From contig OZ024884.1 of the NCBI GenBank assembly GCA_964017185.1, positions 1,663,573-1,727,572 on the forward strand: 64,000 nt of DNA. The letters run 5' to 3'. The translations under genes and the position numbers were made by a program. Source of the stretch: Rugalucina vietnamica (taxonomy: Eukaryota > Mollusca > Bivalvia > Lucinida > Lucinidae). A model generated the notes under the pieces. The model saw only the letters and a program-made list of their open reading frames with translations, did not search any database and was not told the origin of the DNA. Shown in pieces: positions 1 to 64,000 of the stretch; position 1 is the first letter of the stretch, and each line of letters starts with the position of its first letter.

Positions 1-940
1 ACGGAAGAAACATCAACGCTGAAAGAAGATATTACAATATATATCTTCTTTATGTTAACAATACCTTTTGTCCATTTGAAATAATCATAAACATTTGCAA
101 CATCATTGGTATATTGAATGAAACAGGAAAACGGACGCCACACTCTAAACTGGTTAACAGCCTTACAGTATCTGACATTAGTGATGTGCTAACCGCCCTA
201 GTAACAGAAATAAGTATATAGCTGTAGTTTTGGCAAAATTGAAATATATTGCTATTATAATATTATTTGGTTGTACAGTGTGTCCAAAAACGTAGCTGCT
301 ACAATATAGGTTTACTGTTTATTTCATTTTCACAGATAATTCAACCAAACTTATCAGGAGTATGCTTCAAAACAACGTCTTTAGATTATGTACTTTTCAA
401 AAATGACCACCATTATTGTAGATGGCCACTTTCGGAGAAACGAAAATTTTACAAAACACATGGTCGTTCACTCCCCATTTTGGAAAAGAATCTCCATTTT
501 TCACTACATTTTGTCCAGTTTTTAATAAATGCTTTTAGTTTCTGATAATTATCGTTACTTCACTCTCTTAGTAACATTTTTAAGGGAAAATAAAGGCTTG
601 AAAATGCTTGGATATTGCATTTTGCTACTGCTTTTCATTTCCACGCATGCGAGTTGCATCAGACAACAGGAAGTGACATCCCAGATTCGTTATGACGTCA
701 CTTGCTCATGAAGCTTTACCTAGCAAACTGGAGGTCATATTATGAATCAAATATAACAACAGTCCTTCTGTTTAAAATATTTTGCTTATATCTGCTTTAT
801 TTAACAAAGCTGTTCATTTTTTTTGTAGCGGCTACGTTTTTGGACACCCTGTATATACGTATATTCAACAAGGCGCCGTGTTAGTTTCATTGTTAAATCT
901 TCTCAAGCTAAATTTGGCCATTACATTGCGATAATATTTC
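1..940 (+). pseudogene. GPCR pseudogene psi1, 5' end outside window, split by a MITE
   Basis: The first 222 bases match the N-terminal third (TM1-TM2) of the receptor genes in this window: frame fragments corresponding to NIIGILNETGK and PHSKLVNSLTVSDIS align with NIIAILNAPGK and PHSKLVISLAVSDIC of the better copies. It ends at an in-frame stop near 220. After the MITE (276-851) receptor homology resumes as the GAVLVSLLNLL segment of TM3 and fades near 940. No frame joins the halves and TM4-TM7 are absent, so it cannot make a receptor. The sequence is closer to psi4 (50182 onward) than to psi2 or psi3. The 5' end is cut off by the window edge. Confidence 0.85.
276..851. mobile_element. TA-flanked MITE with ~28-bp TIRs (copy 1)
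   Basis: The ends are inverted repeats: CAGTGTGTCCAAAAACGTAG on the left and CTACGTTTTTGGACACCCTG on the right, continuing a few bases further. It is flanked by TA on both sides. It has no transposase frame. TIRs starting CAGGGTGTCC with a TA target fit a Tc1/mariner-type non-autonomous element. The left end of this copy carries a G-to-T change. It sits inside the receptor pseudogene at the same place as in the other three copies. Confidence 0.85.
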
Positions 941-1035
941 ACAGCTGAGAAACACGTACGGAATGGGTGACGCACAATGAAATTCTAACCAAAAATGAGA
1001 TGAGAAATTCGAGTTTTCTCCTATATGGTTTACTC
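941..1035. other. Duplicated intergenic sequence
   Basis: Sequence shared with 17580-17667, 34392-34487 and 51186-51264. No reading frame or signal recognised. Confidence 0.5.
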
Positions 1036-1275
1036 TATTGACTGCTAGATACGTGCAGTCAGTGAAGATATTAAACATTTATTGAATGAAAGTAACACAA
1101 GGAATTCAGGTTATTTCGTTTTAGCAAACACTTCCGCCCAATGAACATATAGTACTTCCAACATAATAACATTGAAGTGTTTGCGTAAACGAAATAACCG
1201 GGATTTCTGATGCTCCTTTCTTCCAATAAATGTTCAATTTCTGCATTGACTGCACCTATCTGTCAGTCAGTAGAA
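1036..1275. repeat. 240-bp near-perfect palindrome (foldback), copy 1
   Basis: Two arms of about 95 bases pair with each other. The outer arms carry TACGTGCAGTCA against TGACTGCACCTA. The inner arms carry GGTTATTTCGTTTTAGCAAA against TTTGCGTAAACGAAATAACC, and the loop is about 40 bases. It is present in all four duplicated segments; copy 2 has lost part of its right arm. Either a foldback MITE or a cruciform-forming element. Confidence 0.8.
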
Positions 1276-1945
1276 GAATCGCCGTTGGAAAAATTTAGAA
1301 AATCTAACCTCAACTTCGTTCTCAGTTGCTGTGTGTGTCATCGATCATTTATCGGTTTGTATATATTCAATAACACGTGATTGTCAGTAGTGATAATTGT
1401 TAAACGGCTAAAACACAATCAGGGTGGACATTTCACAAAATACATATTATAGGCCAACATTTTGCCTTGTTGCACTCCTAAAATGATGTAAATGTCATGG
1501 CTTAATGTTCACTTCCCAGTTAAAAGGCTTTAATTGGCCATTTTTGTGTGTTATAAAGTTTCACTTCAAAAATTCTGTATTTTTGTTCATATTCTCCATT
1601 ATGGCTAATTATTTAATGAGAATCTTAATAAGGATCAAGATTTTAGAGTGCTTCCAGGCCGTTCTGGTGACGTAAATCTCTAGCTCTTACTATAGATTAA
1701 CAATTAATTATGAAACAGCGCTGTTGCACTATAATAGTGCCGCATTCTGTTAGCGTTGGCTGTGTTTACTTGTGAGAGTAAGATACAGTCTCCTCGAATC
1801 ATGTCCTATCAGCTGACGGCGTGTAAAACCGACATCATGACGCCAGACAACGTAAGACTCTCATATAGGGCAATGACAATTTGACGCCATAGTGTCGTAA
1901 TCGATTTCTAGGCAACCTACGAATCACGGGCTAAGTAATTAGAGC
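1276..1945. other. Duplicated intergenic sequence
   Basis: Homologous to 17898-19660 (minus the Penelope insertion), 34736-42855 (minus the 7.4-kb insertion) and 51518-52173. Segments 2 and 3 carry about 60 extra bases after ATGGCTTAAT that segments 1 and 4 lack. Nothing coding recognised. Confidence 0.5.
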
Positions 1946-1993
1946 CATGGATAAAAGGATTTGTATCAAAACAGCTGACGGAAAACAAACTGC
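1946..1993 (+). pseudogene. Truncated copy of the MDKRIC short exon
   Basis: Starts with the same ATGGATAAAAGG in a good start context (GAGCCATGG) as the longer copy at 52174, but the sequence jumps to an unrelated stretch after about 16 codons because some 240 bases present in segment 4 are deleted here. It encodes nothing useful. Confidence 0.35.
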
Positions 1994-2211
1994 GTTGATC
2001 CCTTAGCTGTCTTGGTTGAGTGGTTTAGGTCGCCGATTTCATAAACCGAGTTAAAATTTAATAATGTGCAATGGACGTGGTTGTGAAGTTACATTTTTCA
2101 TCGGACCAGCTCTGACAACATGGATGACAGAAATATTCAATTATGACGCACAGCGAAATGCTTACATATCTGTACATAAAGCTAACAAAAATATGCCTTT
2201 CATTCTTTTAT

Positions 2212-2253
2212 GAAGGAAGGAAGGAAGGAACGAAGGAACGAAGGAAGGAACGA
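2212..2253. repeat. (GAAGGAAC)n-type microsatellite
   Basis: Short tetranucleotide array of GAAG, GAAC and AAGG units. The orthologous array in segment 4 is at 52668-52713 and differs in unit order, as expected for replication slippage. Confidence 0.9.
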
Positions 2254-3259
2254 ATTACCGTTTTAACGAAAACTGTGAATGTTGATGCACGTGTATCTTT
2301 ATGAAAAATATGCAATTTTAAAAAAATCTTAAGTTTTTACTGAGGGGCTTTACCTGCGCCTATAATCGTCGGGTCGACCACCTTGCTACTAGTTGAATAT
2401 TGTTGTTGGTCTTTTTTTTCGTTGCAAAAAACATCATTAAAAATGCAATTACATAATTGAAAAAGTTGTTTTTGAGCACAAGTCTAATTTTCTATTTCTT
2501 TCGAACATTATCTAAATCTGCACTATCTTCACACCGTACATACGGCTCGTCAAATTCCAACTGGTACGTCAAATTCCAGATGTTTATGTCAGCGCGTGCG
2601 TTTTGGCGGCTAAATTATTTTTGTTGTTTTTTCTTGTTTTAATATACTTTAGCTAATGGTTTCAAAAGAATATAATAATCGGCAGTCGTGTGTGGACCTC
2701 CACGCATCTGTACATACAGGTGTCATGGTCAGCTTATCCGTGGATTGGCGAAAACATTGCACGAAAGTCGTAAAACGGCACGTTTTCAGAAAACATCCAT
2801 ACTTTTTGCCAAATATCTCCATAACTAGAAATAATTGAAAATCGCATGCTCGAATATATATAGCTTAGTATCTATTTAAAAGCCTGATTTAAGCTTTTAT
2901 TCAAATTAATTACTACTATTGATAGCGCAGCTCATTCTTTTGCACCATGTGTGATTTTACATGATACGAACCACGACAGTCGCTTTATACTTGAAAGACC
3001 AGACGGACAATAGCTTTTGATACGTCAAATAACAGACTTAGAAACGACTTTGGATACGTGTCGCATCAGACGTGTTGAGTGCGATTATTTCAAATACCCA
3101 TGGCACCCTGGCATTGTTTGGCCTTAAGCGGTCAACTTGGAAGTATACGTTCAAAAAATAAATTGTATTTCTTGAATTGGAAATGTTATGGATGTCATAC
3201 AGTTTATAGATGGGTAAAGAGAAAATGGCCACCTTAAAGACACACGACATTGATTCACT

Positions 3260-3475
3260 TTATCAACATTTGCACAAAATGTTGAAACCGTAGAATCAAC
3301 ATTAAGACACACATTGTTGAAATATTGTTAAAATAATGTTGTTTCGGTCAACCTTTAAACATTGTTGAATCAATTCGGTTCACTGAATCAACATTGATTC
3401 TGCAACATTGTTTCAAAGTTGAATGAATCAATATTGGTTCGAAATTGTTTCAACTTTGTGTGTATGTTGTTTTGT
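3260..3475. repeat. CAACATTG-rich degenerate inverted repeat
   Basis: Many copies of CAACATTG, GTTGAAAC and GAATCAAC in both orientations over about 215 bases. The left part (ACAAAATGTTGAAACC) is roughly complementary to the right part (AATTGTTTCAACTTTGTG). Probably a small foldback element nested in the 2.4-kb transposon. Confidence 0.55.
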
Positions 3476-3526
3476 TTCCACTCAAACACAGTATAACTTT
3501 ATAAGAGTGATATAGTGGTCGGGGTT

Positions 3527-3605
3527 TGAAAAGGTACAAGCAGGCAAAGATCAGGAAAAGGCATAATCAGAAAAAGATTTCCACCTGATTGTCTCAGTTC
3601 TTGAT
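3527..3605 (-). mobile_element. Fragment of Penelope-like 3' terminal repeat
   Basis: Matches the antisense start of the Penelope-like terminal repeat (GGTACAAGCAGGCAAAGATC) for about 75 bases and then breaks off. Nested in the 2.4-kb element. Confidence 0.6.
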
Positions 3606-3649
3606 CCTTGGTTAATCTTATTTTAAAGGCGCTGATAGTCAGCGACCTT

Positions 3650-3740
3650 AACCACGGCCGGTTGTGCGGTCGTGAGATCTAGTGGGTAGTTAGTTCCCAT
3701 CATCCTCCAGAGGTTGTGGTCTTGAACCCCGACCGACACA
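3650..3740 (+). repeat. tRNA-like patch, possible SINE head
   Basis: A B-box-like stretch (GTGGTCTTGAACCCC) follows a weak A-box-like stretch. It does not fold as a tRNA. Low-confidence SINE remnant. Confidence 0.3.
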
Positions 3741-4946
3741 TACGCGTGTCATGTTGATGACTTTTGAGCCCCCGGACTCTGTGGCAGTATGCAGGATGCA
3801 TCAGTATATGTATTTGAAGGTGGTCGGGTTGCGATATGGGCACTCGCCCATTGGGGGCTAAAGAAATAGATGGGCTGCTTGTACATCCAGGTAAAGCTTA
3901 TACACTACTGACCGACCATCTGATTACTGGTTAACTCCTCTGGTCTGAGCTTGCCCAAAACGTGGTTCAAGTCATACCATCCATACGTATAAGCATTTTT
4001 TGGCTTAGTTGGATGGTTATATTTCAAGCACTTGTAGGATGTCATGACATCCTCATTTTGCGTAAAAGTCCCATAAAATAGAGGCAACGTCCCGACATGA
4101 CCTTATCTGTTGACTGAGACGTAAAGCATCAATTCAAACAATCAAAAGCACATGTTTTTGTTCCGTTGGAAATAAAAATTAAATTCCATCAAAGAAGCAC
4201 ATTGGCAAACAAATAAAGCACAGGTTATGCCATGGTGTTTCTAGGGCGAAGACTCAACCGAGCGAAACCAACAATCAGTTTGAACCCTGGTATGCCCAGG
4301 CACAGACCGCAAAGTTCAGTTCCAGCCCATGCCAAACTGAATTTATAATCAAAATTAGGGGTATACATATGATTAAAGCTAGAAACAATGTGCTATTTGT
4401 AAATAATTCCCCGTCTCATGGCGCTTATACATGTGCGTGTACTGAGTCGCGTAGTAATCTATTTGAATATTTAAAATTGCTTTGCAGTAGCCATGTATCA
4501 GTTAAGTTATGTGGAATATTATCAAATGTTCACACTATCTGCTTTCATTTATTTCCATATACCATATACTGACTATTGCATAACAAAGAAGTGTTTTAGT
4601 AGACCCGTATCATAAAACGTTGATCTACCGTCTGGGTCATTCCGTATCGGCCGTCTGTAATTTCACTTATCATATGACATTCGCCCGTCTGTACTTTGGT
4701 GTATTGTTTTTGTCGCCAAGCGACAGAATAAAACGATAAATACACTGTAAAAGTTGATTATCAATAATCCTTCAGATGGAGATTGAAAAAATATAAGCCT
4801 CAATAAGATTATACCATGAAAAGTTTAGGTATTCTTTGTAAAATACAGCAAAATAACTTACCCGCCAAAACGCACGCGCTGACATAAACATCTTGAATTT
4901 GACGTACCAGTTGGAATTTGACGAGCCGTATGTACGGTGTGATCTT

Positions 4947-5499
4947 GCTACAATACGATGCCCCTATCTGTGAAAAAGTCTTTTCATGACAAAACTACAT
5001 GTGCGTCAAAATTACATACGGATCAGCATGCACAAATGTTAACCCATTCTTTGAGAAACAAAAAATGAAGAAAAAAACATATTTATGTTAATTCGTTTAT
5101 CATTATTATTATAATAAATATTGTTATTATTTTTATTTTCTGATCCAATCCAATATGATACTGATTTTGTTCGAACAGTACACTTTGTGGCAAAATGTCT
5201 TAAGTAGCTATCCCAGGCACGCGCCAGTATTTCACTGAAGGGCTTGAAAGGCAAGCGTTATAAAACATATTATAAAGTTTTGACACCTCTCTTAATGACC
5301 CGATAAAGTGAGCCGCGTCGCACGCAAACCTGCCTTTGGTGTTTCCAAATTTTGACAAAATCGACATGAATAAAGACAGAAGATAAGTTCATTGCTGAAA
5401 AAGCATTTCCCCATTTATGAAAAAAATGAACGTTTACAATGTACATTTACAGCAAACACACATTTTGATAGTTACAGCTAAGATCATATAATTATAGGC
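4947..5499. other. Duplicated sequence shared with segment 4
   Basis: Near-identical to 52995-53545. Only AT-rich low-complexity stretches; no gene recognised. Confidence 0.5.
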
Positions 5500-6072
5500 A
5501 TTTAAGTCTGTTTCGTACTGTGTGATAATGGTTTTTCGCAGATATTTTACAACTGTTTAAATGTAGAAGAAATATTTTCTTGGCACAATATAACATCTAG
5601 TTTGTCGCAAAATATGCAGCAAAAATTTTGAAAATCGGTTGACAAATAAAAAAGTTCTGGGCAAAAACATTTTTGAATAGGGATTTCCTGTACAAAAATC
5701 TCATGGAAGGGAGGTAAATATTTTCCCGCAAAAAATTAAATTCTAACTATTTAATCATGATTGCTCAAAATTATTTTAAATTGAAACAAATGACATACCT
5801 GAGACAAAATCTTCATGATCAGGTAAAAATTCTCGAAAAATATGCATTTTCACGATCATCGATTATCTCCCTTGCCAATGCAAAATCCCTATGCAAAATT
5901 CATTTTGGCCATAAAAACTTTATTTGTTCACCGATTTTCAAAATTTTTGCAGGCCCTATTAGGACAAACTAAGATCAAGATTTTGACATTAAAATAATTT
6001 TTCTGTCGTCCCCCATACAAAAATTTTCTGCGAAAAACCATTATCAGAGGCAAGTTTTTAGACAGTAGTTTT
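5500..6072. mobile_element. ~570-bp foldback insertion absent from segment 4
   Basis: Segment 4 runs straight from TATAATTATAG to TTTTGATATGCAAAAC near 53545, while here about 560 extra bases intervene. The insert is largely inverted: TGATAATGGTTTTTCGCAGA near 5530 is complementary to TCTGCGAAAAACCATTATCA near 6030, and AAATTTTGAAAATCGG pairs with CCGATTTTCAAAATTTTTGC near 5930. I could not fix exact ends or a target duplication. Confidence 0.65.
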
Positions 6073-6123
6073 GATATGCAAAACAATGATTTTCTCAATA
6101 CTGGTAAGACGGCTGCTAACCTA

Positions 6124-6357
6124 TGAGCCTTCGCGTGAGAAAACAAACAGTCTGGTTTTCCGACCAGGACCGACACAAACCGGTTTATTACATTACAGAA
6201 GCAAGCTAGAAGCTTGAAATTTCCGATTTAACTGGAAGAGAGGTCAACCTATCTGTGTAGCGAAAACAATGGCGATAAGAGCTGTGCACTTATTGGACAG
6301 CGTATCTGCACCTTTGTTTCGGCATATTAAGAATGTTTGTTTTCTCACGCATTGGAT
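6124..6357. mobile_element. TGAGCC-type MITE, diverged copy
   Basis: Left end TGAGCCTTCGCGTGAGAAAA and a degraded right end TTTGTTTTCTCACGCATTGG are inverted. Family members are at 40190-40426 (best ends), 41030-41270 and 53607-53839. I recognise this family as common in bivalve genomes. The 53607 copy is orthologous, so this insertion predates the split of segments 1 and 4. Confidence 0.75.
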
Positions 6358-7316
6358 TAAAGTGCATATTTTATTCTATTATCATAATCTTAGTAATCAA
6401 ATAATAATAAGTGTTTTCTGTGGTCTACTTTGAGACGTTAAAATTGTATTTTCGCAATTACTGCAATGCAGACCTGCATCATTGTTAAATCGCACAACAT
6501 GTAATTGACGTTTAATATTTGAATTCGTTGCATTCACAGGCTGTGCGAATTTACAATTAGATTTGCTTAAAGTATTTCATTAAACAAATATGATTATGAT
6601 GAATAGCAATACGAAAATATTAATTACCAATTATGATAAGATAATCATAAGAATAGAAATTTTTTTTCTATACGTATGCAAATATAACAGAGACATAAGA
6701 TCATAATGAAAATGTATTTTTCCAAAATATGTGTCATATTTTCTAAATACATCAGGGCCTATTTATTCATTTACATAAAAATAGCTACATGAATTACAAT
6801 ATTCTGTCTTTTACAAGTGTGTCATTTCCATATACAGTACATGTATGAGCGATAATCTTCGCCCGCGGCATTATTACCTGGAAGCTTGGTCGGGTCTTAT
6901 CGGAGCATTTTACGGAGATGCACGGAAAATCAAGGGAGAAAAAAAAATATTTATATTATTTTGCTGAATACTCAAACAGACCATTTTTTCGTTGTGCTAC
7001 AAAAACAAAAGTTGCACCAGTTGAAAATATATTCTTTCCTCTAAACTAGACCGTTTGTGACGCATAACATTTTTTAACTATTATGTCCTAAACTTGCCGT
7101 TGAATTCATGTACCATGACAATTTTTACCACTTTTTACGGAAATTTCACTATATATTTAATTATTTTGCGCACTACTAGGTTACTTAACCCAAACAGACC
7201 ATCTTATAATAGTGCTACTACAAAAATTTAAAAACCATCATGTCAAAGATAAAGAATTGTTCTTTCTAATGCCGTTCGTGAGGCAAAAATATTGCAAGAA
7301 TTAAGAAAGTTATGAA
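6358..7316. other. AT-rich duplicated intergenic sequence
   Basis: Shared with 53840-54775. No coding frame, promoter or RNA recognised. Confidence 0.5.
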
Positions 7317-7377
7317 ACCATCTCGGTGATAAATTCTTTCTGATTGCACCGTTTCCTGTCCATTCCTAGTTTTACTT
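7317..7377 (+). mobile_element. Diverged Penelope-like terminal repeat fragment
   Basis: TTCTTTCTGATTGCACCGTT resembles the sense 3' end of the Penelope-like element (TTTTTCTGATTGCGCCTTTT) but belongs to an older, diverged variant. Also at 20376, 43575 and 59056. Confidence 0.55.
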
Positions 7378-7757
7378 TTCCATACAGCATACTACAAGTT
7401 ATATCGACGATCTTTCATTAGTCGGACACGCTATATACAAACCTACCGCTAGAATAATATTGGTTACAAAAATACCGCTAGAACAATATTGGTTTGCTCT
7501 TGTTAATCTCTAAATCTTTGCTTCGTTTGAATTAATTATTTGGCGCGTTGTGGCTAGATGTTGTCAAGCAAGAATATACATGTAAGGCCATTTTCTAGAA
7601 AATCCGTACAAAATGTCATATCCGATAACCGATAACCGAAAACTTAAGAGATAATCAGTACGAGATAAGGACAAGTGCATACTTCGGCAGGATAAACTGA
7701 AACAAGTATACTGGTTCAATTTAAGTGTTTTAATGTGTTAAATGTTAAATTATCAGG
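7378..7757. other. 380-bp block present in all four segments
   Basis: Same block at 20436-20816, 43636-44012 and 59117-59497. It contains a doubled 30-base motif (TACCGCTAGAATAATATTGG, then a near copy) and a doubled CCGATAACC. No gene recognised. It always sits immediately before the antisense Penelope-like 3' end, so it marks the ancestral insertion site. Confidence 0.6.
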
Positions 7758-8385
7758 AAGGTACAAGTAGGCAAAGATCAGGAAAAGGCGCTATCAGAAA
7801 AAGATTCCCACTCCAAAAACCGAGGTGTGAAAAAAACAAACTAACAATTAGGTACTTATACCATGAAAACATATCGTAAGCCGCATGAGCAGCTATTTTC
7901 CCAATAGGTGGCTACTCAGTTATCTTATCTTAACTAAAAGTATGAAAACATACATAAGGCACCAACAGCACAAAAATTTTAAACACCAAGACATAAAACA
8001 AAAAGAACCAGCACAGAAGTATCGCCTTGGAACGATCAGTAACACAAAGATACTGGCGGGCTTAAACCGGTTTTGCAGGCGCCTAACCTCATCCTCAGCT
8101 TCTGCAGTGGGTCATAACATTTAGTTTTTGGAGTGGGAATCTTTTTCTGATTGCGCCTTTTCCTGATCTTTGCCTACTTGTACCTTTTTAGTTAGTTCTT
8201 CGGTCCTCGTGGTGAATCTCTAACTAGTCAATGAATCATCAAGAACAAACATATAAATCATGATAAACATCCTGATGAATCAAAAACCAGGAATCACAGA
8301 TTGAGTAAGCTGTCCGGCGATGGAGATCCCTGGGCGCCGAATAACCTACTAATTCTGAAGCAAAAGAAATACGCCAGTTGGACCC
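7758..8385 (-). mobile_element. Antisense Penelope-like 3' end (terminal repeat plus 3' UTR), interrupted
   Basis: Begins AGGTACAAGTAGGCAAAGAT, runs through about 310 bases of terminal repeat, then antisense 3' UTR (ACTAGTCAATGAATCATCAA and onward). A 65-base piece of the same terminal repeat in the opposite sense (8124-8190) is embedded. The UTR is interrupted at 8386 by the CCC-flanked transposon and resumes at 11987. Confidence 0.75.
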
Positions 8386-8429
8386 TAGTCCGGTAGAAAA
8401 GAGCTGAATTCAGGCAGGACCTGGAATTG

Positions 8430-9130
8430 AGTTCTAAAGTTTTTTTCTTCACTTAATCTTGTTTAGCAGACCTTGCCCTTGAAGAATCCAAGTGATGCCA
8501 CTTTGGCATCATTGAGCATTTTGATATATTCAAGATGGTATCCAAGATGGAAGCCAGAAATAGCAAAAATCAATATTTTACATCTGAGAGGACATATAAT
8601 TAAGTTCTAAAGTGTTTTTCTTCACTGAATCTTGTTTAGCAGACCTTGCCCTTGAAGAATCCAAGTGATGCCACTTTGGCATCATTGAGCATTTTGATAT
8701 ATTCAAGATGGTATCCAAGATGGAAGCAAGAAATAGCAAAACTCAATATTGTACATCTGAGAGGACATATAATTAAGTTCTAAAGTGTTTTTCTTCACTG
8801 AATCTTGTTTAGCAGACCTTCCCCTTGAAGAATCAAAGTGATGCCACTTTGGCATCATTGAGCTTATTCATATATTCAAGATGGAATCCAAGATTGAGGC
8901 CAGAAATAGCAAAAATTAATACTTTACATCCGAGAGAACATGGAATTAAGTTCTTAAGTGTTTTTCTTTACTGAATCATGTTTAGCAGACATAGCCCTTG
9001 AAGAATCCAAGTGATGCCACTTTGGCATCATTGAGCTTATTCATATATTCAAGATGGCATCCAAGATGGAAGCCAAAACAGCAAAATTCAGTATTTTACA
9101 TATATAGGACAAATCTATGATGCAATTCAT
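8430..9130. repeat. Four tandem ~173-bp subterminal repeats
   Basis: The motif GTTTAGCAGACCTTGCCCTT starts at 8461, 8634, 8807 and 8970, giving periods of 173, 173 and 163. Each unit includes the small palindrome GATGCCACTTTGGCATC. The first unit is part of the left TIR, so the array grew by duplicating the transposon's end. Confidence 0.88.
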
Positions 9131-9781
9131 TGGTTTGCTCTTGAGTACGACATAGATAAAGAAGTTATGAAACATAACATTTCTTAACAAGTCATTACAT
9201 TTGTAGCTTTAAGAAACTAAGATGGCATCCAAGATGGCAGCCCTGATGAAAAGTAGTACAAAAACACAATTCTAAATGTTCACATTTGAGATGTTGTGCT
9301 AAAGGAAACATGTGCAAAGTATAGCTTTTTAAGAACTGGAGGCATGCCTTTTTAAACAATTATCTAATTTCATTATGCAAGATGGCATCCAAGATGGTAG
9401 TCAAGACATCAAAAATGTATTTTTGCATTTTAACGCTTGTATTCCCTGTATAGCTTCATTTCTTTGGCAACCTGCATGATTATATACTTGGCATCTATTT
9501 ATGTATCATGTCAGTCCAGTCTAATTCTGGCCATAATCCATTAAGTGCTAAGAGCTTAGCTGTTTTCGTAAAGTTTGCCTAGTGGTAGCTGATATATGAG
9601 CGCGGATCAGACAAAAGGGGTCTGGACATTAATCTCTTCAAACTTTCAGGAAATACTCAGCGAAACTTGGTCTTTCATATTGGTATTGATATATTAATTT
9701 TGAAATTTTAGGACATAAGACATCTCTTGTCAGATCTTGGCCCATATATATTAAGCTACGCAAGAATAACAAAGGTGTGTT

Positions 9782-9850
9782 TTACGGCACAGTAGCCATT
9801 GGTAGAGTGTAACACTCTGAACTGAGTGGTTGGTGTTTGAGCCCGCCACT
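9782..9850 (+). repeat. tRNA-like SINE head
   Basis: AGCCATTGGTAGAGTG resembles an A box, and GGTTGGTGTTTGAGCCC resembles a B box about 35 bases later. It is not a foldable tRNA. Nested in the CCC transposon. Confidence 0.4.
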
Positions 9851-10058
9851 ACAGAGTTGTGCAAGACATGGTAACCTTTCCATGGTACTGGTTATAATAG
9901 TTCTGTTTCATACCAAAGAAATATGAGCTCCATCTCAATATGGCTGATTAATTGTTTATATAATGGAGTGTTATACCACAATACAAGCAAACCAAACAAA
10001 TATGTATCATACAAAATACACTTTTACTTAATGTAAAGCACCATTGTCCGTCTTTCAG

Positions 10059-10620
10059 TTATGAAGAAGAAAAAAGGTAAAACAAGCCATCATCACAATT
10101 ATAATGATTGTTTAGACCAACATAATGGTATGAAAGATAAATGTTCAAATTGGATGTTAACATTTTTAAAACACAACTGTACATTGTTGGCAAGAAAAAA
10201 AGATTGTACAACCAAGTCCTGCTCAGCAGCACCCGCAGCACATAGAAGCACATGCCATATTCTTGAACCATAAAAGATAATGTGATATCGGTTTCATCCA
10301 GAATTGGAGGTAAATAACCATCCTGCAGTACCTTTATCACAATGTCATTACCAGTGGCATAATAGTAGCTGACTGTGTCACATCCCGAAAGGGCATGCTC
10401 ACTAAATTAAATCAGGTAAGGAGCAATAGCTTATTATTCTCTTTTGTTTCTCCACATCAATCAAGACAGACCTCTCTTTCACTGGTAATAACTTTACCAC
10501 AACAATGCGTAGCCTGTGATTCAGGTACTGAAAACATAACAGTAAAAATGCATCTGTGACATCTTTAGTGGCTGAAATCCTTTTCTGATTTTCAAGTGCT
10601 GCTAACACCATTTGTGGCAT
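10059..10620 (-). pseudogene. Eroded transposon protein with HALSGCDTVSYYYATG motif
   Basis: On the minus strand one frame (10620 to 10402) reads ..DVTDAFLLLCFQYL.. and ends in a stop. After a one-base frame change the next reads SEHALSGCDTVSYYYATG and continues to near 10059. The combination of an xTDxFLLL strand, a GCDTxS motif and a following small-residue/G segment is one I have seen in uncharacterised transposon-linked proteins of molluscs and cnidarians; that link is from memory. It is broken by at least one frameshift and lacks a clear start, so it is a fossil of the element's own gene. It lies within the CCC-flanked transposon, pointing toward its left end. Confidence 0.55.
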
Positions 10621-11800
10621 AGAGATATTCCCTTCTTATGTTTTTTTTTTTCATATCACTGCATTCAATGACAACACCCTTGCAAACTTCTGAAAGTACA
10701 TGCCATCTTCTCCCTTAAACTATCAACTTAGAATTCTGATTGTCTACTACACTAATTTACTAAGTTTAATTGGCTACTGTTTGACTATCTGTACAGCACT
10801 TTGTGGGGGCAATAATTGCATGTCATTATTGTATTGTGACATTTTTGTGCTGATTTTTTTATCTACCAAATACCAGGAAAACATCATTCACTTTTGTGAT
10901 ACTTAATTGGACATTGTCCAAATTGTACTGTGACGGATCATTTGTAGACCAGTATATCGAATCATCTGATATAGAACAAATGATTTTCTTTTTGTTTGAT
11001 CCACATATACTTTTGTTTGTGGTATTTTCTTCGTTTTGCTTATTTAATACCACATGTACATGTATCTGAAAATATGGAAGTTGTCACTAGTGCAAACTCA
11101 TGTGCTAATGTGTTTATGCCTTTGTCAAATGACCTTGCCTGATGTACAAATTAAAATGGTAGCTATTGCTTCATTGTTACCAACTGTAAGATCATTTATA
11201 CTGCTGCTTGAGTTTCTACATCTTAAAATATTTCCTCATTATAACTTGCATGCTATTTGCTTTCAAACTGTTTCACTGCTCGAGATCTTAATCAACATTC
11301 ACTATCTTTTCACCCATCCTTCCACCATTTTGAAATACACAATATTGAAATACAACAATTGCTCTATTATCCTTTGTCTTGATCATGCAAAGTGTCTAGT
11401 GTAATGACTTTTAAGTGCTTAGTTTTTCAGTGTGGGAGAAACGTAAAATCTCAATTCTAGGTCAAGTTCGTTTTTCGCAAGAAATCATGGCTGCCTTCTT
11501 GAACGCCATCTTGAATATGATTATCACTGCATCTTGATATGACAAACTAGCTTGAGTAATGGTTCTGAAAGTTAAAGTACTAAAGGTATGAATCAAAACT
11601 TGAATGTAAAACCAAAATCACGAAACATCTTGATTTATTTCATCTATACAGTGTTTTTGTAAGAAAGCTGACAGCCATCTTGTACCCTGTCTTGAAGAAA
11701 CTGTGATAGAACGTACATACTTATACAAAACTGATACCTAATCATCATTTTGCACTGAAATAACCACAGATTTGCTAGATCAAAGTAATCAGAGACCCTT
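10621..11800. other. Interior of the 3.6-kb transposon, no gene recognised
   Basis: AT-rich with short open stretches on both strands (the longest about 116 codons at 11054-11404, low complexity, no motif). Probably decayed transposon sequence. Confidence 0.4.
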
Positions 11801-11986
11801 ATTAAATATTATTTTATATTCTGGCCGCCATCTTAAACGCCATCTTGAAAATACAAAATTGCTCAGTGATGCCAAGGTGGCATCACTCAGATTCTTCAAA
11901 GGCAATGTCTATTGAACATAATTCAGTAAAGAAAAAAAACTTTAGAACTCAATTCCAGGTCAAATTTGTTTTCAGCCGGACTACCC

Positions 11987-12100
11987 CGGTGGGCCAAGCA
12001 ATAAACATTGAACTAGGGAGATACAGAAATTCAAAAATCCCACTAGAACAGAGATTGTGTAAAGTGTGTGAAAGCCGTGCTGTTGAGGATGAAAAGGTAC
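11987..12100 (+). pseudogene. LINE reverse transcriptase C-terminal zinc-knuckle fragment (left half)
   Basis: Reads IELGRYRNSKIPLEQRLCKV then CESRAVEDEK. This is the conserved C..C stretch near the end of LINE-type ORF2 proteins, where CxxC..E.E.HFL..C follows. The matching HFLVEC half resumes at 12513 after an intervening Penelope-like insertion. It is joined at its left to Penelope-like antisense UTR. The same fragment occurs at 44570-44676 and 63445-63540. Confidence 0.7.
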
Positions 12101-12225
12101 AAGTTGGCAAAGATTGTACCTGATTGTTAGTTTTTTTTTCCCACCTTGGTTTTTGGAGTGGGAGTCTTTTTCTGACTGCGCCTTTTCCTGATCTTTGCCT
12201 ACTTGTACTTTTTTAAATCGATTTT
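12096..12225. mobile_element. Rearranged Penelope-like terminal repeat pieces
   Basis: About 20 bases of antisense terminal repeat, then about 90 bases of the sense terminal repeat (GGAGTGGGAGTCTTTTTCTG onward, ending CCTACTTGTACTTTTTT). An internal deletion has joined two inverted pieces. Confidence 0.65.
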
Positions 12226-12512
12226 ACATGACCATTACCTCACCCTCATCTTCTGCAGTGGCTCTGATATACACAAATATAAACATGCAAGAAGGAAATC
12301 ATGTTAAGAAATATAAAAAAAATAGGTACCAACGTATAACATGTATAACGGAAAGCAGGGTGAGCAGCTATTGAAGGTAAAGTTTTCACAGTGCTAGCTT
12401 GGTCTCAACAAATAAAATGCAGAGGGCTAAGTGAACAGCCAATTGACATTCGGGTGGCCACAAAGTCATACAACAAAAACTCATTATTGGAATAACTTGG
12501 ATAAATACTTTC
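12226..12512. other. Old repeat sequence shared by segments 1-3
   Basis: Shared with 21130-21430 and 45000-45278. The first part (CATCTTCTGCAGTGGCTCTG) looks like a diverged Penelope-like antisense UTR. The rest is not recognised. Confidence 0.45.
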
Positions 12513-12957
12513 TTGGATAGACACTTTCTTGTGGAGTGCTCAGGATATAATGCTCTGAGAAATGAACTGTTTACTATAATAAACATTCACCACCTGGCAG
12601 ATGATGAGAAATTTAAATACTGTTTGATTGCAGCAGACTGCAAACCGGTATCAAACTTTTTGATAAGTGCATACGAGAAAAGAAACGTTATGTTATCTAG
12701 GCGATGAATAGGATAATACACATATAATTCCAATTCTAGCGTATGATCAGTTGAAATGTTGACTACTTTTAAAATAAGACTATTAAAAGTTCATTCCAGG
12801 AATAATACCGATGAATAGTGACAGTGCATCATAAACCTTTGTAGGCTGGCTGTTAAATATAATATATACACTGTATTTATATTGTATTTGTATAGTTGCA
12901 TGCATATCACTGTGTACCAGGTTGTACTTTAAATAATAATAAACTACTACTACTCCA
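12513..12957 (+). pseudogene. LINE ORF2 C-terminus and 3' tail (right half)
   Basis: Encodes RHFLVECSGYNALRNELF and ends in a stop at 12707 after KRNVMLSRR. It carries the second half of the LINE ORF2 terminal Cys/His motif and the usual LRNELF segment. A 3' UTR follows, ending in AATAATAATAAACTACTACT, a short simple-repeat tail typical of LINEs. The 5' part of ORF2 is not in the window. The open frame begins with TTG, so it is a fragment and not a gene. Confidence 0.7.
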
Positions 12958-13534
12958 AACAAGAAGCTCCGGCCCCAACAAACAAAAATGAATAGCTTTA
13001 AATCGGGGCCAAGATCATGTCGTTATTCATTATTTGATACATCGTAAATTGCAAGAAAATATTTTAAATGCAGATTATTCACTGTTTCTTAAATAACTTA
13101 AAAGTTAATAATACTTAGTACTATAACATTTAAAGAATGCACAGATGTAGTGCCTTTGCATACATCACTTTCTCAATCTTCACGATCTTAGTTTGGACTC
13201 TGTAAGTTTAAAGCTTATGATATTGTTTTCTCCTTCACATTGAAGTGAAAAATCGCGATTAATTCTATAGTTGTACGACCAGTAGCTCATATTAGTTAAG
13301 GTAAAGTTGAACAAGAACACAATATAAAGCAAAGGTCTATGAGGTGGCTTAAATCCCTGATTTGAACATAAGGAACTATAGCTTCTAAAATACCAAGTAA
13401 TATACTGTTCACGAGAGACAATGCCAGATGTAGATAATAAATTTAACAAGTTAAAACGATATCACATGTTATGAACGAGATGGCGATTATCTATAGCAAC
13501 CTCATTTCTGAAAGTAGTACATTCTGAGAAAGCT

Positions 13535-14140
13535 ACAAGTAGGCAATGATCAGGAAATGGCGCTATCAGAAAGAAATTCCCACTCCACAAACCACGGGGT
13601 GGGAAAAACTAAAATGACATCTAGGTTTTTATACCAAGAAAACATAATGTAAGCCGAGTGAGCAGCTATTCCCCAATAGGCGGCCACTCATATTTCAAAA
13701 CTCAACTAAAAATATGAAAACGTACATAAGGCTCATACAGCACAAAAATCGACTCCAAAACATAAAACAATTAGAATCACAACAGAAGTATCGCCTTGAA
13801 ACGATCAAATGGGACAATTACTGTGAAAGAGTTTACTGTGTAAACCCGGTTTAAGCCCGCCAGTAACTTTGTGTTACTGATCGTTCCAAGGCGATACTTC
13901 TGTGGTGGTTCTTTTTGTTTTATGTCTTGGTGTTTAACATTTTTGTGCTGTTGGCGCCTTATGTATGTTTTCATATTTTTAGTTAAGTTTAGGTAACTGA
14001 GTGGCCACCTATTGGGAAACAAACGATTGTTTCATGGTATAAGTACCTGATTGTTAATTTAGTTTTTTCCAACCTCGGTTTTTGGAGTGGGAATCTTTTT
14101 CTAATTGCGCCTTTTCCTGATCTTTGCCTACTTGTACTTT
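13535..14140. mobile_element. Head-to-head Penelope-like terminal repeats
   Basis: 13535-13805 is an old antisense variant (CAAGTAGGCAATGATCAGGA). 13846-14140 is a sense-oriented terminal repeat ending CCTACTTGTACTTTTT. Together they form an imperfect inverted pair. The same arrangement is at 47125-47745, and a shortened one is at 27185-27470. Confidence 0.7.
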
Positions 14141-14145
14141 TTCAC

Positions 14146-14300
14146 TCTCACATCTTAACAGGAGTAGTGAAAACCAAACTATAATGTGAACTTTGGCGTG
14201 ATTTTTGAAGACAAAATGACAAACGGACGGACAGACAGACGGAAAGTTGGAATCTCATATCGACACTGCTATAAGTAGGTGCGGTAAAATAATAAGACAC
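14146..14300. repeat. Short bivalve repeat with (GACGGACA)n and terminal hairpin
   Basis: Contains ACGGACGGACAGACAGACGG and ends with a degraded CACTGCTATAAGTAGGTGCG hairpin. Family copies: 21799-22322 (complete), 27484-27632, 30440-30672 and 47747-47872. Confidence 0.65.
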
Positions 14301-15330
14301 AACGTTTACCACGTTTCTGCAGATTGTTTTTACCAAATGTAATCAAAATGGCGCCTTTTTCCCAGTTTGTGTTTTCGAGAACCAGACCTTCAAAAGAACA
14401 AGGTAGTGTTGTGAAGGAATAAAACGTTCAGTAATGAATTATAAAAATGAGTATTTGCGTTTTATTTAGTTTCCGATTTTGAAGAAGCAATTTAAAATCA
14501 AACTTCGCTGACATTTCAGAATAAGATAATAAAATAACTCGAGCCTCAAGAGCTTTGTTTCTTTAACAAATGCTTTAATTTGTTGACATTTCTGTGTTCA
14601 GAAGTTTCAATTATTAATACAAAACATTCAAATCAGACTGTATGATATTTACCATCATTTCAGAATTTTATATATAAAGGTTTATTTCATAACATATTAC
14701 ACTCATGTTGGGCGACGCGACTGAGACCAAACTTACAGTGTTTATGATGTGAAGAAGAATCGATAACTTATAAATATATCTATGGATGTTTGATGTTAAA
14801 TGTAAAATGCTGCAGGTGGAATCGAAATCCACACAATCTGTTCTGTTTGAGTTCAAAGTTATGTGATTTGGAAAACAATTTATAGCATTTAATTAACGAA
14901 ATATGGTCGACACCTGATGTATTCAAACATCTTTCCTCGTTAAAGTAAATATATGTTATACAAATAATATATGCGGAGGGAGTAATTCTAACATTACAGA
15001 ATAGGGAGAATCAAGAAATAAATGAACACATAACTGAAAACAAAGACAATAACAACCGAACAAACGCTAGACAATAATGGTTTATTGTTTCATTAGACGT
15101 TTACAAAAGAAAACTTTCGAACGGTCTGGCTGATTATCATGTAAGTTGTTTGATGAATACGAAAGATTGGTAAGTGATTCTTAGGATGGATACACATTTC
15201 GAATACCAGATTCTTTGGATTCTGTGGATGTATGCACATATCACATTTACACATTTCAGACTTTAAATAAGGTATTTTAGAACCTCTTTAGCAACAGTCA
15301 GCTACAAAATAAGTGCATACAGATGCAAAA

Positions 15331-16303
15331 ATGTCTGAGTGTGTATTTTTGAATTTTAGCCAAGTCAACAATTCATGTGTCAACATCTCGAATGTGAACC
15401 GCAACGAAACAGACTTTTACGCCACATTATACGATATCTACCATGTGATAACCTTCATCATCTGTTCATTTGGATTCATCGTGAATATTCTCAACATCAT
15501 TGCTATATTGAATGCACCAGGAAAACTGACGCCTCACTCTAAACTTGTTATCAGCCTTGCGGTATCTGACATTTGTGTTCTGCTACCCACTCTAGTTGCA
15601 GAAATAAGAATTATTATAGCAAATCAATCTTGCTACTATGAATTGGTTGTACATAAGTATTTCCAACCAGGCGTCGTGTTAGTTTCGTTATTAAATCTTC
15701 TAATGTTAGGGATAGACCATTGTTAAACCACTGCATTATGACAGAATATTGTCTACAAAACGCATAAGCGCATGCGTGGACTTTATTTGCATTTTCAGTT
15801 TCGTCGCAAGTGTAATTAAAACCATTCCTAAGATTATAAGCTACTTTAAAAGCAATGAGGACCAATTTTGTCTTTACATGATCGTAGAATATATGCCAAG
15901 ATTCCCATATTTACTTGTTATACCAGTGTTTATTGTGTTAGTCATTATATACACGCGAATCTATGTGGCATACACCAAGTATGTTACACGACGTCAGATC
16001 TTTCATCCAGACGACCAACACAACAATAAAGCCATTGTCACGACGTTATTGATAATTATAACATTTATGATTGTTTGGGTTCCTGTAAGTGTAATGTCTA
16101 TAATAAGTACTATATATTATACAGCCGTATTAATTCTTTTGAATTCATCATGTGATGCTCTGATTTACGCAGTGCGGCTAGAAGTTGTCAAACAAGGGTA
16201 TAAAATTGTCCTTACAAAATTGTGTAGAAAGTGTCGTATTCGTTTAGCCATCGGCCAAACAATTACAGCCAGACCCAGGATAAAATTACAAAATATGGGT
16301 TAA
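15331..16303 (+). pseudogene. GPCR-A: class A orphan receptor, frameshifted
   Basis: Starts ATGTCTGAGTGTGTA in the same context as GPCR-B. TM1 (FGFIVNILNIIAIL), TM2 (SLAVSDI) and TM3 (VSLLNLLMLGID) are readable up to 15718. There an 11-nt deletion within ATTATATAGCGATT, bounded by repeated ATT, shifts the frame and brings a stop after ..GIDHC. The second frame (from about 15724) reads through TM4-TM7 to the normal C-terminus QNMG. Other defects are the conserved TM4 Trp changed to Cys, loss of 7 codons in extracellular loop 1, and loss of 17 codons between TM6 and TM7 (the last two shared with GPCR-D). It is probably non-functional; a 5' truncated receptor from the second frame is unlikely. 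Confidence 0.9.
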
Positions 16304-16553
16304 CAATGCAGTGTTGTGTTAATATCGTCTAAGACCGTTTCTTATCTTTCTCATATAGAACTGATAGACAGACTATCAGTCTCTTCAAAACATAGACTTC
16401 CTGATTCTCGTGTACATGTTATGATTGCAAATTATTTGTTGGATTGATTCTATGGAAGTATGACCAGCTTGTACATATTCAAGATACCAGGATTGTAATT
16501 TCAAAAAATCTTAAAAACAGTCAACTACAAAATAAGTACAGACAGATGCAAAA
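16304..16553. other. GPCR-A 3' flank and psi2 5' flank
   Basis: 250-bp spacer conserved after GPCR-A, C and D. Its last 50 bases (AACAGTCAACTACAAAATAA) repeat the leader found before the receptor starts, showing that the downstream pseudogene arose by tandem duplication with its own leader. Confidence 0.7.
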
Positions 16554-17575
16554 ATGGCTGAATGTGTATATTTGAATTTTAGCCAAGCCAACAATTCATG
16601 TGTTAACATTTCGAATAAGCACCGCAACGGAAGGAACATCAACGCTGAAAGAAGATATTACAATATACATCTTCTTTATGTTAACCATACCTTTTGTCCA
16701 TTTGAAATAATCATAAACATTCGCAACATCATTGGTATATTGAATGAAACAGGAAAACGGACGCCACACTCTAAACTGGTTAACAGCCTTACAGTATCTG
16801 ACATTAGTGATGTGCTAACCGCCCTAGTTACAGAAATAAGTATATAGCTGTAGTTTTGGTAAAATTGAAATATATTGCTATTATACTATTATTTGGTTGT
16901 ACAGGGTGTCCAAAAACGTAGCTGCTACAATATATGTTTACTGTTTATTTCATTTTCACAGATAATTCAATCAAACTTAACAGGAGTATGCTTCAAAACA
17001 ACGTCTTTAGATTATGTACTTTGCATAATATCCAAAATGACCACCATCATTGTAAATGGCCACTTTCGGAGAAACGAAAATTTTACACAACACATGGTCG
17101 TTCACTCCCCATTTTGGAAAAGAATCTCCATTTTTCACTACATTTTGTCCAGTTTTTAATAAATGCTTTTAGCTTCTGATAATTATCGTTACTTCACCCT
17201 CTTAAGGGAAAATAAAGGCTTGAAAATACTTGGATATTGCATTTTGCCACTGCTTTTCATTTCCACGAATGCGAGTTGCATCAGACAACAGGAAGTGACA
17301 TCCCAGATTCGTTATAACTCGTTATGACGTCACTTGCTCATGAAGCTTTACCTAGCAAACTGGAGGTCATATTATGAATCAAATATAACAACAGTCCTTC
17401 TGTTTAAAATATTTTGTTTATATCTGCTTTATTTAACAAAGCTGTTCACTTTTTTGTAGCGGCTACGTTTTTTGGACACCCTGTATATACGTATATCGAA
17501 CAAGGCGCCGTGTTAGTTTCATTGTTAAATCTTCTCAAGCTAAATTTGGCCATTACATAGCGAAAATATTTCACA
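16554..17575 (+). pseudogene. GPCR pseudogene psi2, split by a MITE
   Basis: Begins ATGGCTGAATGTGTA and is open for 97 codons. N-terminal residues MAECVYLNFSQANNSCVNIS align with MSECVFLNFSQVNNSCVNIS of GPCR-A, keeping NxS/T sites, then TM1/TM2 become degraded (NINIR for NILN, NSLTVSDIS for ISLAVSDIC). It stops at 16847 and, after the MITE at 16902-17483, resumes with VLVSLLNLL before fading. TM4-TM7 are missing. It shares all lesions with psi3, so the damage predates the duplication. Confidence 0.88.
16902..17483. mobile_element. TA-flanked MITE with TIRs (copy 2)
   Basis: Ends CAGGGTGTCCAAAAACGTAG and CTACGTTTTTTGGACACCCTG-type are inverted, flanked by TA. It lies inside psi2: receptor sequence ..TTGGTTGTA precedes it and ..CGTATATCGAAC follows it, against TTGGTTGTACATAAGTATAT in the intact gene. 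Confidence 0.9.
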
Positions 17576-17667
17576 GCTGAGAAACACGTGGTACGGAATG
17601 GGTGACGCACAATGAAATTCTAACCAAAAGTGAGACGAGAAATTCGAGTTTTCTCCTATATGGTTTA

Positions 17668-17897
17668 CTCTATTGACTGCTAGATACGTGCAGTCAATGA
17701 AGATATTAAACATTTATTGAATGAAAGTAACATAAGGAATTCAGGTTATTTCATTTTAGCAAACACTTCCGCCCAATGAACATATAGTACTTCCAACATA
17801 ATAACATTGAAGTGTTTGCGAAAACGAAATAACCGGGACTTCTGATGCTCCTTTCTTCCTTCTGCATTGACTGCACCTATCTGTCAGTCAGTAGAAG
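17668..17897. repeat. Palindrome copy 2 with shortened right arm
   Basis: As at 1036-1275, but AATAAATGTTCAAT is missing from the right arm. The inner arm TTTGCGAAAACGAAATAACC is intact. Confidence 0.8.
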
Positions 17898-18455
17898 AGT
17901 CGCCGTTGAAAATCTAACCTCAGTTCTCAGTTGCTGTGTGTGTCATCGATCATTTATCGGTTTGTATATATTCAATACCACGTGATTGTCAGTAGTGATA
18001 ATTGTTAAACTGCTAAAACACAATCAGGGTGGACATTTCACAAAATACATATTATAGGCAACATTTTGCCTTGGTGCACTCCTAGAATGATGTAAATGTC
18101 ATGGCTTAATAAGATACTTCTCAAGCTTTCCAGTGATATATAATATGTGCGGGTTAATAGTAGCGAAACTGTTCACTGCCCAGTTAAAAGGCTTTAATTG
18201 GCCATTTTTGTGTGTTATAAAGTTTCACTTCAAAAATTCTTTATTTTTGTTCATATTCTCCATTATGGCTAATTATTTAGTGAGAATCTTAATAAGGATC
18301 AAGATTTTAAAGTGCTTCCAGGCCGTTCTGGTGACGTAAATCTCTAGCTCTTACTATAGATTAACAATTAATTATGAAACAGCGCTGTTGCACTATAAAA
18401 GTGCCGCCTTCTGTTAGCGTTGGCTTTGTTTACTTGCGAGAGTAAGATACAGTCT
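17898..18455. other. Duplicated intergenic sequence
   Basis: Matches 34736-35090 and 42489-42694 (segment 3, split by the 7.4-kb insertion). No gene recognised. Confidence 0.5.
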
Positions 18456-19516
18456 CGCAACTTATTAGGTTTGCTAGAGTCTGCAATCATGTTACAGACT
18501 TCAACGCTCGAAATAAATGTTTAACGGCAAAACTTCTCCAACAGGGCTATCGGTATCATAAACTTCGAAAAACCTTTTCTAAATTTTATCGTAGACACTA
18601 TGAATTGATTTCCAAATATAATGTTGGGTTAAAGACACTTTTAAGTGAGGGCCTTTCGGAACCTGAATTTTATGGTGACTTTGTTTACAAATTAAAGAAA
18701 CTTAAAGGAATAAATGATTTTTCTCTTCAGTTCGGAAAAATCATATCACGTTACAGACGTATAGGTTATAACTTGAATGTTATGCGACAGTCTGCATGCT
18801 TAGTTTTTAACCCAATCATGGTTGATAACTATGCTGCCTTCTTTAATTGCACGCCGGTGGGTCGGGCGTCAGACTCTATGATGGCCCCGACAAAGCTATT
18901 CATGTTAGTTGGTTGGGGCCGGAGCTTCTTGTCTGTTGCTTGGCCCACCGGGGTCCAACTGGTGTTTTTCTTTTGCTCCGGAGTTAGTAGGTTATTCGGC
19001 GCCCAGGGATCTCCATCGTCGGGCAGCTTACTCAATCTGTGAGTCCTGGTTTTTGATTCATCAGGATGTTTATCATGATTTATTTGTTTGTTCTTGATGA
19101 TTCATTGACTAGTTAGAGATTCACCACGAGGACCGAAGAACTAACTAAATGTTGTGAACCACTGCAGAAGCTGAGGGTGAGGTTAGGTACCTGTAAAACC
19201 GGTTTAAGCCCGCCAGTAACTTTGTGTTACTGATCGTTCCAAGTCGATACTTCTGTAGTGGTTCTTTTTGTTTTATGTCTTGGTGTTTAAAATTTTTTGT
19301 GCTGTTGGCGCCTTATGTATGTTTTCATATTTTTAGTTAAGTTAAGGTAACTGAGTGGCCACCTATTAGGAAAATAGCTGCTCATTCGGCTTACGATATG
19401 TTTCATGGTATAAGTACCTGATTGTTAGTTTGGTTTTTTCCCACCTCGGTTTTTGGAGTGGGAATCTTTTTCTGATTGCGCCTTTTCCTGATCTTTGCCT
19501 ACTTGTACCTTTTTTT
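18456..19516 (+). mobile_element. 5'-truncated Penelope-like insertion with empty site
   Basis: Carries the last ~150 codons of the reverse transcriptase ORF, the 3' UTR and the 310-bp terminal repeat, ending CCTACTTGTACC followed by a run of T. Segment 3 reads ATACAGTCTCCTCGAATCAT across 42691-42711 with no insertion. At most one base is duplicated at the junctions. 5' truncation with an intact 3' end fits target-primed reverse transcription. Confidence 0.9.
18457..19042 (+). pseudogene. Penelope-like reverse transcriptase, C-terminal fragment
   Basis: Frame reads QLIRFARVCNHVTDFNARNK onward, the region after the catalytic YLDD in the fuller copy at 59627. The polymerase motifs are not included. 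The normal stop (ACATAA in the 61270 copy) has become ACAAAG, so the frame runs on about 45 codons into the UTR (KLFMLVGWGRSFLS..). It is inactive by truncation and matches the minus-strand fragment at 62638-63316. Confidence 0.85.
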
Positions 19517-19660
19517 CCTCGAATCATGTTCTATCAGCTGACGGCGTGTAAAACCGACATCATGACGCCAGACAACGTAAGACTCTCATATAGGATGACG
19601 CCATAGTGTCGTAATCGATTTCTAAGCAACCTACGAATCACGGGCTAGGTAATTAGAGCC

Positions 19661-19750
19661 ATGGATAAAAGGATTTGTATCAAAACAGCTGACGGAAAAC
19701 AAATGGCGTGGTGCGTAGCGCCGATAGGTTTTCGGTTCTGTAAACGTTAA
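19661..19750 (+). pseudogene. Truncated copy of the MDKRIC short exon (segment 2)
   Basis: ATGGATAAAAGG opens a frame reading MDKRICIKTADGKQ..CVAPIGFRFCKR and stops at TAA. The copy at 52174 continues to a splice-donor-like AAG|GTAGG instead. The joint here (CTGTAAAC|GTTAAATG) shows a ~2.6-kb loss relative to segment 4. The segment 3 twin is at 42856-42945. Confidence 0.35.
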
Positions 19751-19821
19751 ATGTAAACGTGCAAGGCTAGACTTGACCACCACATCAAACGGTAGAGGCC
19801 TACTAAGTGAAAGATTTCTCG

Positions 19822-20018
19822 TATAAAAAGCGAAATCGCACGTCATTTTAGCAATTTATACACATATGGGAACACCTCCGGAGAAAGGCCAGGGAACAAA
19901 ACGACGCCAGTTACGTCATACACCGGGGGCGTTACCTGATACCAGAATGGAACCAAATCTGTACGATCGTGGTAAAGCACTGTTTTTCAACACAGAAAAA
20001 GGTACAATTAGACAATGA
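19822..20018 (+). CDS. Candidate small ORF with upstream TATA box
   Basis: GTATAAAAAGCG at 19821 is a good TATA box. ATG follows at 19866 and opens 50 codons, MGTPPEKGQGTKRRQLRHTP then a stretch ending LYDRGKALFFNT, after which the frame enters an old Penelope-like repeat and stops at 20018. Composition (charged, GC-richer than its surroundings) looks coding, and the frame is kept in segment 3 (43061) but has a stop in segment 4 (GGCTAG near 55007). I do not recognise a protein family. It may be exon 1 of a host gene cut by a repeat, or the start of an older retroelement ORF. Confidence 0.3.
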
Positions 20019-20290
20019 TCAGGAAATGACGCAATCAGAAAGTTAACCCCACCCCATAAACCGAGGGATGGGAAAAACTCAAAAGGCACTTAGGTACGTA
20101 TACCAAGAAAAAGGTACAAGTGGACAACGATCAGGAAAAGGCGCAATCAGAAAGAGATTCCCACTCCAAAAACTGAGGTGGGAAAAACAGAATTAACAAT
20201 CAGGTACTTATACCATGAAAACATATCGTAAGCCGAATGAGCAGATATTTTCCCAAAAGGTGGCCACTCAGTTACCAAAACTTAACTCGT
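19996..20290 (-). mobile_element. Two adjacent old antisense Penelope-like terminal repeats
   Basis: Starts at GGTACAATTAGACAATGATC and again at GGTACAAGTGGACAACGATC (20110). These are diverged variants of the same repeat, truncated at TTAACTCGTA. Twins: 43196-43488 and 55116-55408. Confidence 0.65.
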
Positions 20291-20375
20291 AAGACCATCG
20301 TAAGTATGTCCTAGTTAGGGGAACTTCCGATGCCTTCGGTTAACTAACCCGTGTCAGATTGTCAATTTAGTTTTT
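20291..20375. repeat. Short hairpin-forming stretch
   Basis: TAGTTAGGGGAACTTCCGAT and ATGCCTTCGGTTAACTAACC form an imperfect hairpin. Also at 43489 and 58971. In segment 4 the 3.55-kb insertion landed at its left edge. Confidence 0.5.
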
Positions 20376-20816
20376 CCCATCTCGGTGATAAATTCTTTCT
20401 GATTGCACCGTTTCCTGACCATTCCTAGTTTACTTTTCCATAAAGCATACTACAAGTTATATTGACGATCTTTCATTAGTCGGACACGCTATATACAAAC
20501 CTACCGGTAGAATAATATTGGTTACAAACCTACCGCTAGAACAATATTGGTTTGCTCTTGTTAATCTATAAATCTTTGCTTCGTTTGAATTCATTATTTG
20601 GCGCGTTGTGGCTAGATGTTGTCAAGCAAGAATATGCATGTAAGGCCATTTTCTAGAAAATCCGCACAAAATGTCATAGCCGATAACCGATAACCGAAAA
20701 CGTAAGAGATAATCAGTACGAGATAAGGATAAGTGCATACTTCGGCAGGATAAACTGAAACAAGAGTACTTGTTCAATTTAAGTGTTTTAATGTGTTAAA
20801 TGTTAAATTATTAGGA

Positions 20817-21190
20817 AGGTACAAGTAGGCAAAGATCAGGAAAAGGCGCAATCAGAAAAAGATTCCCACTCCAAAAACCGAGGTTGGAAAAAACAAACTA
20901 ACAATTAGGTACTTATACCATGAAAACATATCGTAAGCCGCATGAGCAGCTATTTTCCTAAGAGGTGGCCACTCAGTTATCTTAACTTAACTAAAAATAT
21001 GAAAACATACATAAGGCACCAACAGCACAATAATTTTAAACACCAAGACATAAAACAAAAAGAACCACCACAGAAGTATCGACTTGGAACGATCAGTAAC
21101 ACAAAGTTACTGGCGGGTTTAAATCGATTTTACATGGCCAAAACCTCACCTTCATCTTCTGCAGTGGCTCTGATATATACACACATATAA
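20817..21190 (-). mobile_element. Antisense Penelope-like 3' terminal repeat
   Basis: Begins AGGTACAAGTAGGCAAAGAT; about 310 bases end at GGCGGGTTTAAATCGATTTT, followed by a diverged antisense UTR. An apparent frame in this stretch (SSYFPKRWPLSYLNLTKNMK) runs antisense to the element and is not a gene. Confidence 0.75.
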
Positions 21191-21475
21191 ACATGCAATA
21201 AGGAAATCATGTTAAGAAATATAAAACATAGGTACCAACGTATAACATGTATAACGGAAAGCAGGGTGAGCAGCTATTGAAGGTAAGGTGGTCACAGTGC
21301 TAGCTTGGACTCAACAAATAAAATGCAGAGGGCTAAGTGAACAGCCAATTGACATTCGGGTGGCCACAAAGTCATACAACAAAAACTCATTATTGGAATA
21401 ACTTGGATAAATACTTTCTTGGATAGACACTGTAACAGGTTGTACTTTAAATAATAATAAACTACTAGACTAGTA
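21191..21475. other. Old repeat with LINE 3' tail
   Basis: As at 12226-12957 but with the LINE protein stretch deleted: GGATAGACAC joins straight to TGTAACAGGTTGTACTTTAA. Ends in AATAATAATAAACTACTAG. Confidence 0.6.
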
Positions 21476-21602
21476 CAAGTAACAATGAAACTATTATAGT
21501 GTAGTAACAAAAACTTACTGTACGGAATGATGTACGGTTTGTGTGACTTTTACACAAATGTGCATCGAATATATATTTGTCTTAGGTTATGACGACAAAA
21601 GA

Positions 21603-21675
21603 ATCTCCCTAGTGTGATGGTTAGCGCACTCTCTTCACAATCATCAGGCTGTGGGTTCAATCCCAATGTTAGACG
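21603..21675 (+). repeat. tRNA-derived SINE head
   Basis: A box-like GTGTGATGGTTAGCGCAC and an exact-type B box GGGTTCAATCC at the right distance. The acceptor stem does not pair, so it is not a tRNA gene. Confidence 0.5.
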
Positions 21676-21798
21676 AATATTTTTTTTTGTCTTTTTGTTA
21701 TTCACTCACGTTATTCATTATCTTTTCTAAAAGGAATTTAGTCGGAAAATGAAATAAATCTCGCGCCTTAAAATAAACAAGAACGCCGAGGAGGTTGA

Positions 21799-22322
21799 TA
21801 TCGCACCTGCATCGGGCAAAATAACTAAAACCGTGGACTATAGGTCAGGTCAAGGTGTGTATTGTAAAGGTTTGTCAAGGACATTTACTATGCAAGGTTT
21901 CACACTCACAGCTATCACAGGTGCAGAGACTTAAAAATTAACAAAGTCAATGGACCATGAAATATAGGTCAGGGGCACCGGGTCAATGAGCATGCTTGAA
22001 GGACATGTCAAGGACAATTACTATGCAAGGTCTCACACTCGCAGCTAAGACTGATGCAGAAAAAACTTCGATGTAAAAATGAACAAAGTCAATGGACCGT
22101 GAAATATTGGTCAAGGGCACTGAGTCAAAGTGAGTGCTTGAAGGGTATGCCAAGGATAATTACTATACAAGGTTTCACACCCGCAGCTATCACTGATGTA
22201 GAGATAACCAAACTTCGACGTAAATGTTTACGGACGGACGTACGTACGGACGGACGAACGGACGCACAGACGGGCGGAAATTTGGACTCCTATATCGCAC
22301 CTTGCTCTAAGCAGGTGCGATA
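21799..22322. mobile_element. 524-bp MITE with TATCGCACCTGC ends and internal tandem repeats
   Basis: Ends TATCGCACCTGC and GCAGGTGCGATA are perfect inverted repeats. The right end also hairpins with an adjoining TATCGCACCTTGCTC. The inside has about three diverged ~130-bp units, each with CAATGGACC, a CAAGG motif and CTATGCAAGG, followed by a GACGGACG simple repeat. This is the most complete member of the family seen at 14146, 27484, 30440 and 47747. Confidence 0.82.
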
Positions 22323-22735
22323 AAAATTAAAATGGATTCACCTAAATGAAATCCATCTTATGCCCCAATTTCATATAGTAAAACTGGGGAATGCAGGGGT
22401 ATTCCTATTTCTCTTATTTTTGCTCCAAAACATAGGTTGTGGGTACTCGTTAGAACCGATACTATATAACTACGCCACCGCGCACACCATATTGAATTTA
22501 GGAAATTATTGTCGCTCTTCTCTTTGTCTACAAGACGGGAGTTTCTCCATCAGTGTTTTCCTTGATACATGTATCTGTGAATTGAAACATAGCACTGTAG
22601 TGTATCGGGATGCAGGATCGGCACCTGACCCACAAGCTTACGACAAAATCCACCATAATACGGCCATATAGCAGTATTGAATGGAACAGAATCTTCGTTC
22701 GAGTGATCCGTAGCAATCTTACATATGCATATGGC
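22323..22735. other. Half of a palindromic element and unassigned sequence
   Basis: 22355-22475 matches the right half of the palindromic element at 26690-26946 in reverse (TTATTTTTGCTCCAAAACAT, GGGTACTCGTTAGAACCG). The rest, to 22735, has short open stretches on both strands and no recognisable product. Confidence 0.5.
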
Positions 22736-22745
22736 ACAACTATTT

Positions 22746-22978
22746 ATGGTTAGCGCAGTGGCCTGATGGAGCATCAGACTACTGATCGAGAGGTCCTGGG
22801 TTCGATCCATACTAGGGGCACCGTGTTGTGTCCCAATTGGCATCACTCTATATTATTGGTTAATACCAAGGAAGCGGTCTTCCGTCTCGACATAAATGGA
22901 CAATTGTTGAATGGGGCATTAGATATAAATACAAGAAGACATTAGATATAAATACAAAAAAAAAAAAAAAACATGTAT
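22746..22978 (+). mobile_element. tRNA-derived SINE with A-rich tail
   Basis: A box GGTTAGCGCAGTGGCCTGAT and B box GGGTTCGATCC, then a tRNA-unrelated body, a duplicated ACATTAGATATAAATACA and a run of A. The structure fits a pol III retroposon. Confidence 0.7.
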
Positions 22979-23346
22979 TTAAAAAATTGATGTTTTGTAT
23001 ATTATTATCAGAGATACATTCGTGTACATGTATTTTGTCGTATCTCCTCGATCTGAAAACAAATTTATTAGGCCCCTGATTGACTGAATTTATCTACGTC
23101 GTGCAAAAAAAGTTACGCCCATTGAGGTGAAGCTGGCGTTATTGGAACTAAGGACATTCTAAAGAAACTGTTAGACTGTCAAAATTTACAATTTACATTA
23201 ATTTTCTATACACACTATATTACACTTTATGGTAAACAAATGCATCAGAAGAGGCCAACAGGCCTAAATAGATGTCAACATAGGCATATCAAGGTGTATA
23301 TAAGTTTTTAACGGCATCACAAAAGTATGATTTAATCGTTTTGACA
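22979..23346. other. Unassigned AT-rich sequence
   Basis: Nothing coding or structured recognised. Confidence 0.3.
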
Positions 23347-23347
23347 A

Positions 23348-23348
23348 T

Positions 23349-23390
<42 letters not shown>
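23348..23390. repeat. Poly-T run of about 42 bases
   Basis: Uninterrupted T tract. It could be the tail of a minus-strand retroposon. The polyphenylalanine frame it opens is not a gene. Confidence 0.9.
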
Positions 23391-23391
<1 letters not shown>

Positions 23392-23448
23392 TATTCACTG
23401 CTTTTCTTACTTCCATCTATCTTTAATAATTTTGCAATTTCGTACATA

Positions 23449-24470
23449 CGTGGGTTGGGATTTAAGTTCGTAGACTTTCTTTATAAAAGTTCAGATGTTT
23501 GTCACACAGAAATAAAAATGATATCATCTGAAAACATATTATTTTACCTATCATATAAGCTATTAAGCATAGCTCTACTCATAATAGTTTCAACACAGCA
23601 ATGAATTAAACACAATGACATACCATCACCCGGGGCACGTCATGGAAATTTTGACGTCAAAACTACGCCAAATTTCAATTATTATCAGCAATAAAATGCC
23701 TTGTTTATAGCCATACAACACACAACACCTTTACTAATTTGCAATATTTCCTTCAGGGGTTAGTTAGTTATTATTGTTGAAGTACTACATTCACCAGATA
23801 AAACAAATCTTATGTGTATCATGCATAATTTTGATTTGATTAAGAATTAAGACCGCAGCATTTGTAGATTAGTTGAAGGTATGTGCTTTTCTCATCAATT
23901 AAAATTCAAATGCGTTCATCTGAAATTTTTCAAACCATTTAAATATCTCTGTAAGATCTGTTCTACAACTGTACTACAAATCCTGATCATTTTGAATGTT
24001 TCTGTGGGCATTTATGCTTCTCAAACATAAGATTTGATCATTGCTCTTGTTTCGACATTGCCTGTTAACGCCATTTTTCTTTCCCAAGAAGCGCGACTGG
24101 CATTACATTTTCTCCAGTAACAAAATAAGTCGTCGACATAATGCTTAAAAAATTATATGGAATTAACAACATGATACTAAAGTGCCTCAAACCGATTTAG
24201 CTAAAGTTTTGGTATAAAGTATGTTAACTAAAGGTTTGTTCTTCAACGCCATAAAACTTCAGAAGTATTTAAAATACGACGTGCCCCGGGTTGCGAAACC
24301 TACGTTGCTATGGAGACCAGTTTTATGTACACTGCGCAATATTTCTTGAAAAACAGTGTAAAAACGAGACAAGGAGACATTGTTTCTTTATAATAATGCA
24401 TCAAATATTGGATAAATGATGTAATAGAAAATCAATGGCAAAAGTCTACGAACTTAAATCCCAACCCTCG
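23449..24470. mobile_element. 1.0-kb TA-flanked MITE with 28-bp TIRs, containing a second inverted pair
   Basis: GGGTTGGGATTTAAGTTCGT at the left is exactly inverted at the right (ACGAACTTAAATCCCAACCC), continuing through AGACTTT, with TA on both sides. Inside, CCCGGGGCACGTC (about 23629) is inverted at GACGTGCCCCGGG (24278-24290). No transposase frame. The inner pair may be a second element nested in the first. Confidence 0.85.
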
Positions 24471-25690
24471 TAACTATATGCCGTATTCATGACCATGCGT
24501 GTCCCTGGTGATCGAGGAAGTTCGAATGGAATGGTTAGTCGCACCCTTGTCACCGACAGGCAGCGCTTTGCGTCTGGTGACTTTTGGCTAATTCATGCGG
24601 GATGCTATTGTTTTCTTCACTATATGTTCCGTGCACAAAACGAGGGCGATATAAGAATATTATGCATTCCACAGCCAAAATATTCAACATGATATCTTTA
24701 TCGTATACTCATTTCATTTCATTGCAAAACTTTTCATTGCACATTAGAATTTCATTTTCACGAAAGTTTGGGATAACTTCAAATATACTTTCTATAAAAG
24801 CAAACATACCCCGTGCTTCCTGATTTTTTTGACGTTTAAGGGGTAAGAAAAATAACCATGTCGTTTCTATAGATCGTATATAAACAAACTTGACAAATTG
24901 AACGCTCGACACAGACATAGACATTGCATAGAGCCAACCACAGCCGATTTAATACACTTCTTTTGGCGACTTCTGTTACTTCTGTTACGCCTGCTATTGA
25001 ACTGACATGGTATTTTTTTCCTGACCTCTAACTTCTTTAAATACATGAAGCACGGTTTATCATGCTCGAACACAAACGAATCAAAGTGCAGCTTACATCC
25101 CATGAAATTCGTATATGCCCAAAACAAGGATGCTTAAAAATTGAAAAACTCGGCGTATCTCATATGTTTGTCTGATAAAGGTGCGTTAAATACACATTGA
25201 ATGCATTTGGTGCAAGCTTTAGGCACGTCAGAGTAAGCTACATGTATGCGCGTTTCCAGTTTCTGAGATAATGGTTTGGACCTTTCAAAGACGTAACAGA
25301 AATGTACTCCTAAATTTTCAGCGCTTTGACATTCATTTTTACTTCCAGCACATGCCTGACTCACACGTCATACGCCAGGCACACACCTGACTCATAAGCC
25401 AGAGTGTGATTGTGGATTTTAGGAAAAGAAAGACTTTTGGACTTTTGTCACCTGCAATTTATAAATAAGAGATGCCGCAGGACAGCGTAGCTCGCCTGAC
25501 TTGTGCTTTGCCACTACATGTATATCAATTAAAATCTATGATCCATGACCATGACCTCGAGGTCACTCATGGTGGTCTAGATGGTACAGCATTAAACTTC
25601 ACACAAACATCTACCAACATGCAAAGAATCAACTTGATTCATATACATATTCAACAGACAGGCGAGCTAAAAAGGAAGGCATGTACAATG
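24471..25690. other. 1.2-kb stretch without recognised features
   Basis: Single-copy within this window. It has several open stretches of 60-86 codons on both strands (for example 24867-25127 minus) without motifs, start context or splice sites that persuade me. It may be ancestral spacer. Confidence 0.35.
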
Positions 25691-25699
25691 AAATAAGAA

Positions 25700-25935
25700 A
25701 TAGCGGATTCATTATGAAAACTTGCCCATGCAATATCTTTGAGCTTTAAAAATTGAAAAATTTTATCTGAAAATTTCTCACTTTTGCTCAAAACATAGAT
25801 TGTGGGTACAAGATAGAACCGCCTCGCCGAGGCGGTTCTAACGACTACCCACAATCTACGTGTTGGAGCAAAAATAAGAAAATTATGTATACCCCTGCTA
25901 ACCCCAGTTTTGCTACATAAAATTTGGATATAACA
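25700..25935. mobile_element. Palindromic element with GAACCGCCTCGCCGAGGCGG core (copy 1)
   Basis: About 50 bases either side of CCGCCTCG|CCGAGGCGG pair (AACATAGATTGTGGGTACAA with the complement to its right). TTTTTGCTC and GAGCAAAAA close the arms. Flanking bases such as CCCCTGCTAACCCCAG are shared with copies at 26690-26946 and 31218-31490 and the half copy at 22355. Confidence 0.8.
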
Positions 25936-26004
25936 CGGACATATTTTCGTGATGTTAAATATACTTGTTTAACGAAACGATGTGCTAGAAGAAAAAAAAA
26001 GTGA

Positions 26005-26070
26005 GAGAGTGGGGACTCGAACCGAGGTTTCCTGGGTGGTAGTCAAGTGCATCAACCACCAGGCCATGGA
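26005..26070 (-). repeat. tRNA-like SINE head on the minus strand
   Basis: Minus strand reads TGGCCTGGTGGTTGATGCAC (A box region) and CGGTTCGAGTCCCC (B box). The stems are incomplete, so it is SINE-derived and not a tRNA gene. Confidence 0.5.
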
Positions 26071-26689
26071 ATTTGTTTAAGGCATGCGGTATTTAAAACG
26101 AACACATTGTCAGTTTTAGCACGTACAAACATGCGATAAAGTACATAGTTCATGACAGTGGAAATGACGTCAATGTTTCGGTTGACTGCCCGACTAAGCT
26201 GGGTGGATCTAGCTTCAAAACTGTTACTGTGCAGCAAATTTTCGTGATATAATAGGTCTTAAAAGTATAATTTGTATCCGCCACCGATAGTCTACTAATT
26301 TAGTTAGTAAGCCAATCCTTACTTGTACTAGTCTACTACTACTCCAAACAAGAAGCTCCGGCCCCAACCAACTAAAATGAATAGCTTTAAGTCGTGGCCA
26401 AGATCGTGTCGTTATTTATTATTTGATACATCGTAAATTGCAAGAAAATATTTAAATGCAATTTATTCACTGTTTCTTAAATAACTTAAAAGTTAATAAT
26501 ACTAAGTACTATAAAATTTAAAGAATGCACAGATGTAGTGCAATTGCATACATCACTTTCTCAATCTTCACGATCTTGGTTTGGACTCTGTAAATTTAAA
26601 GCTGATGATATTGTTTTCTCCTTCACATTGAAGTGAATAATCGCGATTAATTTTATAGTTGTACGACAAGTGGCTCATATCATTACGAA

Positions 26690-26946
26690 AACACGCCCAT
26701 GCAATATAAAGAGATTTTTTTTCACCTGTAAAAATTGAAAATTTCATAAGAAAAATTTTGATATTTTTCTTATTTTTGCTCAAAACATACATTGTGGGTA
26801 CACGTTAGAACCGCCTCGGTTCTAACGAGTACCCACAATCTACATGTATGTTTTGGAGCAAAAATAAGAAAAATAGGTATACCCCTGCAAACCCCAGTTT
26901 TACTATATAAAAGTGGGGTATAAGGGGGTATTCATTACACGGACAT
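26690..26946. mobile_element. Palindromic element copy 2, inserted in the GPCR-B flank
   Basis: Begins CATTACGAAAACACGCCCAT and ends CGGACATGTTTTCCTGATGT. The central palindrome GAACCGCCTCGGTTC has lost part of its core. The equivalent place in the GPCR-A flank (about 13290-13312) lacks it. Confidence 0.78.
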
Positions 26947-27184
26947 GTTTTCCTGATGTTATTTCAGAACACAATATAAAGCAAAGGTCTATGAGGTGGC
27001 TTAAATCCCTGATTTGAACATAAGGACCTATAGCTTCCAAATTAACAAGTAACATACTGTTCACGAGAGACTATGCCAGATGTAGATAATAAATTTAACA
27101 AGTTAAAACGATATCACATGTTATGAACAAGATGGCGTCTATCTATAGCAACCCCATTTCTGAAAGAAGTGCATTGTGAGAAAG

Positions 27185-27470
27185 CTACAAGTAGCCAATG
27201 ATAAGGAAATTGCGCTAACAGAAAGAAATTCCCACTCCACAAACCGCAGGGTGGGAAAAACTAAAATGACAACTAGGTACTTATACCAAGAAATTATATA
27301 GTAAGCCGAGTGAGCAGCTATTCCCCAATAGACGGCTTCTCAGATTTCAAAACTGAACTAAAAGTATGAAAACGTATATAAGGCTCAAACAGCACAAAAA
27401 ATCGACTCCAAAACACAAAACAATTAGAATCACAACAGAAGTATCGCCTTGAAACGATCAATTGGGACAA
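27185..27470 (-). mobile_element. Old antisense Penelope-like terminal variant
   Basis: CAAGTAGCCAATGATAAGGA onward, then the ACAGAAGTATCGCCTTG end. Diverged like 13535-13805. Confidence 0.6.
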
Positions 27471-27483
27471 TTACTGTGAACGA

Positions 27484-27632
27484 GTTCACTCTCACATCTT
27501 AACAGGAGCAGTGAAAACCAAAATGTAATGTGAACTTTGGTGCGATTGTTGAAAACAAAATGACAAACGGACGGACAGACAGACGGAATGTTAGAATCCC
27601 ATATCGCACCCTGCTATAAGCAGGTGCGATAT
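27484..27632. repeat. Short repeat with terminal hairpin
   Basis: ACGGACGGACAGACAGACGG followed by TCGCACCCTGCTATAAGCAG pairing with itself. Relative of 21799-22322. Confidence 0.7.
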
Positions 27633-28695
27633 AATAATAAGACACAACGTTTACTACGTTTCTCGAGGTTGTTTTTACCAAATGTAATCAAAATGGCGCC
27701 TTTTTAGAATCCCAGTTTGTGTATTCGAGAACCAGACCTTCAAAAGAACAGGGTAGTGTTGTAAAGGAATGAAACGTTCAATAATGAATTATAAAAATGA
27801 GTATTTGTGTTTTATTTAGTTTCCAATTTTGAAAGAGCAATTTAAAATCAATCTTCGCTGATATTTCAGAATAACATAATAAAATAACTCGAGCCTCAAG
27901 AGCTTTGTTTCTTTAACAAATGCTTTAATTTGTTGACATTTCTGTGTTCAGAAGTTTCAATTATTAATACAAAACATTCAAATCAGACTGTATGATATTT
28001 ACAATCATTTCAGAATTTTATATATAAAGGTTTATTTCATAACATATTACACTCATGTTGGGCGACGCGACTGAGACCAAACTTACAGTGTTTATGATGT
28101 GAAGAAGAAGCGATAACTTATAAATTTATCTATGGATGTTTGATGTTAAATGTAAAATGCTGCAGGTGGAGTCGAAATCCACACAATCTGTTCTGTTTGA
28201 GTTCAAAGTTATGTGATTTGGAAAACAATTTATAACATTTAATTAACGAAATATAGTCGACACCTGATGTATTCAAACATCTTTCCTCGTTAAAGTAAAT
28301 ATATGTTATACAAATAATATATGCGGAGGGAGTAATTCTAACATTACAGAATAGGGAGAATCAAGAAATAAATGAACACATAACTGAAAACAAAGACAAT
28401 AACAACCAAACAAACGCTAGACAATAATGGTTTATTGTTTCATTAGACGTTTATAAAAGAAAACTTTCGAACGGTCTGGCTGATTATCATGTAAGCTGTT
28501 TGATGAATACGAAAGATTTGTAAGTGATTCTGTGGATGGATACACATTTCGAATACCAGATTCTTTGGTTTCTGTGGATGTATGCAGATTTCAAATGCTT
28601 GTACACATTTCAGACTTTAAATGTATTTAAGAGTATTTATTTCAGAACCTCTTTAACAACAGTCAACTACAAAATAAGTGCAGACAGATGCAAAA

Positions 28696-29745
28696 ATGTC
28701 TGAGTGTGTATTTTTTAACTTTAGCCAAGTCAACAGTTCATGCGACAACAATTCGAATGTGTACCGCAACGAAACAGACTTTGTTCCCTCATTACACGAT
28801 ATTTACTTTGTGATAACCTTAATCATCTGTTTATTTGGGTTCATCGTGAATATTCTCAACATCATTGCTATATTGAATGCACCAGGAAAATTGACGCCTC
28901 ACTCTAAACTGGTTATCAACCTTGCGGTATCTGACATTTGTGTTGTGCTACCCTCCATAGTTACACGAATAAGTATGGCAACTTTACTTGTTGGAGATGT
29001 TAATCTATCTTGCTACTATCATGTGGTTGTACATAAGTATATCGAACCAGGCGTCGTGTTAGTTTCGTTATTAAATCTTCTAATGTTAGGGATAGACCAT
29101 TATATAGCGATTGTTAAACCACTGCATTATGACAGAATCTTGTCTACAAAACGCTTAAGCGCATGCGTGGCCTTTATTTGGATTTTTAGTTTCGTCGTAA
29201 GTGTGATTGAAACCATTTATAAGATTATTAGCTACTTTAAAAGCAATGAGGACCAATTTTGTCTTTACATGATGTTAGAATATTTGCCCAGATTCCCATA
29301 TTTACTTGTAATACCAGTGTTTATTGTGTTAGTCATTATATACACGCGAATCTATGTGGCATACACAAAGTATGTTACACGACGTCAGATCTTTCATCCA
29401 GACGATCAACACAACAATAAAGCCATTGTCACGACGTTATTGATAATTATAACCTTTATGATTGGTTGGGTTCCTGTAAGTGTAATGACTATAATAAGTA
29501 CTATATATTATACAGGCGTACGAATGATTTTTAATGACTGGTTATGGTTTATCCTTGTTATGTGTGGTAATTTAATTCTCTTGAATTCATCATGTGATGC
29601 TCTGATTTACGCCTGGCGGCTAGAAGTTGTCAGACAAGGGTATAAAATTGTCCTTACAAAATTGTGTAGAAAGTGTGGTATTCGTTTAGCCATCGCCCAA
29701 ACAATTACAGCCAGACCCAGGATAGAATTACAAAATATGGGTTAG
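28696..29745 (+). CDS. GPCR-B: intact class A orphan G protein-coupled receptor
   Basis: 349 residues from ATGTCTGAGTG; an upstream in-frame GTG is not a eukaryotic start. The N-terminus has NFS, NSS and NET glycosylation sites. Seven helices are near residues 36-60, 70-92, 112-137, 154-175, 199-223, 245-268 and 283-308. Landmarks: GFIVN in TM1, LAVSD (D80) in TM2, C106 and C189 for the loop disulphide, D134-H135-Y136 in place of DRY, W162 in TM4, P207 in TM5, GWVP (258-260) in place of CWxP, and D301-ALIY in place of NPxxY. The tail is short with C324/C327. It lies at the plasma membrane and presumably signals through a G protein; the ligand is unknown. It is single-exon as seen and the only complete copy here. 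DxxIY endings recall amine, adenosine and melanocortin-like groups, but I would not assign one. Confidence 0.9.
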   Translation: MSECVFFNFSQVNSSCDNNSNVYRNETDFVPSLHDIYFVITLIICLFGFIVNILNIIAILNAPGKLTPHSKLVINLAVSDICVVLPSIVTRISMATLLVGDVNLSCYYHVVVHKYIEPGVVLVSLLNLLMLGIDHYIAIVKPLHYDRILSTKRLSACVAFIWIFSFVVSVIETIYKIISYFKSNEDQFCLYMMLEYLPRFPYLLVIPVFIVLVIIYTRIYVAYTKYVTRRQIFHPDDQHNNKAIVTTLLIIITFMIGWVPVSVMTIISTIYYTGVRMIFNDWLWFILVMCGNLILLNSSCDALIYAWRLEVVRQGYKIVLTKLCRKCGIRLAIAQTITARPRIELQNMG

Positions 29746-29958
29746 CAATGCAGTGTTGTGTTAATATCGTCTGAGACCGTTTCTTATCTTTCACATATAG
29801 AACTGATAGACGGACTATTAGTCTCTTCAAAACATAGACTATCTGATCTGATTCTTGTGTACATAACATTTATATGATGATTGCAAATTATTTGATGGAT
29901 GAATTCTATGGAAGTATGGTCAGTTTTTACACGTTCGAGATACCAGAATTTTAATACG
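29746..29958. other. GPCR-B 3' flank
   Basis: Conserved with the sequence after A, C and D (ATATCGTCTGAGACCGTTTC), then cut by Penelope-like repeat at about 29960. Unlike the others it is not followed by a receptor pseudogene. Confidence 0.6.
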
Positions 29959-30440
29959 AAGGTACAAGTAGGTACAAGTAGGCAAAGATCAGGAAAAGGC
30001 GCAATCAGAAAAAGACTCCCACTCCAAAAACCGAGGTGGGAAAAAACCAAACTAACAATCAGATACTTATACCATGAAACATTTTGTAAGCCGAATGAGC
30101 AGCTATTTTCCCAATAGGTGGCCACTCAATTACCTTAACTTAACTAAAAATATGAAAACATACAGAAGGCGCCAACAGCACAAAACATTTTTAAACACCA
30201 AGACATAAACCAAAAAGAACCACCACAGAAGTATCGACTTGGAACGATCAGTAACACAAAATTACTGGCGGGCTTAAACCGGTTTCACAGGTACCTAACC
30301 TCACCCTCAGCTTCTGCAGTGGTTCATAACATTTAGTTAGTTGTTCGGTCCTCGTGGTGAATCTCTAACTAGTCCATGAATCATCAAGAACAAACAAATA
30401 AATCATGATAAACATCCTGATGAATCAAAAACCAGGACTC
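29959..30440 (-). mobile_element. Antisense Penelope-like 3' end (terminal repeat and UTR)
   Basis: GGTACAAGTAGG is doubled at the start, followed by the full terminal repeat and antisense UTR to CAAAAACCAGGACTCAC. No coding part. Confidence 0.78.
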
Positions 30441-30672
30441 ACTTATAAAGTCACTTAACCGTGCAATGTGGATCAAGGGCAACGGGTCAAACCGAGTGTG
30501 TAAGGGTAAATTCTGTGCAAGAGTTCACAATCGTATCTATGACATGAGCAGTGAAATCAAAACTTAGATGTCAGTTTTGATGTGTATGTTGACGACAGAT
30601 TGATGCACGAACGGACTGACATACGGAAATTTGGAATCCTATATTGCACCCTGCTATAAGCAGGTGTGATGA
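30441..30672. repeat. Diverged member of the TATCGCACCTGC repeat family
   Basis: Contains ATCAAGGGCAACGGGTCAAA and the terminal hairpin TTGCACCCTGCTATAAGCAG. Confidence 0.6.
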
Positions 30673-30737
30673 AAATAATAACCAAATACAATAAAAGAGT
30701 CACAGTCTGTGTATTCGCGAACCAGTCTTCCGAAAGA

Positions 30738-30910
30738 AAAAGGTGCAAGTAGGCAATGATCAGGAAACGGAGAAATCAGAAAGAAATTCCAACTTTAAAA
30801 ATCGAGGGGTTGGAAAATACTTAATTGACACTTAGGTACTTATACAAAGAAAATATTTCGAGTGAGCAGCTTTTTCCCAATAGGCGGCCATTCAGTTAAC
30901 CGTACAACTA
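30738..30910 (-). mobile_element. Old antisense Penelope-like terminal variant
   Basis: GGTGCAAGTAGGCAATGATC onward, truncated after the ACTAAAAATAG motif. Confidence 0.6.
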
Positions 30911-32110
30911 AAAATAGAAGGTAGGAATGAAACGTTAAAATAATGAATTATAAAAATGAGTTTTTGCTGAATTCAAAATCAAACTTCGCTGACATTTCAC
31001 TACAACTCAATAAAATAGCTCAAGCCTCAAGAGCTTTTTTTCTTTCACAAATGCTTTTATTTTCTGACATTTTTGCGGTCAGATGTTTTCATAATTAATA
31101 GAAAACATTCAAATCAGACCTTGTGATATTTACCAACATTTCAGAACCAATAATAATTATATAAAAAGGTTTATTTCATAACACGCACAGTCATGCTGGA
31201 CGATGAACTCACAGTGTTTATGGTTTCATTACGAAAACACGCACATGTAGTATATAGTGATTTTTAAGTAGTAAAAAATAGAAAGTTTTCTGTAGGCTTT
31301 TTAAAAACATTTTTCTTATTTTTGCTCTAAACATAGATTGTGTGTACACGTTAGAACCGCCTCGCCGAGGCGGTTCTAACGAGTAGCCACAATCTATGTT
31401 TTGGAGCAAAAATAAGAAAATAGTAATACCCCTGCATACCCCAGTTTTACTATATGAACGTGGGGTTTAAGGGGGTATTCATTGCACGGACATGTTTTCC
31501 TGATGTGAAGTAGAAACGATAACTTATAGATATATCCATAGATATTTAATGTTAAATGTTACATGTTACATGCTACATGTGGAATCGAAATCCACACAAT
31601 CTATTCTGTTTCATTGTGTTCAAAGTCATGTGATTTGGTAAACAATTTACAACTTTAAATCAAAGGAATATAGTCGAAAAAAGACCCTTAACATCTGACG
31701 TATTTAAACATCTTTCTTCTTTAAAGTGAATATATGTTATACATATAAAATATGAGGCGGCAATCAAGAAAGAAAATAAAATAATAACTTAAAAGAAATA
31801 TACAAACTACCAAGCAAACGCTAGACAATAATGTTGTATTGTTTCATTAGACGTTTTTAAAAGATACTAGTAAAAGTAGGCAACTTTCGAAAAGTATGAT
31901 CTGATTCTCATGTTAGTTGTTTCATGAATATAAAAGATTCGAATGTGATTCTGTGGATGTATACACATTTCAAATGCCAGATTCTGTTGATTCTGTGGAT
32001 GTATACACATTTCAAATGCTTGTACATATTTCGGACTTTAAATAAGGGTATTTATTTCAAAACCTCTTTAACAACAATCAACTACAAAATGTGTGCAGAC
32101 AGATGCAAAA
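30911..32110. other. Diverged 5' flank of GPCR-C
   Basis: Recognisably homologous to the flanks of A, B and D (AATCAAACTTCGCTGACATT, TATACAAATAATATATG-like, ACAATAATG..TTTCATTAGACG) but much more diverged. It carries palindromic element copy 3 at 31218-31490 and a locally doubled ATTCTGTGGATGTATACACA. This points to GPCR-C being the oldest branch at the level of its flank. Confidence 0.6.
31218..31490. mobile_element. Palindromic element copy 3 (most perfect core)
   Basis: The core GAACCGCCTCGCCGAGGCGG is intact with about 45-base arms (AACATAGATTGTGTGTACAC against its complement). The same outer sequences as copy 2. Confidence 0.82.
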
Positions 32111-33114
32111 ATGTTTTAGTGTGTATATTTGAATTCTACCCAAGTTAATATTTCATGTGTCAACATTTCGAATGTGTACCGCAACAAAACAGACTATGAC
32201 GCCACATTATTCGATATCTATGATGTGATAACCTTTATCATCTGTTCTTTTGGGTTCATGATAAACATTCTCAACATCATTGCTATATTGAATGCACCAG
32301 GAAAACTGACGCCTCACTCTAAACTGGTTATCAGCCTTGCGGTATCTGACATTTGTGTTGTGCTACCCACTCTAGTTGCAGAAATAAGAATTATTATAGC
32401 AACTTTACTTGTTGGAGATGTTAATCAATCTTGCTACTATGAATTGGTTGTACATAAGTATTTCCAACCAGGCGTCGTGTTAGTTTCGTTATTAAATCTT
32501 CTAATGTTAGGGATAGACCATTATATAGCGATTGTTAAACCACTGCATTATGACAGAATATTGTCTACAAAACGCATAAGCGCATGCGTGGCCTTCATTT
32601 GGATTTTTAGTTTCGTCGCAAGTGTGATTGAAAACATTCCTAAGATTATAAGCTACTTTAAAAGCAATGAGGACCAATTTTGCCTTTATATGATCGTAGA
32701 ATATCTGCCAAGATTCCCATATCTACTTGTTATACCAGTGTTTTTGTGTTAGTCATTATATACACGCGAATCTATGTGGCATACACAAAGTATGTTACAC
32801 GACGTCAGATCTTTCATCCAGACGACCAACACAACAATAAAGCCATTGTCACGACGTTATTGATAATTATAACATTTATGATTGGTTGGGTTCCTGTAAG
32901 TGTAATGTCTATAATAAGTACTATAAATTATACAGGCGTATTAATTCTTTTGAATTCATCATGTGATGCACTAATTTACGCAGTGCGGCTAGAAGTTGTC
33001 AAACAAGGGTATAAAATTGTCCTTACAAAATTGTGTAGAAAGTGTCGTATTCGTTTAGCCATCGGCCAAACAGTTACAGGCAGACCCAGGATAGAATTAC
33101 AAAATATGGGTTAA
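32111..33114 (+). pseudogene. GPCR-C: receptor with early stop and frameshift
   Basis: The normal start context is kept, but codons 2-3 are TTT TAG (TCT GAG in the others), a stop at codon 3. The next frame-consistent codon is a TTG, not a start. TM1-TM5 are otherwise open and include extracellular loop 1 in full (TLLVGDVNQSC), DHY, and FIWIF in TM4. One base is lost in GTGTTTATTGTG (about 32742), so TM6-TM7 are read in another frame to QNMG. It shares the 17-codon loss before TM7 with A and D, but not their 7-codon loss in loop 1. Non-functional. Confidence 0.9.
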
Positions 33115-33372
33115 CAATGCAGTGTTGTGTTAATATCGTCTGAGACCGTTTCTTATCTTTCTCATATAGAACAGATAGACGGACCACAGTCTCTTCAAAA
33201 CATAGATTTTTTGATTCCCGTGTACATCTTATTTATATTATGATTGCAAATTATTTGTTGGATTGATTCTATGGAAGTATGACCAGCTTGTACATATTCA
33301 AGATACCAGGATTGTAATTTCAAAAAATCTTAAAAACAGTCAACTACAAAATAAGTACAGACAGATGCAAAA

Positions 33373-34388
33373 ATGGCTGAATGTGTATATTTGAATTTTA
33401 GCCAAGCCAACAATTCATGTGTTAACATTTCGAATAAGCACCGCAACGGAAGGAACATCAACGCTGAAAGAAGATATTACAATATATATCTTCTTTATGT
33501 TAACAATACCTTTTGTCCATTTGAAATAATCATAAACATTCGCAACATCATTGGTATATTGAATGAAACAGGAAAACGGACGCCACACTCTAAACTGGTT
33601 AATAGCCTTACAGTATCTGACATTAGTGATGTGCTAACCGCCCTAGTTACAGAAATAAGTATATAGCTGTAGTTTTGGTAAAATTGAAATATATTGCTAT
33701 TATACTATTATTTGGTTGTACAGGGTGTCCAAAAACGTAGCTGCTACAATATATGTTTACTGTTTATTTCATTTTCACAGATAATTCAATCAAACTTATC
33801 AGGAGTATGCTTCAAAACAACGTCTTTAGATTATGTACTTTGCATAATATCCAAAATGACCACCATCATTGTAAATGGCCACTTTCGGAGAAACGAAAAT
33901 TTTACATAACACATGGTCGTTCACTCCCCATTTTGGAAAAGAATCTCCATTTTTCACTACATTTTGTCCAGTTTTTAATAAATGCTTTTAGTTTCTGATA
34001 ATTATCGTTACTTCACCCTCTTAAGGGAAAATAAAGGCTTGAAAATGCTTGGATATTGCATTTTGCTACTGCTTTTCATTTCCACGAATGCGAGTTGCAT
34101 CAGACAACAGGAAGTGACATCCCAGATTCGTTATAACTCGTTTTGACGTCACTTGCTCATGAAGCTTTACCTAGCAAACTGGAGGTCATATTATGAATCA
34201 AATATAACAACAGTCCTTCTGTTTAAAATATTTTGCTTATATCTGCTTTATTTAACAAAGCTGTTCACTTTTTTGTAGCGGCTACGTTTTTTGGACACCC
34301 TGTATATACGTATATCGAACAAGGCGCCGTGTTAGTTTCATTGTTAAATCTTCTCAAGCTAAATTTGGCCATTACATAGCGATAATAT
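33373..34388 (+). pseudogene. GPCR pseudogene psi3, split by a MITE
   Basis: Almost identical to psi2: ATGGCTGAATGTGTA, 97 open codons, stop at 33666, MITE at 33721-34302, then the VLVSLLNLL remnant. It lies 258 bp after GPCR-C. The high similarity to psi2 shows a recent duplication of this part even though GPCR-C and GPCR-A have different lesions. Confidence 0.88.
33721..34302. mobile_element. TA-flanked MITE with TIRs (copy 3)
   Basis: Same ends, length (582 bp) and position in the receptor pseudogene as copy 2. Confidence 0.9.
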
Positions 34389-34487
34389 TTCACAGCTGAG
34401 AAACACGTGGTACGGAATGGGTGACGCACAATGAAATTCTAACCAAAAGTGAGACGAGAAATTCGAGTTTTCTCCTATATGGTTTAC

Positions 34488-34735
34488 TTTATTGACTGCT
34501 AGATACGTGCAGTCAATGAAGATATTAAACATTTATTGAATGAAAGTAACATAAGGAATTCAGGTTATTTCGTTTTAGCAAACACTTCCGCCCATTGAAC
34601 ATATAGTACTTCCAACATAATAACATTGAAGTGTTTGCGAAAACGAAATAACCGGGATTTCTGATGCTCCTTTCTTCCAATAAATGATCAATTTCTGCAT
34701 TGACTGCACCTATCTGTCAGTCAGTAGAAGAGTCG
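34488..34735. repeat. Palindrome copy 3
   Basis: Both arms complete; inner arms GGTTATTTCGTTTTAGCAAA and TTTGCGAAAACGAAATAACC. Confidence 0.8.
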
Positions 34736-35789
34736 CCGTTGGAAAAATTTAGAAAATCTAACCTCAACTTCGTTCTCAGTTGCTGTGTGTGTCATCGATC
34801 ATTTATCGGTTTGTATATATTCAATACCACGTGATTGTCAGTAGTGATAATTGTTAAACTGCTAAAACACAATCATGGTGGACATTTCACAAAATACATA
34901 TTATAGGCCAACATTTTGCCTTGGTGCACTCCTAGAATGATGTAAATGTCATGGCTTAATAAGATACTTCTCAAGCTTTCCAGTGATATATAATATGTGC
35001 GGGTTAATAGTAGCGAAACTGTTCACTGCCCAGTTAAAAGGCTTTAATTGGCCATTTTTGTGTGTTATAAAGTTTCACTTCAAAAATTCTTTTTTCTAAA
35101 GACACCAGCTGCCGAAGGCAGCTTCGACCGGCCAGCCGTAGGTATGTAAACACATTGTCCTTCCGAAGTGTCTTCGGCTGTTTCCGCCACATGCCGAACA
35201 AATACGAACGCCTAAAAAAACACCGAAGGTGTTTAAAAAAAATGATCAAATAAAATGAATTGCAGAAAAATTTGTTTTTCAAAATATTTATGTATACATT
35301 TTCAATAAATGATTTTCTAAATTAAATACGGAATCGACCGAACTGGGTGGCCATATTGTTTTGGAATGGATCCATCATATTTTTTTTTCACCAGCTTATC
35401 GAATCTCACGTTATGGGAAACGCGGGTACCATAGCGTTTCCGGGTCTCCGTAGCAACGGCAAGGTTCTAAAATTATTGAAAATCTAACGCAATGCAGCAA
35501 ATGATGAACGTTTCTCGCGATTTCAAGACCTATTTGGAGTCGCTCGCTGTTGGACAGTTGTAATTACAGATGCCGGAGACTTTAAAGTGATAACTGACGT
35601 AGAAACAAGTTGTTAAATCAGGAATTTAACTTTTAACGTGAAACAAATTCAGGAGGAAGTCGTCATTCGAAAGTGAAAGTGCAGGTGTAAGTTGAACACA
35701 AACAAGTTTTACTCTTCATTTAACACATTTTCTACATTCACTAGCTGCCACAGCCAGCACGACCAAAGTTTTGTGTTCCTATTTTGGTT

Positions 35790-36730
35790 GGCGTCACTGT
35801 CTATCAAAGTGTCTTAACTGCCGTAGGCAGTTTTCGGTTTCTGAGATGGATGGCATTACTGCCTATCAAAGTGTCTTAACTGCCGTAGGCAGTTTTCGGT
35901 TCTGAGATGGGTGGCTTCAATGAGACAGTTGGCGTCACTGTCTATCAAAGTGTCTTAACTGCCGTAGACACCTTTCGGTTTCTGAGATGGATGGCATTAC
36001 TCTCTATCAAAGTGTCTTAACTGCCGTAGGCAGTTTTCTGTTCCTGAGATGGGTGGCTTCATTGAGACAGTTGGCGTCACTGCCTATCAAAGTGTCTTAA
36101 CTGCCGTAGGCAGTTTTCGGTTTCTTAGATGGATGACATCACTGCCTATCAAAGTGTTTTAACTGCCGTAGGCAGTTTTCGGTTACTTAGATGGGTGGCT
36201 TCACAGAGACAGTTGGCGTCACTGTCTATCAAAGTGTCTTAACTGCCATAGGCAGTTTTCGGTTTCTGAGATGGTTGGCCTCACTGTCTATCAAAGTGTT
36301 TTAACTGCCGTATGGCAGTTTTCGGTTGCTGAGACGGTTGGCATCAATGTCTATCAAAGTTTCTTTTAAAACTGCCGGTAGGCAATTTTCCATTCTAAGT
36401 TTCAAAGTCAGATCCGTTCAAATTCAGATCAAAGTTTCTTAACTGCCTGTAGGCAGTTTTCGGTTTCTGAGACAGATGGCCTCACTGCCTCTGAGACGGT
36501 TGGCGTCAGTCTTATCAGTTTTCTGTTCCCAAGAGGAATGGCCTCACTGTCTTTCATAGTGTCTTTACTACCGGTAGGCAGTTTTGGGTTCATGAGACTC
36601 ATGGCTAACTGGAAGACAGTTTTCAGTTCCTGAGATGGATGTCCTCACTGTCTGTCAAAGTGTCTTTCGGTTGCTGAGACTGATGGCCTCACTGTCTATC
36701 AAAGTGTGTTAACTGCCAGAAGTCAGTTCT
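35790..36730. repeat. Minisatellite of ~60-bp units with GCCGTAGGCAG core
   Basis: More than a dozen units of TATCAAAGTGTCTTAACTGC then CGTAGGCAGTTTTCGG, some with an added CTTCAATGAGACAGTTGGC. Each unit holds a small palindrome (CTGCCGTAGGCAG). Units become more diverged to the right. Confidence 0.9.
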
Positions 36731-37338
36731 ATTTTAACCAGTTTATCGATTCTCAAAAACTGAGTACCAGAGCGCTTCCGGGTCTCTTTAGCGACAACAA
36801 AGTTCTTAAATTCTAAAGAAGCCTGACATGCAGCAGCACAAACCCACAAATCCATATATATAAAGCTTTTTGCAAAGCTTTCTGTATTGAGCAGTTATAA
36901 AATTGAAGTTCAGAACCTTTTAATTTATGCATTGAAGTCCGGATATTTAAGTCAAACAGGAAGTGACTTAGCCTGACAGAAATACCAATGAAAGATATTC
37001 GGAAAGTGAAAGTAGAAATGTCAATGAATAATTCTGCAGAGGCTCAAACCAAAGTAAAATGCTTAACAGACTAGACATTACACAACCCAAAAGACTCTCA
37101 AGTTTTATCAAGCAGGCAGCTCGACCAGCCAGCAGCTCCAGCCTGTGGCTGGTCTGTGTCTTAAATACTGTCCATACACCATCCTCCAAAAAATATGTTT
37201 TGTGTCTTTTGAAAATTTCTAAACTTTTTAAACACTAGCTGCCGCAGGCAGCTCCACCAGCCACAGGCTGGTTGGTGTGACTGTCTTGATTGTTCATACA
37301 CCATCCTCCAAAAAATATGCTTTGTGTCTCTTCTAAAT
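36731..37338. repeat. Degenerate continuation of the insertion's own repeats
   Basis: Contains interspersed AGCTGCCGCAGGCAGCTC plus CCACAGGCTGG and CATACACCATCCTCCA, motifs recurring at 37240, 37990, 38560 and 38640. No gene. Confidence 0.55.
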
Positions 37339-37520
37339 CATGCGCGGATCCAGAGGGGGGACCGGGGGTCCGGACCCCCCCCCCCTTGAATTTGAAATTT
37401 TTACCTAAAAAAGGGTAATTTCGGGATTGGGGGGGGGGGGTTGGACCCCCCCTCGTCTGTGACCAAAATATACCATTTTCGTTGGACCTCCTCTCATGAA
37501 AATTTCTGGATCCGCGCATG
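37339..37520. mobile_element. 182-bp MITE with CATGCGCGGATCCAG ends
   Basis: CATGCGCGGATCCAG is exactly inverted at CTGGATCCGCGCATG. The body is strongly G- and C-tract rich (GGGGG and CCCCC runs). A small widespread-looking element nested in the 7.4-kb insertion. Confidence 0.85.
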
Positions 37521-37603
37521 TAAATAAACCAGCTCTTCTAAATACACCAGTCAGTGAATCACAAGTTTTATCAAGCAGGCAGCTCTTGGTGTCTTTACTG
37601 CCC

Positions 37604-37927
37604 AAACACCCAATGCACGACATTTCCTTTCAGAAAATGTGTTTTGTCTGGGCATGGGGACATTTTCGACAAATGTAATTTTCGATGAAATGTCGCGGAT
37701 TCCCAAACAAAGCCTCCGCGACATTTCGTCGAAAATTACATTTGTCGAAAATGTCCCCATCATCAGCCCAGATCTTTAGCCTAACCCTAGTGGTTGGTGG
37801 CTCAAAATGTGAACCTATAGGCTAGTCTTCTACGGAATAAATGTAAAAATTTTGTGGTGAATATTTTTGAAGTTACAACATTTTCTACAAAACACATTTT
37901 CGACGAAATGTCGTGCATCGCCAAACA
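37604..37927. mobile_element. Foldback element with double palindrome
   Basis: Outer arms CCAATGCACGACATTTC (37611) and ACGAAATGTCGTGCATCG (37902) are inverted. An inner near-perfect stem of about 46 bases spans 37654-37761 (ATGGGGACATTTTCGACAAA against TTTGTCGAAAATGTCCCCAT). The same GACATTTCGTCGAAAA word builds both. Confidence 0.85.
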
Positions 37928-38700
37928 CCATCCTCCAGAAACTATATATATATATATATGTTTTGTATCTTTTGAAAATTTCTAATTACACTAGCCGCAG
38001 GCAGCTCGACCAGCCATGGTCGCTGGTCATTGGCTTTACTGTCCGTTCACAGTGATTTTTTTTCGCTATAAAACAGACTCCGGTTTTAGGAGTCGTTCCC
38101 AATGGCAAAAATTATCTTTTTTTCCCAAATGCATGGTTAAAAATTCCCAATCTGAGAAAGTTTCCCAATCAGGCTTACAACTGCAACCATAATTTAATTA
38201 AACATGTACTGTTATAAGCACCAATTAATCTGATATTTGTGACATTGAATTGAATGCTAATTTTCATGTGTCATAGTCATATGATGTTTACTTTTAGAAA
38301 ACAAATCATGGTAACACTTCTCATGACATTTTTACTGGTCTTATGATTTTCTTAATTGATGGTAAAATTAAGCTGTTTTTCCCAATTGAACCGGTACTGG
38401 TACCGTTCCCAAAATGCTGAAAAAAATCACTGAAACTGTTCACCTTTCTCCAGAAACTATGTTTTATGTCTTTTATAAATACCACAGGCTGGTGGGGTGT
38501 GGGTCCCTGTCTTTACTGTCCATACACCATCCTCCAGTGTTTTGTGTCTTTTCTAAATACACCAGCTGCTGCAGGTAGCTCCACCAACCTGTGTCTTTAC
38601 TGTCCATACACCATCTTCCAGAAACTATGTTTTATGTCTTTTCTAAATACGCCATCTGCTAGACCGCAATACCAGGGCTCCACCCTATTCAATGTCTACC
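37928..38700. repeat. Degenerate repeats and T-rich sequence
   Basis: Three diverged units around CATACACCATCCTCCAG, ATGTTTTGTGTCTTTTCTAA and CACCAGCTGCTGCAGG. A short (TA)n at 37945-37959. No gene. Confidence 0.5.
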
Positions 38701-40189
38701 ATACAGAGGAATCACCCATTGAATTTCTTTTTTTTTATTAGTGGACCGATTTTCTTTTCCTTTTTTTTTGCGGCTCTTTTCAAGATTTTTGGGTTACAAA
38801 TTGAAAAGGATGTTATGGTGATATTTTTCTTGAGGTGTTTCAGAAAAGTGAGATTCTGAAAAACACAGTTTCTGAAAGATTGTGTATGGGCAGGAGTTTG
38901 TTTTCCCATTCTCTCTCCGAAGTATCTTTGTTGTTTTTTTTCTGCCACATGCGGAACAAATACATAGAAAAGACACATACTAAGGAAGATGTCACATGTA
39001 TGCATTCTGACATGAGCTTTGCTGTTGACTGGGACATTAAGCAACATTATAACATACAAATAAAACCCGGTTAGACAAAACCAGAGGCACTGGGTAGATG
39101 CCTGAAGTATAAGATTGAGTACAGTAAGCAGTGGAAATGTACTATCTTTTTGTTTAAACAAGACTTCATTGATTGTGTAGCTGTGTTTATCCTGCTGCTG
39201 CAGCTTATCTAAGTCTCGACTTTAGCATGCATAAAATGTTTTCTCATGATATGGCTCTTATTAAAAAGGTTTCCTGTCTTTATTTCAGTAAATTAATATT
39301 ATGGCCAATGGTTGGGAAGGATGGTTGAAAGATGCAAAGCTGATGGGGTACTCAGGACAGCTAGCTCATCAGTTTTGTGATTCATTGAGCAGTATTTTTA
39401 CTATTTTAGGTGTGTATGTAACTTTTGTATACGTCTAAATACTTTTATAGCAGTTTGATAAAGAAACTTAAATCATTTTGTTAAGTTTGTAAAATAACAC
39501 CTTTGAAAAACATACTGTCACCCTCAGGCTGTGAGAATTTGATAAATAGATGGGCTGCTAGAGTGTTGACCAGCCATTACACTTACATTTTCGAAACCAA
39601 GAACCACACATGCACATTGACAGAAACCACTCCAAATCAGACACTTTCTTTGGTATTTATAATACATACCATTTTTTATCTATATTGGGAATAATCTGCA
39701 AAACTTCATGATTTTAAGCTTTGAAACTCAGTAGCAAGGGTTTGAATTTGATAAATGTAGAAATGTGATGTACCACTGATCATAGCTCTATGAAGTTACT
39801 GTGTTGTTGAAATGTATTGATACAGTGTTTTCTGCATCTGCAAAATACACACTTTTATCATCACAGTGGCTGCTTACACGAGCTTTGTCTTCGAGGTTTG
39901 CGACAAAGAACAATTTAAACCAGGCTGCATATATATGAAATAATACAACTTATGAAGATTATGTTAAAAAAAAGTTGTGAAATTGATGTAGTCTGCATGA
40001 AGTGATGAAGATTGTGTTTGAAGATTGATTTATAAATATAAAAATGTGCCTTCATCTCAAACACTTTCTTATGCATGATTTCTATTGTCTTTCAGCATAA
40101 CCATGCTCAGAGGCAGGGGATGTAATCATCCATGACTCACTCCACAAACCAGAAAGCTTAAAGACGGATTATTGGTCTCTGATGATAAA
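38701..40189. other. Interior of the 7.4-kb insertion, no gene recognised
   Basis: A 149-codon open stretch on the minus strand at 38712-39161 is low-complexity at its end (KKKEKK, KKKK) and has no motif. The rest is AT-rich, apart from the exon-like stretch listed at 39289. Confidence 0.35.
39289..39406 (+). other. Exon-like stretch inside the 7.4-kb insertion
   Basis: A pyrimidine-rich TTTATTTCAG precedes and TTTTAG|GTGTGT follows. Between them ATG at 39301 opens MANGWEGWLKDAKLMGYSG and onward for about 35 codons with helical, charged character. It could be a captured gene fragment or the N-terminal helix of a retroelement gag-like protein. No family identified with confidence. Confidence 0.25.
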
Positions 40190-40426
40190 TGAGCCTGTGC
40201 GTGAGAAAACCAACAATTTGCATGGGCGAAAACAAAGACGCAGATCAGCTTCGCGGTAACTGCGAAGCTGATCAGCGTCTTTGTTTTCGCTACACGGATA
40301 GTACATTTCCTCCTCTACTTATACCCAAATTTTCAAGATCCTGGGTTCCTTCTGTGACTGTACAGGCTGTTTTGTGTTGGACCTGGTCGGAAACCCAAAT
40401 TGTTGGTTTTCTCATGCACAGGCTCA
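40190..40426. mobile_element. TGAGCC-type MITE, best-preserved copy
   Basis: TGAGCCTGTGCGTGAGAAAA is inverted at TTTTCTCATGCACAGGCTCA, and the match continues through CCAACAATTTG. A second hairpin sits inside: AAAGACGCAGATCAGCTTCG pairs with CGAAGCTGATCAGCGTCTTT. Confidence 0.85.
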
Positions 40427-40934
40427 AATCATGAAAAAATTTATCAACTGTATAAATGAAGAAGGACACCATAACAAGCACAGCTCAACCAAGTTTAAAT
40501 TTTTCTGCTTCATAAATATTGGCTAGCCAAAGTCTGTGGGACTTTCAGTTTCAGATGTAAATCACCAAAGCCAGCCAGTTGTCCTAGCTGATAAATGTAA
40601 TAAACAGTACTGCTGATAAATTAATGCTGATATTTTTATGCTCAGTTGAATTAAGAATGAAAATGGTTTTATAATGTTAACCACAAAGCAAAGATCTTCT
40701 CTAGACACAGTCAGTGATTGTGAAAACAGAAATTAATAAAAGAACAGAGTGCAATATTGTCTGTTTCATGTGAAAACATCACAGCTACACCCTACATGTA
40801 CACATTTAGTATTGATGTGCATGGTTATGTTTTACACCAGACCTCTTTCAAAGGGGCTTACAACCAAATAGATGCACACAACAGGCTTTATAAAAATCAC
40901 AAAGGATATGCATGGAATTTGGTATTTTACGGTA

Positions 40935-41000
40935 CAGCAATGGCCTGGTGGTAGAGTAGCCAATTCCAGAGCTAGAGGTTCTGGGTTCCATACATTTGCA
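40935..41000 (+). repeat. tRNA-like SINE head
   Basis: TGGCCTGGTGGTAGAGTAGC (A box) and AGGTTCTGGGTTCCAT (B box). Confidence 0.45.
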
Positions 41001-41027
41001 GCACAGTGTCCTTGAGCTCTAAAAATA

Positions 41028-41265
41028 TTTTAGCCCCGGCATGAGAAAACAGGTCTTTGGAGTTTCCAACAAGGTATGGCACAAACCTGTACAGTCACAG
41101 AAGCAGGCTAGAAGCTTGAAATTTCGGATTTAGGAAGAAGAGAAATTGTACTATCTGTGTAGTGAAAACAAAGGCTCTGATCAGCTTCTCAGTTACTGTG
41201 AAGCTGATCTGCGCCTTTGTTTTCATATAGGCAAAAATTTGGTTTTCTCACGATGCGGCTCATTT
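41028..41265. mobile_element. TGAGCC-type MITE, diverged copy
   Basis: Shares ACAGAAGCAGGCTAGAAGCT with the 6124 and 53607 copies and AAGCTGATCTGCGCCTTTGT with the 40190 copy, so it links the two subtypes. Confidence 0.7.
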
Positions 41266-41560
41266 GTTATATACTCAGATATGGCTGGTCCTAACACCAC
41301 ATGACAGAAAATAATGATATTCTGCCATACAAAACTAAACCAACAAAAGGCTTTAAGAATAAGAATAATTGTTCTGTTTATATCTTGAGGGGGTGCTATA
41401 GCTTGGATGATAGTGTACGGTTCATAATGAAATGAGCCTGACAATCATTCCCACAGACAGCACATTTCTTTCATGAAGATCAGGTTATAAAATAAACAAA
41501 CTAAAAAGCTATGTTCTGTCTACATAATAAAAAAATAAGATCACTTTAAAAGGGAAACAT

Positions 41561-41650
41561 GGTGGCCAAGTGGTAGAGCATCGGGCTCTGAATCAAGAGG
41601 TCCTAGGTTAGATCCACACTTGATGTGCCATGTTTATGTCATTGAGCAAC
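41561..41650 (+). repeat. tRNA-derived SINE head
   Basis: TGGCCAAGTGGTAGAGCATC is a good A box and AGGTTAGATCCACAC a B box. Stem pairing is incomplete. Confidence 0.55.
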
Positions 41651-42488
41651 ACATTAAATCCCAAGAGTACTGGTAAATATCCAGGGAGACGGGGCTTCGC
41701 CCTGACATGATTGAAACATTGTTGACTAGGACTTTCTGCACCCATAATAGCTCACCTGAGCCGTTAGGCTCACAGGGTGAACTTTAAGTATAGCAATGAT
41801 CGGGCGTCCTTGAGGACAATTCGGCATATAGCCAACTCCATGTGTACTTACACCTTCATATCAGTGATGAGCATACCAAATCTGATTGCTCATGCTTTAA
41901 ACACTGAAATTGTTCTTATACACAAGTCATTTGTATCCACTGCCCCTCTGGGGCGAGTGAATAGCAATTAAGGCATTTAATTTTTCAGTTTTTGAAGCCC
42001 GGCTAAAAGCCCGGCATTGAGGGGTCAGATTTGTGGTAAAATCCCTGCTAAAAGCCCCCGCTCCCCAAAGGCTGCCAAAAATGTGGAACAACAGTTGGTA
42101 GTTGTTCTATTGAAAAAGAATATGAGAGAGGAGTTTGAATTTCTGCATGTAAATGTACAGGGTCATTCACTTTACATTAAATAAGGACCATAGAAGTAAT
42201 AAAATGTTGAAATACAACTATTATCTAATTTGAATTAATGTTCAAGACTCTGTATTGGCGGGAAATTTAAAAAACCCTGGCTTATCCTTGGCACGGCCGG
42301 GACTCATTAGAGGTTAAACCCAGCACTTTAGCCCCGCTGTGGCCCCGCTATCCCCGGCCCTAGGGGAGCCGGGGATACAAATGACTGGTGGATTAGGACT
42401 GGTGTTTCTGATACCCGTTGTTGGTTTTTGCCTAAACTCTGGATGAATCAGAGTATTTAAACTCCCGCAGCTTTGCTGCTTTTTCTTG
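41651..42488. other. Right part of the 7.4-kb insertion
   Basis: Has a hairpin CTCACCTGAGCCGTTAGGCT near 41751 and a GC-rich patch with repeated GCCCGGC and CCCCGGCC (42000-42370). No gene. Ends with the GCAGC..GCTGC hairpin. Confidence 0.45.
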
Positions 42489-42855
42489 TTTTTGTTCATA
42501 TTCTCCATTATGGCTAATTATTTAGTGAGAATCTTAATAAGGATCAAGATTTTAAAGTGCTTCCAGGCCGTTCTGGTGACGTAAATCTCTAGCTCTTACT
42601 ATAGATTAACAATTAATTATGAAACAGCGCTGTTGCACTATAAAAGTGCCGCCTTCTGTTAGCGTTGGCTTTGTTTACTTGCGAGAGTAAGATACAGTCT
42701 CCTCGAATCATGTTCTATCAGCTGACGGCGTGTAAAATCGACATCATGACGCCAGACAACGTAAGACTCTCATATAGGACAATGACAATTTGACGCCATA
42801 GTGTCGTAATCGATTTCTAGGCAACCTACGAATCACGGGCTAGGTAATTAGAGCC

Positions 42856-42945
42856 ATGGATAAAAGGATTTGTATCAAAACAGCTGACGGAAAACAAATT
42901 GCGTGGTGCGTAGCGCCGATAGGTTTTCGGTTCTGTAAACGTTAA
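42856..42945 (+). pseudogene. Truncated copy of the MDKRIC short exon (segment 3)
   Basis: Same truncated frame and same TAA as 19661-19750, showing that segments 2 and 3 inherited one deletion. Confidence 0.35.
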
Positions 42946-43016
42946 ATGTAAACGTGCAAGGCTAGACTTGACCACCACATCAAACGGTAGAGGCCTACTA
43001 AGTGAAAGATTTCTCG

Positions 43017-43215
43017 TATAAAAAGCGAAATCGCACGTCATTTTAGCAATTTATACACATATGGGAACACCTCGGGAGAAAGGCCAGGGAACAAAACGAC
43101 GCCAGTTACGTCATACACCGGGGGCGTTACCTGATACCAGAATGGAACCAAATCTGTACGATCGTGGTAAAGTACTGTTTTTCAACACAGAAAAAAGGTA
43201 CAATTAGACAATGAT
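43017..43215 (+). pseudogene. TATA-plus-small-ORF cassette (segment 3)
   Basis: TATAAAAAGCG then ATG at 43061, with the same MGTP..EKGQGTKRRQL frame as 19866. An extra A in the following repeat changes its end. Confidence 0.3.
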
Positions 43216-43635
43216 CAGGAAATGACGCAATCAGAAAGTTAACCCCACCCCATAAACCGAGGGATGGGAAAAACTCAAAAGGCACTTAGGTACGTATACC
43301 AAGAAAAAGGTACAAGTGGGCAACGATCAGGAAAAGGCGCAATCAGAAAGAGATTCCCACTCCAAAAACTGAGGTGGGAAAAAAACTGAATTAACAATCA
43401 GGTACTTATACCATGAAAACATATCGTAAGCCGAATGAGCAGATATTTTCCCAAAAGGTGGCCACTCAGTTACCAAAACTTAACTCGTAAGACCATCGTA
43501 AGTATGTCCTAGTTAGGGGAACTTCCGATGCCTTCGGTTAACTAACCCGTGTCAGATTGCAAATTTAGTTTTTCCCATCTCGGTGATAAATTCTTTCTGA
43601 TTGCACCGTTTCCTGACCATTCCTAGTTTACTTTT
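43196..43635. mobile_element. Old Penelope-like variants and hairpin stretch (segment 3)
   Basis: Matches 19996-20435 piece for piece. Confidence 0.65.
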
Positions 43636-44012
43636 CCATAAAGCATACTACAAGTTATATTGACGATCTTTCATTAGTCGGACACGCTATATACAAACCT
43701 ACCGGTAGAATAATATTGGTTACAAACCTACCGCTAGAACAATATTGGTTTGCTCTTGTTAATCTATAAATCTTTGCTTCGTTTGAATTCATTATTTGGC
43801 GCGTTGTGGCTAGATGTTGTCAAGAAAGAATATGCATGTAAGGCCATTTTCTAGAAAATCCGTACAAAATGTCATAGCCGATAACCGATAACCGAAAACT
43901 TAAGAGATAATCAGTACGAGATAAGGATAAGTGCATACTTCGGCAGGATAAACTGAAACAAGTATACTGGTTCAATTTAAGTGTTTTAATGTGTTAAATG
44001 TTAAATTACTAG

Positions 44013-44569
44013 GAAGGGACAAGTAGGCAAAGATCAGGAAAAGGCGCAATCAGAAAAAGATTCCCACTCCAAAAACCGAGGTGGGAAAAAACAAACTAAC
44101 AATTAGGTACTTATACCATGAAAACATATCGTAAGCCGCATGAGCAGCTATTTTCCCAAGAGGTGGCTACTCAGTTATCTTAACTTAACTAAAAATATGA
44201 AAACATACATAAGGCACCAACAGCACAAAAATTTTAAACACCAAGACATAAAACAAAAAGAACCACCACAGAAGTATCGCCTTGGAACGATCAGTAACAC
44301 AAAGTTACTGGCGGGCTTAAACCGGTTTTACAGGCGCCTAACCTCACCCTCAGCTTCTGCAGTGGGTCATAACATTTAGTTAGTTCTTCGGTCCTCGTGG
44401 TGAAACTAGTCAATGAATCATCAAGAGCAAACATATAAATCATGATAAACATCCTGATGAATCAAAAACCAGGACTCACAGATTGAGTAAGCTGCCCGGC
44501 GATGGAGATCCCTGGGCGCCGAATAACCTACTAATTTTGGAGCAAAATAAATACGCCAGTTAGACCCCG
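44013..44569 (-). mobile_element. Antisense Penelope-like 3' end (segment 3)
   Basis: Terminal repeat from GGACAAGTAGGCAAAGATCA to CCGGTTTTACAGGCGCC, then antisense UTR to CCCCGGTGGGCCAAGC. CCGGTTTTACAGGCGCC near 44323 is the empty site for the sense insertion at 59817-61894 in segment 4, and ATAAACATCCTGATGAA near 44445 is the empty site for the antisense insertion at 62015-63310. Confidence 0.8.
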
Positions 44570-44676
44570 GTGGGCCAAGCAACAAACATTGAACTTGGGA
44601 GATACATAAATCCAAAAATCCCACTAGCACAGAGATTGTGTAAAGTGTGTGAAAGCCGTGCTGTTGAGGATGAAAA
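44570..44676 (+). pseudogene. LINE zinc-knuckle fragment (left half, segment 3)
   Basis: IELGRYINPKIPLAQRLCKV then CESRAVEDEK, directly followed by GGTACAAGTAGG of a Penelope-like repeat. Confidence 0.7.
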
Positions 44677-45278
44677 GGTACAAGTAGGCAAAGATCAGGA
44701 AAAGGCGCAATCAGAAAAAGATTCCCACTCCAAAAACCGAGGTGGGAAAAAACAAAACCAACAATCAGGTACTTATACCACGAAAACATTTCGTAAGCCG
44801 AATGAGCAGCTATTTTCCCAATAGGTGGCCACTCAGTTACCTTATTTTAACTAAAAATATGAAAACATACATAAGGCGCCAACAGCACAAAAATATTTTA
44901 AACAGCAAGACATAAAACAAAAAGAACCACCACAGAAGTATCGACTTGGAACGATCAGTAACACAAAGTTACTGGCGGGTTTAAATCGATTTTACATGGC
45001 CAAAACCTCACCCTCATCTTCTGCAGTGGCTCTGATATACACACATATAAACATGCAATAAGGAAATCATGTTAAGAAATATAAAACATAGGTACCAACG
45101 TATAACATGTATAACGGAAAGCAGGGTGAGCAGCTATTGAAGGTAAGGTGGTCACAGTGCTAGCTTGGACTCAACAAATAAAATGCAGAGGGCTAAGTGA
45201 ACAGCCAATTGACATTCGGGTGGCCACAAAGTCATACAACAAAAACTCATTATTGGAATAACTTGGATAAATACTTTC
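44677..45278 (-). mobile_element. Antisense Penelope-like 3' repeat inserted in the LINE fragment
   Basis: Runs from GGTACAAGTAGGCAAAGATC through the terminal repeat to the diverged UTR. The LINE reading frame resumes at HFLVEC afterwards. Confidence 0.7.
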
Positions 45279-45722
45279 TTGGATAGACACTTTCTTGTGG
45301 AGTGCTCAGGATATAATGCTCTGAGAAATGAACTGTTTACGAAAATAAACATTCACCACCTGGCAGATGATGAGAAATTTAAATACTGTTTGATTGAAGC
45401 AGACTGCAAACCGGTATCAAACTTTTTGATAAGTGCATACGAGAAAAGAAACGTTATGTTATCTAGGCGATGAATAGGATAATACACATATAATTCCAAT
45501 TCTAGCGTATGATCAGTTGAAATGTTGACTACTTTTAAAATAAGACTATTAAAAGTTCATTCCAGGAATAATACCGATGAATAGTGACAGTGCATCATAA
45601 GCCTTCGTAGGCTGGCTGTTAAATATCATATATACACTGTATTTATATTGTATTTGTATAGTTGCATGTATATTATTGTGTAACAGGTTGTACTTCAAAT
45701 AATAATAAACTACTACTACTCC
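45279..45722 (+). pseudogene. LINE ORF2 C-terminus and tail (right half, segment 3)
   Basis: RHFLVECSGYNALRNELF to a stop at 45473, then the 3' UTR ending in (TAC)n. Twin of 12513-12957. Confidence 0.7.
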
Positions 45723-45767
45723 AAACAACAAGCTCCGGCCCCAATCAACTAAAATGAATAGCTTTAA

Positions 45768-46631
45768 GGATGTTCGCTGCTAACATTTGACATTTCGGAA
45801 CTTCCGGTTTTTCTTTTCTTGAATATCTCGTAAACGGATGCAGATATTTTCCTAATATTTTATATTTGGATACATATTGATGATATGCATTGAATGAGCC
45901 ATAAAAATTGTCAATCTAAGAATCTTCATTTATTTCACCCCATTTCCTGCAACTTTTCGGAAAATTTTAGTTGTCAGTAAAATTTAGGGGGTAGGGTAGA
46001 TTCTAAGTCAGTCTTTGTGTCTTTAGTGTGCTGGTTTTAAAATTTTAGGTGGTTTTATGAAATGGGCTTTTAGAAACAAAACAGTCGAAGAAAGGCTGAA
46101 AATGGCGATTTTCAAGTTGTTGGTTCTCTCTTATGTGCTCACTACCCTATATATTTCTTTCTTTTATTCGAACAATATTACCAAGTTCTATGTTATGTGA
46201 AAATACAAGAAAAAGTTTGAATCAACAAATATGAATTTGGCACATTTCAAAATATTGATTTTTTCCAACTTTTCAAGTATGGGGGTAGGGTTGAAAAAGG
46301 AATCGTAAAATTTTGTCATCCACTCCCAGTTGCAAATTTTTCTATGCTTTTGGTCCAAAATAGTCTGCGTTACGTAAATATTATGACTTTTGAAAGCATT
46401 CTAGGTATATGTTTGTTCAAGACAGGTATGTTTCAAAGAATTAAAAATTAAATTAATTATACCAAATTTAAAACATGGTGCTCAGAGGTTTCATTCAGAG
46501 GCTTGTAGCTTGAAAAAATGCACACTACCCTATATTTATTTTGCTTTCAAATGGCTTATGTTGTATTTTGGAATAAAAAAAGAGTGGTTAGAAAAAAAGT
46601 TTGAATACTTTTTCATTGGCAGCGAACATCC
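45768..46631. mobile_element. 864-bp MITE with TTAA target duplication
   Basis: GGATGTTCGCTGC is exactly inverted at GCAGCGAACATCC. TTAA flanks both sides (45764-45767, 46632-46635). The empty sites in the other flanks read AGCTTTAAATCGG (about 12995) and AGCTTTAAGTCG (about 26382). TTAA targets are used by piggyBac and Kolobok transposons. No transposase inside. Confidence 0.93.
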
Positions 46632-48939
46632 TTAAGTCGGGGCCAAGATCATGTCGTTATTTATTATTTGATACATCGTAAATTGCAAGAAAATATTTAA
46701 ATGCAATTTATTCACTGTTTCTTAAATAACTTAAAAGTTAATACTACTAAGTACTATGAAATTTAAAGAATGCACACATCACTTTCTTAATCTTCACGAT
46801 CTTGATTTGGACTCTGTAAATTTAAAGCTGATGATATTGTTTTCTCCTTCATATTGAAGTGAAAAATCGCGATTAATTCTATAGCTTTACGACCAGTGGC
46901 TCATATTAGTTAAGATAAAGTTGAACAAGAAAACAATATAAAGCAAAGGTCTATGAGGTGGCTTGAATCCCTGATTTTAACATAAGGAACTATAGCTTCC
47001 AAAATAGCAAGTAACATACTGTTCACGAGAGACCATGCCAGATGTAGATAATAAATTTAACAAGTTAAATCGATATCACATGTTATGAGCGAGATGGCGT
47101 CTATCTATAGCAACCCCATTTCTGAAAGCTACAAGTAGGCAATGATCAGGAAATGGCGCTAACAGAATGCAATTCCCACTCCACAAACCGCAGGGTGGGA
47201 AAAACTAAAATGAAAACTAGGTACTTAAACCAAGAAAACATATAGTAAGCCGAGTGAGTAGCTATTCCCAAATAGGCGGCCACTCAGATTTCAAAACTGA
47301 ACTAAAACTATGAAAACGTACATAAGGCTCATACAGACTCCAAAACACAAAACAATTAGAATCACAACAGAAGTATCGCCTTGACACGATCAATTGGGAC
47401 AATTACTGTGAAAGAGTTTACTGTGTAAAACCGGTTGAAGCCCGCCAGTAACTTTGTGTTACTGATCGTTCCAAAGCGATACTTCTGTGCTGGTTCTTTA
47501 TGTTTTATGTCTTGGTGTTTAATAGTTTTGTGCTGTTGGCGCCTTATGTATGTTTTAATATTTTTAGTTAAGTTTAGGTAACTGAGTGGCCACCTATTGG
47601 GAAAATAGCTGCTCATTCGGCTTACGATATGTTTTCATGGTACAAGTACCTGAATGTTAATCTAGTTTTTTCCCACTTCGGCTTTTGGAGTGGGAATCTT
47701 TTTCTGATCGCGCCTTTTCCTGATCTTTGCCTACTTGTACTCTTTCACTCTCACATCTTAACAGGAGTAGTGAAAACCAAACTATAATGTGAACTTTGGC
47801 GTGATATTTGAAGACAAAATGACAAACGGAGGGATAGACAGATGGAAAGTTGGAGGAGCAGGTGCGATAAAATAATAAGACACATCGTTTACCACGTTTC
47901 TGCAGGTTGTTTTACCAAATGTAATCAAAATGACGCCTTTTTTAAAATCCCAGTTTGTGTTTTCGAGAACCAGACCTTCAAAAGAACAAGGTAGTGTTGT
48001 AAAGGAATAAAACGTTCAATAATGAATTATAAAAATGAGTATTTGCGTTTTATTTAGTTTCCAATTTTGAAGGAGCAATTTAAAATCAAACTTCGCTGAC
48101 ATTTCAGAATAACATAATAAAATAACTCGAGCCTCAAGAGCTTTGTTTCTTTAACAAATGCTTTAATTTGTTGACATTTCTGTGTTCAGAAGTTTCAATT
48201 ATTAATACAAAACATTCAAATCAGACTGTATGATATTTACTATCATTTCAGAATTTTATATATAAGGGTTTATTTCATAACATATTACACTCATGTTGGG
48301 CGACGCGACTGAGACCAAACTTACAGTGTTTATGATGTGAAGAAGAATCGATAACTTATAAATATATCTATGGATAAATGTAAAATGCTGCAGGTGGAAT
48401 CGAAATCCACACAATCTGTTCTGTTTGAGTTCAAAGCTATGTGATTTGGAAAACAATTTATAACATTTAATTAAAGAAATATAGTCGAAAAAAAGACTCT
48501 CAACACCTGACGTATTAAAACATCTTTCTTCGTTAAAGTAAATATATGTTCTACAAATAATATATGCGGAGGGAGTAATTCTAACATTACAGAATAGGGA
48601 GAATCAAGAAAAAAATGAACACATTACTGAAAACAAAGACAATAACAACCGAACAAAAGCTAGACAATAATGGTTTATTGTTTCATTAGACGTTCATGAA
48701 AGAAAACTTTCGAACGGTCTGGCTGATTATCATGTAAGTTGTTTGATGAATACGAAAGATTCGAAAGTGATTCTGTGGAAGCATAAACATTTCGAATACC
48801 AGATTCTTTGGTTTCTGTGGATGTATGCAGATTTCAAATGCTTGTACACATTTCAGACTTTAAATGTATTTTAAGGGTATTTATTTCAGAACCTCTTTAA
48901 CAACAGTCAACTACAAAATAAGTGCAGACAGATGCAAAA
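46632..48939. other. 5' flank block of GPCR-D
   Basis: Homologous to 12996-15330. Contains an inverted pair of Penelope-like repeats (47125-47400, 47430-47745), a degraded short repeat (47747-47872), and the conserved kilobase up to the receptor start. Confidence 0.6.
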
Positions 48940-49923
48940 ATGTCTGAGTATGTATTTTTTAACTTTAGCCAAGTCAACAATTCATGCGTCAATATTTCGA
49001 ATGTGAACCCTAAAGAAACAGACTTTGTTCCCACATTACACGATATTTACTTTGTGATAACCTTAACCATCTGTTCATTTGGGTTCATCGTGAATATTCT
49101 CAACATCATTGCTATATTGAATGCACCAGGAAAACTGACGCCTCACTCTAAACTTGTTATCAGCCTTGCGGTATCTGACATTTGTGTTCTGCTACCCACT
49201 CTAGTTGCAGTAATAAGAATTATTATAGCAAATCAATCTTGCTACTATGAATTGGTTGTACATAAGTATTTCCAACCAGGCGTCGTGTTAGTTTCGTTAT
49301 TAAATCTTCTAATGTTAGGGATAGATCATTATATAGCGATTGTTAAACCACTGCATTATGACAGAATATTGTCTACAAAACGCATAAGCGCATGCGTGGC
49401 CTTTATTTGGACTTTTAGTTTCGTCGCAAGTGTAATTGAAATCATTCCTAAGATTATAAGCTACTTTAAAAGCAATGATGACCAATTTTGTCTTTATATG
49501 ATCGTAGAATATATGCCAAGATTCACATATTTACTTGTTATACCCGTGTTTATTGTGTTAGTCATTATATACACGCGAATCTATGTGGCATACACAAAGT
49601 ATGTTACACGACGTCAGATCTTTCATCCAGACGACCAACACAACAATAAAGCCATTGTCACGACGTTATTGATAATTATAACATTTATGATTGTTTGGGT
49701 TCCTGTAAGTGTAATGTCTATAATAAGTACTATATATTATACAGCCGTATTAATTCTTTTGAATTCATCATGTGATGCACTGATTTACGCAGTGCGGCTA
49801 GAAGTTGTCAAACAAGGGTATAAAATTGTCCTTACAAAATTATGTAGAAAGTGTGGTATTCGTTTAGCCATCGGCCAAACAGTTACAGCCAGACCCAGGA
49901 TAGAATTACAAAATATGGGTTAA
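48940..49923 (+). CDS. GPCR-D: class A orphan receptor with two in-frame deletions
   Basis: 327 residues, open from ATG to QNMG. Relative to GPCR-B it lacks 7 residues (TLLVGDV) in extracellular loop 1 and 17 residues (RMIFNDWLWFILVMCGN) covering loop 3 and the outer part of TM7. It keeps the loop Cys pair, IDHYIAI, TM4 Trp (FIWTFSF), TM5 Pro, WVP in TM6 (VWVP) and DALIY. The shortened seventh segment (AVLILLNSSCDALIYAVRL) is about 19 residues with hydrophobic character, so the chain may still cross the membrane seven times, but the outer ligand-facing end is gone. It may be a recent loss-of-function copy or an altered receptor. Confidence 0.75.
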   Translation: MSEYVFFNFSQVNNSCVNISNVNPKETDFVPTLHDIYFVITLTICSFGFIVNILNIIAILNAPGKLTPHSKLVISLAVSDICVLLPTLVAVIRIIIANQSCYYELVVHKYFQPGVVLVSLLNLLMLGIDHYIAIVKPLHYDRILSTKRISACVAFIWTFSFVASVIEIIPKIISYFKSNDDQFCLYMIVEYMPRFTYLLVIPVFIVLVIIYTRIYVAYTKYVTRRQIFHPDDQHNNKAIVTTLLIIITFMIVWVPVSVMSIISTIYYTAVLILLNSSCDALIYAVRLEVVKQGYKIVLTKLCRKCGIRLAIGQTVTARPRIELQNMG

Positions 49924-50181
49924 GAATGCAGCGTTGTGTTAATATCGTCTGAGACCGTTACTTATCTTTCTCATATAGAACAGATAGACGGACCACAGTC
50001 TCTTCAAAACATAGACGTTTTGATTCTCGTGTACATGTTATTTATATTATGATTGCAAATTAATTGTTGGATTGATTCTATGGAAGTATGACCAGCTTGT
50101 ACATATTCACGATACCAGGATTGTAATTTCAAAAAATCTTAAAAACAATCAACTACAAAATAAGTACAGACAGACGCAAAA

Positions 50182-51185
50182 ATGGCTGAATGTGCATATT
50201 TGAATTTTAGCCAAGCCAACAATCCATTTGTAAACATTTCGAATAAGCACCGCAACGGAAGAAACATCAACGCTGAAAGAAGATATTACAATATATATCT
50301 TCTTTATGTTAACAATACCTTTTGTCCATTTGAAATAATCATAAACATTCGCAACATCATTGGTATATTGAATGAAACAGGAAAACGGACGCCACACTCT
50401 AAACTGGTTAACAGCCTTACAGTATTTCACATTAGTGATGTGCTAACCGCCCTATTTACAGAAATAAGTATATAGCTGTAGTTTTGGCAAAATGAAATAT
50501 ATTGTTATTATACTATTATTTGGTTGAACAGGGTGTCCAAAAACGTAGCTGCTACAAAATAGGTTTACTATTTATTTCATTTTCACAGATAATTCAACCA
50601 AACTTATCAGGAGTCTTTAGATTATGTACTTTTCAAAAATGACCACCATTATTGTAAATGGCCACTTTCGGAGAAACGAAAATTTTACAAAACACATGGT
50701 CGTTCACTCCCAATTTTGGAAAAGAATCTCCATTTTTCACTACATTTTGTCCAGTTTTTAATAAATGCTTTTAGTCTCTGATAATTATCGTTACTTCACT
50801 CTCTTAGTAACATTTTTAAGGGAAAATAAAGGCTTGAAAATGCTTGGATATTGCATTTTGCTACTGCTTTTCATTTCCACGCATGCGAGTTGCATCAGAC
50901 AACAGGAAGTGACATCCCAGATTCGTTATGACGTCACTTGCTCATGAAGCTTTACCTAGCAAACTGGAGGTCATATTATGAATCAAATATAACAACAGTC
51001 CTTCTGTTTAAAATATTTTGCTTTACATCTGCTTTATTTAACAAAGCTGTTCATTTTTTTTGTAGCGGCTACGTTTTTTTGGACACCCTGTATATACGTA
51101 TATTCAACAAGGCGCCGTGTTAGTTTCATTGATAAATTTTCTCAAGCTAAATTTGGCCATTACATAGCGATAATACTTCACAGCT
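50182..51185 (+). pseudogene. GPCR pseudogene psi4, split by a MITE
   Basis: ATGGCTGAATGTGCA opens 97 codons to 50475; further decay relative to psi2/3 (NNPFVNIS for NNSCVNIS, TVFHISD for TVSDISD). The MITE occupies 50529-51090, then VLVSLINFL remains. Details in and around the MITE (GTAACATTTTTAAGGG, CACGCATGCGAG) match psi1 and differ from psi2/psi3. Confidence 0.88.
50529..51090. mobile_element. MITE with TIRs (copy 4, left TA mutated)
   Basis: Same ends and site as the other copies. The left flank reads GGTTGAA where others have GGTTGTA. About 20 bases are missing inside. Confidence 0.88.
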
Positions 51186-51264
51186 GAGAAACACGTACGG
51201 AATGGGTGCCGCACAATGAAACTCTAACCAAAAATGAGATGAGAAATTCGAGTTTTCTCCTATA

Positions 51265-51517
51265 TGGTTTACTCTATTGACTGCTAGATACGTGCAGTCA
51301 ATGAAGATATTAAACATTTATTGAATGAGAGTAACACAAGGAATTCAGGTTATTTCGTTTTAGCAAACACTTCCGCCCAATGAACATATAGTACTTCCAA
51401 CATAATAACATTGAAGTGTTTGCGAAAACGAAATAACCGGGATTTCTGATGCTCCTTTCTTCCAATAAATGTTCAATTTCTGCATTGACTGCACCTATCT
51501 GTCAGTCAATAGAAGAA
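51265..51517. repeat. Palindrome copy 4
   Basis: Both arms complete, as at 1036-1275. Confidence 0.8.
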
Positions 51518-52173
51518 TCGCCGTTGGAAAAATTTAGAAAATCTAACCTCAACTTCGTTCTCAGTTGCTGTGTGTGTCATCGATCATTTATCGGTTTGTA
51601 TATATTCAATAACACGTGATTGTCAGTAGTGATAATTGTTAAACGGCTAAAACACAATCAGGGTGGACATTTCACAAAATACATATTATAGGCCAACATT
51701 TTGCCTTGGTGCACTCCTAGAATGATGTAAATGTCATGGCTTAATGTTCACTGGCTTTAATTGGCCATTTTTGTGTGTTATAAAGTTTCACTTCAAAAAT
51801 TCTGTATTTTTGTTCATATTCTCCATTATGGCTAATTATTTAATGAGAATCTTAATAAGGATCAAGATTTTAGAGTGCTTCCAGGCCGTTCTGGTGACGT
51901 AAATCTCTAGCTCTTACTATAGATTAACAATTAATTATGAAACAGCGCTGTTGCACTATAATAGTGCCGCCTTCTGTTAGCGTTGGCTGTGTTTACTTGC
52001 GAGAGTAAGATACAGTCTCCTCGAATCATGTCCTATCAGCTGACGGCGTGTAAAACCGACATCATGACGCCAGACAACGTAAGACTCTCATATAGGGCAA
52101 TGACAATTTGACGCCATAGTGTCGTAATCGATTTCTAGGCAACCTACGAATCACAGGCTAGGTAATTAGAGCC

Positions 52174-52285
52174 ATGGATAAAAGGATTTGTATCAAAACA
52201 GCTGACGGAAAACAAACTGCGTCGTGCGTAGCGCCGATAGGTTTTCGGTTCTGTAAACCATCCCGAACTTATCTCGTATTTCAAG
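52174..52285 (+). CDS. Candidate first exon (MDKRIC..), fullest of four copies
   Basis: ATG in the context GAGCCATGG starts MDKRICIKTADGKQ..SCVAPIGFRFCKPSRTYLVFQ and reaches TTCAAG|GTAGGC, a plausible splice donor. The frame stays open to 52407 if not spliced. Copies in segments 1, 2 and 3 are truncated. There is no family I recognise. It has three Cys and no signal peptide. The next exon is not identified. It could be the real 5' exon of a host gene duplicated along with the receptors, or chance. Confidence 0.35.
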
Positions 52286-52989
52286 GTAGGCCTAGAAGCA
52301 AACAATCGATTTTAACTAATGCTCAGGTAAATTTACTGAGACTTTCCGATGATATCCGATATTGGCCGGCAATATTCGATTATCATCCGGCTAATCTGTC
52401 CAGGTAATGTCAATGCCTGGGGACAGTTGTCTTATCGATATAAATCAATTGTTGATCCCTTAGCTGTCTTGGTTGAGTGGTTTAGGTCGCCGATTTCATA
52501 AACCGAGTTAGAATTTAATAATGTGCAATGGACGTGGTTGTGAAGTTACATTTTTCATCGGACCAGTTCTGACAACATGGATGACAGAAATATTCAACTA
52601 TGACGCACAGCGAAATGCTTACATATCTGTACATAAAGCTAACAAAAATATGCCTTTCTTTCTTTTATGAAGGAAGGAAGGAACGAAGGAACGAAGGAAC
52701 GAAGGAAGGAACGAATTACCGTTTAAACGAAAACTGTGAATGTTGATGCACGTGTATCTTTATGAAGAATATGCAATTTTAAAAAAATCTTAAGTTTTTA
52801 CTGAGGGGCTTTACCTGCGCCTATAATCGACGGGTCGACCACCTTGCCACTAGTTGAATATTGTTGTTGGTCTTTTTTTTTTTCGTTGCAAAAAACATCA
52901 ATAAAAATGCAATTACATAATTGAAAAAGGTTGTTTTTGAGCACAAGTCTAATTTTCTATTTCTTTCGAACATTATCTACATCGGCACT
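52286..52989. other. Intergenic sequence shared with segment 1
   Basis: Corresponds to 1994-2524, including the microsatellite at 52668-52713. No further gene. Confidence 0.5.
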
Positions 52990-52994
52990 ATCTT
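52990..52994. other. Empty target site of the 2.4-kb transposon
   Basis: GCACTATCTTGCTAC with a single ATCTT; segment 1 has the 2412-bp insert between two copies of it. Confidence 0.9.
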
Positions 52995-54861
52995 GCTACA
53001 ATACGATGCCCCTATCTGTGAAAAAGTCTTTTCATGACAAAACTACATGTGCGTCAAAATTACATACGGATCAGCATGCACAAATGTTAACCCATTCTTT
53101 GAGAAACAAAAAATGAAGAAAAAAAATATTTATGTTAATTCGTTTATCATTATTATTATAATAAATATTGTTGTTATTTTTTTTTTCTGATCCAATCCAA
53201 TATGATACTGATTTTGTTCGAACAGTACACTTTGTGGGTAAATGTCTTAAGTAGCTATCCCAGGCACGCGCCAGTATTTCGCTGAAGGGCTTAAAAGGCA
53301 AGCGTTATAAAAACATATTATAAAGTTTTGACACCTCTCTTAATGACCCGATAAAGTGAGCCGCGTCGCACGCAAACCTGCCTTTGGTGTTTCCAAATTT
53401 TGACAAAATCGACATGAATAAAGACAGAAGATAAGTTCATTGCTGAAAAAGCATTTCCCCATTTATGAAAAAATGTACGTTTACAATGTACATTTACAGC
53501 AAACACACATTTTGATAGTTACAGCTAAGATCATATAATTATAGTCATTAGTTTTGATATGCAAAACAATGATTTTCTCAATACTGGTAAGACGGCTGCT
53601 AACCTATGAGCCTTCGCGTGAGAAAACAAACAGTCTGGTTTTCCGACCAGGACCGACACAAACCGGTTTATTACATTACAGAAGCAAGCTAGAAGCTTGA
53701 AATTTCCGATTTAACTGGAAGAGAGGTCATCCTATCTGTGTAGCGAAAACAATGGCGATAAGAGCTGTGCACTTATTGGACAGCGTATCTGCACCTTTGT
53801 TTCGGCATATTAAGAATGTTTGTTTTCTCAAGCATTGGCTTAAAGTGCATATTTTATTCTATTATCATAATCTTAGTAATCAAATAATAATAAGTGTTTT
53901 CTGTGGTCTACATTGAGACGTTAAAATTGTATTTTCGCAATTACTGCAATGCAGACCTGCGTCATTGTTAAATCGCACAACATGTAATTGACGTTTAATA
54001 TTTGAATTCGTTGCATTCACAGGCTGTGCGAATTTACAATTATATTTGCTTTAAGTATTTCATTAAACAAATATGATTATGATGAATAGCAATACGAAAA
54101 TATTTAATAACCAATTATGATAAGATAATCATAAGAATAGAAATATTTTTTCTATACGTATGCAAATATAACAGAGACATAAGATCATAATGAAAATGTA
54201 TTTTTCCAAAATATGTGTCATATTTTCTAAATACATCAGGCATAAAAAAATCTACATGAATTACAATATTCTGTCTTTTACAAGTGTGTCATTTCCATAT
54301 ACAGTACATGTATGAGCGATAATCTTCGCCCGCGGCATTATTACCTGGAAGCTTGGTCGGGTCTTATCGGAGCATTTTACGGAGATGCACGGAAAATCAA
54401 GGGAGAAAAAATATTTATATTATTTTGCTGAATACTCAAACAGACCATTTTTTCGTTGTGTTACAAAAACAAAAGTTGCACCAGTTGAAAATATATTCTT
54501 TCCTCTAAACTAGACTGTTTGTGACGCATAACATTTTTTAACTATTATGTCCTAAACTTGCCGTTGAAGTCATGTACCATGACAATTTTTACCACTTGTT
54601 ACGGAAATTTCACTATATATTTAATTATTTTGCGCACTACTAGGTTACTTAACCCAAACAGACCATCTAATAATAGTGCTACTACAAAAATTTAAAAACC
54701 ATGTCAAAGATAAAGAATTGTTCTTTCTAATGCCGTTCGTGATGCAAAAATATCTCAAGAATTAAGAAAGTTATGAAAAGATAAAAAAATATTTCCTATA
54801 TGCCATATACAATAAATTGACCAATACCTGTAGACTTGCTAGTACGACTTTTGTCCCCCAT
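52995..54861. other. AT-rich sequence shared with segment 1, with one MITE
   Basis: Matches 4947-7316 without the foldback insertion. Includes the TGAGCC-type MITE at 53607-53839. From 54778 a 90-base stretch has no match in the other segments. Confidence 0.5.
53607..53839. mobile_element. TGAGCC-type MITE, orthologue of 6124-6357
   Basis: Same diverged ends and flanks as the segment 1 copy. Confidence 0.75.
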
Positions 54862-54937
54862 GGTTAAATGTAAACGTGCAAGGCTAGACTTGACCATCAC
54901 ATCAAACGGTAGAGGCCTACTAAGTGAAAGCTTTCTC

Positions 54938-55120
54938 GTATAAAAAGCGAAATCGCACGTCATTTTAGCAATTTATACACATATGGGAACACCTAGGGAG
55001 AAAGGCTAGGGAACAAAACGACGCCAGTTACGTCATACACCGGGTGCGTTACCTGATACCAGAATGGAACCAAATCTGTACGATCATGGTAAAGCACTCT
55101 TTTTCAACACAGAAAAAGGT
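54938..55120 (+). pseudogene. TATA-plus-small-ORF cassette (segment 4, stopped)
   Basis: TATAAAAAGCG and ATG at 54983 as in segment 2, but the frame meets TAG within ten codons (AAAGGCTAGG). Confidence 0.35.
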
Positions 55121-55408
55121 ACAATTAGACAATGATCAGGAAATGACGCAATCAGAAAGTTAAACCCACCCCATAAACCGAGGGGTGGGAAAAACTCAAA
55201 AGGCACTTAGGTACGTATACCAAGAAAAAGGTACAAGTGGGCAACGATCAGGAAAAGGCGCAATCAGAAAGAGATTCCCACTCCAAAAACTGAGGTGGGA
55301 AAAAATGAATTAACAATCAGGTATTTATACCATGAAAACATATCGTAAGCCGAATGAGCAGATATTTTCCCAAAAGGTGGCCACTCAGTTACCAAAACTT
55401 AACTCGTA
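55116..55408 (-). mobile_element. Old antisense Penelope-like variants (segment 4)
   Basis: As 19996-20290. The 3.55-kb insertion begins exactly after its TTAACTCGTA end. Confidence 0.65.
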
Positions 55409-55439
55409 CTGAGATAAAGATGAAGAGATAAGAAAGTCC

Positions 55440-56500
55440 ACCTAGCAGTCATTTTTGATTGACGCGCATCTATCTGTGGCTCCACCTACTTCCGCCATTT
55501 TGTTTTTTTTTTACTCTAAACGAAGACAATTTCAATGCTATAAAAATCAACTTCCATCGGCGATTTTATACATCTGATGAAGCAATATTTTAGTCCTAAA
55601 GAAATGATAAACATTTTATCTTTCATTTATGAACCAGATTCTGAAATTTGTAGTGTTCTTATTGGGTTTTTACTCGTGTATTTTACGTTGATAAAACGAT
55701 GCAATCCTTGTTGAAGGTTTCAAAATGGCGACCAAGCGTAAAATAGTCGGTACTTTTTTACTGCAACGCGTTGTTATTAATAGGCTAGGTAATTTTTAAT
55801 CAACAAAATATGAAAGAAGAAAGATGTAAAAGTCGTTTTATTTGTAAATTAGCACTCAGCGCGTGACTGCGTTAGGGTTATGATCGTATAAATATTGACT
55901 ATTTTTGTAATTTTAGGAAAATCTGTTCCGTTCGATCTCAAAACGATGCGTTTTATTTTTCATTATAAGGCTTCCATGAATGACATTTTTTTGATAAACA
56001 TCATCAATATTCTTAAAGAACAATGTCTTACAAATCGTTTTATTGCCCTTTGATACTGTTTGGGTATTTTTGACAGGGTCAAATCGTCCGAATTAAGCAG
56101 CTGTTTTTCACAACTTTTCGCGCTTTTGATTTTAAAATGGCGATATTTTCTACACCTTATTTGGCATTGCAAATAAGATGAAAAAGTTACATTTTGAAAG
56201 AAAAAAATGACAAATGATTTTACAGCAGGCTCAGGACTACTAGATGTTAGCTTCTGAACTGAATTTAGCTAAATTGTGGCTAAAAGGAGCTTAAAACTGA
56301 TGATGATCAGAAATTGATCGACTCAGTATAGCTATGAAGATAGATAGATAAAAATTGTGTATAATTATTTTAATTCACATGTTCGTTAAACATTGTGAAA
56401 ACATTGCAGGAAAACACCTGCCTGATAAAAAGTCATTTTTGGGAAAATCGAGAGAAAAAAAATCGAACAATGAAATATACAAGATCAAAATATTGAATGG
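55440..56500. other. Left part of the 3.55-kb insertion
   Basis: Includes a short open start at 55727 (ATGGCGACCAAGCGTAAAAT, about 20 codons to a donor-like CTAG|GTAATT) and AT-rich sequence. No product recognised. Confidence 0.3.
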
Positions 56501-56509
56501 CCTCCTTAC

Positions 56510-56788
56510 CTTTTGCATTTGTAATTCCATGTTGTTGTTTTTTTTTCGTAGATGACCGCGCAACCCAGATATCGACGCATACGAATTAGTACACTCGGAA
56601 CAATTGTACGTTTTAGCCTTAGCACTATTTTCACTATTGTCACTTTTCAATTTTTTTGCTTTCTGTTTTTTTGTCAATGGTTCATCATCGTCCGTGAGTT
56701 CAATTTCACTACACGCATAATCACCTAGCAAAGAATCAAGATCAATATCATCATCCCAATGTAAAAAATCGTCTTTTCCGTAAGACAT
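56510..56788 (-). CDS. C2H2-type zinc-finger exon inside the 3.55-kb insertion
   Basis: Minus-strand ATG at 56788 opens MSYGKDDFLHWDDDIDLDSL, a very acidic N-terminus, then a basic nuclear-localisation-like patch (KKQKAKKLK), then YNCSECTNSYASISGLRGHL, the first three ligands (C, C, H) of a classical C2H2 finger. It ends at MQK with AAAAG|GTAAGG, a good splice donor at 56509, in phase 0 after 93 codons. Reading past the donor gives hydrophobic nonsense to 56375. The second finger half and later exons would lie below 56509; I could not place them (an open 55963-56172 minus stretch is a weak candidate). Either the insertion's own DNA-binding protein or a captured host exon. Confidence 0.5.
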
Positions 56789-56961
56789 TCTGACGCGCGT
56801 TTAATGTAAATTGCGAATTTGAAATGCCTTGAACTGTCGGAGTTAAAGCTTAAATATGCATTTTATTTTAATTAGCGCCTTGTTCACTATCTTTTTTCGG
56901 CGTTAAATATGATTATGCCCCCAACTTTGAAAAAGTTGGAAGGGCATATTGCTTTTGGCTT

Positions 56962-56980
56962 GTCTGTCTGTCTGTCTGTC

Positions 56981-57023
<43 letters not shown>
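56962..57023. repeat. (TCTG)n(TG)n microsatellite
   Basis: Five to six TCTG units then about 20 TG units. Confidence 0.95.
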
Positions 57024-57025
<2 letters not shown>

Positions 57026-58250
57026 ACTTTTGAATGGTGAATGCTAGGGTTTTGAAATTTCATATGCACATTCCTCATGAAAAAATAGCTGACCCGTATT
57101 TTTTTTCATGTCCGAGTTACGCCCCTTTTCTGAGTTATGTCCCTTTGAAAACAAAATTTGAAAATCTTGTGTGCAAGATATCTCAAAAAGTATTTAAGCT
57201 AGAGCCTTCATATTTGGTACCCTTGTTGGGGCTGAGGAGTAGATGACCTGATTAACTTTTGAGAACTTTCCGTCAATTTTTTACAAAAATACGGAATTTT
57301 GAAATTTTGATTGATTTTTCCACTTTTCGGTGAAATTTGAAACTTTTGAACGGTGAATGCTAGGGTTTTGAAATTTCATATACACATTCCTCATGATAAA
57401 ATAGTTGACCCGTACTTTTTTGTATGGCCAAGTTATGCCCCTTTTTTGAGTTATGTCCCTTTGAAAACAAAATTTGAAAATCTTGTGTGCAAGATATCTC
57501 AAAAAGTATTAAAGCTAGAGCCTTCATATTTAGTACACTTGTTGGGGCTGAGAAGTAGATGACCTGATTAACTTTTGAGAACTTTCTGTCAAATTTTTAC
57601 AAAAATACGGAATTTTGAAATTTTGATTGATTTTTCCACTTTTCGGTGAAATTTGAAACTTTTGAACGGTGAATGCTAGGGTTTTGAAATTTCATATACA
57701 CATTCCTCATGATAAAATAGTTGACCCATATTTTTTTGTATGGCCAAATTATGCCCCTTTTTTGAGTTATGTCCCTTTGAAAACAAAATTTGAAAATCTT
57801 TTGTGCAAGATATCTCAAAAAGTATTAAAGCTAGAGCCTACATATTTGGTACACTTGTTGGGGCTGAGAAGTAGATGACCTGATTAACTTTTGAGAACTT
57901 TCCGTCAAATTTTTACAAAAATACAGAATTTTGAAATTTTGATTGATTTTTCCACTTTTCGGTGAAATTTGAAACCTTTGAACGGTGAATGATAGGGTTT
58001 TGAAATTTCATATACAGATTCCTCTTGAAAAAATAGTTTGCCTGTATTTTTTTTCATGTACGTGTTATGCCCCTTTTTGGAATAATGTCCCTTTGAAAAC
58101 AAATTTTGAAAATCTTGTGTGCAAGATATCTCAAAACGTATTTGAGCTAGCTAGCTAGAGCCTTCATATTTGGTATGCTGGTTGGGGCTGAGAAGAAGAT
58201 CACCTGATTAACTTTTGAGGACTCTCTGTTAAATTTTGACAAAATTACTC
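57024..58250. repeat. Four 316-bp tandem repeats
   Basis: GGTGAATGCTAGGGTTTTGA begins at 57036, 57352 and 57668, and a diverged copy (GGTGAATGATAGGG) at about 57984. Units 2 and 3 are nearly identical; unit 4 is the most diverged and partial. Confidence 0.93.
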
Positions 58251-58434
58251 CATTTTTAAATTTTTACTTCATTTCTAACTCGCCTGCAAAAAAGCTTACA
58301 TTCTGTTTCTGGATCGAGGTCAAAACAGATGCAACCGACAGCTTCTTCAGGAAATTAAATTTGACTGCATTCGAATTAAATAAATGGATCATACAAACTG
58401 CCAGTTTAGGGACAAGCATACAGTTGGGGGCATA

Positions 58435-58963
58435 GTGTTTTACAAACACGCATTTCTAGTTAGGGTTAGTATTACGGCGAGATTAATCAATCGGCGATTT
58501 CTTTAATCTAAAGATAATCCGCAAATAATTGTTTCAAATGTGTTCAGTCGCGTAGATAATAAGCATAATTAAAAACATATTAATTTGTGGGAGAAAAAAA
58601 CAACAACAACGGCTTTTACAAATCGTAGGACAAAGGATAATAATTATATAAATTATCAACCGTAAATAAATAACTCTTTTTAACAAAGATACCGGGCGTG
58701 TTTAGTATCTATTTGTTGGAAATTCGAAGGCCTATTTAACAAAAATAAATATTTCTACTATTATCTAGATAATAGCGAACCAAACGAAGAAAATATTAAT
58801 ATTATATTTTTGCTAATATTCAAACTTTCAGAACAGATTCAGCGGCCGATAAAAATATTGATTTTTTCCCTCGATTTACCTGTCTACCTGAGCGACAGTC
58901 ATAGCGGGGGCAAATATCGATGTTCAATAGCAGTTTCAAATCTCTGTATAGTATATATCTCTG
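58435..58963. other. Right end of the 3.55-kb insertion
   Basis: AT-rich, no gene recognised. Confidence 0.4.
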
Positions 58964-59497
58964 ACTCGTAAGACCATCGTAAGTGTGTCCTAGTTAGGGG
59001 AACTTCCGATGCCTTCGGGTAACTAACCCGTGTCAGATTGTCAATTTAGTTTTTCCCATCTCGGTGATAAATTCTTTCTGATTGCACCGTTTCCTGTCCA
59101 TTCCTAGTTTTACTTTTCCATACAGCATACTACAAGTTATATCGACGATCTTTCATTAGTCGGACACGCTATATACAAACCTACCGCTAGAATAATATTG
59201 GTTCCAAAAATACCGCTAGAACAATATTGGTTTGCTCTTGTTAATCTCTAAGTCGTTGCTTCGTTTGAATTAATTATTTGGCGCGTTGTGGCTAGATGTT
59301 GTCAAGCAAGAATATACATGTAAGGCCATTTTCTAGAAAATCCGTACAAAATGTCATATCCGATAACCGATAACCGAAAACTTAAGAGATAATCAGTACG
59401 AGATAAGGACAAGTGCATACTTCGGCAGGATAAACTGAAACAAGTATGCTGGTTCAATTTAAGTGTAAGTTTTAATGTGTTAAATGTTAAATTATCA

Positions 59498-59816
59498 GGA
59501 AGGTACAAGTAGGCAAAGATCAGGAAAAGGCGCTATCAGAAAAAGATTCCCACTCCAAAAACCGAGGTGTGAAAAAAACAAACTAACAATTAGGTACTTA
59601 TACCATGAAAACATATCGTAAGCCGCATGAGCAGCTATTTTCCCAATAGGTGGCCACTCAGTTATCTTAACTTAACTAAAAGTATGAAAACATACATAAG
59701 GCACCAACAGCACAAAAATTTTAAACACCAAGATATAAAACAAAAAGAACCAGCACAGAAGTATCGCCTTGGAACGATCAGTAACACAAAGTTACTGGCG
59801 GGCTTAAACCGGTTTT
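59498..59816 (-). mobile_element. Resident antisense Penelope-like terminal repeat (segment 4)
   Basis: AGGTACAAGTAGG to CCGGTTTT, orthologous to 7758, 20817 and 44013. It is cut at 59817 by the sense-strand insertion and continues at 61895 with ACAGGCGCCTCACCCTCAGC. Confidence 0.85.
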
Positions 59817-61273
59817 ATCTGGAGACAGATACTGATGAGGTGTCTGTAGTTAATGCCCACTTAAACGATTTACCTGTTAAGTTTTCTGTTTGTGTCAATG
59901 AAGGCCAAGACAAACTTCCTACGATGTATTGGTTACCTAAGCTTCACAAAAGACCATACAAAGCTAGATTTATTGCAAATTCTAGCTCTTGTACTACCAC
60001 TGAACTTTCTAAATTATTAACTTCCTGTCTTACTGCTATCAAATCTCATGTTATAAGATACTGTGAGACAGTGTATGAAACTTCAAATAAAAATTGGTTT
60101 TGGTCAATTAAAAATTCTGGTGAGGTGCTCAGTAAATTGAAGTGTAGAGGGTTCCGTGCGACAAGCTTGTCCACATATGATTTTTCTACTCTGTATACAA
60201 CATTACCACATAATCTAATAAAAGAAAAACTTCTGGATTTGATAGAGTGGACCTTCAAAAGGGCATTAAAAAACTATGGTTCACTTTATTTGGCATGTAA
60301 CGACAGAAAGGCTTTTATCACTTCCTCTGACCAAAGTCGGTATACACTTTGGTCATGTCAGAATGTATGCGATGCCTTATCCTATCTCCTTGATAATATT
60401 TATATTAGATTTGGGACCAAGTTATACAGACAAATTGTTGGAATTCCGATGGGTACAAATTGCGCACCTCTCGTAGCTGATTTATTTTTATACTACTACG
60501 AAAGAGATTTCATGGATTCTCTGAACCATGATAATCAAGCTGATGTTATCGAGGCTTTTAATTCCACATCTAGGTACCTCGATGACCTTTTGAACATTGA
60601 CAACCCTTATTTTGAAGGTATGGACAATCAAATTTATCCACCTGAACTTCAGTTGAACAAAGCCAATATCACAGATACTGAAGCCCCCTTTTTAGATCTA
60701 CATCTTTCTGTTGCAAATGGATTTGTTTCTTCTAAAATTTATGATAAGCGCGATGACTTTGATTTTGATATAGTAAATTTTCCTTTTTTGGATGGTGACG
60801 TTCCTCGTCGTGCTTCTTATGGTGTATACATTTCGCAACTTATTAGGTTTGCTAGAGTCTGCAATCATGTTACAGACTTCAACGCTCGAAATAAATGTTT
60901 AACGGCAAAACTTCTCCAACAGGGCTATCGGTATCATAAACTTCGAAAAACATTTTCTAAATTTTATCGTAGACACTATGAATTGATTTCCAAATATAAT
61001 GTTGGGTTAAAGACGCTTTTAAGTGAGGGCCTTTCGGAACCTGAATTTTATGGTGACTTGGTTTACAAATTTAAGAAACTTAAAGGAATTAATGATTTTT
61101 CTTTTCAGTTCAGAAAAATCATAACACGTTACAGACGTATAGGTTATATCTTAAATGTTATGCGACAGTCTGCATGCTTAGTTTTTAACCCAATCATGGT
61201 TGATAACTATGCTGCCTTCTTTAATTGCACGCCGGTGGGTCGGGCGTCAGACTCTATGATGGCCCCGACATAA
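59627..61273 (+). CDS. Penelope-like reverse transcriptase ORF with chimeric N-terminus
   Basis: 548 codons from ATG at 59627. Residues 1-63 are read from the resident antisense repeat and are not retroelement protein. True RT sequence starts at about residue 64 (LETDTDEVSVV). Landmarks: YWLPKLHK (101-108), YDFSTLYTTLPH from 184 (motif A), IPMGTNCAPLVADLF from about 272 (motif B), YLDD from 317 (catalytic Asp pair), then LDLHLS and a long C-terminal thumb-like part to DSMMAPT. The MGTNCAPxxADLF plus YxDD style is that of Penelope-like RTs. No GIY-YIG endonuclease is visible, so it is either an endonuclease-lacking lineage or truncated at the other end. It copies element RNA into DNA. It is probably the most intact source locus here, though 5'-truncated. 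Confidence 0.78.
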   Translation: MSSYFPNRWPLSYLNLTKSMKTYIRHQQHKNFKHQDIKQKEPAQKYRLGTISNTKLLAGLNRFYLETDTDEVSVVNAHLNDLPVKFSVCVNEGQDKLPTMYWLPKLHKRPYKARFIANSSSCTTTELSKLLTSCLTAIKSHVIRYCETVYETSNKNWFWSIKNSGEVLSKLKCRGFRATSLSTYDFSTLYTTLPHNLIKEKLLDLIEWTFKRALKNYGSLYLACNDRKAFITSSDQSRYTLWSCQNVCDALSYLLDNIYIRFGTKLYRQIVGIPMGTNCAPLVADLFLYYYERDFMDSLNHDNQADVIEAFNSTSRYLDDLLNIDNPYFEGMDNQIYPPELQLNKANITDTEAPFLDLHLSVANGFVSSKIYDKRDDFDFDIVNFPFLDGDVPRRASYGVYISQLIRFARVCNHVTDFNARNKCLTAKLLQQGYRYHKLRKTFSKFYRRHYELISKYNVGLKTLLSEGLSEPEFYGDLVYKFKKLKGINDFSFQFRKIITRYRRIGYILNVMRQSACLVFNPIMVDNYAAFFNCTPVGRASDSMMAPT

Positions 61274-61894
61274 AGCTATTCATTTTAGTTGGTTGGGGCC
61301 GAAGCTTCTTGTCTGTTGCTTGGCCCACCGGGGTCCAACTGGTGTTTTTCTTTTGCTCCGGAGTTAGTAGGTTATTAGGCGCCCAGGGATCTCCATCGTC
61401 GGGCAGCTTACTCAGTCTGTGAGTCCTGGTTTTTGATTCATCAGGATGTTTATCATGATTTATTTGTTTGTTCTTGATGATTCATTGACTAGTTAGAGAT
61501 TCACCACGAGGACCAAATAACTAACTAAATGTTATGAACCACTGCAGAAGCTGAATGTGAGGTTATGGCCATGTAAAACCGGTTTAAGCCCGCCAGTAAC
61601 TTTGTGTTACTGATCGTTCCAAGTCGATACTTCTGTGGTGGTTCTTTTTGTTTTATGTCTTGGTGTATAAAATTTTTTGTGCTGTTGGCGCCTTATGTAT
61701 GTTTTCATATTTTTAGTTAAGTTAAGGTAACTGAGTGGCCACCTATTGGGAAAATAGCTGCTCATTCGGCTTACGATATGTTTCATGGTATAAGTACCTG
61801 ATTGTTAGTTTGGTTTTTTCCCACCTCGGTTTTTGGAGTGGGAATCTTTTTCTGATTGCGCCTTTTCCTGATCTTTGCCTACTTGTACCTTTTT
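59817..61894 (+). mobile_element. Penelope-like element with near-complete RT, inserted into an older copy
   Basis: Starts abruptly (TCTGGAGACAGATACTGATG), carries the RT ORF, 3' UTR and the sense terminal repeat, and ends CCTACTTGTACCTTTTT. Segment 3 has the empty site CCGGTTTTACAGGCGCC. Because the resident repeat on its left is antisense, the locus looks like an element with 310-bp terminal inverted repeats, but only the right repeat belongs to the new insertion. TTTTA on both sides could be a short target duplication. Confidence 0.85.
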
Positions 61895-62014
61895 ACAGGC
61901 GCCTCACCCTCAGCTTCTGCAGTGGGTCATTACATTTAGTTAGTTCTTCGGTCCTCGTGGTGAATCTCTAACTAGTCAATGAATCATCAAGAACAAACAT
62001 ATAAATCAGGATAA
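61895..62014 (-). mobile_element. Continuation of the resident antisense Penelope-like UTR
   Basis: ACAGGCGCCTCACCCTCAGC to AAATCAGGATAAA, where the second insertion begins. Confidence 0.8.
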
Positions 62015-63310
62015 AAAAGTACAAGTAGGCAAAGATCAGGAAAAGGCGCAATCAGAAAAAGACTCCCACTCCAAAAACCAAGGTGGGAAAAAACCAAACT
62101 AACAATTAGGCACCATTACCATGAAAACATCTCGTAAGCCGAATGAGCAGCTATTTTCCCAATAGGTGGCCACTCAGTTACCTTAACTTAACTAAAAATA
62201 TGCAAACATACATAAGGCGCCAACAGCACAAAAATATTTTAAACACCAAGACATAAAACAAAAAGAACCACCACAGAAGTATCGACTTGGAACGATCAGT
62301 AACACAAAGTTACTGGCGGGTTTAAATCGATTTTACACGGCCGTAACCTCACCCTCAGCTTCCGCAGTGGTTCATAACATTTAGTTAGTTCTTCGGTCCT
62401 CGTGGTGAATCTCTAACTAGTAAATGAATCATCAAGAACAAACAAATAAATCATGATAAACATCCTGATGAATCAAAAACCAGGACTCACAGATTCAGTA
62501 AGCTGCCCGACGATGGAGATCCCTGGGCGCCAAATAACTTACTAACTCCAGAGCTAAAGAAAAACATCAGTTGGACCCCGGTGAGCCAAGCAACAGACAA
62601 GAAGCTCCGGCCCCAACCAACTAAAATGAATAGCTTTAAGTCGGGACCATCATAGAGTCTGACGCCCGACCCACCGGCGTGCAATTAAAGAAGGCAGCAT
62701 AGTTATCAACCGTGATTGGGTTAAAAACTAAGCATGCAGACTGTCGCATAACATTCAAGTTATAACCTATACGTCTGTAACGTGTTATGATTTTTCTAAA
62801 CTGAAAAGAAAAATCATTACTTCCTATAAGTTTCTTAAATTTGTAAACCAAGTCACCATAAAATTCTGGTTCCGAAAGACCCTCACTTAAAAGCGTCTTT
62901 AACCCAACATTATATTTGGAAATCAATTCATAGTGTCTACGATAAAATTTAGAAAAGGTTTTTCGAAGTTTATGATACCGATAGCCCTGTTGGAGAAGTT
63001 TGGCCGTTAAAGATTTATTTCGAGCGTTGAAGTCTGTAACATGATTGCAGACTCTAGCAAACCTAATAAGTTGCGAAATGTATACACCATAAGAAGCACG
63101 ACGAGGAACGTCACCATCCAAAAACGGAAAATTTACTATATCAAAATCAAAGTCATCGCGCTTATCATAAATTTTAGAAGAAACAAATCCATTTGCAACA
63201 GAAAGATGTAGATCTAAAAAGGGGGCTTCGGTATCCGAGATATTGGCTTTGTTCAACTGTAGTTCAGATGGATAAATTTGATTGACCATACCTTCAAAAT
63301 AAGGGTTGTC
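62015..63310 (-). mobile_element. Second, antisense, 5'-truncated Penelope-like insertion
   Basis: Antisense terminal repeat, UTR and RT C-terminus, ending where the RT frame is cut (about 63310). The resident UTR (GATAAA|CATCCTGATGAATC) resumes on its right. AAA is shared at both joints. Confidence 0.82.
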
Positions 63311-63316
63311 AAACAT
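62638..63316 (-). pseudogene. Penelope-like RT C-terminal fragment (minus strand)
   Basis: 226 codons. It starts within NPYFEGM, just after the catalytic YLDD, and runs to DSMMVPT; the stop seen at the 61270 copy is replaced here and the frame stops shortly after. The polymerase core is missing. Very close to residues ~330-548 of the 59627 ORF. Confidence 0.85.
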
Positions 63317-63444
63317 CCTGATGAATCAAAAACCAGGACTCACAGATTGAGTAAGCTGCACGGCGATGGAGATCCCTGGGCGCCGAATAACTTACTAATT
63401 CTGAAGCAAAAGAAATACGCCAGTTGGACCCCGGTGGGCCAAGC
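63311..63444 (-). mobile_element. Resident antisense Penelope-like UTR, final part
   Basis: CATCCTGATGAATCAAAAAC to CCCCGGTGGGCCAAGC. Contains the empty site (GGACCCCGGTGGG) of the CCC-flanked transposon found in segment 1. Confidence 0.8.
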
Positions 63445-63540
63445 AATAAACATTGAACTTGGGAGATACAGAAATTCAAAAATCCCACTAGAACAGAGAT
63501 TGTGTAAAGTGTGTGAAAGCCGTGCTGTTGAGGATGAAAA
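63445..63540 (+). pseudogene. LINE zinc-knuckle fragment (left half, segment 4)
   Basis: IELGRYRNSKIPLEQRLCKV then CESRAVEDEK, cut by GGTACAAGTTGG. Same split as in segments 1 and 3. Confidence 0.7.
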
Positions 63541-64000
63541 GGTACAAGTTGGCAAAGATCAGGAAAAGGCGCAATCAGAAAAAGATTCCCACTCCAAAAA
63601 CCGAGGTGGGAAAAAACAAAACCAACAATCAGGTACTTATACCACGAAAACATTTCGTAAGCCGAATGAGCAGCTATTTTCCCAATAGGTGGCCAATCAG
63701 TTACCTTAACTTAACTAAAAATATGAAAACATACATAAGGCGCCAACAGCACAAAATATTTTAAACACCAAGACATAAAACAAAAAGAACCACAACAGAA
63801 GTATCGCTTTGGAACGATCAGTAACACAAAGTTACTGGCGGGTTTTTTACCACCGTGGTCCAACTGATGTTTTTCTTTAGCTCCGGAATTAGTAAGTTAT
63901 TTGGCGCCCAAGGATTTCCATCGTCGGGCAGCTTACTGAATCTGTGAGTCCTGGTTTTTGATTCATCAGGATGTTTATCATGATTTATTTGTTTGTTCTT
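63541..64000. mobile_element. Antisense Penelope-like terminal repeat joined to a sense UTR piece
   Basis: Terminal repeat to ACTGGCGGG at 63843, then an abrupt switch to sense UTR (GGTCCAACTGATGTTTTTCT onward), which runs out of the window. Confidence 0.7.

Follow-up and report, generated by a model that had tools for sequence, protein, structure and literature searches.

A tandem array of class A receptor genes in Rugalucina vietnamica with shared lesions and mosaic copies

Described receptor families and the class of the array receptors

Vertebrate olfactory and vomeronasal receptor genes form clusters that undergo tandem birth and death, hold many pseudogenes and are subject to gene conversion. 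We analyzed an array of receptor genes in a 64,000-nucleotide stretch of Rugalucina vietnamica DNA (here called the window) and along the contig that holds it. Likened to the vertebrate clusters, the array differs in that its receptors lack R3.50. The AcCRa-c families of candidate chemosensory receptors in Aplysia californica, in the available part of their description (PMC2700072), are like the array in being rhodopsin-type, mostly intronless, lineage-specific and at least partly clustered, with some broken members and limited similarity to known receptors. Likewise, the array genes lie in a genomic cluster, and the receptor domain is readable in a single frame in all 6 complete copies, as judged from genomic sequence alone. 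The two differ, again by description, at the cytosolic end of TM3, where the AcCRs have a highly conserved R (ERC motif) (PMC2700072) and the array receptors have H. Cephalopod GPCR expansions, in the available part of the account (PMC6408891), also form tandem clusters and are reported to show purifying selection as well as some positive selection; however, the octopus-specific expansion is Methuselah-like, whereas the array belongs to PF00001, and a spread of shared lesions is not found in that part of the account. The accessible portion of a scallop genome paper mentions only opsins and a GPCR98-like protein (PMC5700196). A literature search for "DHY motif" with GPCR found nothing, and no description in the literature was recognized as matching a DHY receptor family.

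Gene B matched Pfam 7tm_1 (PF00001) with an E value of 2.8e-22 over positions 2-249 of 260, and gene D matched with an E value of 4.3e-22. When aligned to GALR1 and A2B, the array receptors have DHY in place of DRY; of the 17 receptors in the alignment, 16 have H and 1 has Q in place of R3.50. Since class A receptors without the DRY motif exist (PMC4814114, in the part available), the assignment to this class is based on the Pfam match. We conclude that B is a class A (rhodopsin) GPCR. N1.50, D2.50, W4.50 and P6.50 do not vary among these 17 receptors. In the array, NPxxY is replaced by DAxxY, with A at 7.50 in all 14 array genes and near relatives that have a readable TM7; the outer relatives have P at this position (6/6), and one has the full NPxxY. 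The pattern [IV]DH[YF] (M allowed, degenerate first codon) gave 71 matches, compared to 41 in a reversed control. Seventeen of the 71 were in the C16 cluster, 16 at catalogued copies and 1 at a fragment.

Receptors with solved structures (beta-adrenergic, adenosine A2A, melanocortin 4, histamine H2, GPR119 and GALR1) belong to the same family and align over most of the domain, but the scores single out no ligand family and are distributed among several, and the array has DHY for DRY and DAxxY for NPxxY. B matched GALR1 (1.1e-9), A2B (2.8e-9) and GPR21 (4.3e-9). An outer relative matched the glucose-dependent insulinotropic receptor (GPR119; 3.4e-13) and the beta-1 adrenergic receptor (1.6e-12), and a profile matched the beta-2 adrenergic (3.1e-28), A2a (2.2e-26) and MC4 (6.4e-25) receptors. 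An earlier note on this DNA had named a one-to-one orthologue of B in a well-known ligand family as a finding that would refute its reading; no such family stood out among the receptors with solved structures. The complete copies are putative membrane receptors whose ligand would be a small molecule or a peptide. A role in chemosensation would fit the architecture and is the most likely single guess.

Copies, units and relics in the array

As the earlier note had stated, the window holds eight receptor copies. By blastn of B, all are on the + strand, four of them main genes and the other four partial relics (Table 1). Within the window, A, C and D are ~86-89% identical to B over 1.5-1.6 kb of DNA, far beyond chance. 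The same note had described B as open, D as open yet shorter, and A and C as bearing an 11-nt deletion and a 1-nt deletion plus codon-3 TAG, respectively; all of this was borne out, and these three lesions are private among 13 copies. Its claim that one orphan receptor, here assigned to class A, expanded in tandem is likewise supported. The array runs on past both window ends on the same contig, with 13 near copies within ~140 kb. Six of these are open with a complete TM7, namely, B and five copies just outside the window, and more divergent open relatives lie beyond. Hence, the description of B as the one intact copy is correct inside the window and does not extend to the contig. Scans with B of viral, bacterial and archaeal contigs gave zero confirmed relatives, as expected for an animal gene. 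A search for big defensin, used as a marker of molluscan DNA, had no match, which by the control of that search carries no information.

Table 1. Receptor genes, relics and duplicated units in and next to the window
Feature	Position	Strand	Description	Basis
Gene A	15331..16303	+	Broken; private 11-nt deletion at cytoplasmic end of TM3	Alignments of 4 + 13 copies
Gene A, shared lesions	~15621; ~16135	+	ECL1 deletion; 51-nt TM7 deletion	Alignments of 4 + 13 copies
Gene B	28696..29745	+	Class A GPCR, complete and open; 349 aa, ATG at 28696	
Gene B, 51 nt absent from A, C, D	~29527-29577	+	Retained	Alignment
Gene C	32111..33114	+	Broken; private 1-nt deletion and private TAG at codon 3	Alignment
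Gene C, shared lesion	~32946	+	51-nt TM7 deletion	Alignment
Gene D	48940..49923	+	Open, 327 aa	Alignment
Gene D, shared lesions	~49230; ~49755	+	ECL1 deletion; 51-nt TM7 deletion	Alignment
Relic of c662	Starts ~250 nt past c662 end (C16:1663250)		Starts before window start	blastn of B against window
Relic 3' of A	16554..17563	+	Pieces 16554-16903 and 17482-17563, ~575-bp insertion between	
Relic 3' of C	33373..34383	+	Same split site and small frameshifts as other relics	
Relic 3' of D	50182..51171	+	Pieces 50182-50472 and 51089-51171	
Unit around A	12990..18110	+	91.2% identical over 5.2 kb to D unit 46624-51745	Self-blastn
Unit around B	27485..29955	+	Differs from A and D by 4.5% in upstream part	
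Unit around C	31501..35095	+	Differs from A, B, D by 16-18% upstream and from A by 1.6% downstream	
Unit around D	46624..51745	+		Self-blastn

The relics share their damage. By blastn, all four window relics are interrupted at one common site by a long insertion, and a relic lies at a constant distance, ~250-260 nt 3' of the receptor gene, in 9 of 13 units. Small frameshifts are common to all nine aligned relics, inside and outside the window. No relic was detected within 2 kb downstream of gene B. The relics are a single dead gene that has been copied repeatedly. Thus, the four old pseudogenes of the earlier note are present, but they are not separate deaths: one dead gene was copied along with its neighbor. 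The array would have grown by segmental duplication of a unit that, in 9 of 13 cases, comprises a receptor gene and an already dead relic. The downstream part of the B unit is 13-17% different from those of A, C and D, yet 94.6% identical to that of c634, which is outside the window.

Shared lesions and recombination between copies

An in-frame deletion of 51 nt (17 codons), covering ECL3 and half of TM7, is common to A, C and D and is carried by 7 of the 13 near copies. A deletion of 15-21 nt in ECL1 is common to A and D and is found in 4 of 13. Among the seven TM7-deleted copies, c605, c645 and D are open, and A, C, c592 and c614 are broken; besides those of A and C, the private lesions are 2 nt in c592 and a 322-nt insertion plus a private stop in c614. 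Private lesions thus occur in 4 of 7 TM7-deleted copies versus 0 of 6 complete ones, a borderline, post hoc difference (Fisher one-sided, 0.049; two-sided, 0.070).

PHI was 0.323, compared to 0.479 ± 0.013 in permutations, with 0 of 2,000 as low. At sites differing between c614 and c623, c605 matches c614 from 136 to 223 (3/3 sites), c623 from 249 to 792 (43/44) and c614 again from 820 to 905 (9/9); the last five sites are mixed. At sites differing between A and B, D agrees mostly with B through position 143 (14/20 sites) and from there to 459 with A (26/27). We conclude that the genes are recombination mosaics, not tree-like, and that they show the recombination between copies that characterizes a concerted tandem gene family.

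We think it very probable that this head-to-tail array arose by unit duplication together with gene conversion or unequal crossing-over, and that it carries a TM7 deletion that arose once, with the complete copies working. Gene conversion and/or unequal crossing-over would have reshuffled the copies. The 51-nt deletion, which takes out ECL3 together with the outer half of TM7, would most simply have a single origin and is now on more than one sequence background. Copies with the deletion probably lost function there, and in four of the seven, private damage in the form of frameshifts, a stop or an insertion would have followed. The six copies with a complete TM7, all open, are likely working receptors.

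Classical birth and death, in which a recent burst of duplicates is followed by separate decay of every copy, seems improbable to us. The private lesions of A, C, c592 and c614 agree with it, and to this extent the separate loss proposed by the earlier note stands. However, the commonest lesions are at identical positions (51 nt in 7/13, ECL1 in 4/13, relic frameshifts in 9/9), and the genes are mosaic, not tree-like. The statement that each lesion is independent is therefore wrong for the shared lesions and still true for the private ones.

Selection, the TM7 deletion and the receptor signature

Omega was 0.44 for 11 open relatives (2dlnL of 131 against omega 1) and 0.40 for 5 divergent relatives, and the six near copies that are complete gave 0.69 (2dlnL of 6.8 against omega 1). 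The codon models presuppose a single tree, an assumption that recombination breaks. We conclude that the wider family is under purifying selection and that selection on the near copies is relaxed. A dN/dS near 1 for B, which the earlier note had named together with a lack of expression as refuting its reading, was assessed on sets that include B, for which omega was 0.69 and 0.44. In the complete copies, residue-changing variable codons are commoner on the extracellular than on the cytoplasmic half (75/91 versus 41/67; P = 0.0036), with P values of 0.001 to 0.031 under boundary shifts and leave-one-out. The TM7-deleted copies gave 61/80 versus 25/41 (odds ratio, 2.05; P = 0.093), which does not set them clearly apart from the complete copies, and a difference between the two groups in this respect was rejected as not significant.

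For the TM7-deleted copies, omega was below 1 for all seven together (0.64; 2dlnL, 7.5) and for the four broken ones (0.55; 2dlnL, 7.3), and it was 0.80 for the three open ones, which is indistinguishable from 1 (2dlnL, 0.83). Values below 1 could be caused by history shared with working copies and by conversion; selection is the alternative. By alignment, TM7 is present in B and the five outside copies, and 17 residues are missing at this place in A, C and D. The spacing from W6.48 to 7.49 is 43 residues in B, 26 in D and 39 in GALR1 and A2B. An AlphaFold model of B, made with five other window pieces, had a mean pLDDT of 38, too poor to use, and hence the effect of the deletion is judged from this spacing. 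On sequence grounds, the TM7-deleted copies appear to be dead.

That they are instead functional truncated receptors, acting as decoys or dominant-negative partners of the complete ones, we regard as very unlikely. The deletion is in frame, three of the seven copies are open, and omega for the whole set is below 1. However, four of the seven are broken, omega for the open ones does not differ from 1, and the TM6-TM7 spacing is 13 residues below that of the two solved receptors. The openness of D proves nothing, because only 0.37 stops are expected with its 10 private changes. An assembly artefact, with uncollapsed haplotypes or misjoined repeats mimicking an array, is scarcely credible: the region is rich in repeats and B and c623 are just 1.8% apart in the coding region, but pairwise differences range from 1.8 to 14%, the copies have differing flanks (including the 3' flanks of B and c623) and private lesions, and all are on one 38.9-Mb contig.

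The gene-family process seen in the array is ordinary; the signature of its receptors is unusual. The counts of broken genes in a tandem cluster overstate losses, since one dead gene and one deletion explain much of the decay here. A more far-reaching reading, which we offer tentatively and consider doubtful, is that of an animal class A subfamily in which the DRY arginine has given way to a histidine that is maintained under purifying selection, with an expanding branch that has also lost the NPxxY proline. Activation may then be noncanonical (e.g., basal coupling to arrestin, coupling that is sensitive to pH or little coupling to G proteins), and copy number would change fast because a TM7-killing deletion spreads by gene conversion. 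Should other species prove to share the DHY and DAxxY signature, the family would offer a natural test of class A signaling without arginine 3.50. One copy classed as complete, c623, has H instead of D7.49.

Extent of the receptor array

The receptor array extends past the window, which covers C16:1663573-1727572 (C16 being contig OZ024884.1) in a 1.09-Gb assembly of 47 contigs. With gene B, a complete open class A receptor gene, as the query, at least 95 matches were found across the genome; the count is a minimum, as scoring covered 116 of the 369 first-look candidates. We catalogued a joined region of 264 kb (C16:1573573-1837572, including 4,500 bases of N) using 13 query proteins. It holds 13 near copies, all in one orientation: A, B, C and D inside the window and c592, c605, c614, c623, c634, c638, c645, c662 and c730 outside it. 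More divergent open relatives are found farther along C16 (v762, v798, v808 and v816; 49-58% identity), and another is found on C3 (59% identity). Besides its four long open or broken receptor frames, the window has four partial relics (pieces of old receptor pseudogenes), all on the plus strand. Both B and D match the Pfam rhodopsin-type receptor family.

Features located in the window
Feature	Position	Strand	Basis
Gene A, broken frame	15331-16303	+	Window sequence comparison
Gene B, long receptor reading frame	28696-29745	+	Window sequence comparison
Gene C, broken frame	32111-33114	+	Window sequence comparison
Gene D, long receptor reading frame	48940-49923	+	Window sequence comparison
Tandem array, 173-bp units	8425-9101		
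142-bp tandem repeat, then (ACGG)12 run	21932-22278		Repeat scan of window
Tandem array, 62/142-bp units	35785-36707		
Short ORF	56375-56788	-	Weak C2H2 zinc-finger match, best E 4.8e-05, under curated cut-off
Tandem array, 316-bp units	57025-58264		
Reverse-transcriptase-like ORF	59627-61273	+	Weak Pfam RVT_1 match, E 0.14
SECIS-like hairpin	61248-61315	+	Rfam SECIS_1, 29.0 bits (cut-off 35)
SECIS-like hairpin	62594-62661	-	Rfam SECIS_1, 36.2 bits (cut-off 35)
Inverted second copy of reverse-transcriptase-like ORF	62636-63316	-	~94% identity over 2.7 kb

Shared lesions and recombination between copies

The earlier note described an 11-nt deletion in A and a 1-nt deletion and a codon-3 stop (TAG) in C; all are present, and all are private among the 13 copies. 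Private lesions are also found in c592 (2 nt) and c614 (a 322-nt insertion and a stop). The note took every lesion to be independent, which does not hold for the commonest ones. A 51-nt in-frame deletion, covering ECL3 and the outer half of TM7, lies at a single site in 7 of 13 near copies (c592, c605, c614, c645, A, C and D), and a 15-nt deletion in ECL1 (21 nt relative to C) is common to c614, c645, A and D. The other six copies (c623, c634, c638, c662, B and c730) retain the 51-nt stretch, and all six are open. Five divergent relatives also have residues at this site, where the loop is variable, so the deletion is most simply read as derived. Private lesions occur in four of the seven TM7-deleted copies versus none of the six complete copies (Fisher 0.049 one-sided, 0.070 two-sided).

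The old pseudogenes trace to a single event. Using blastn, we detected a relic ~250-260 nt 3' of the stop codon in nine of the 13 units (c605, c614, c623, c638, c645, c662, A, C and D); relative to the gene, all nine have three single-base gaps and a 5-base insertion in common. Seven of them (all but c623 and c645) have a second piece, separated from the first by roughly 575 to 620 bp. In A, C, c605 and c662, the four inspected at sequence level, this gap is bounded by inverted repeats, CAGTGTGTCC or CAGGGTGTCC ... GGACACCCTG, adjoining TA, a structure that looks like a small mariner-type element. The c592 relic is a short piece detected by tblastn; B and c634 have a different 3' flank without a relic, and no relic was detected within 2 kb of c730.

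The copies fit no single tree. Among 91 informative two-state sites in the 13 near copies, compatible sites were strongly clustered (PHI 0.323 versus 0.479 +/- 0.013 permuted; 0 of 2,000 permutations as low), as they were within the six complete copies (2 of 2,000) and within the seven deleted copies (0 of 2,000). c605 is a mosaic in which a 623-like tract of ~540 positions is flanked by 614-like ends, with the last sites mixed, a pattern such as gene conversion would leave. D resembles mainly B at first and A after a switch that falls between positions 143 and 195. The flanks are discordant too. Upstream, C diverges by 16-18% from A, B and D, and B by 4.5% from A and D; downstream, C diverges by 1.6% from A, and B by 13-17% from A, C and D.

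Selection and the status of D

We estimated omega under the GY codon model (F3X4), with 2dlnL measured against omega 1. Values were 0.44 for 11 open relatives (2dlnL 130.6) and 0.40 for the five divergent relatives (97.9). Among the near copies, omega was 0.66 over the full set of 13 (14.6), 0.69 for the six that are complete (6.8) and 0.64 for the seven TM7-deleted ones (7.5), which indicates constraint across the family and relaxation within the array. Within the deleted group, the four broken copies gave 0.55 (7.3) and the three that stay open gave 0.80 (0.83, not significant); omega alone does not tell living copies from dead ones. In the complete copies, residue-changing codons made up 75 of 91 variable codons in the extracellular half versus 41 of 67 in the cytoplasmic half (p 0.0036), an excess robust to shifted hand-set borders and to leave-one-out (p 0.001 to 0.031). 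The deleted copies showed 61 of 80 versus 25 of 41 (p 0.093), a contrast not clearly different from that in the complete copies.

D has an open frame and 10 private changes. Only 0.37 stops would be expected, so the open frame is no evidence of function. W6.48 and position 7.49 are 43 residues apart in B and 39 apart in GALR1 and A2B. In D they are 26 apart, apparently too few to accommodate a normal TM6-loop-TM7. With modest certainty, we consider D dead or dying.

Receptor motifs and other elements

Position names follow the usual class A numbering, placed by alignment to known receptors. Searches against receptors of solved structure did not point to any one ligand family. At the DRY position, 16 of 17 aligned receptors have DH[YF] and one has DQY; of 23 sequences examined for their codon, 19 encode H at 3.50 as CAT and three as CAC, and the remaining one carries Q. 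According to PMC2700072, the Aplysia receptors, which are clustered and for the most part intronless, retain the arginine, unlike the DH[YF] receptors here; it also states that receptors without it do not activate G proteins. Among the 3.50 mutants listed in PMC4814114, one loses coupling and two are constitutively active. Position 7.50 is P in the six outer relatives (more divergent receptors beyond the array) and A in all 14 of the array genes and close relatives whose TM7 was legible. The otherwise complete c623 (L002 1501-2547) has H at 7.49 (HALIY), where D or N stands in the others of that comparison.

The SECIS-like hairpins sit at the end of both inverted copies of the reverse-transcriptase-like ORF and may be a fold that this element forms by chance. 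The ORF is, by impression, Penelope-like. The 142-bp repeat with its (ACGG)12 run resembles the bivalve 'pearl' elements.
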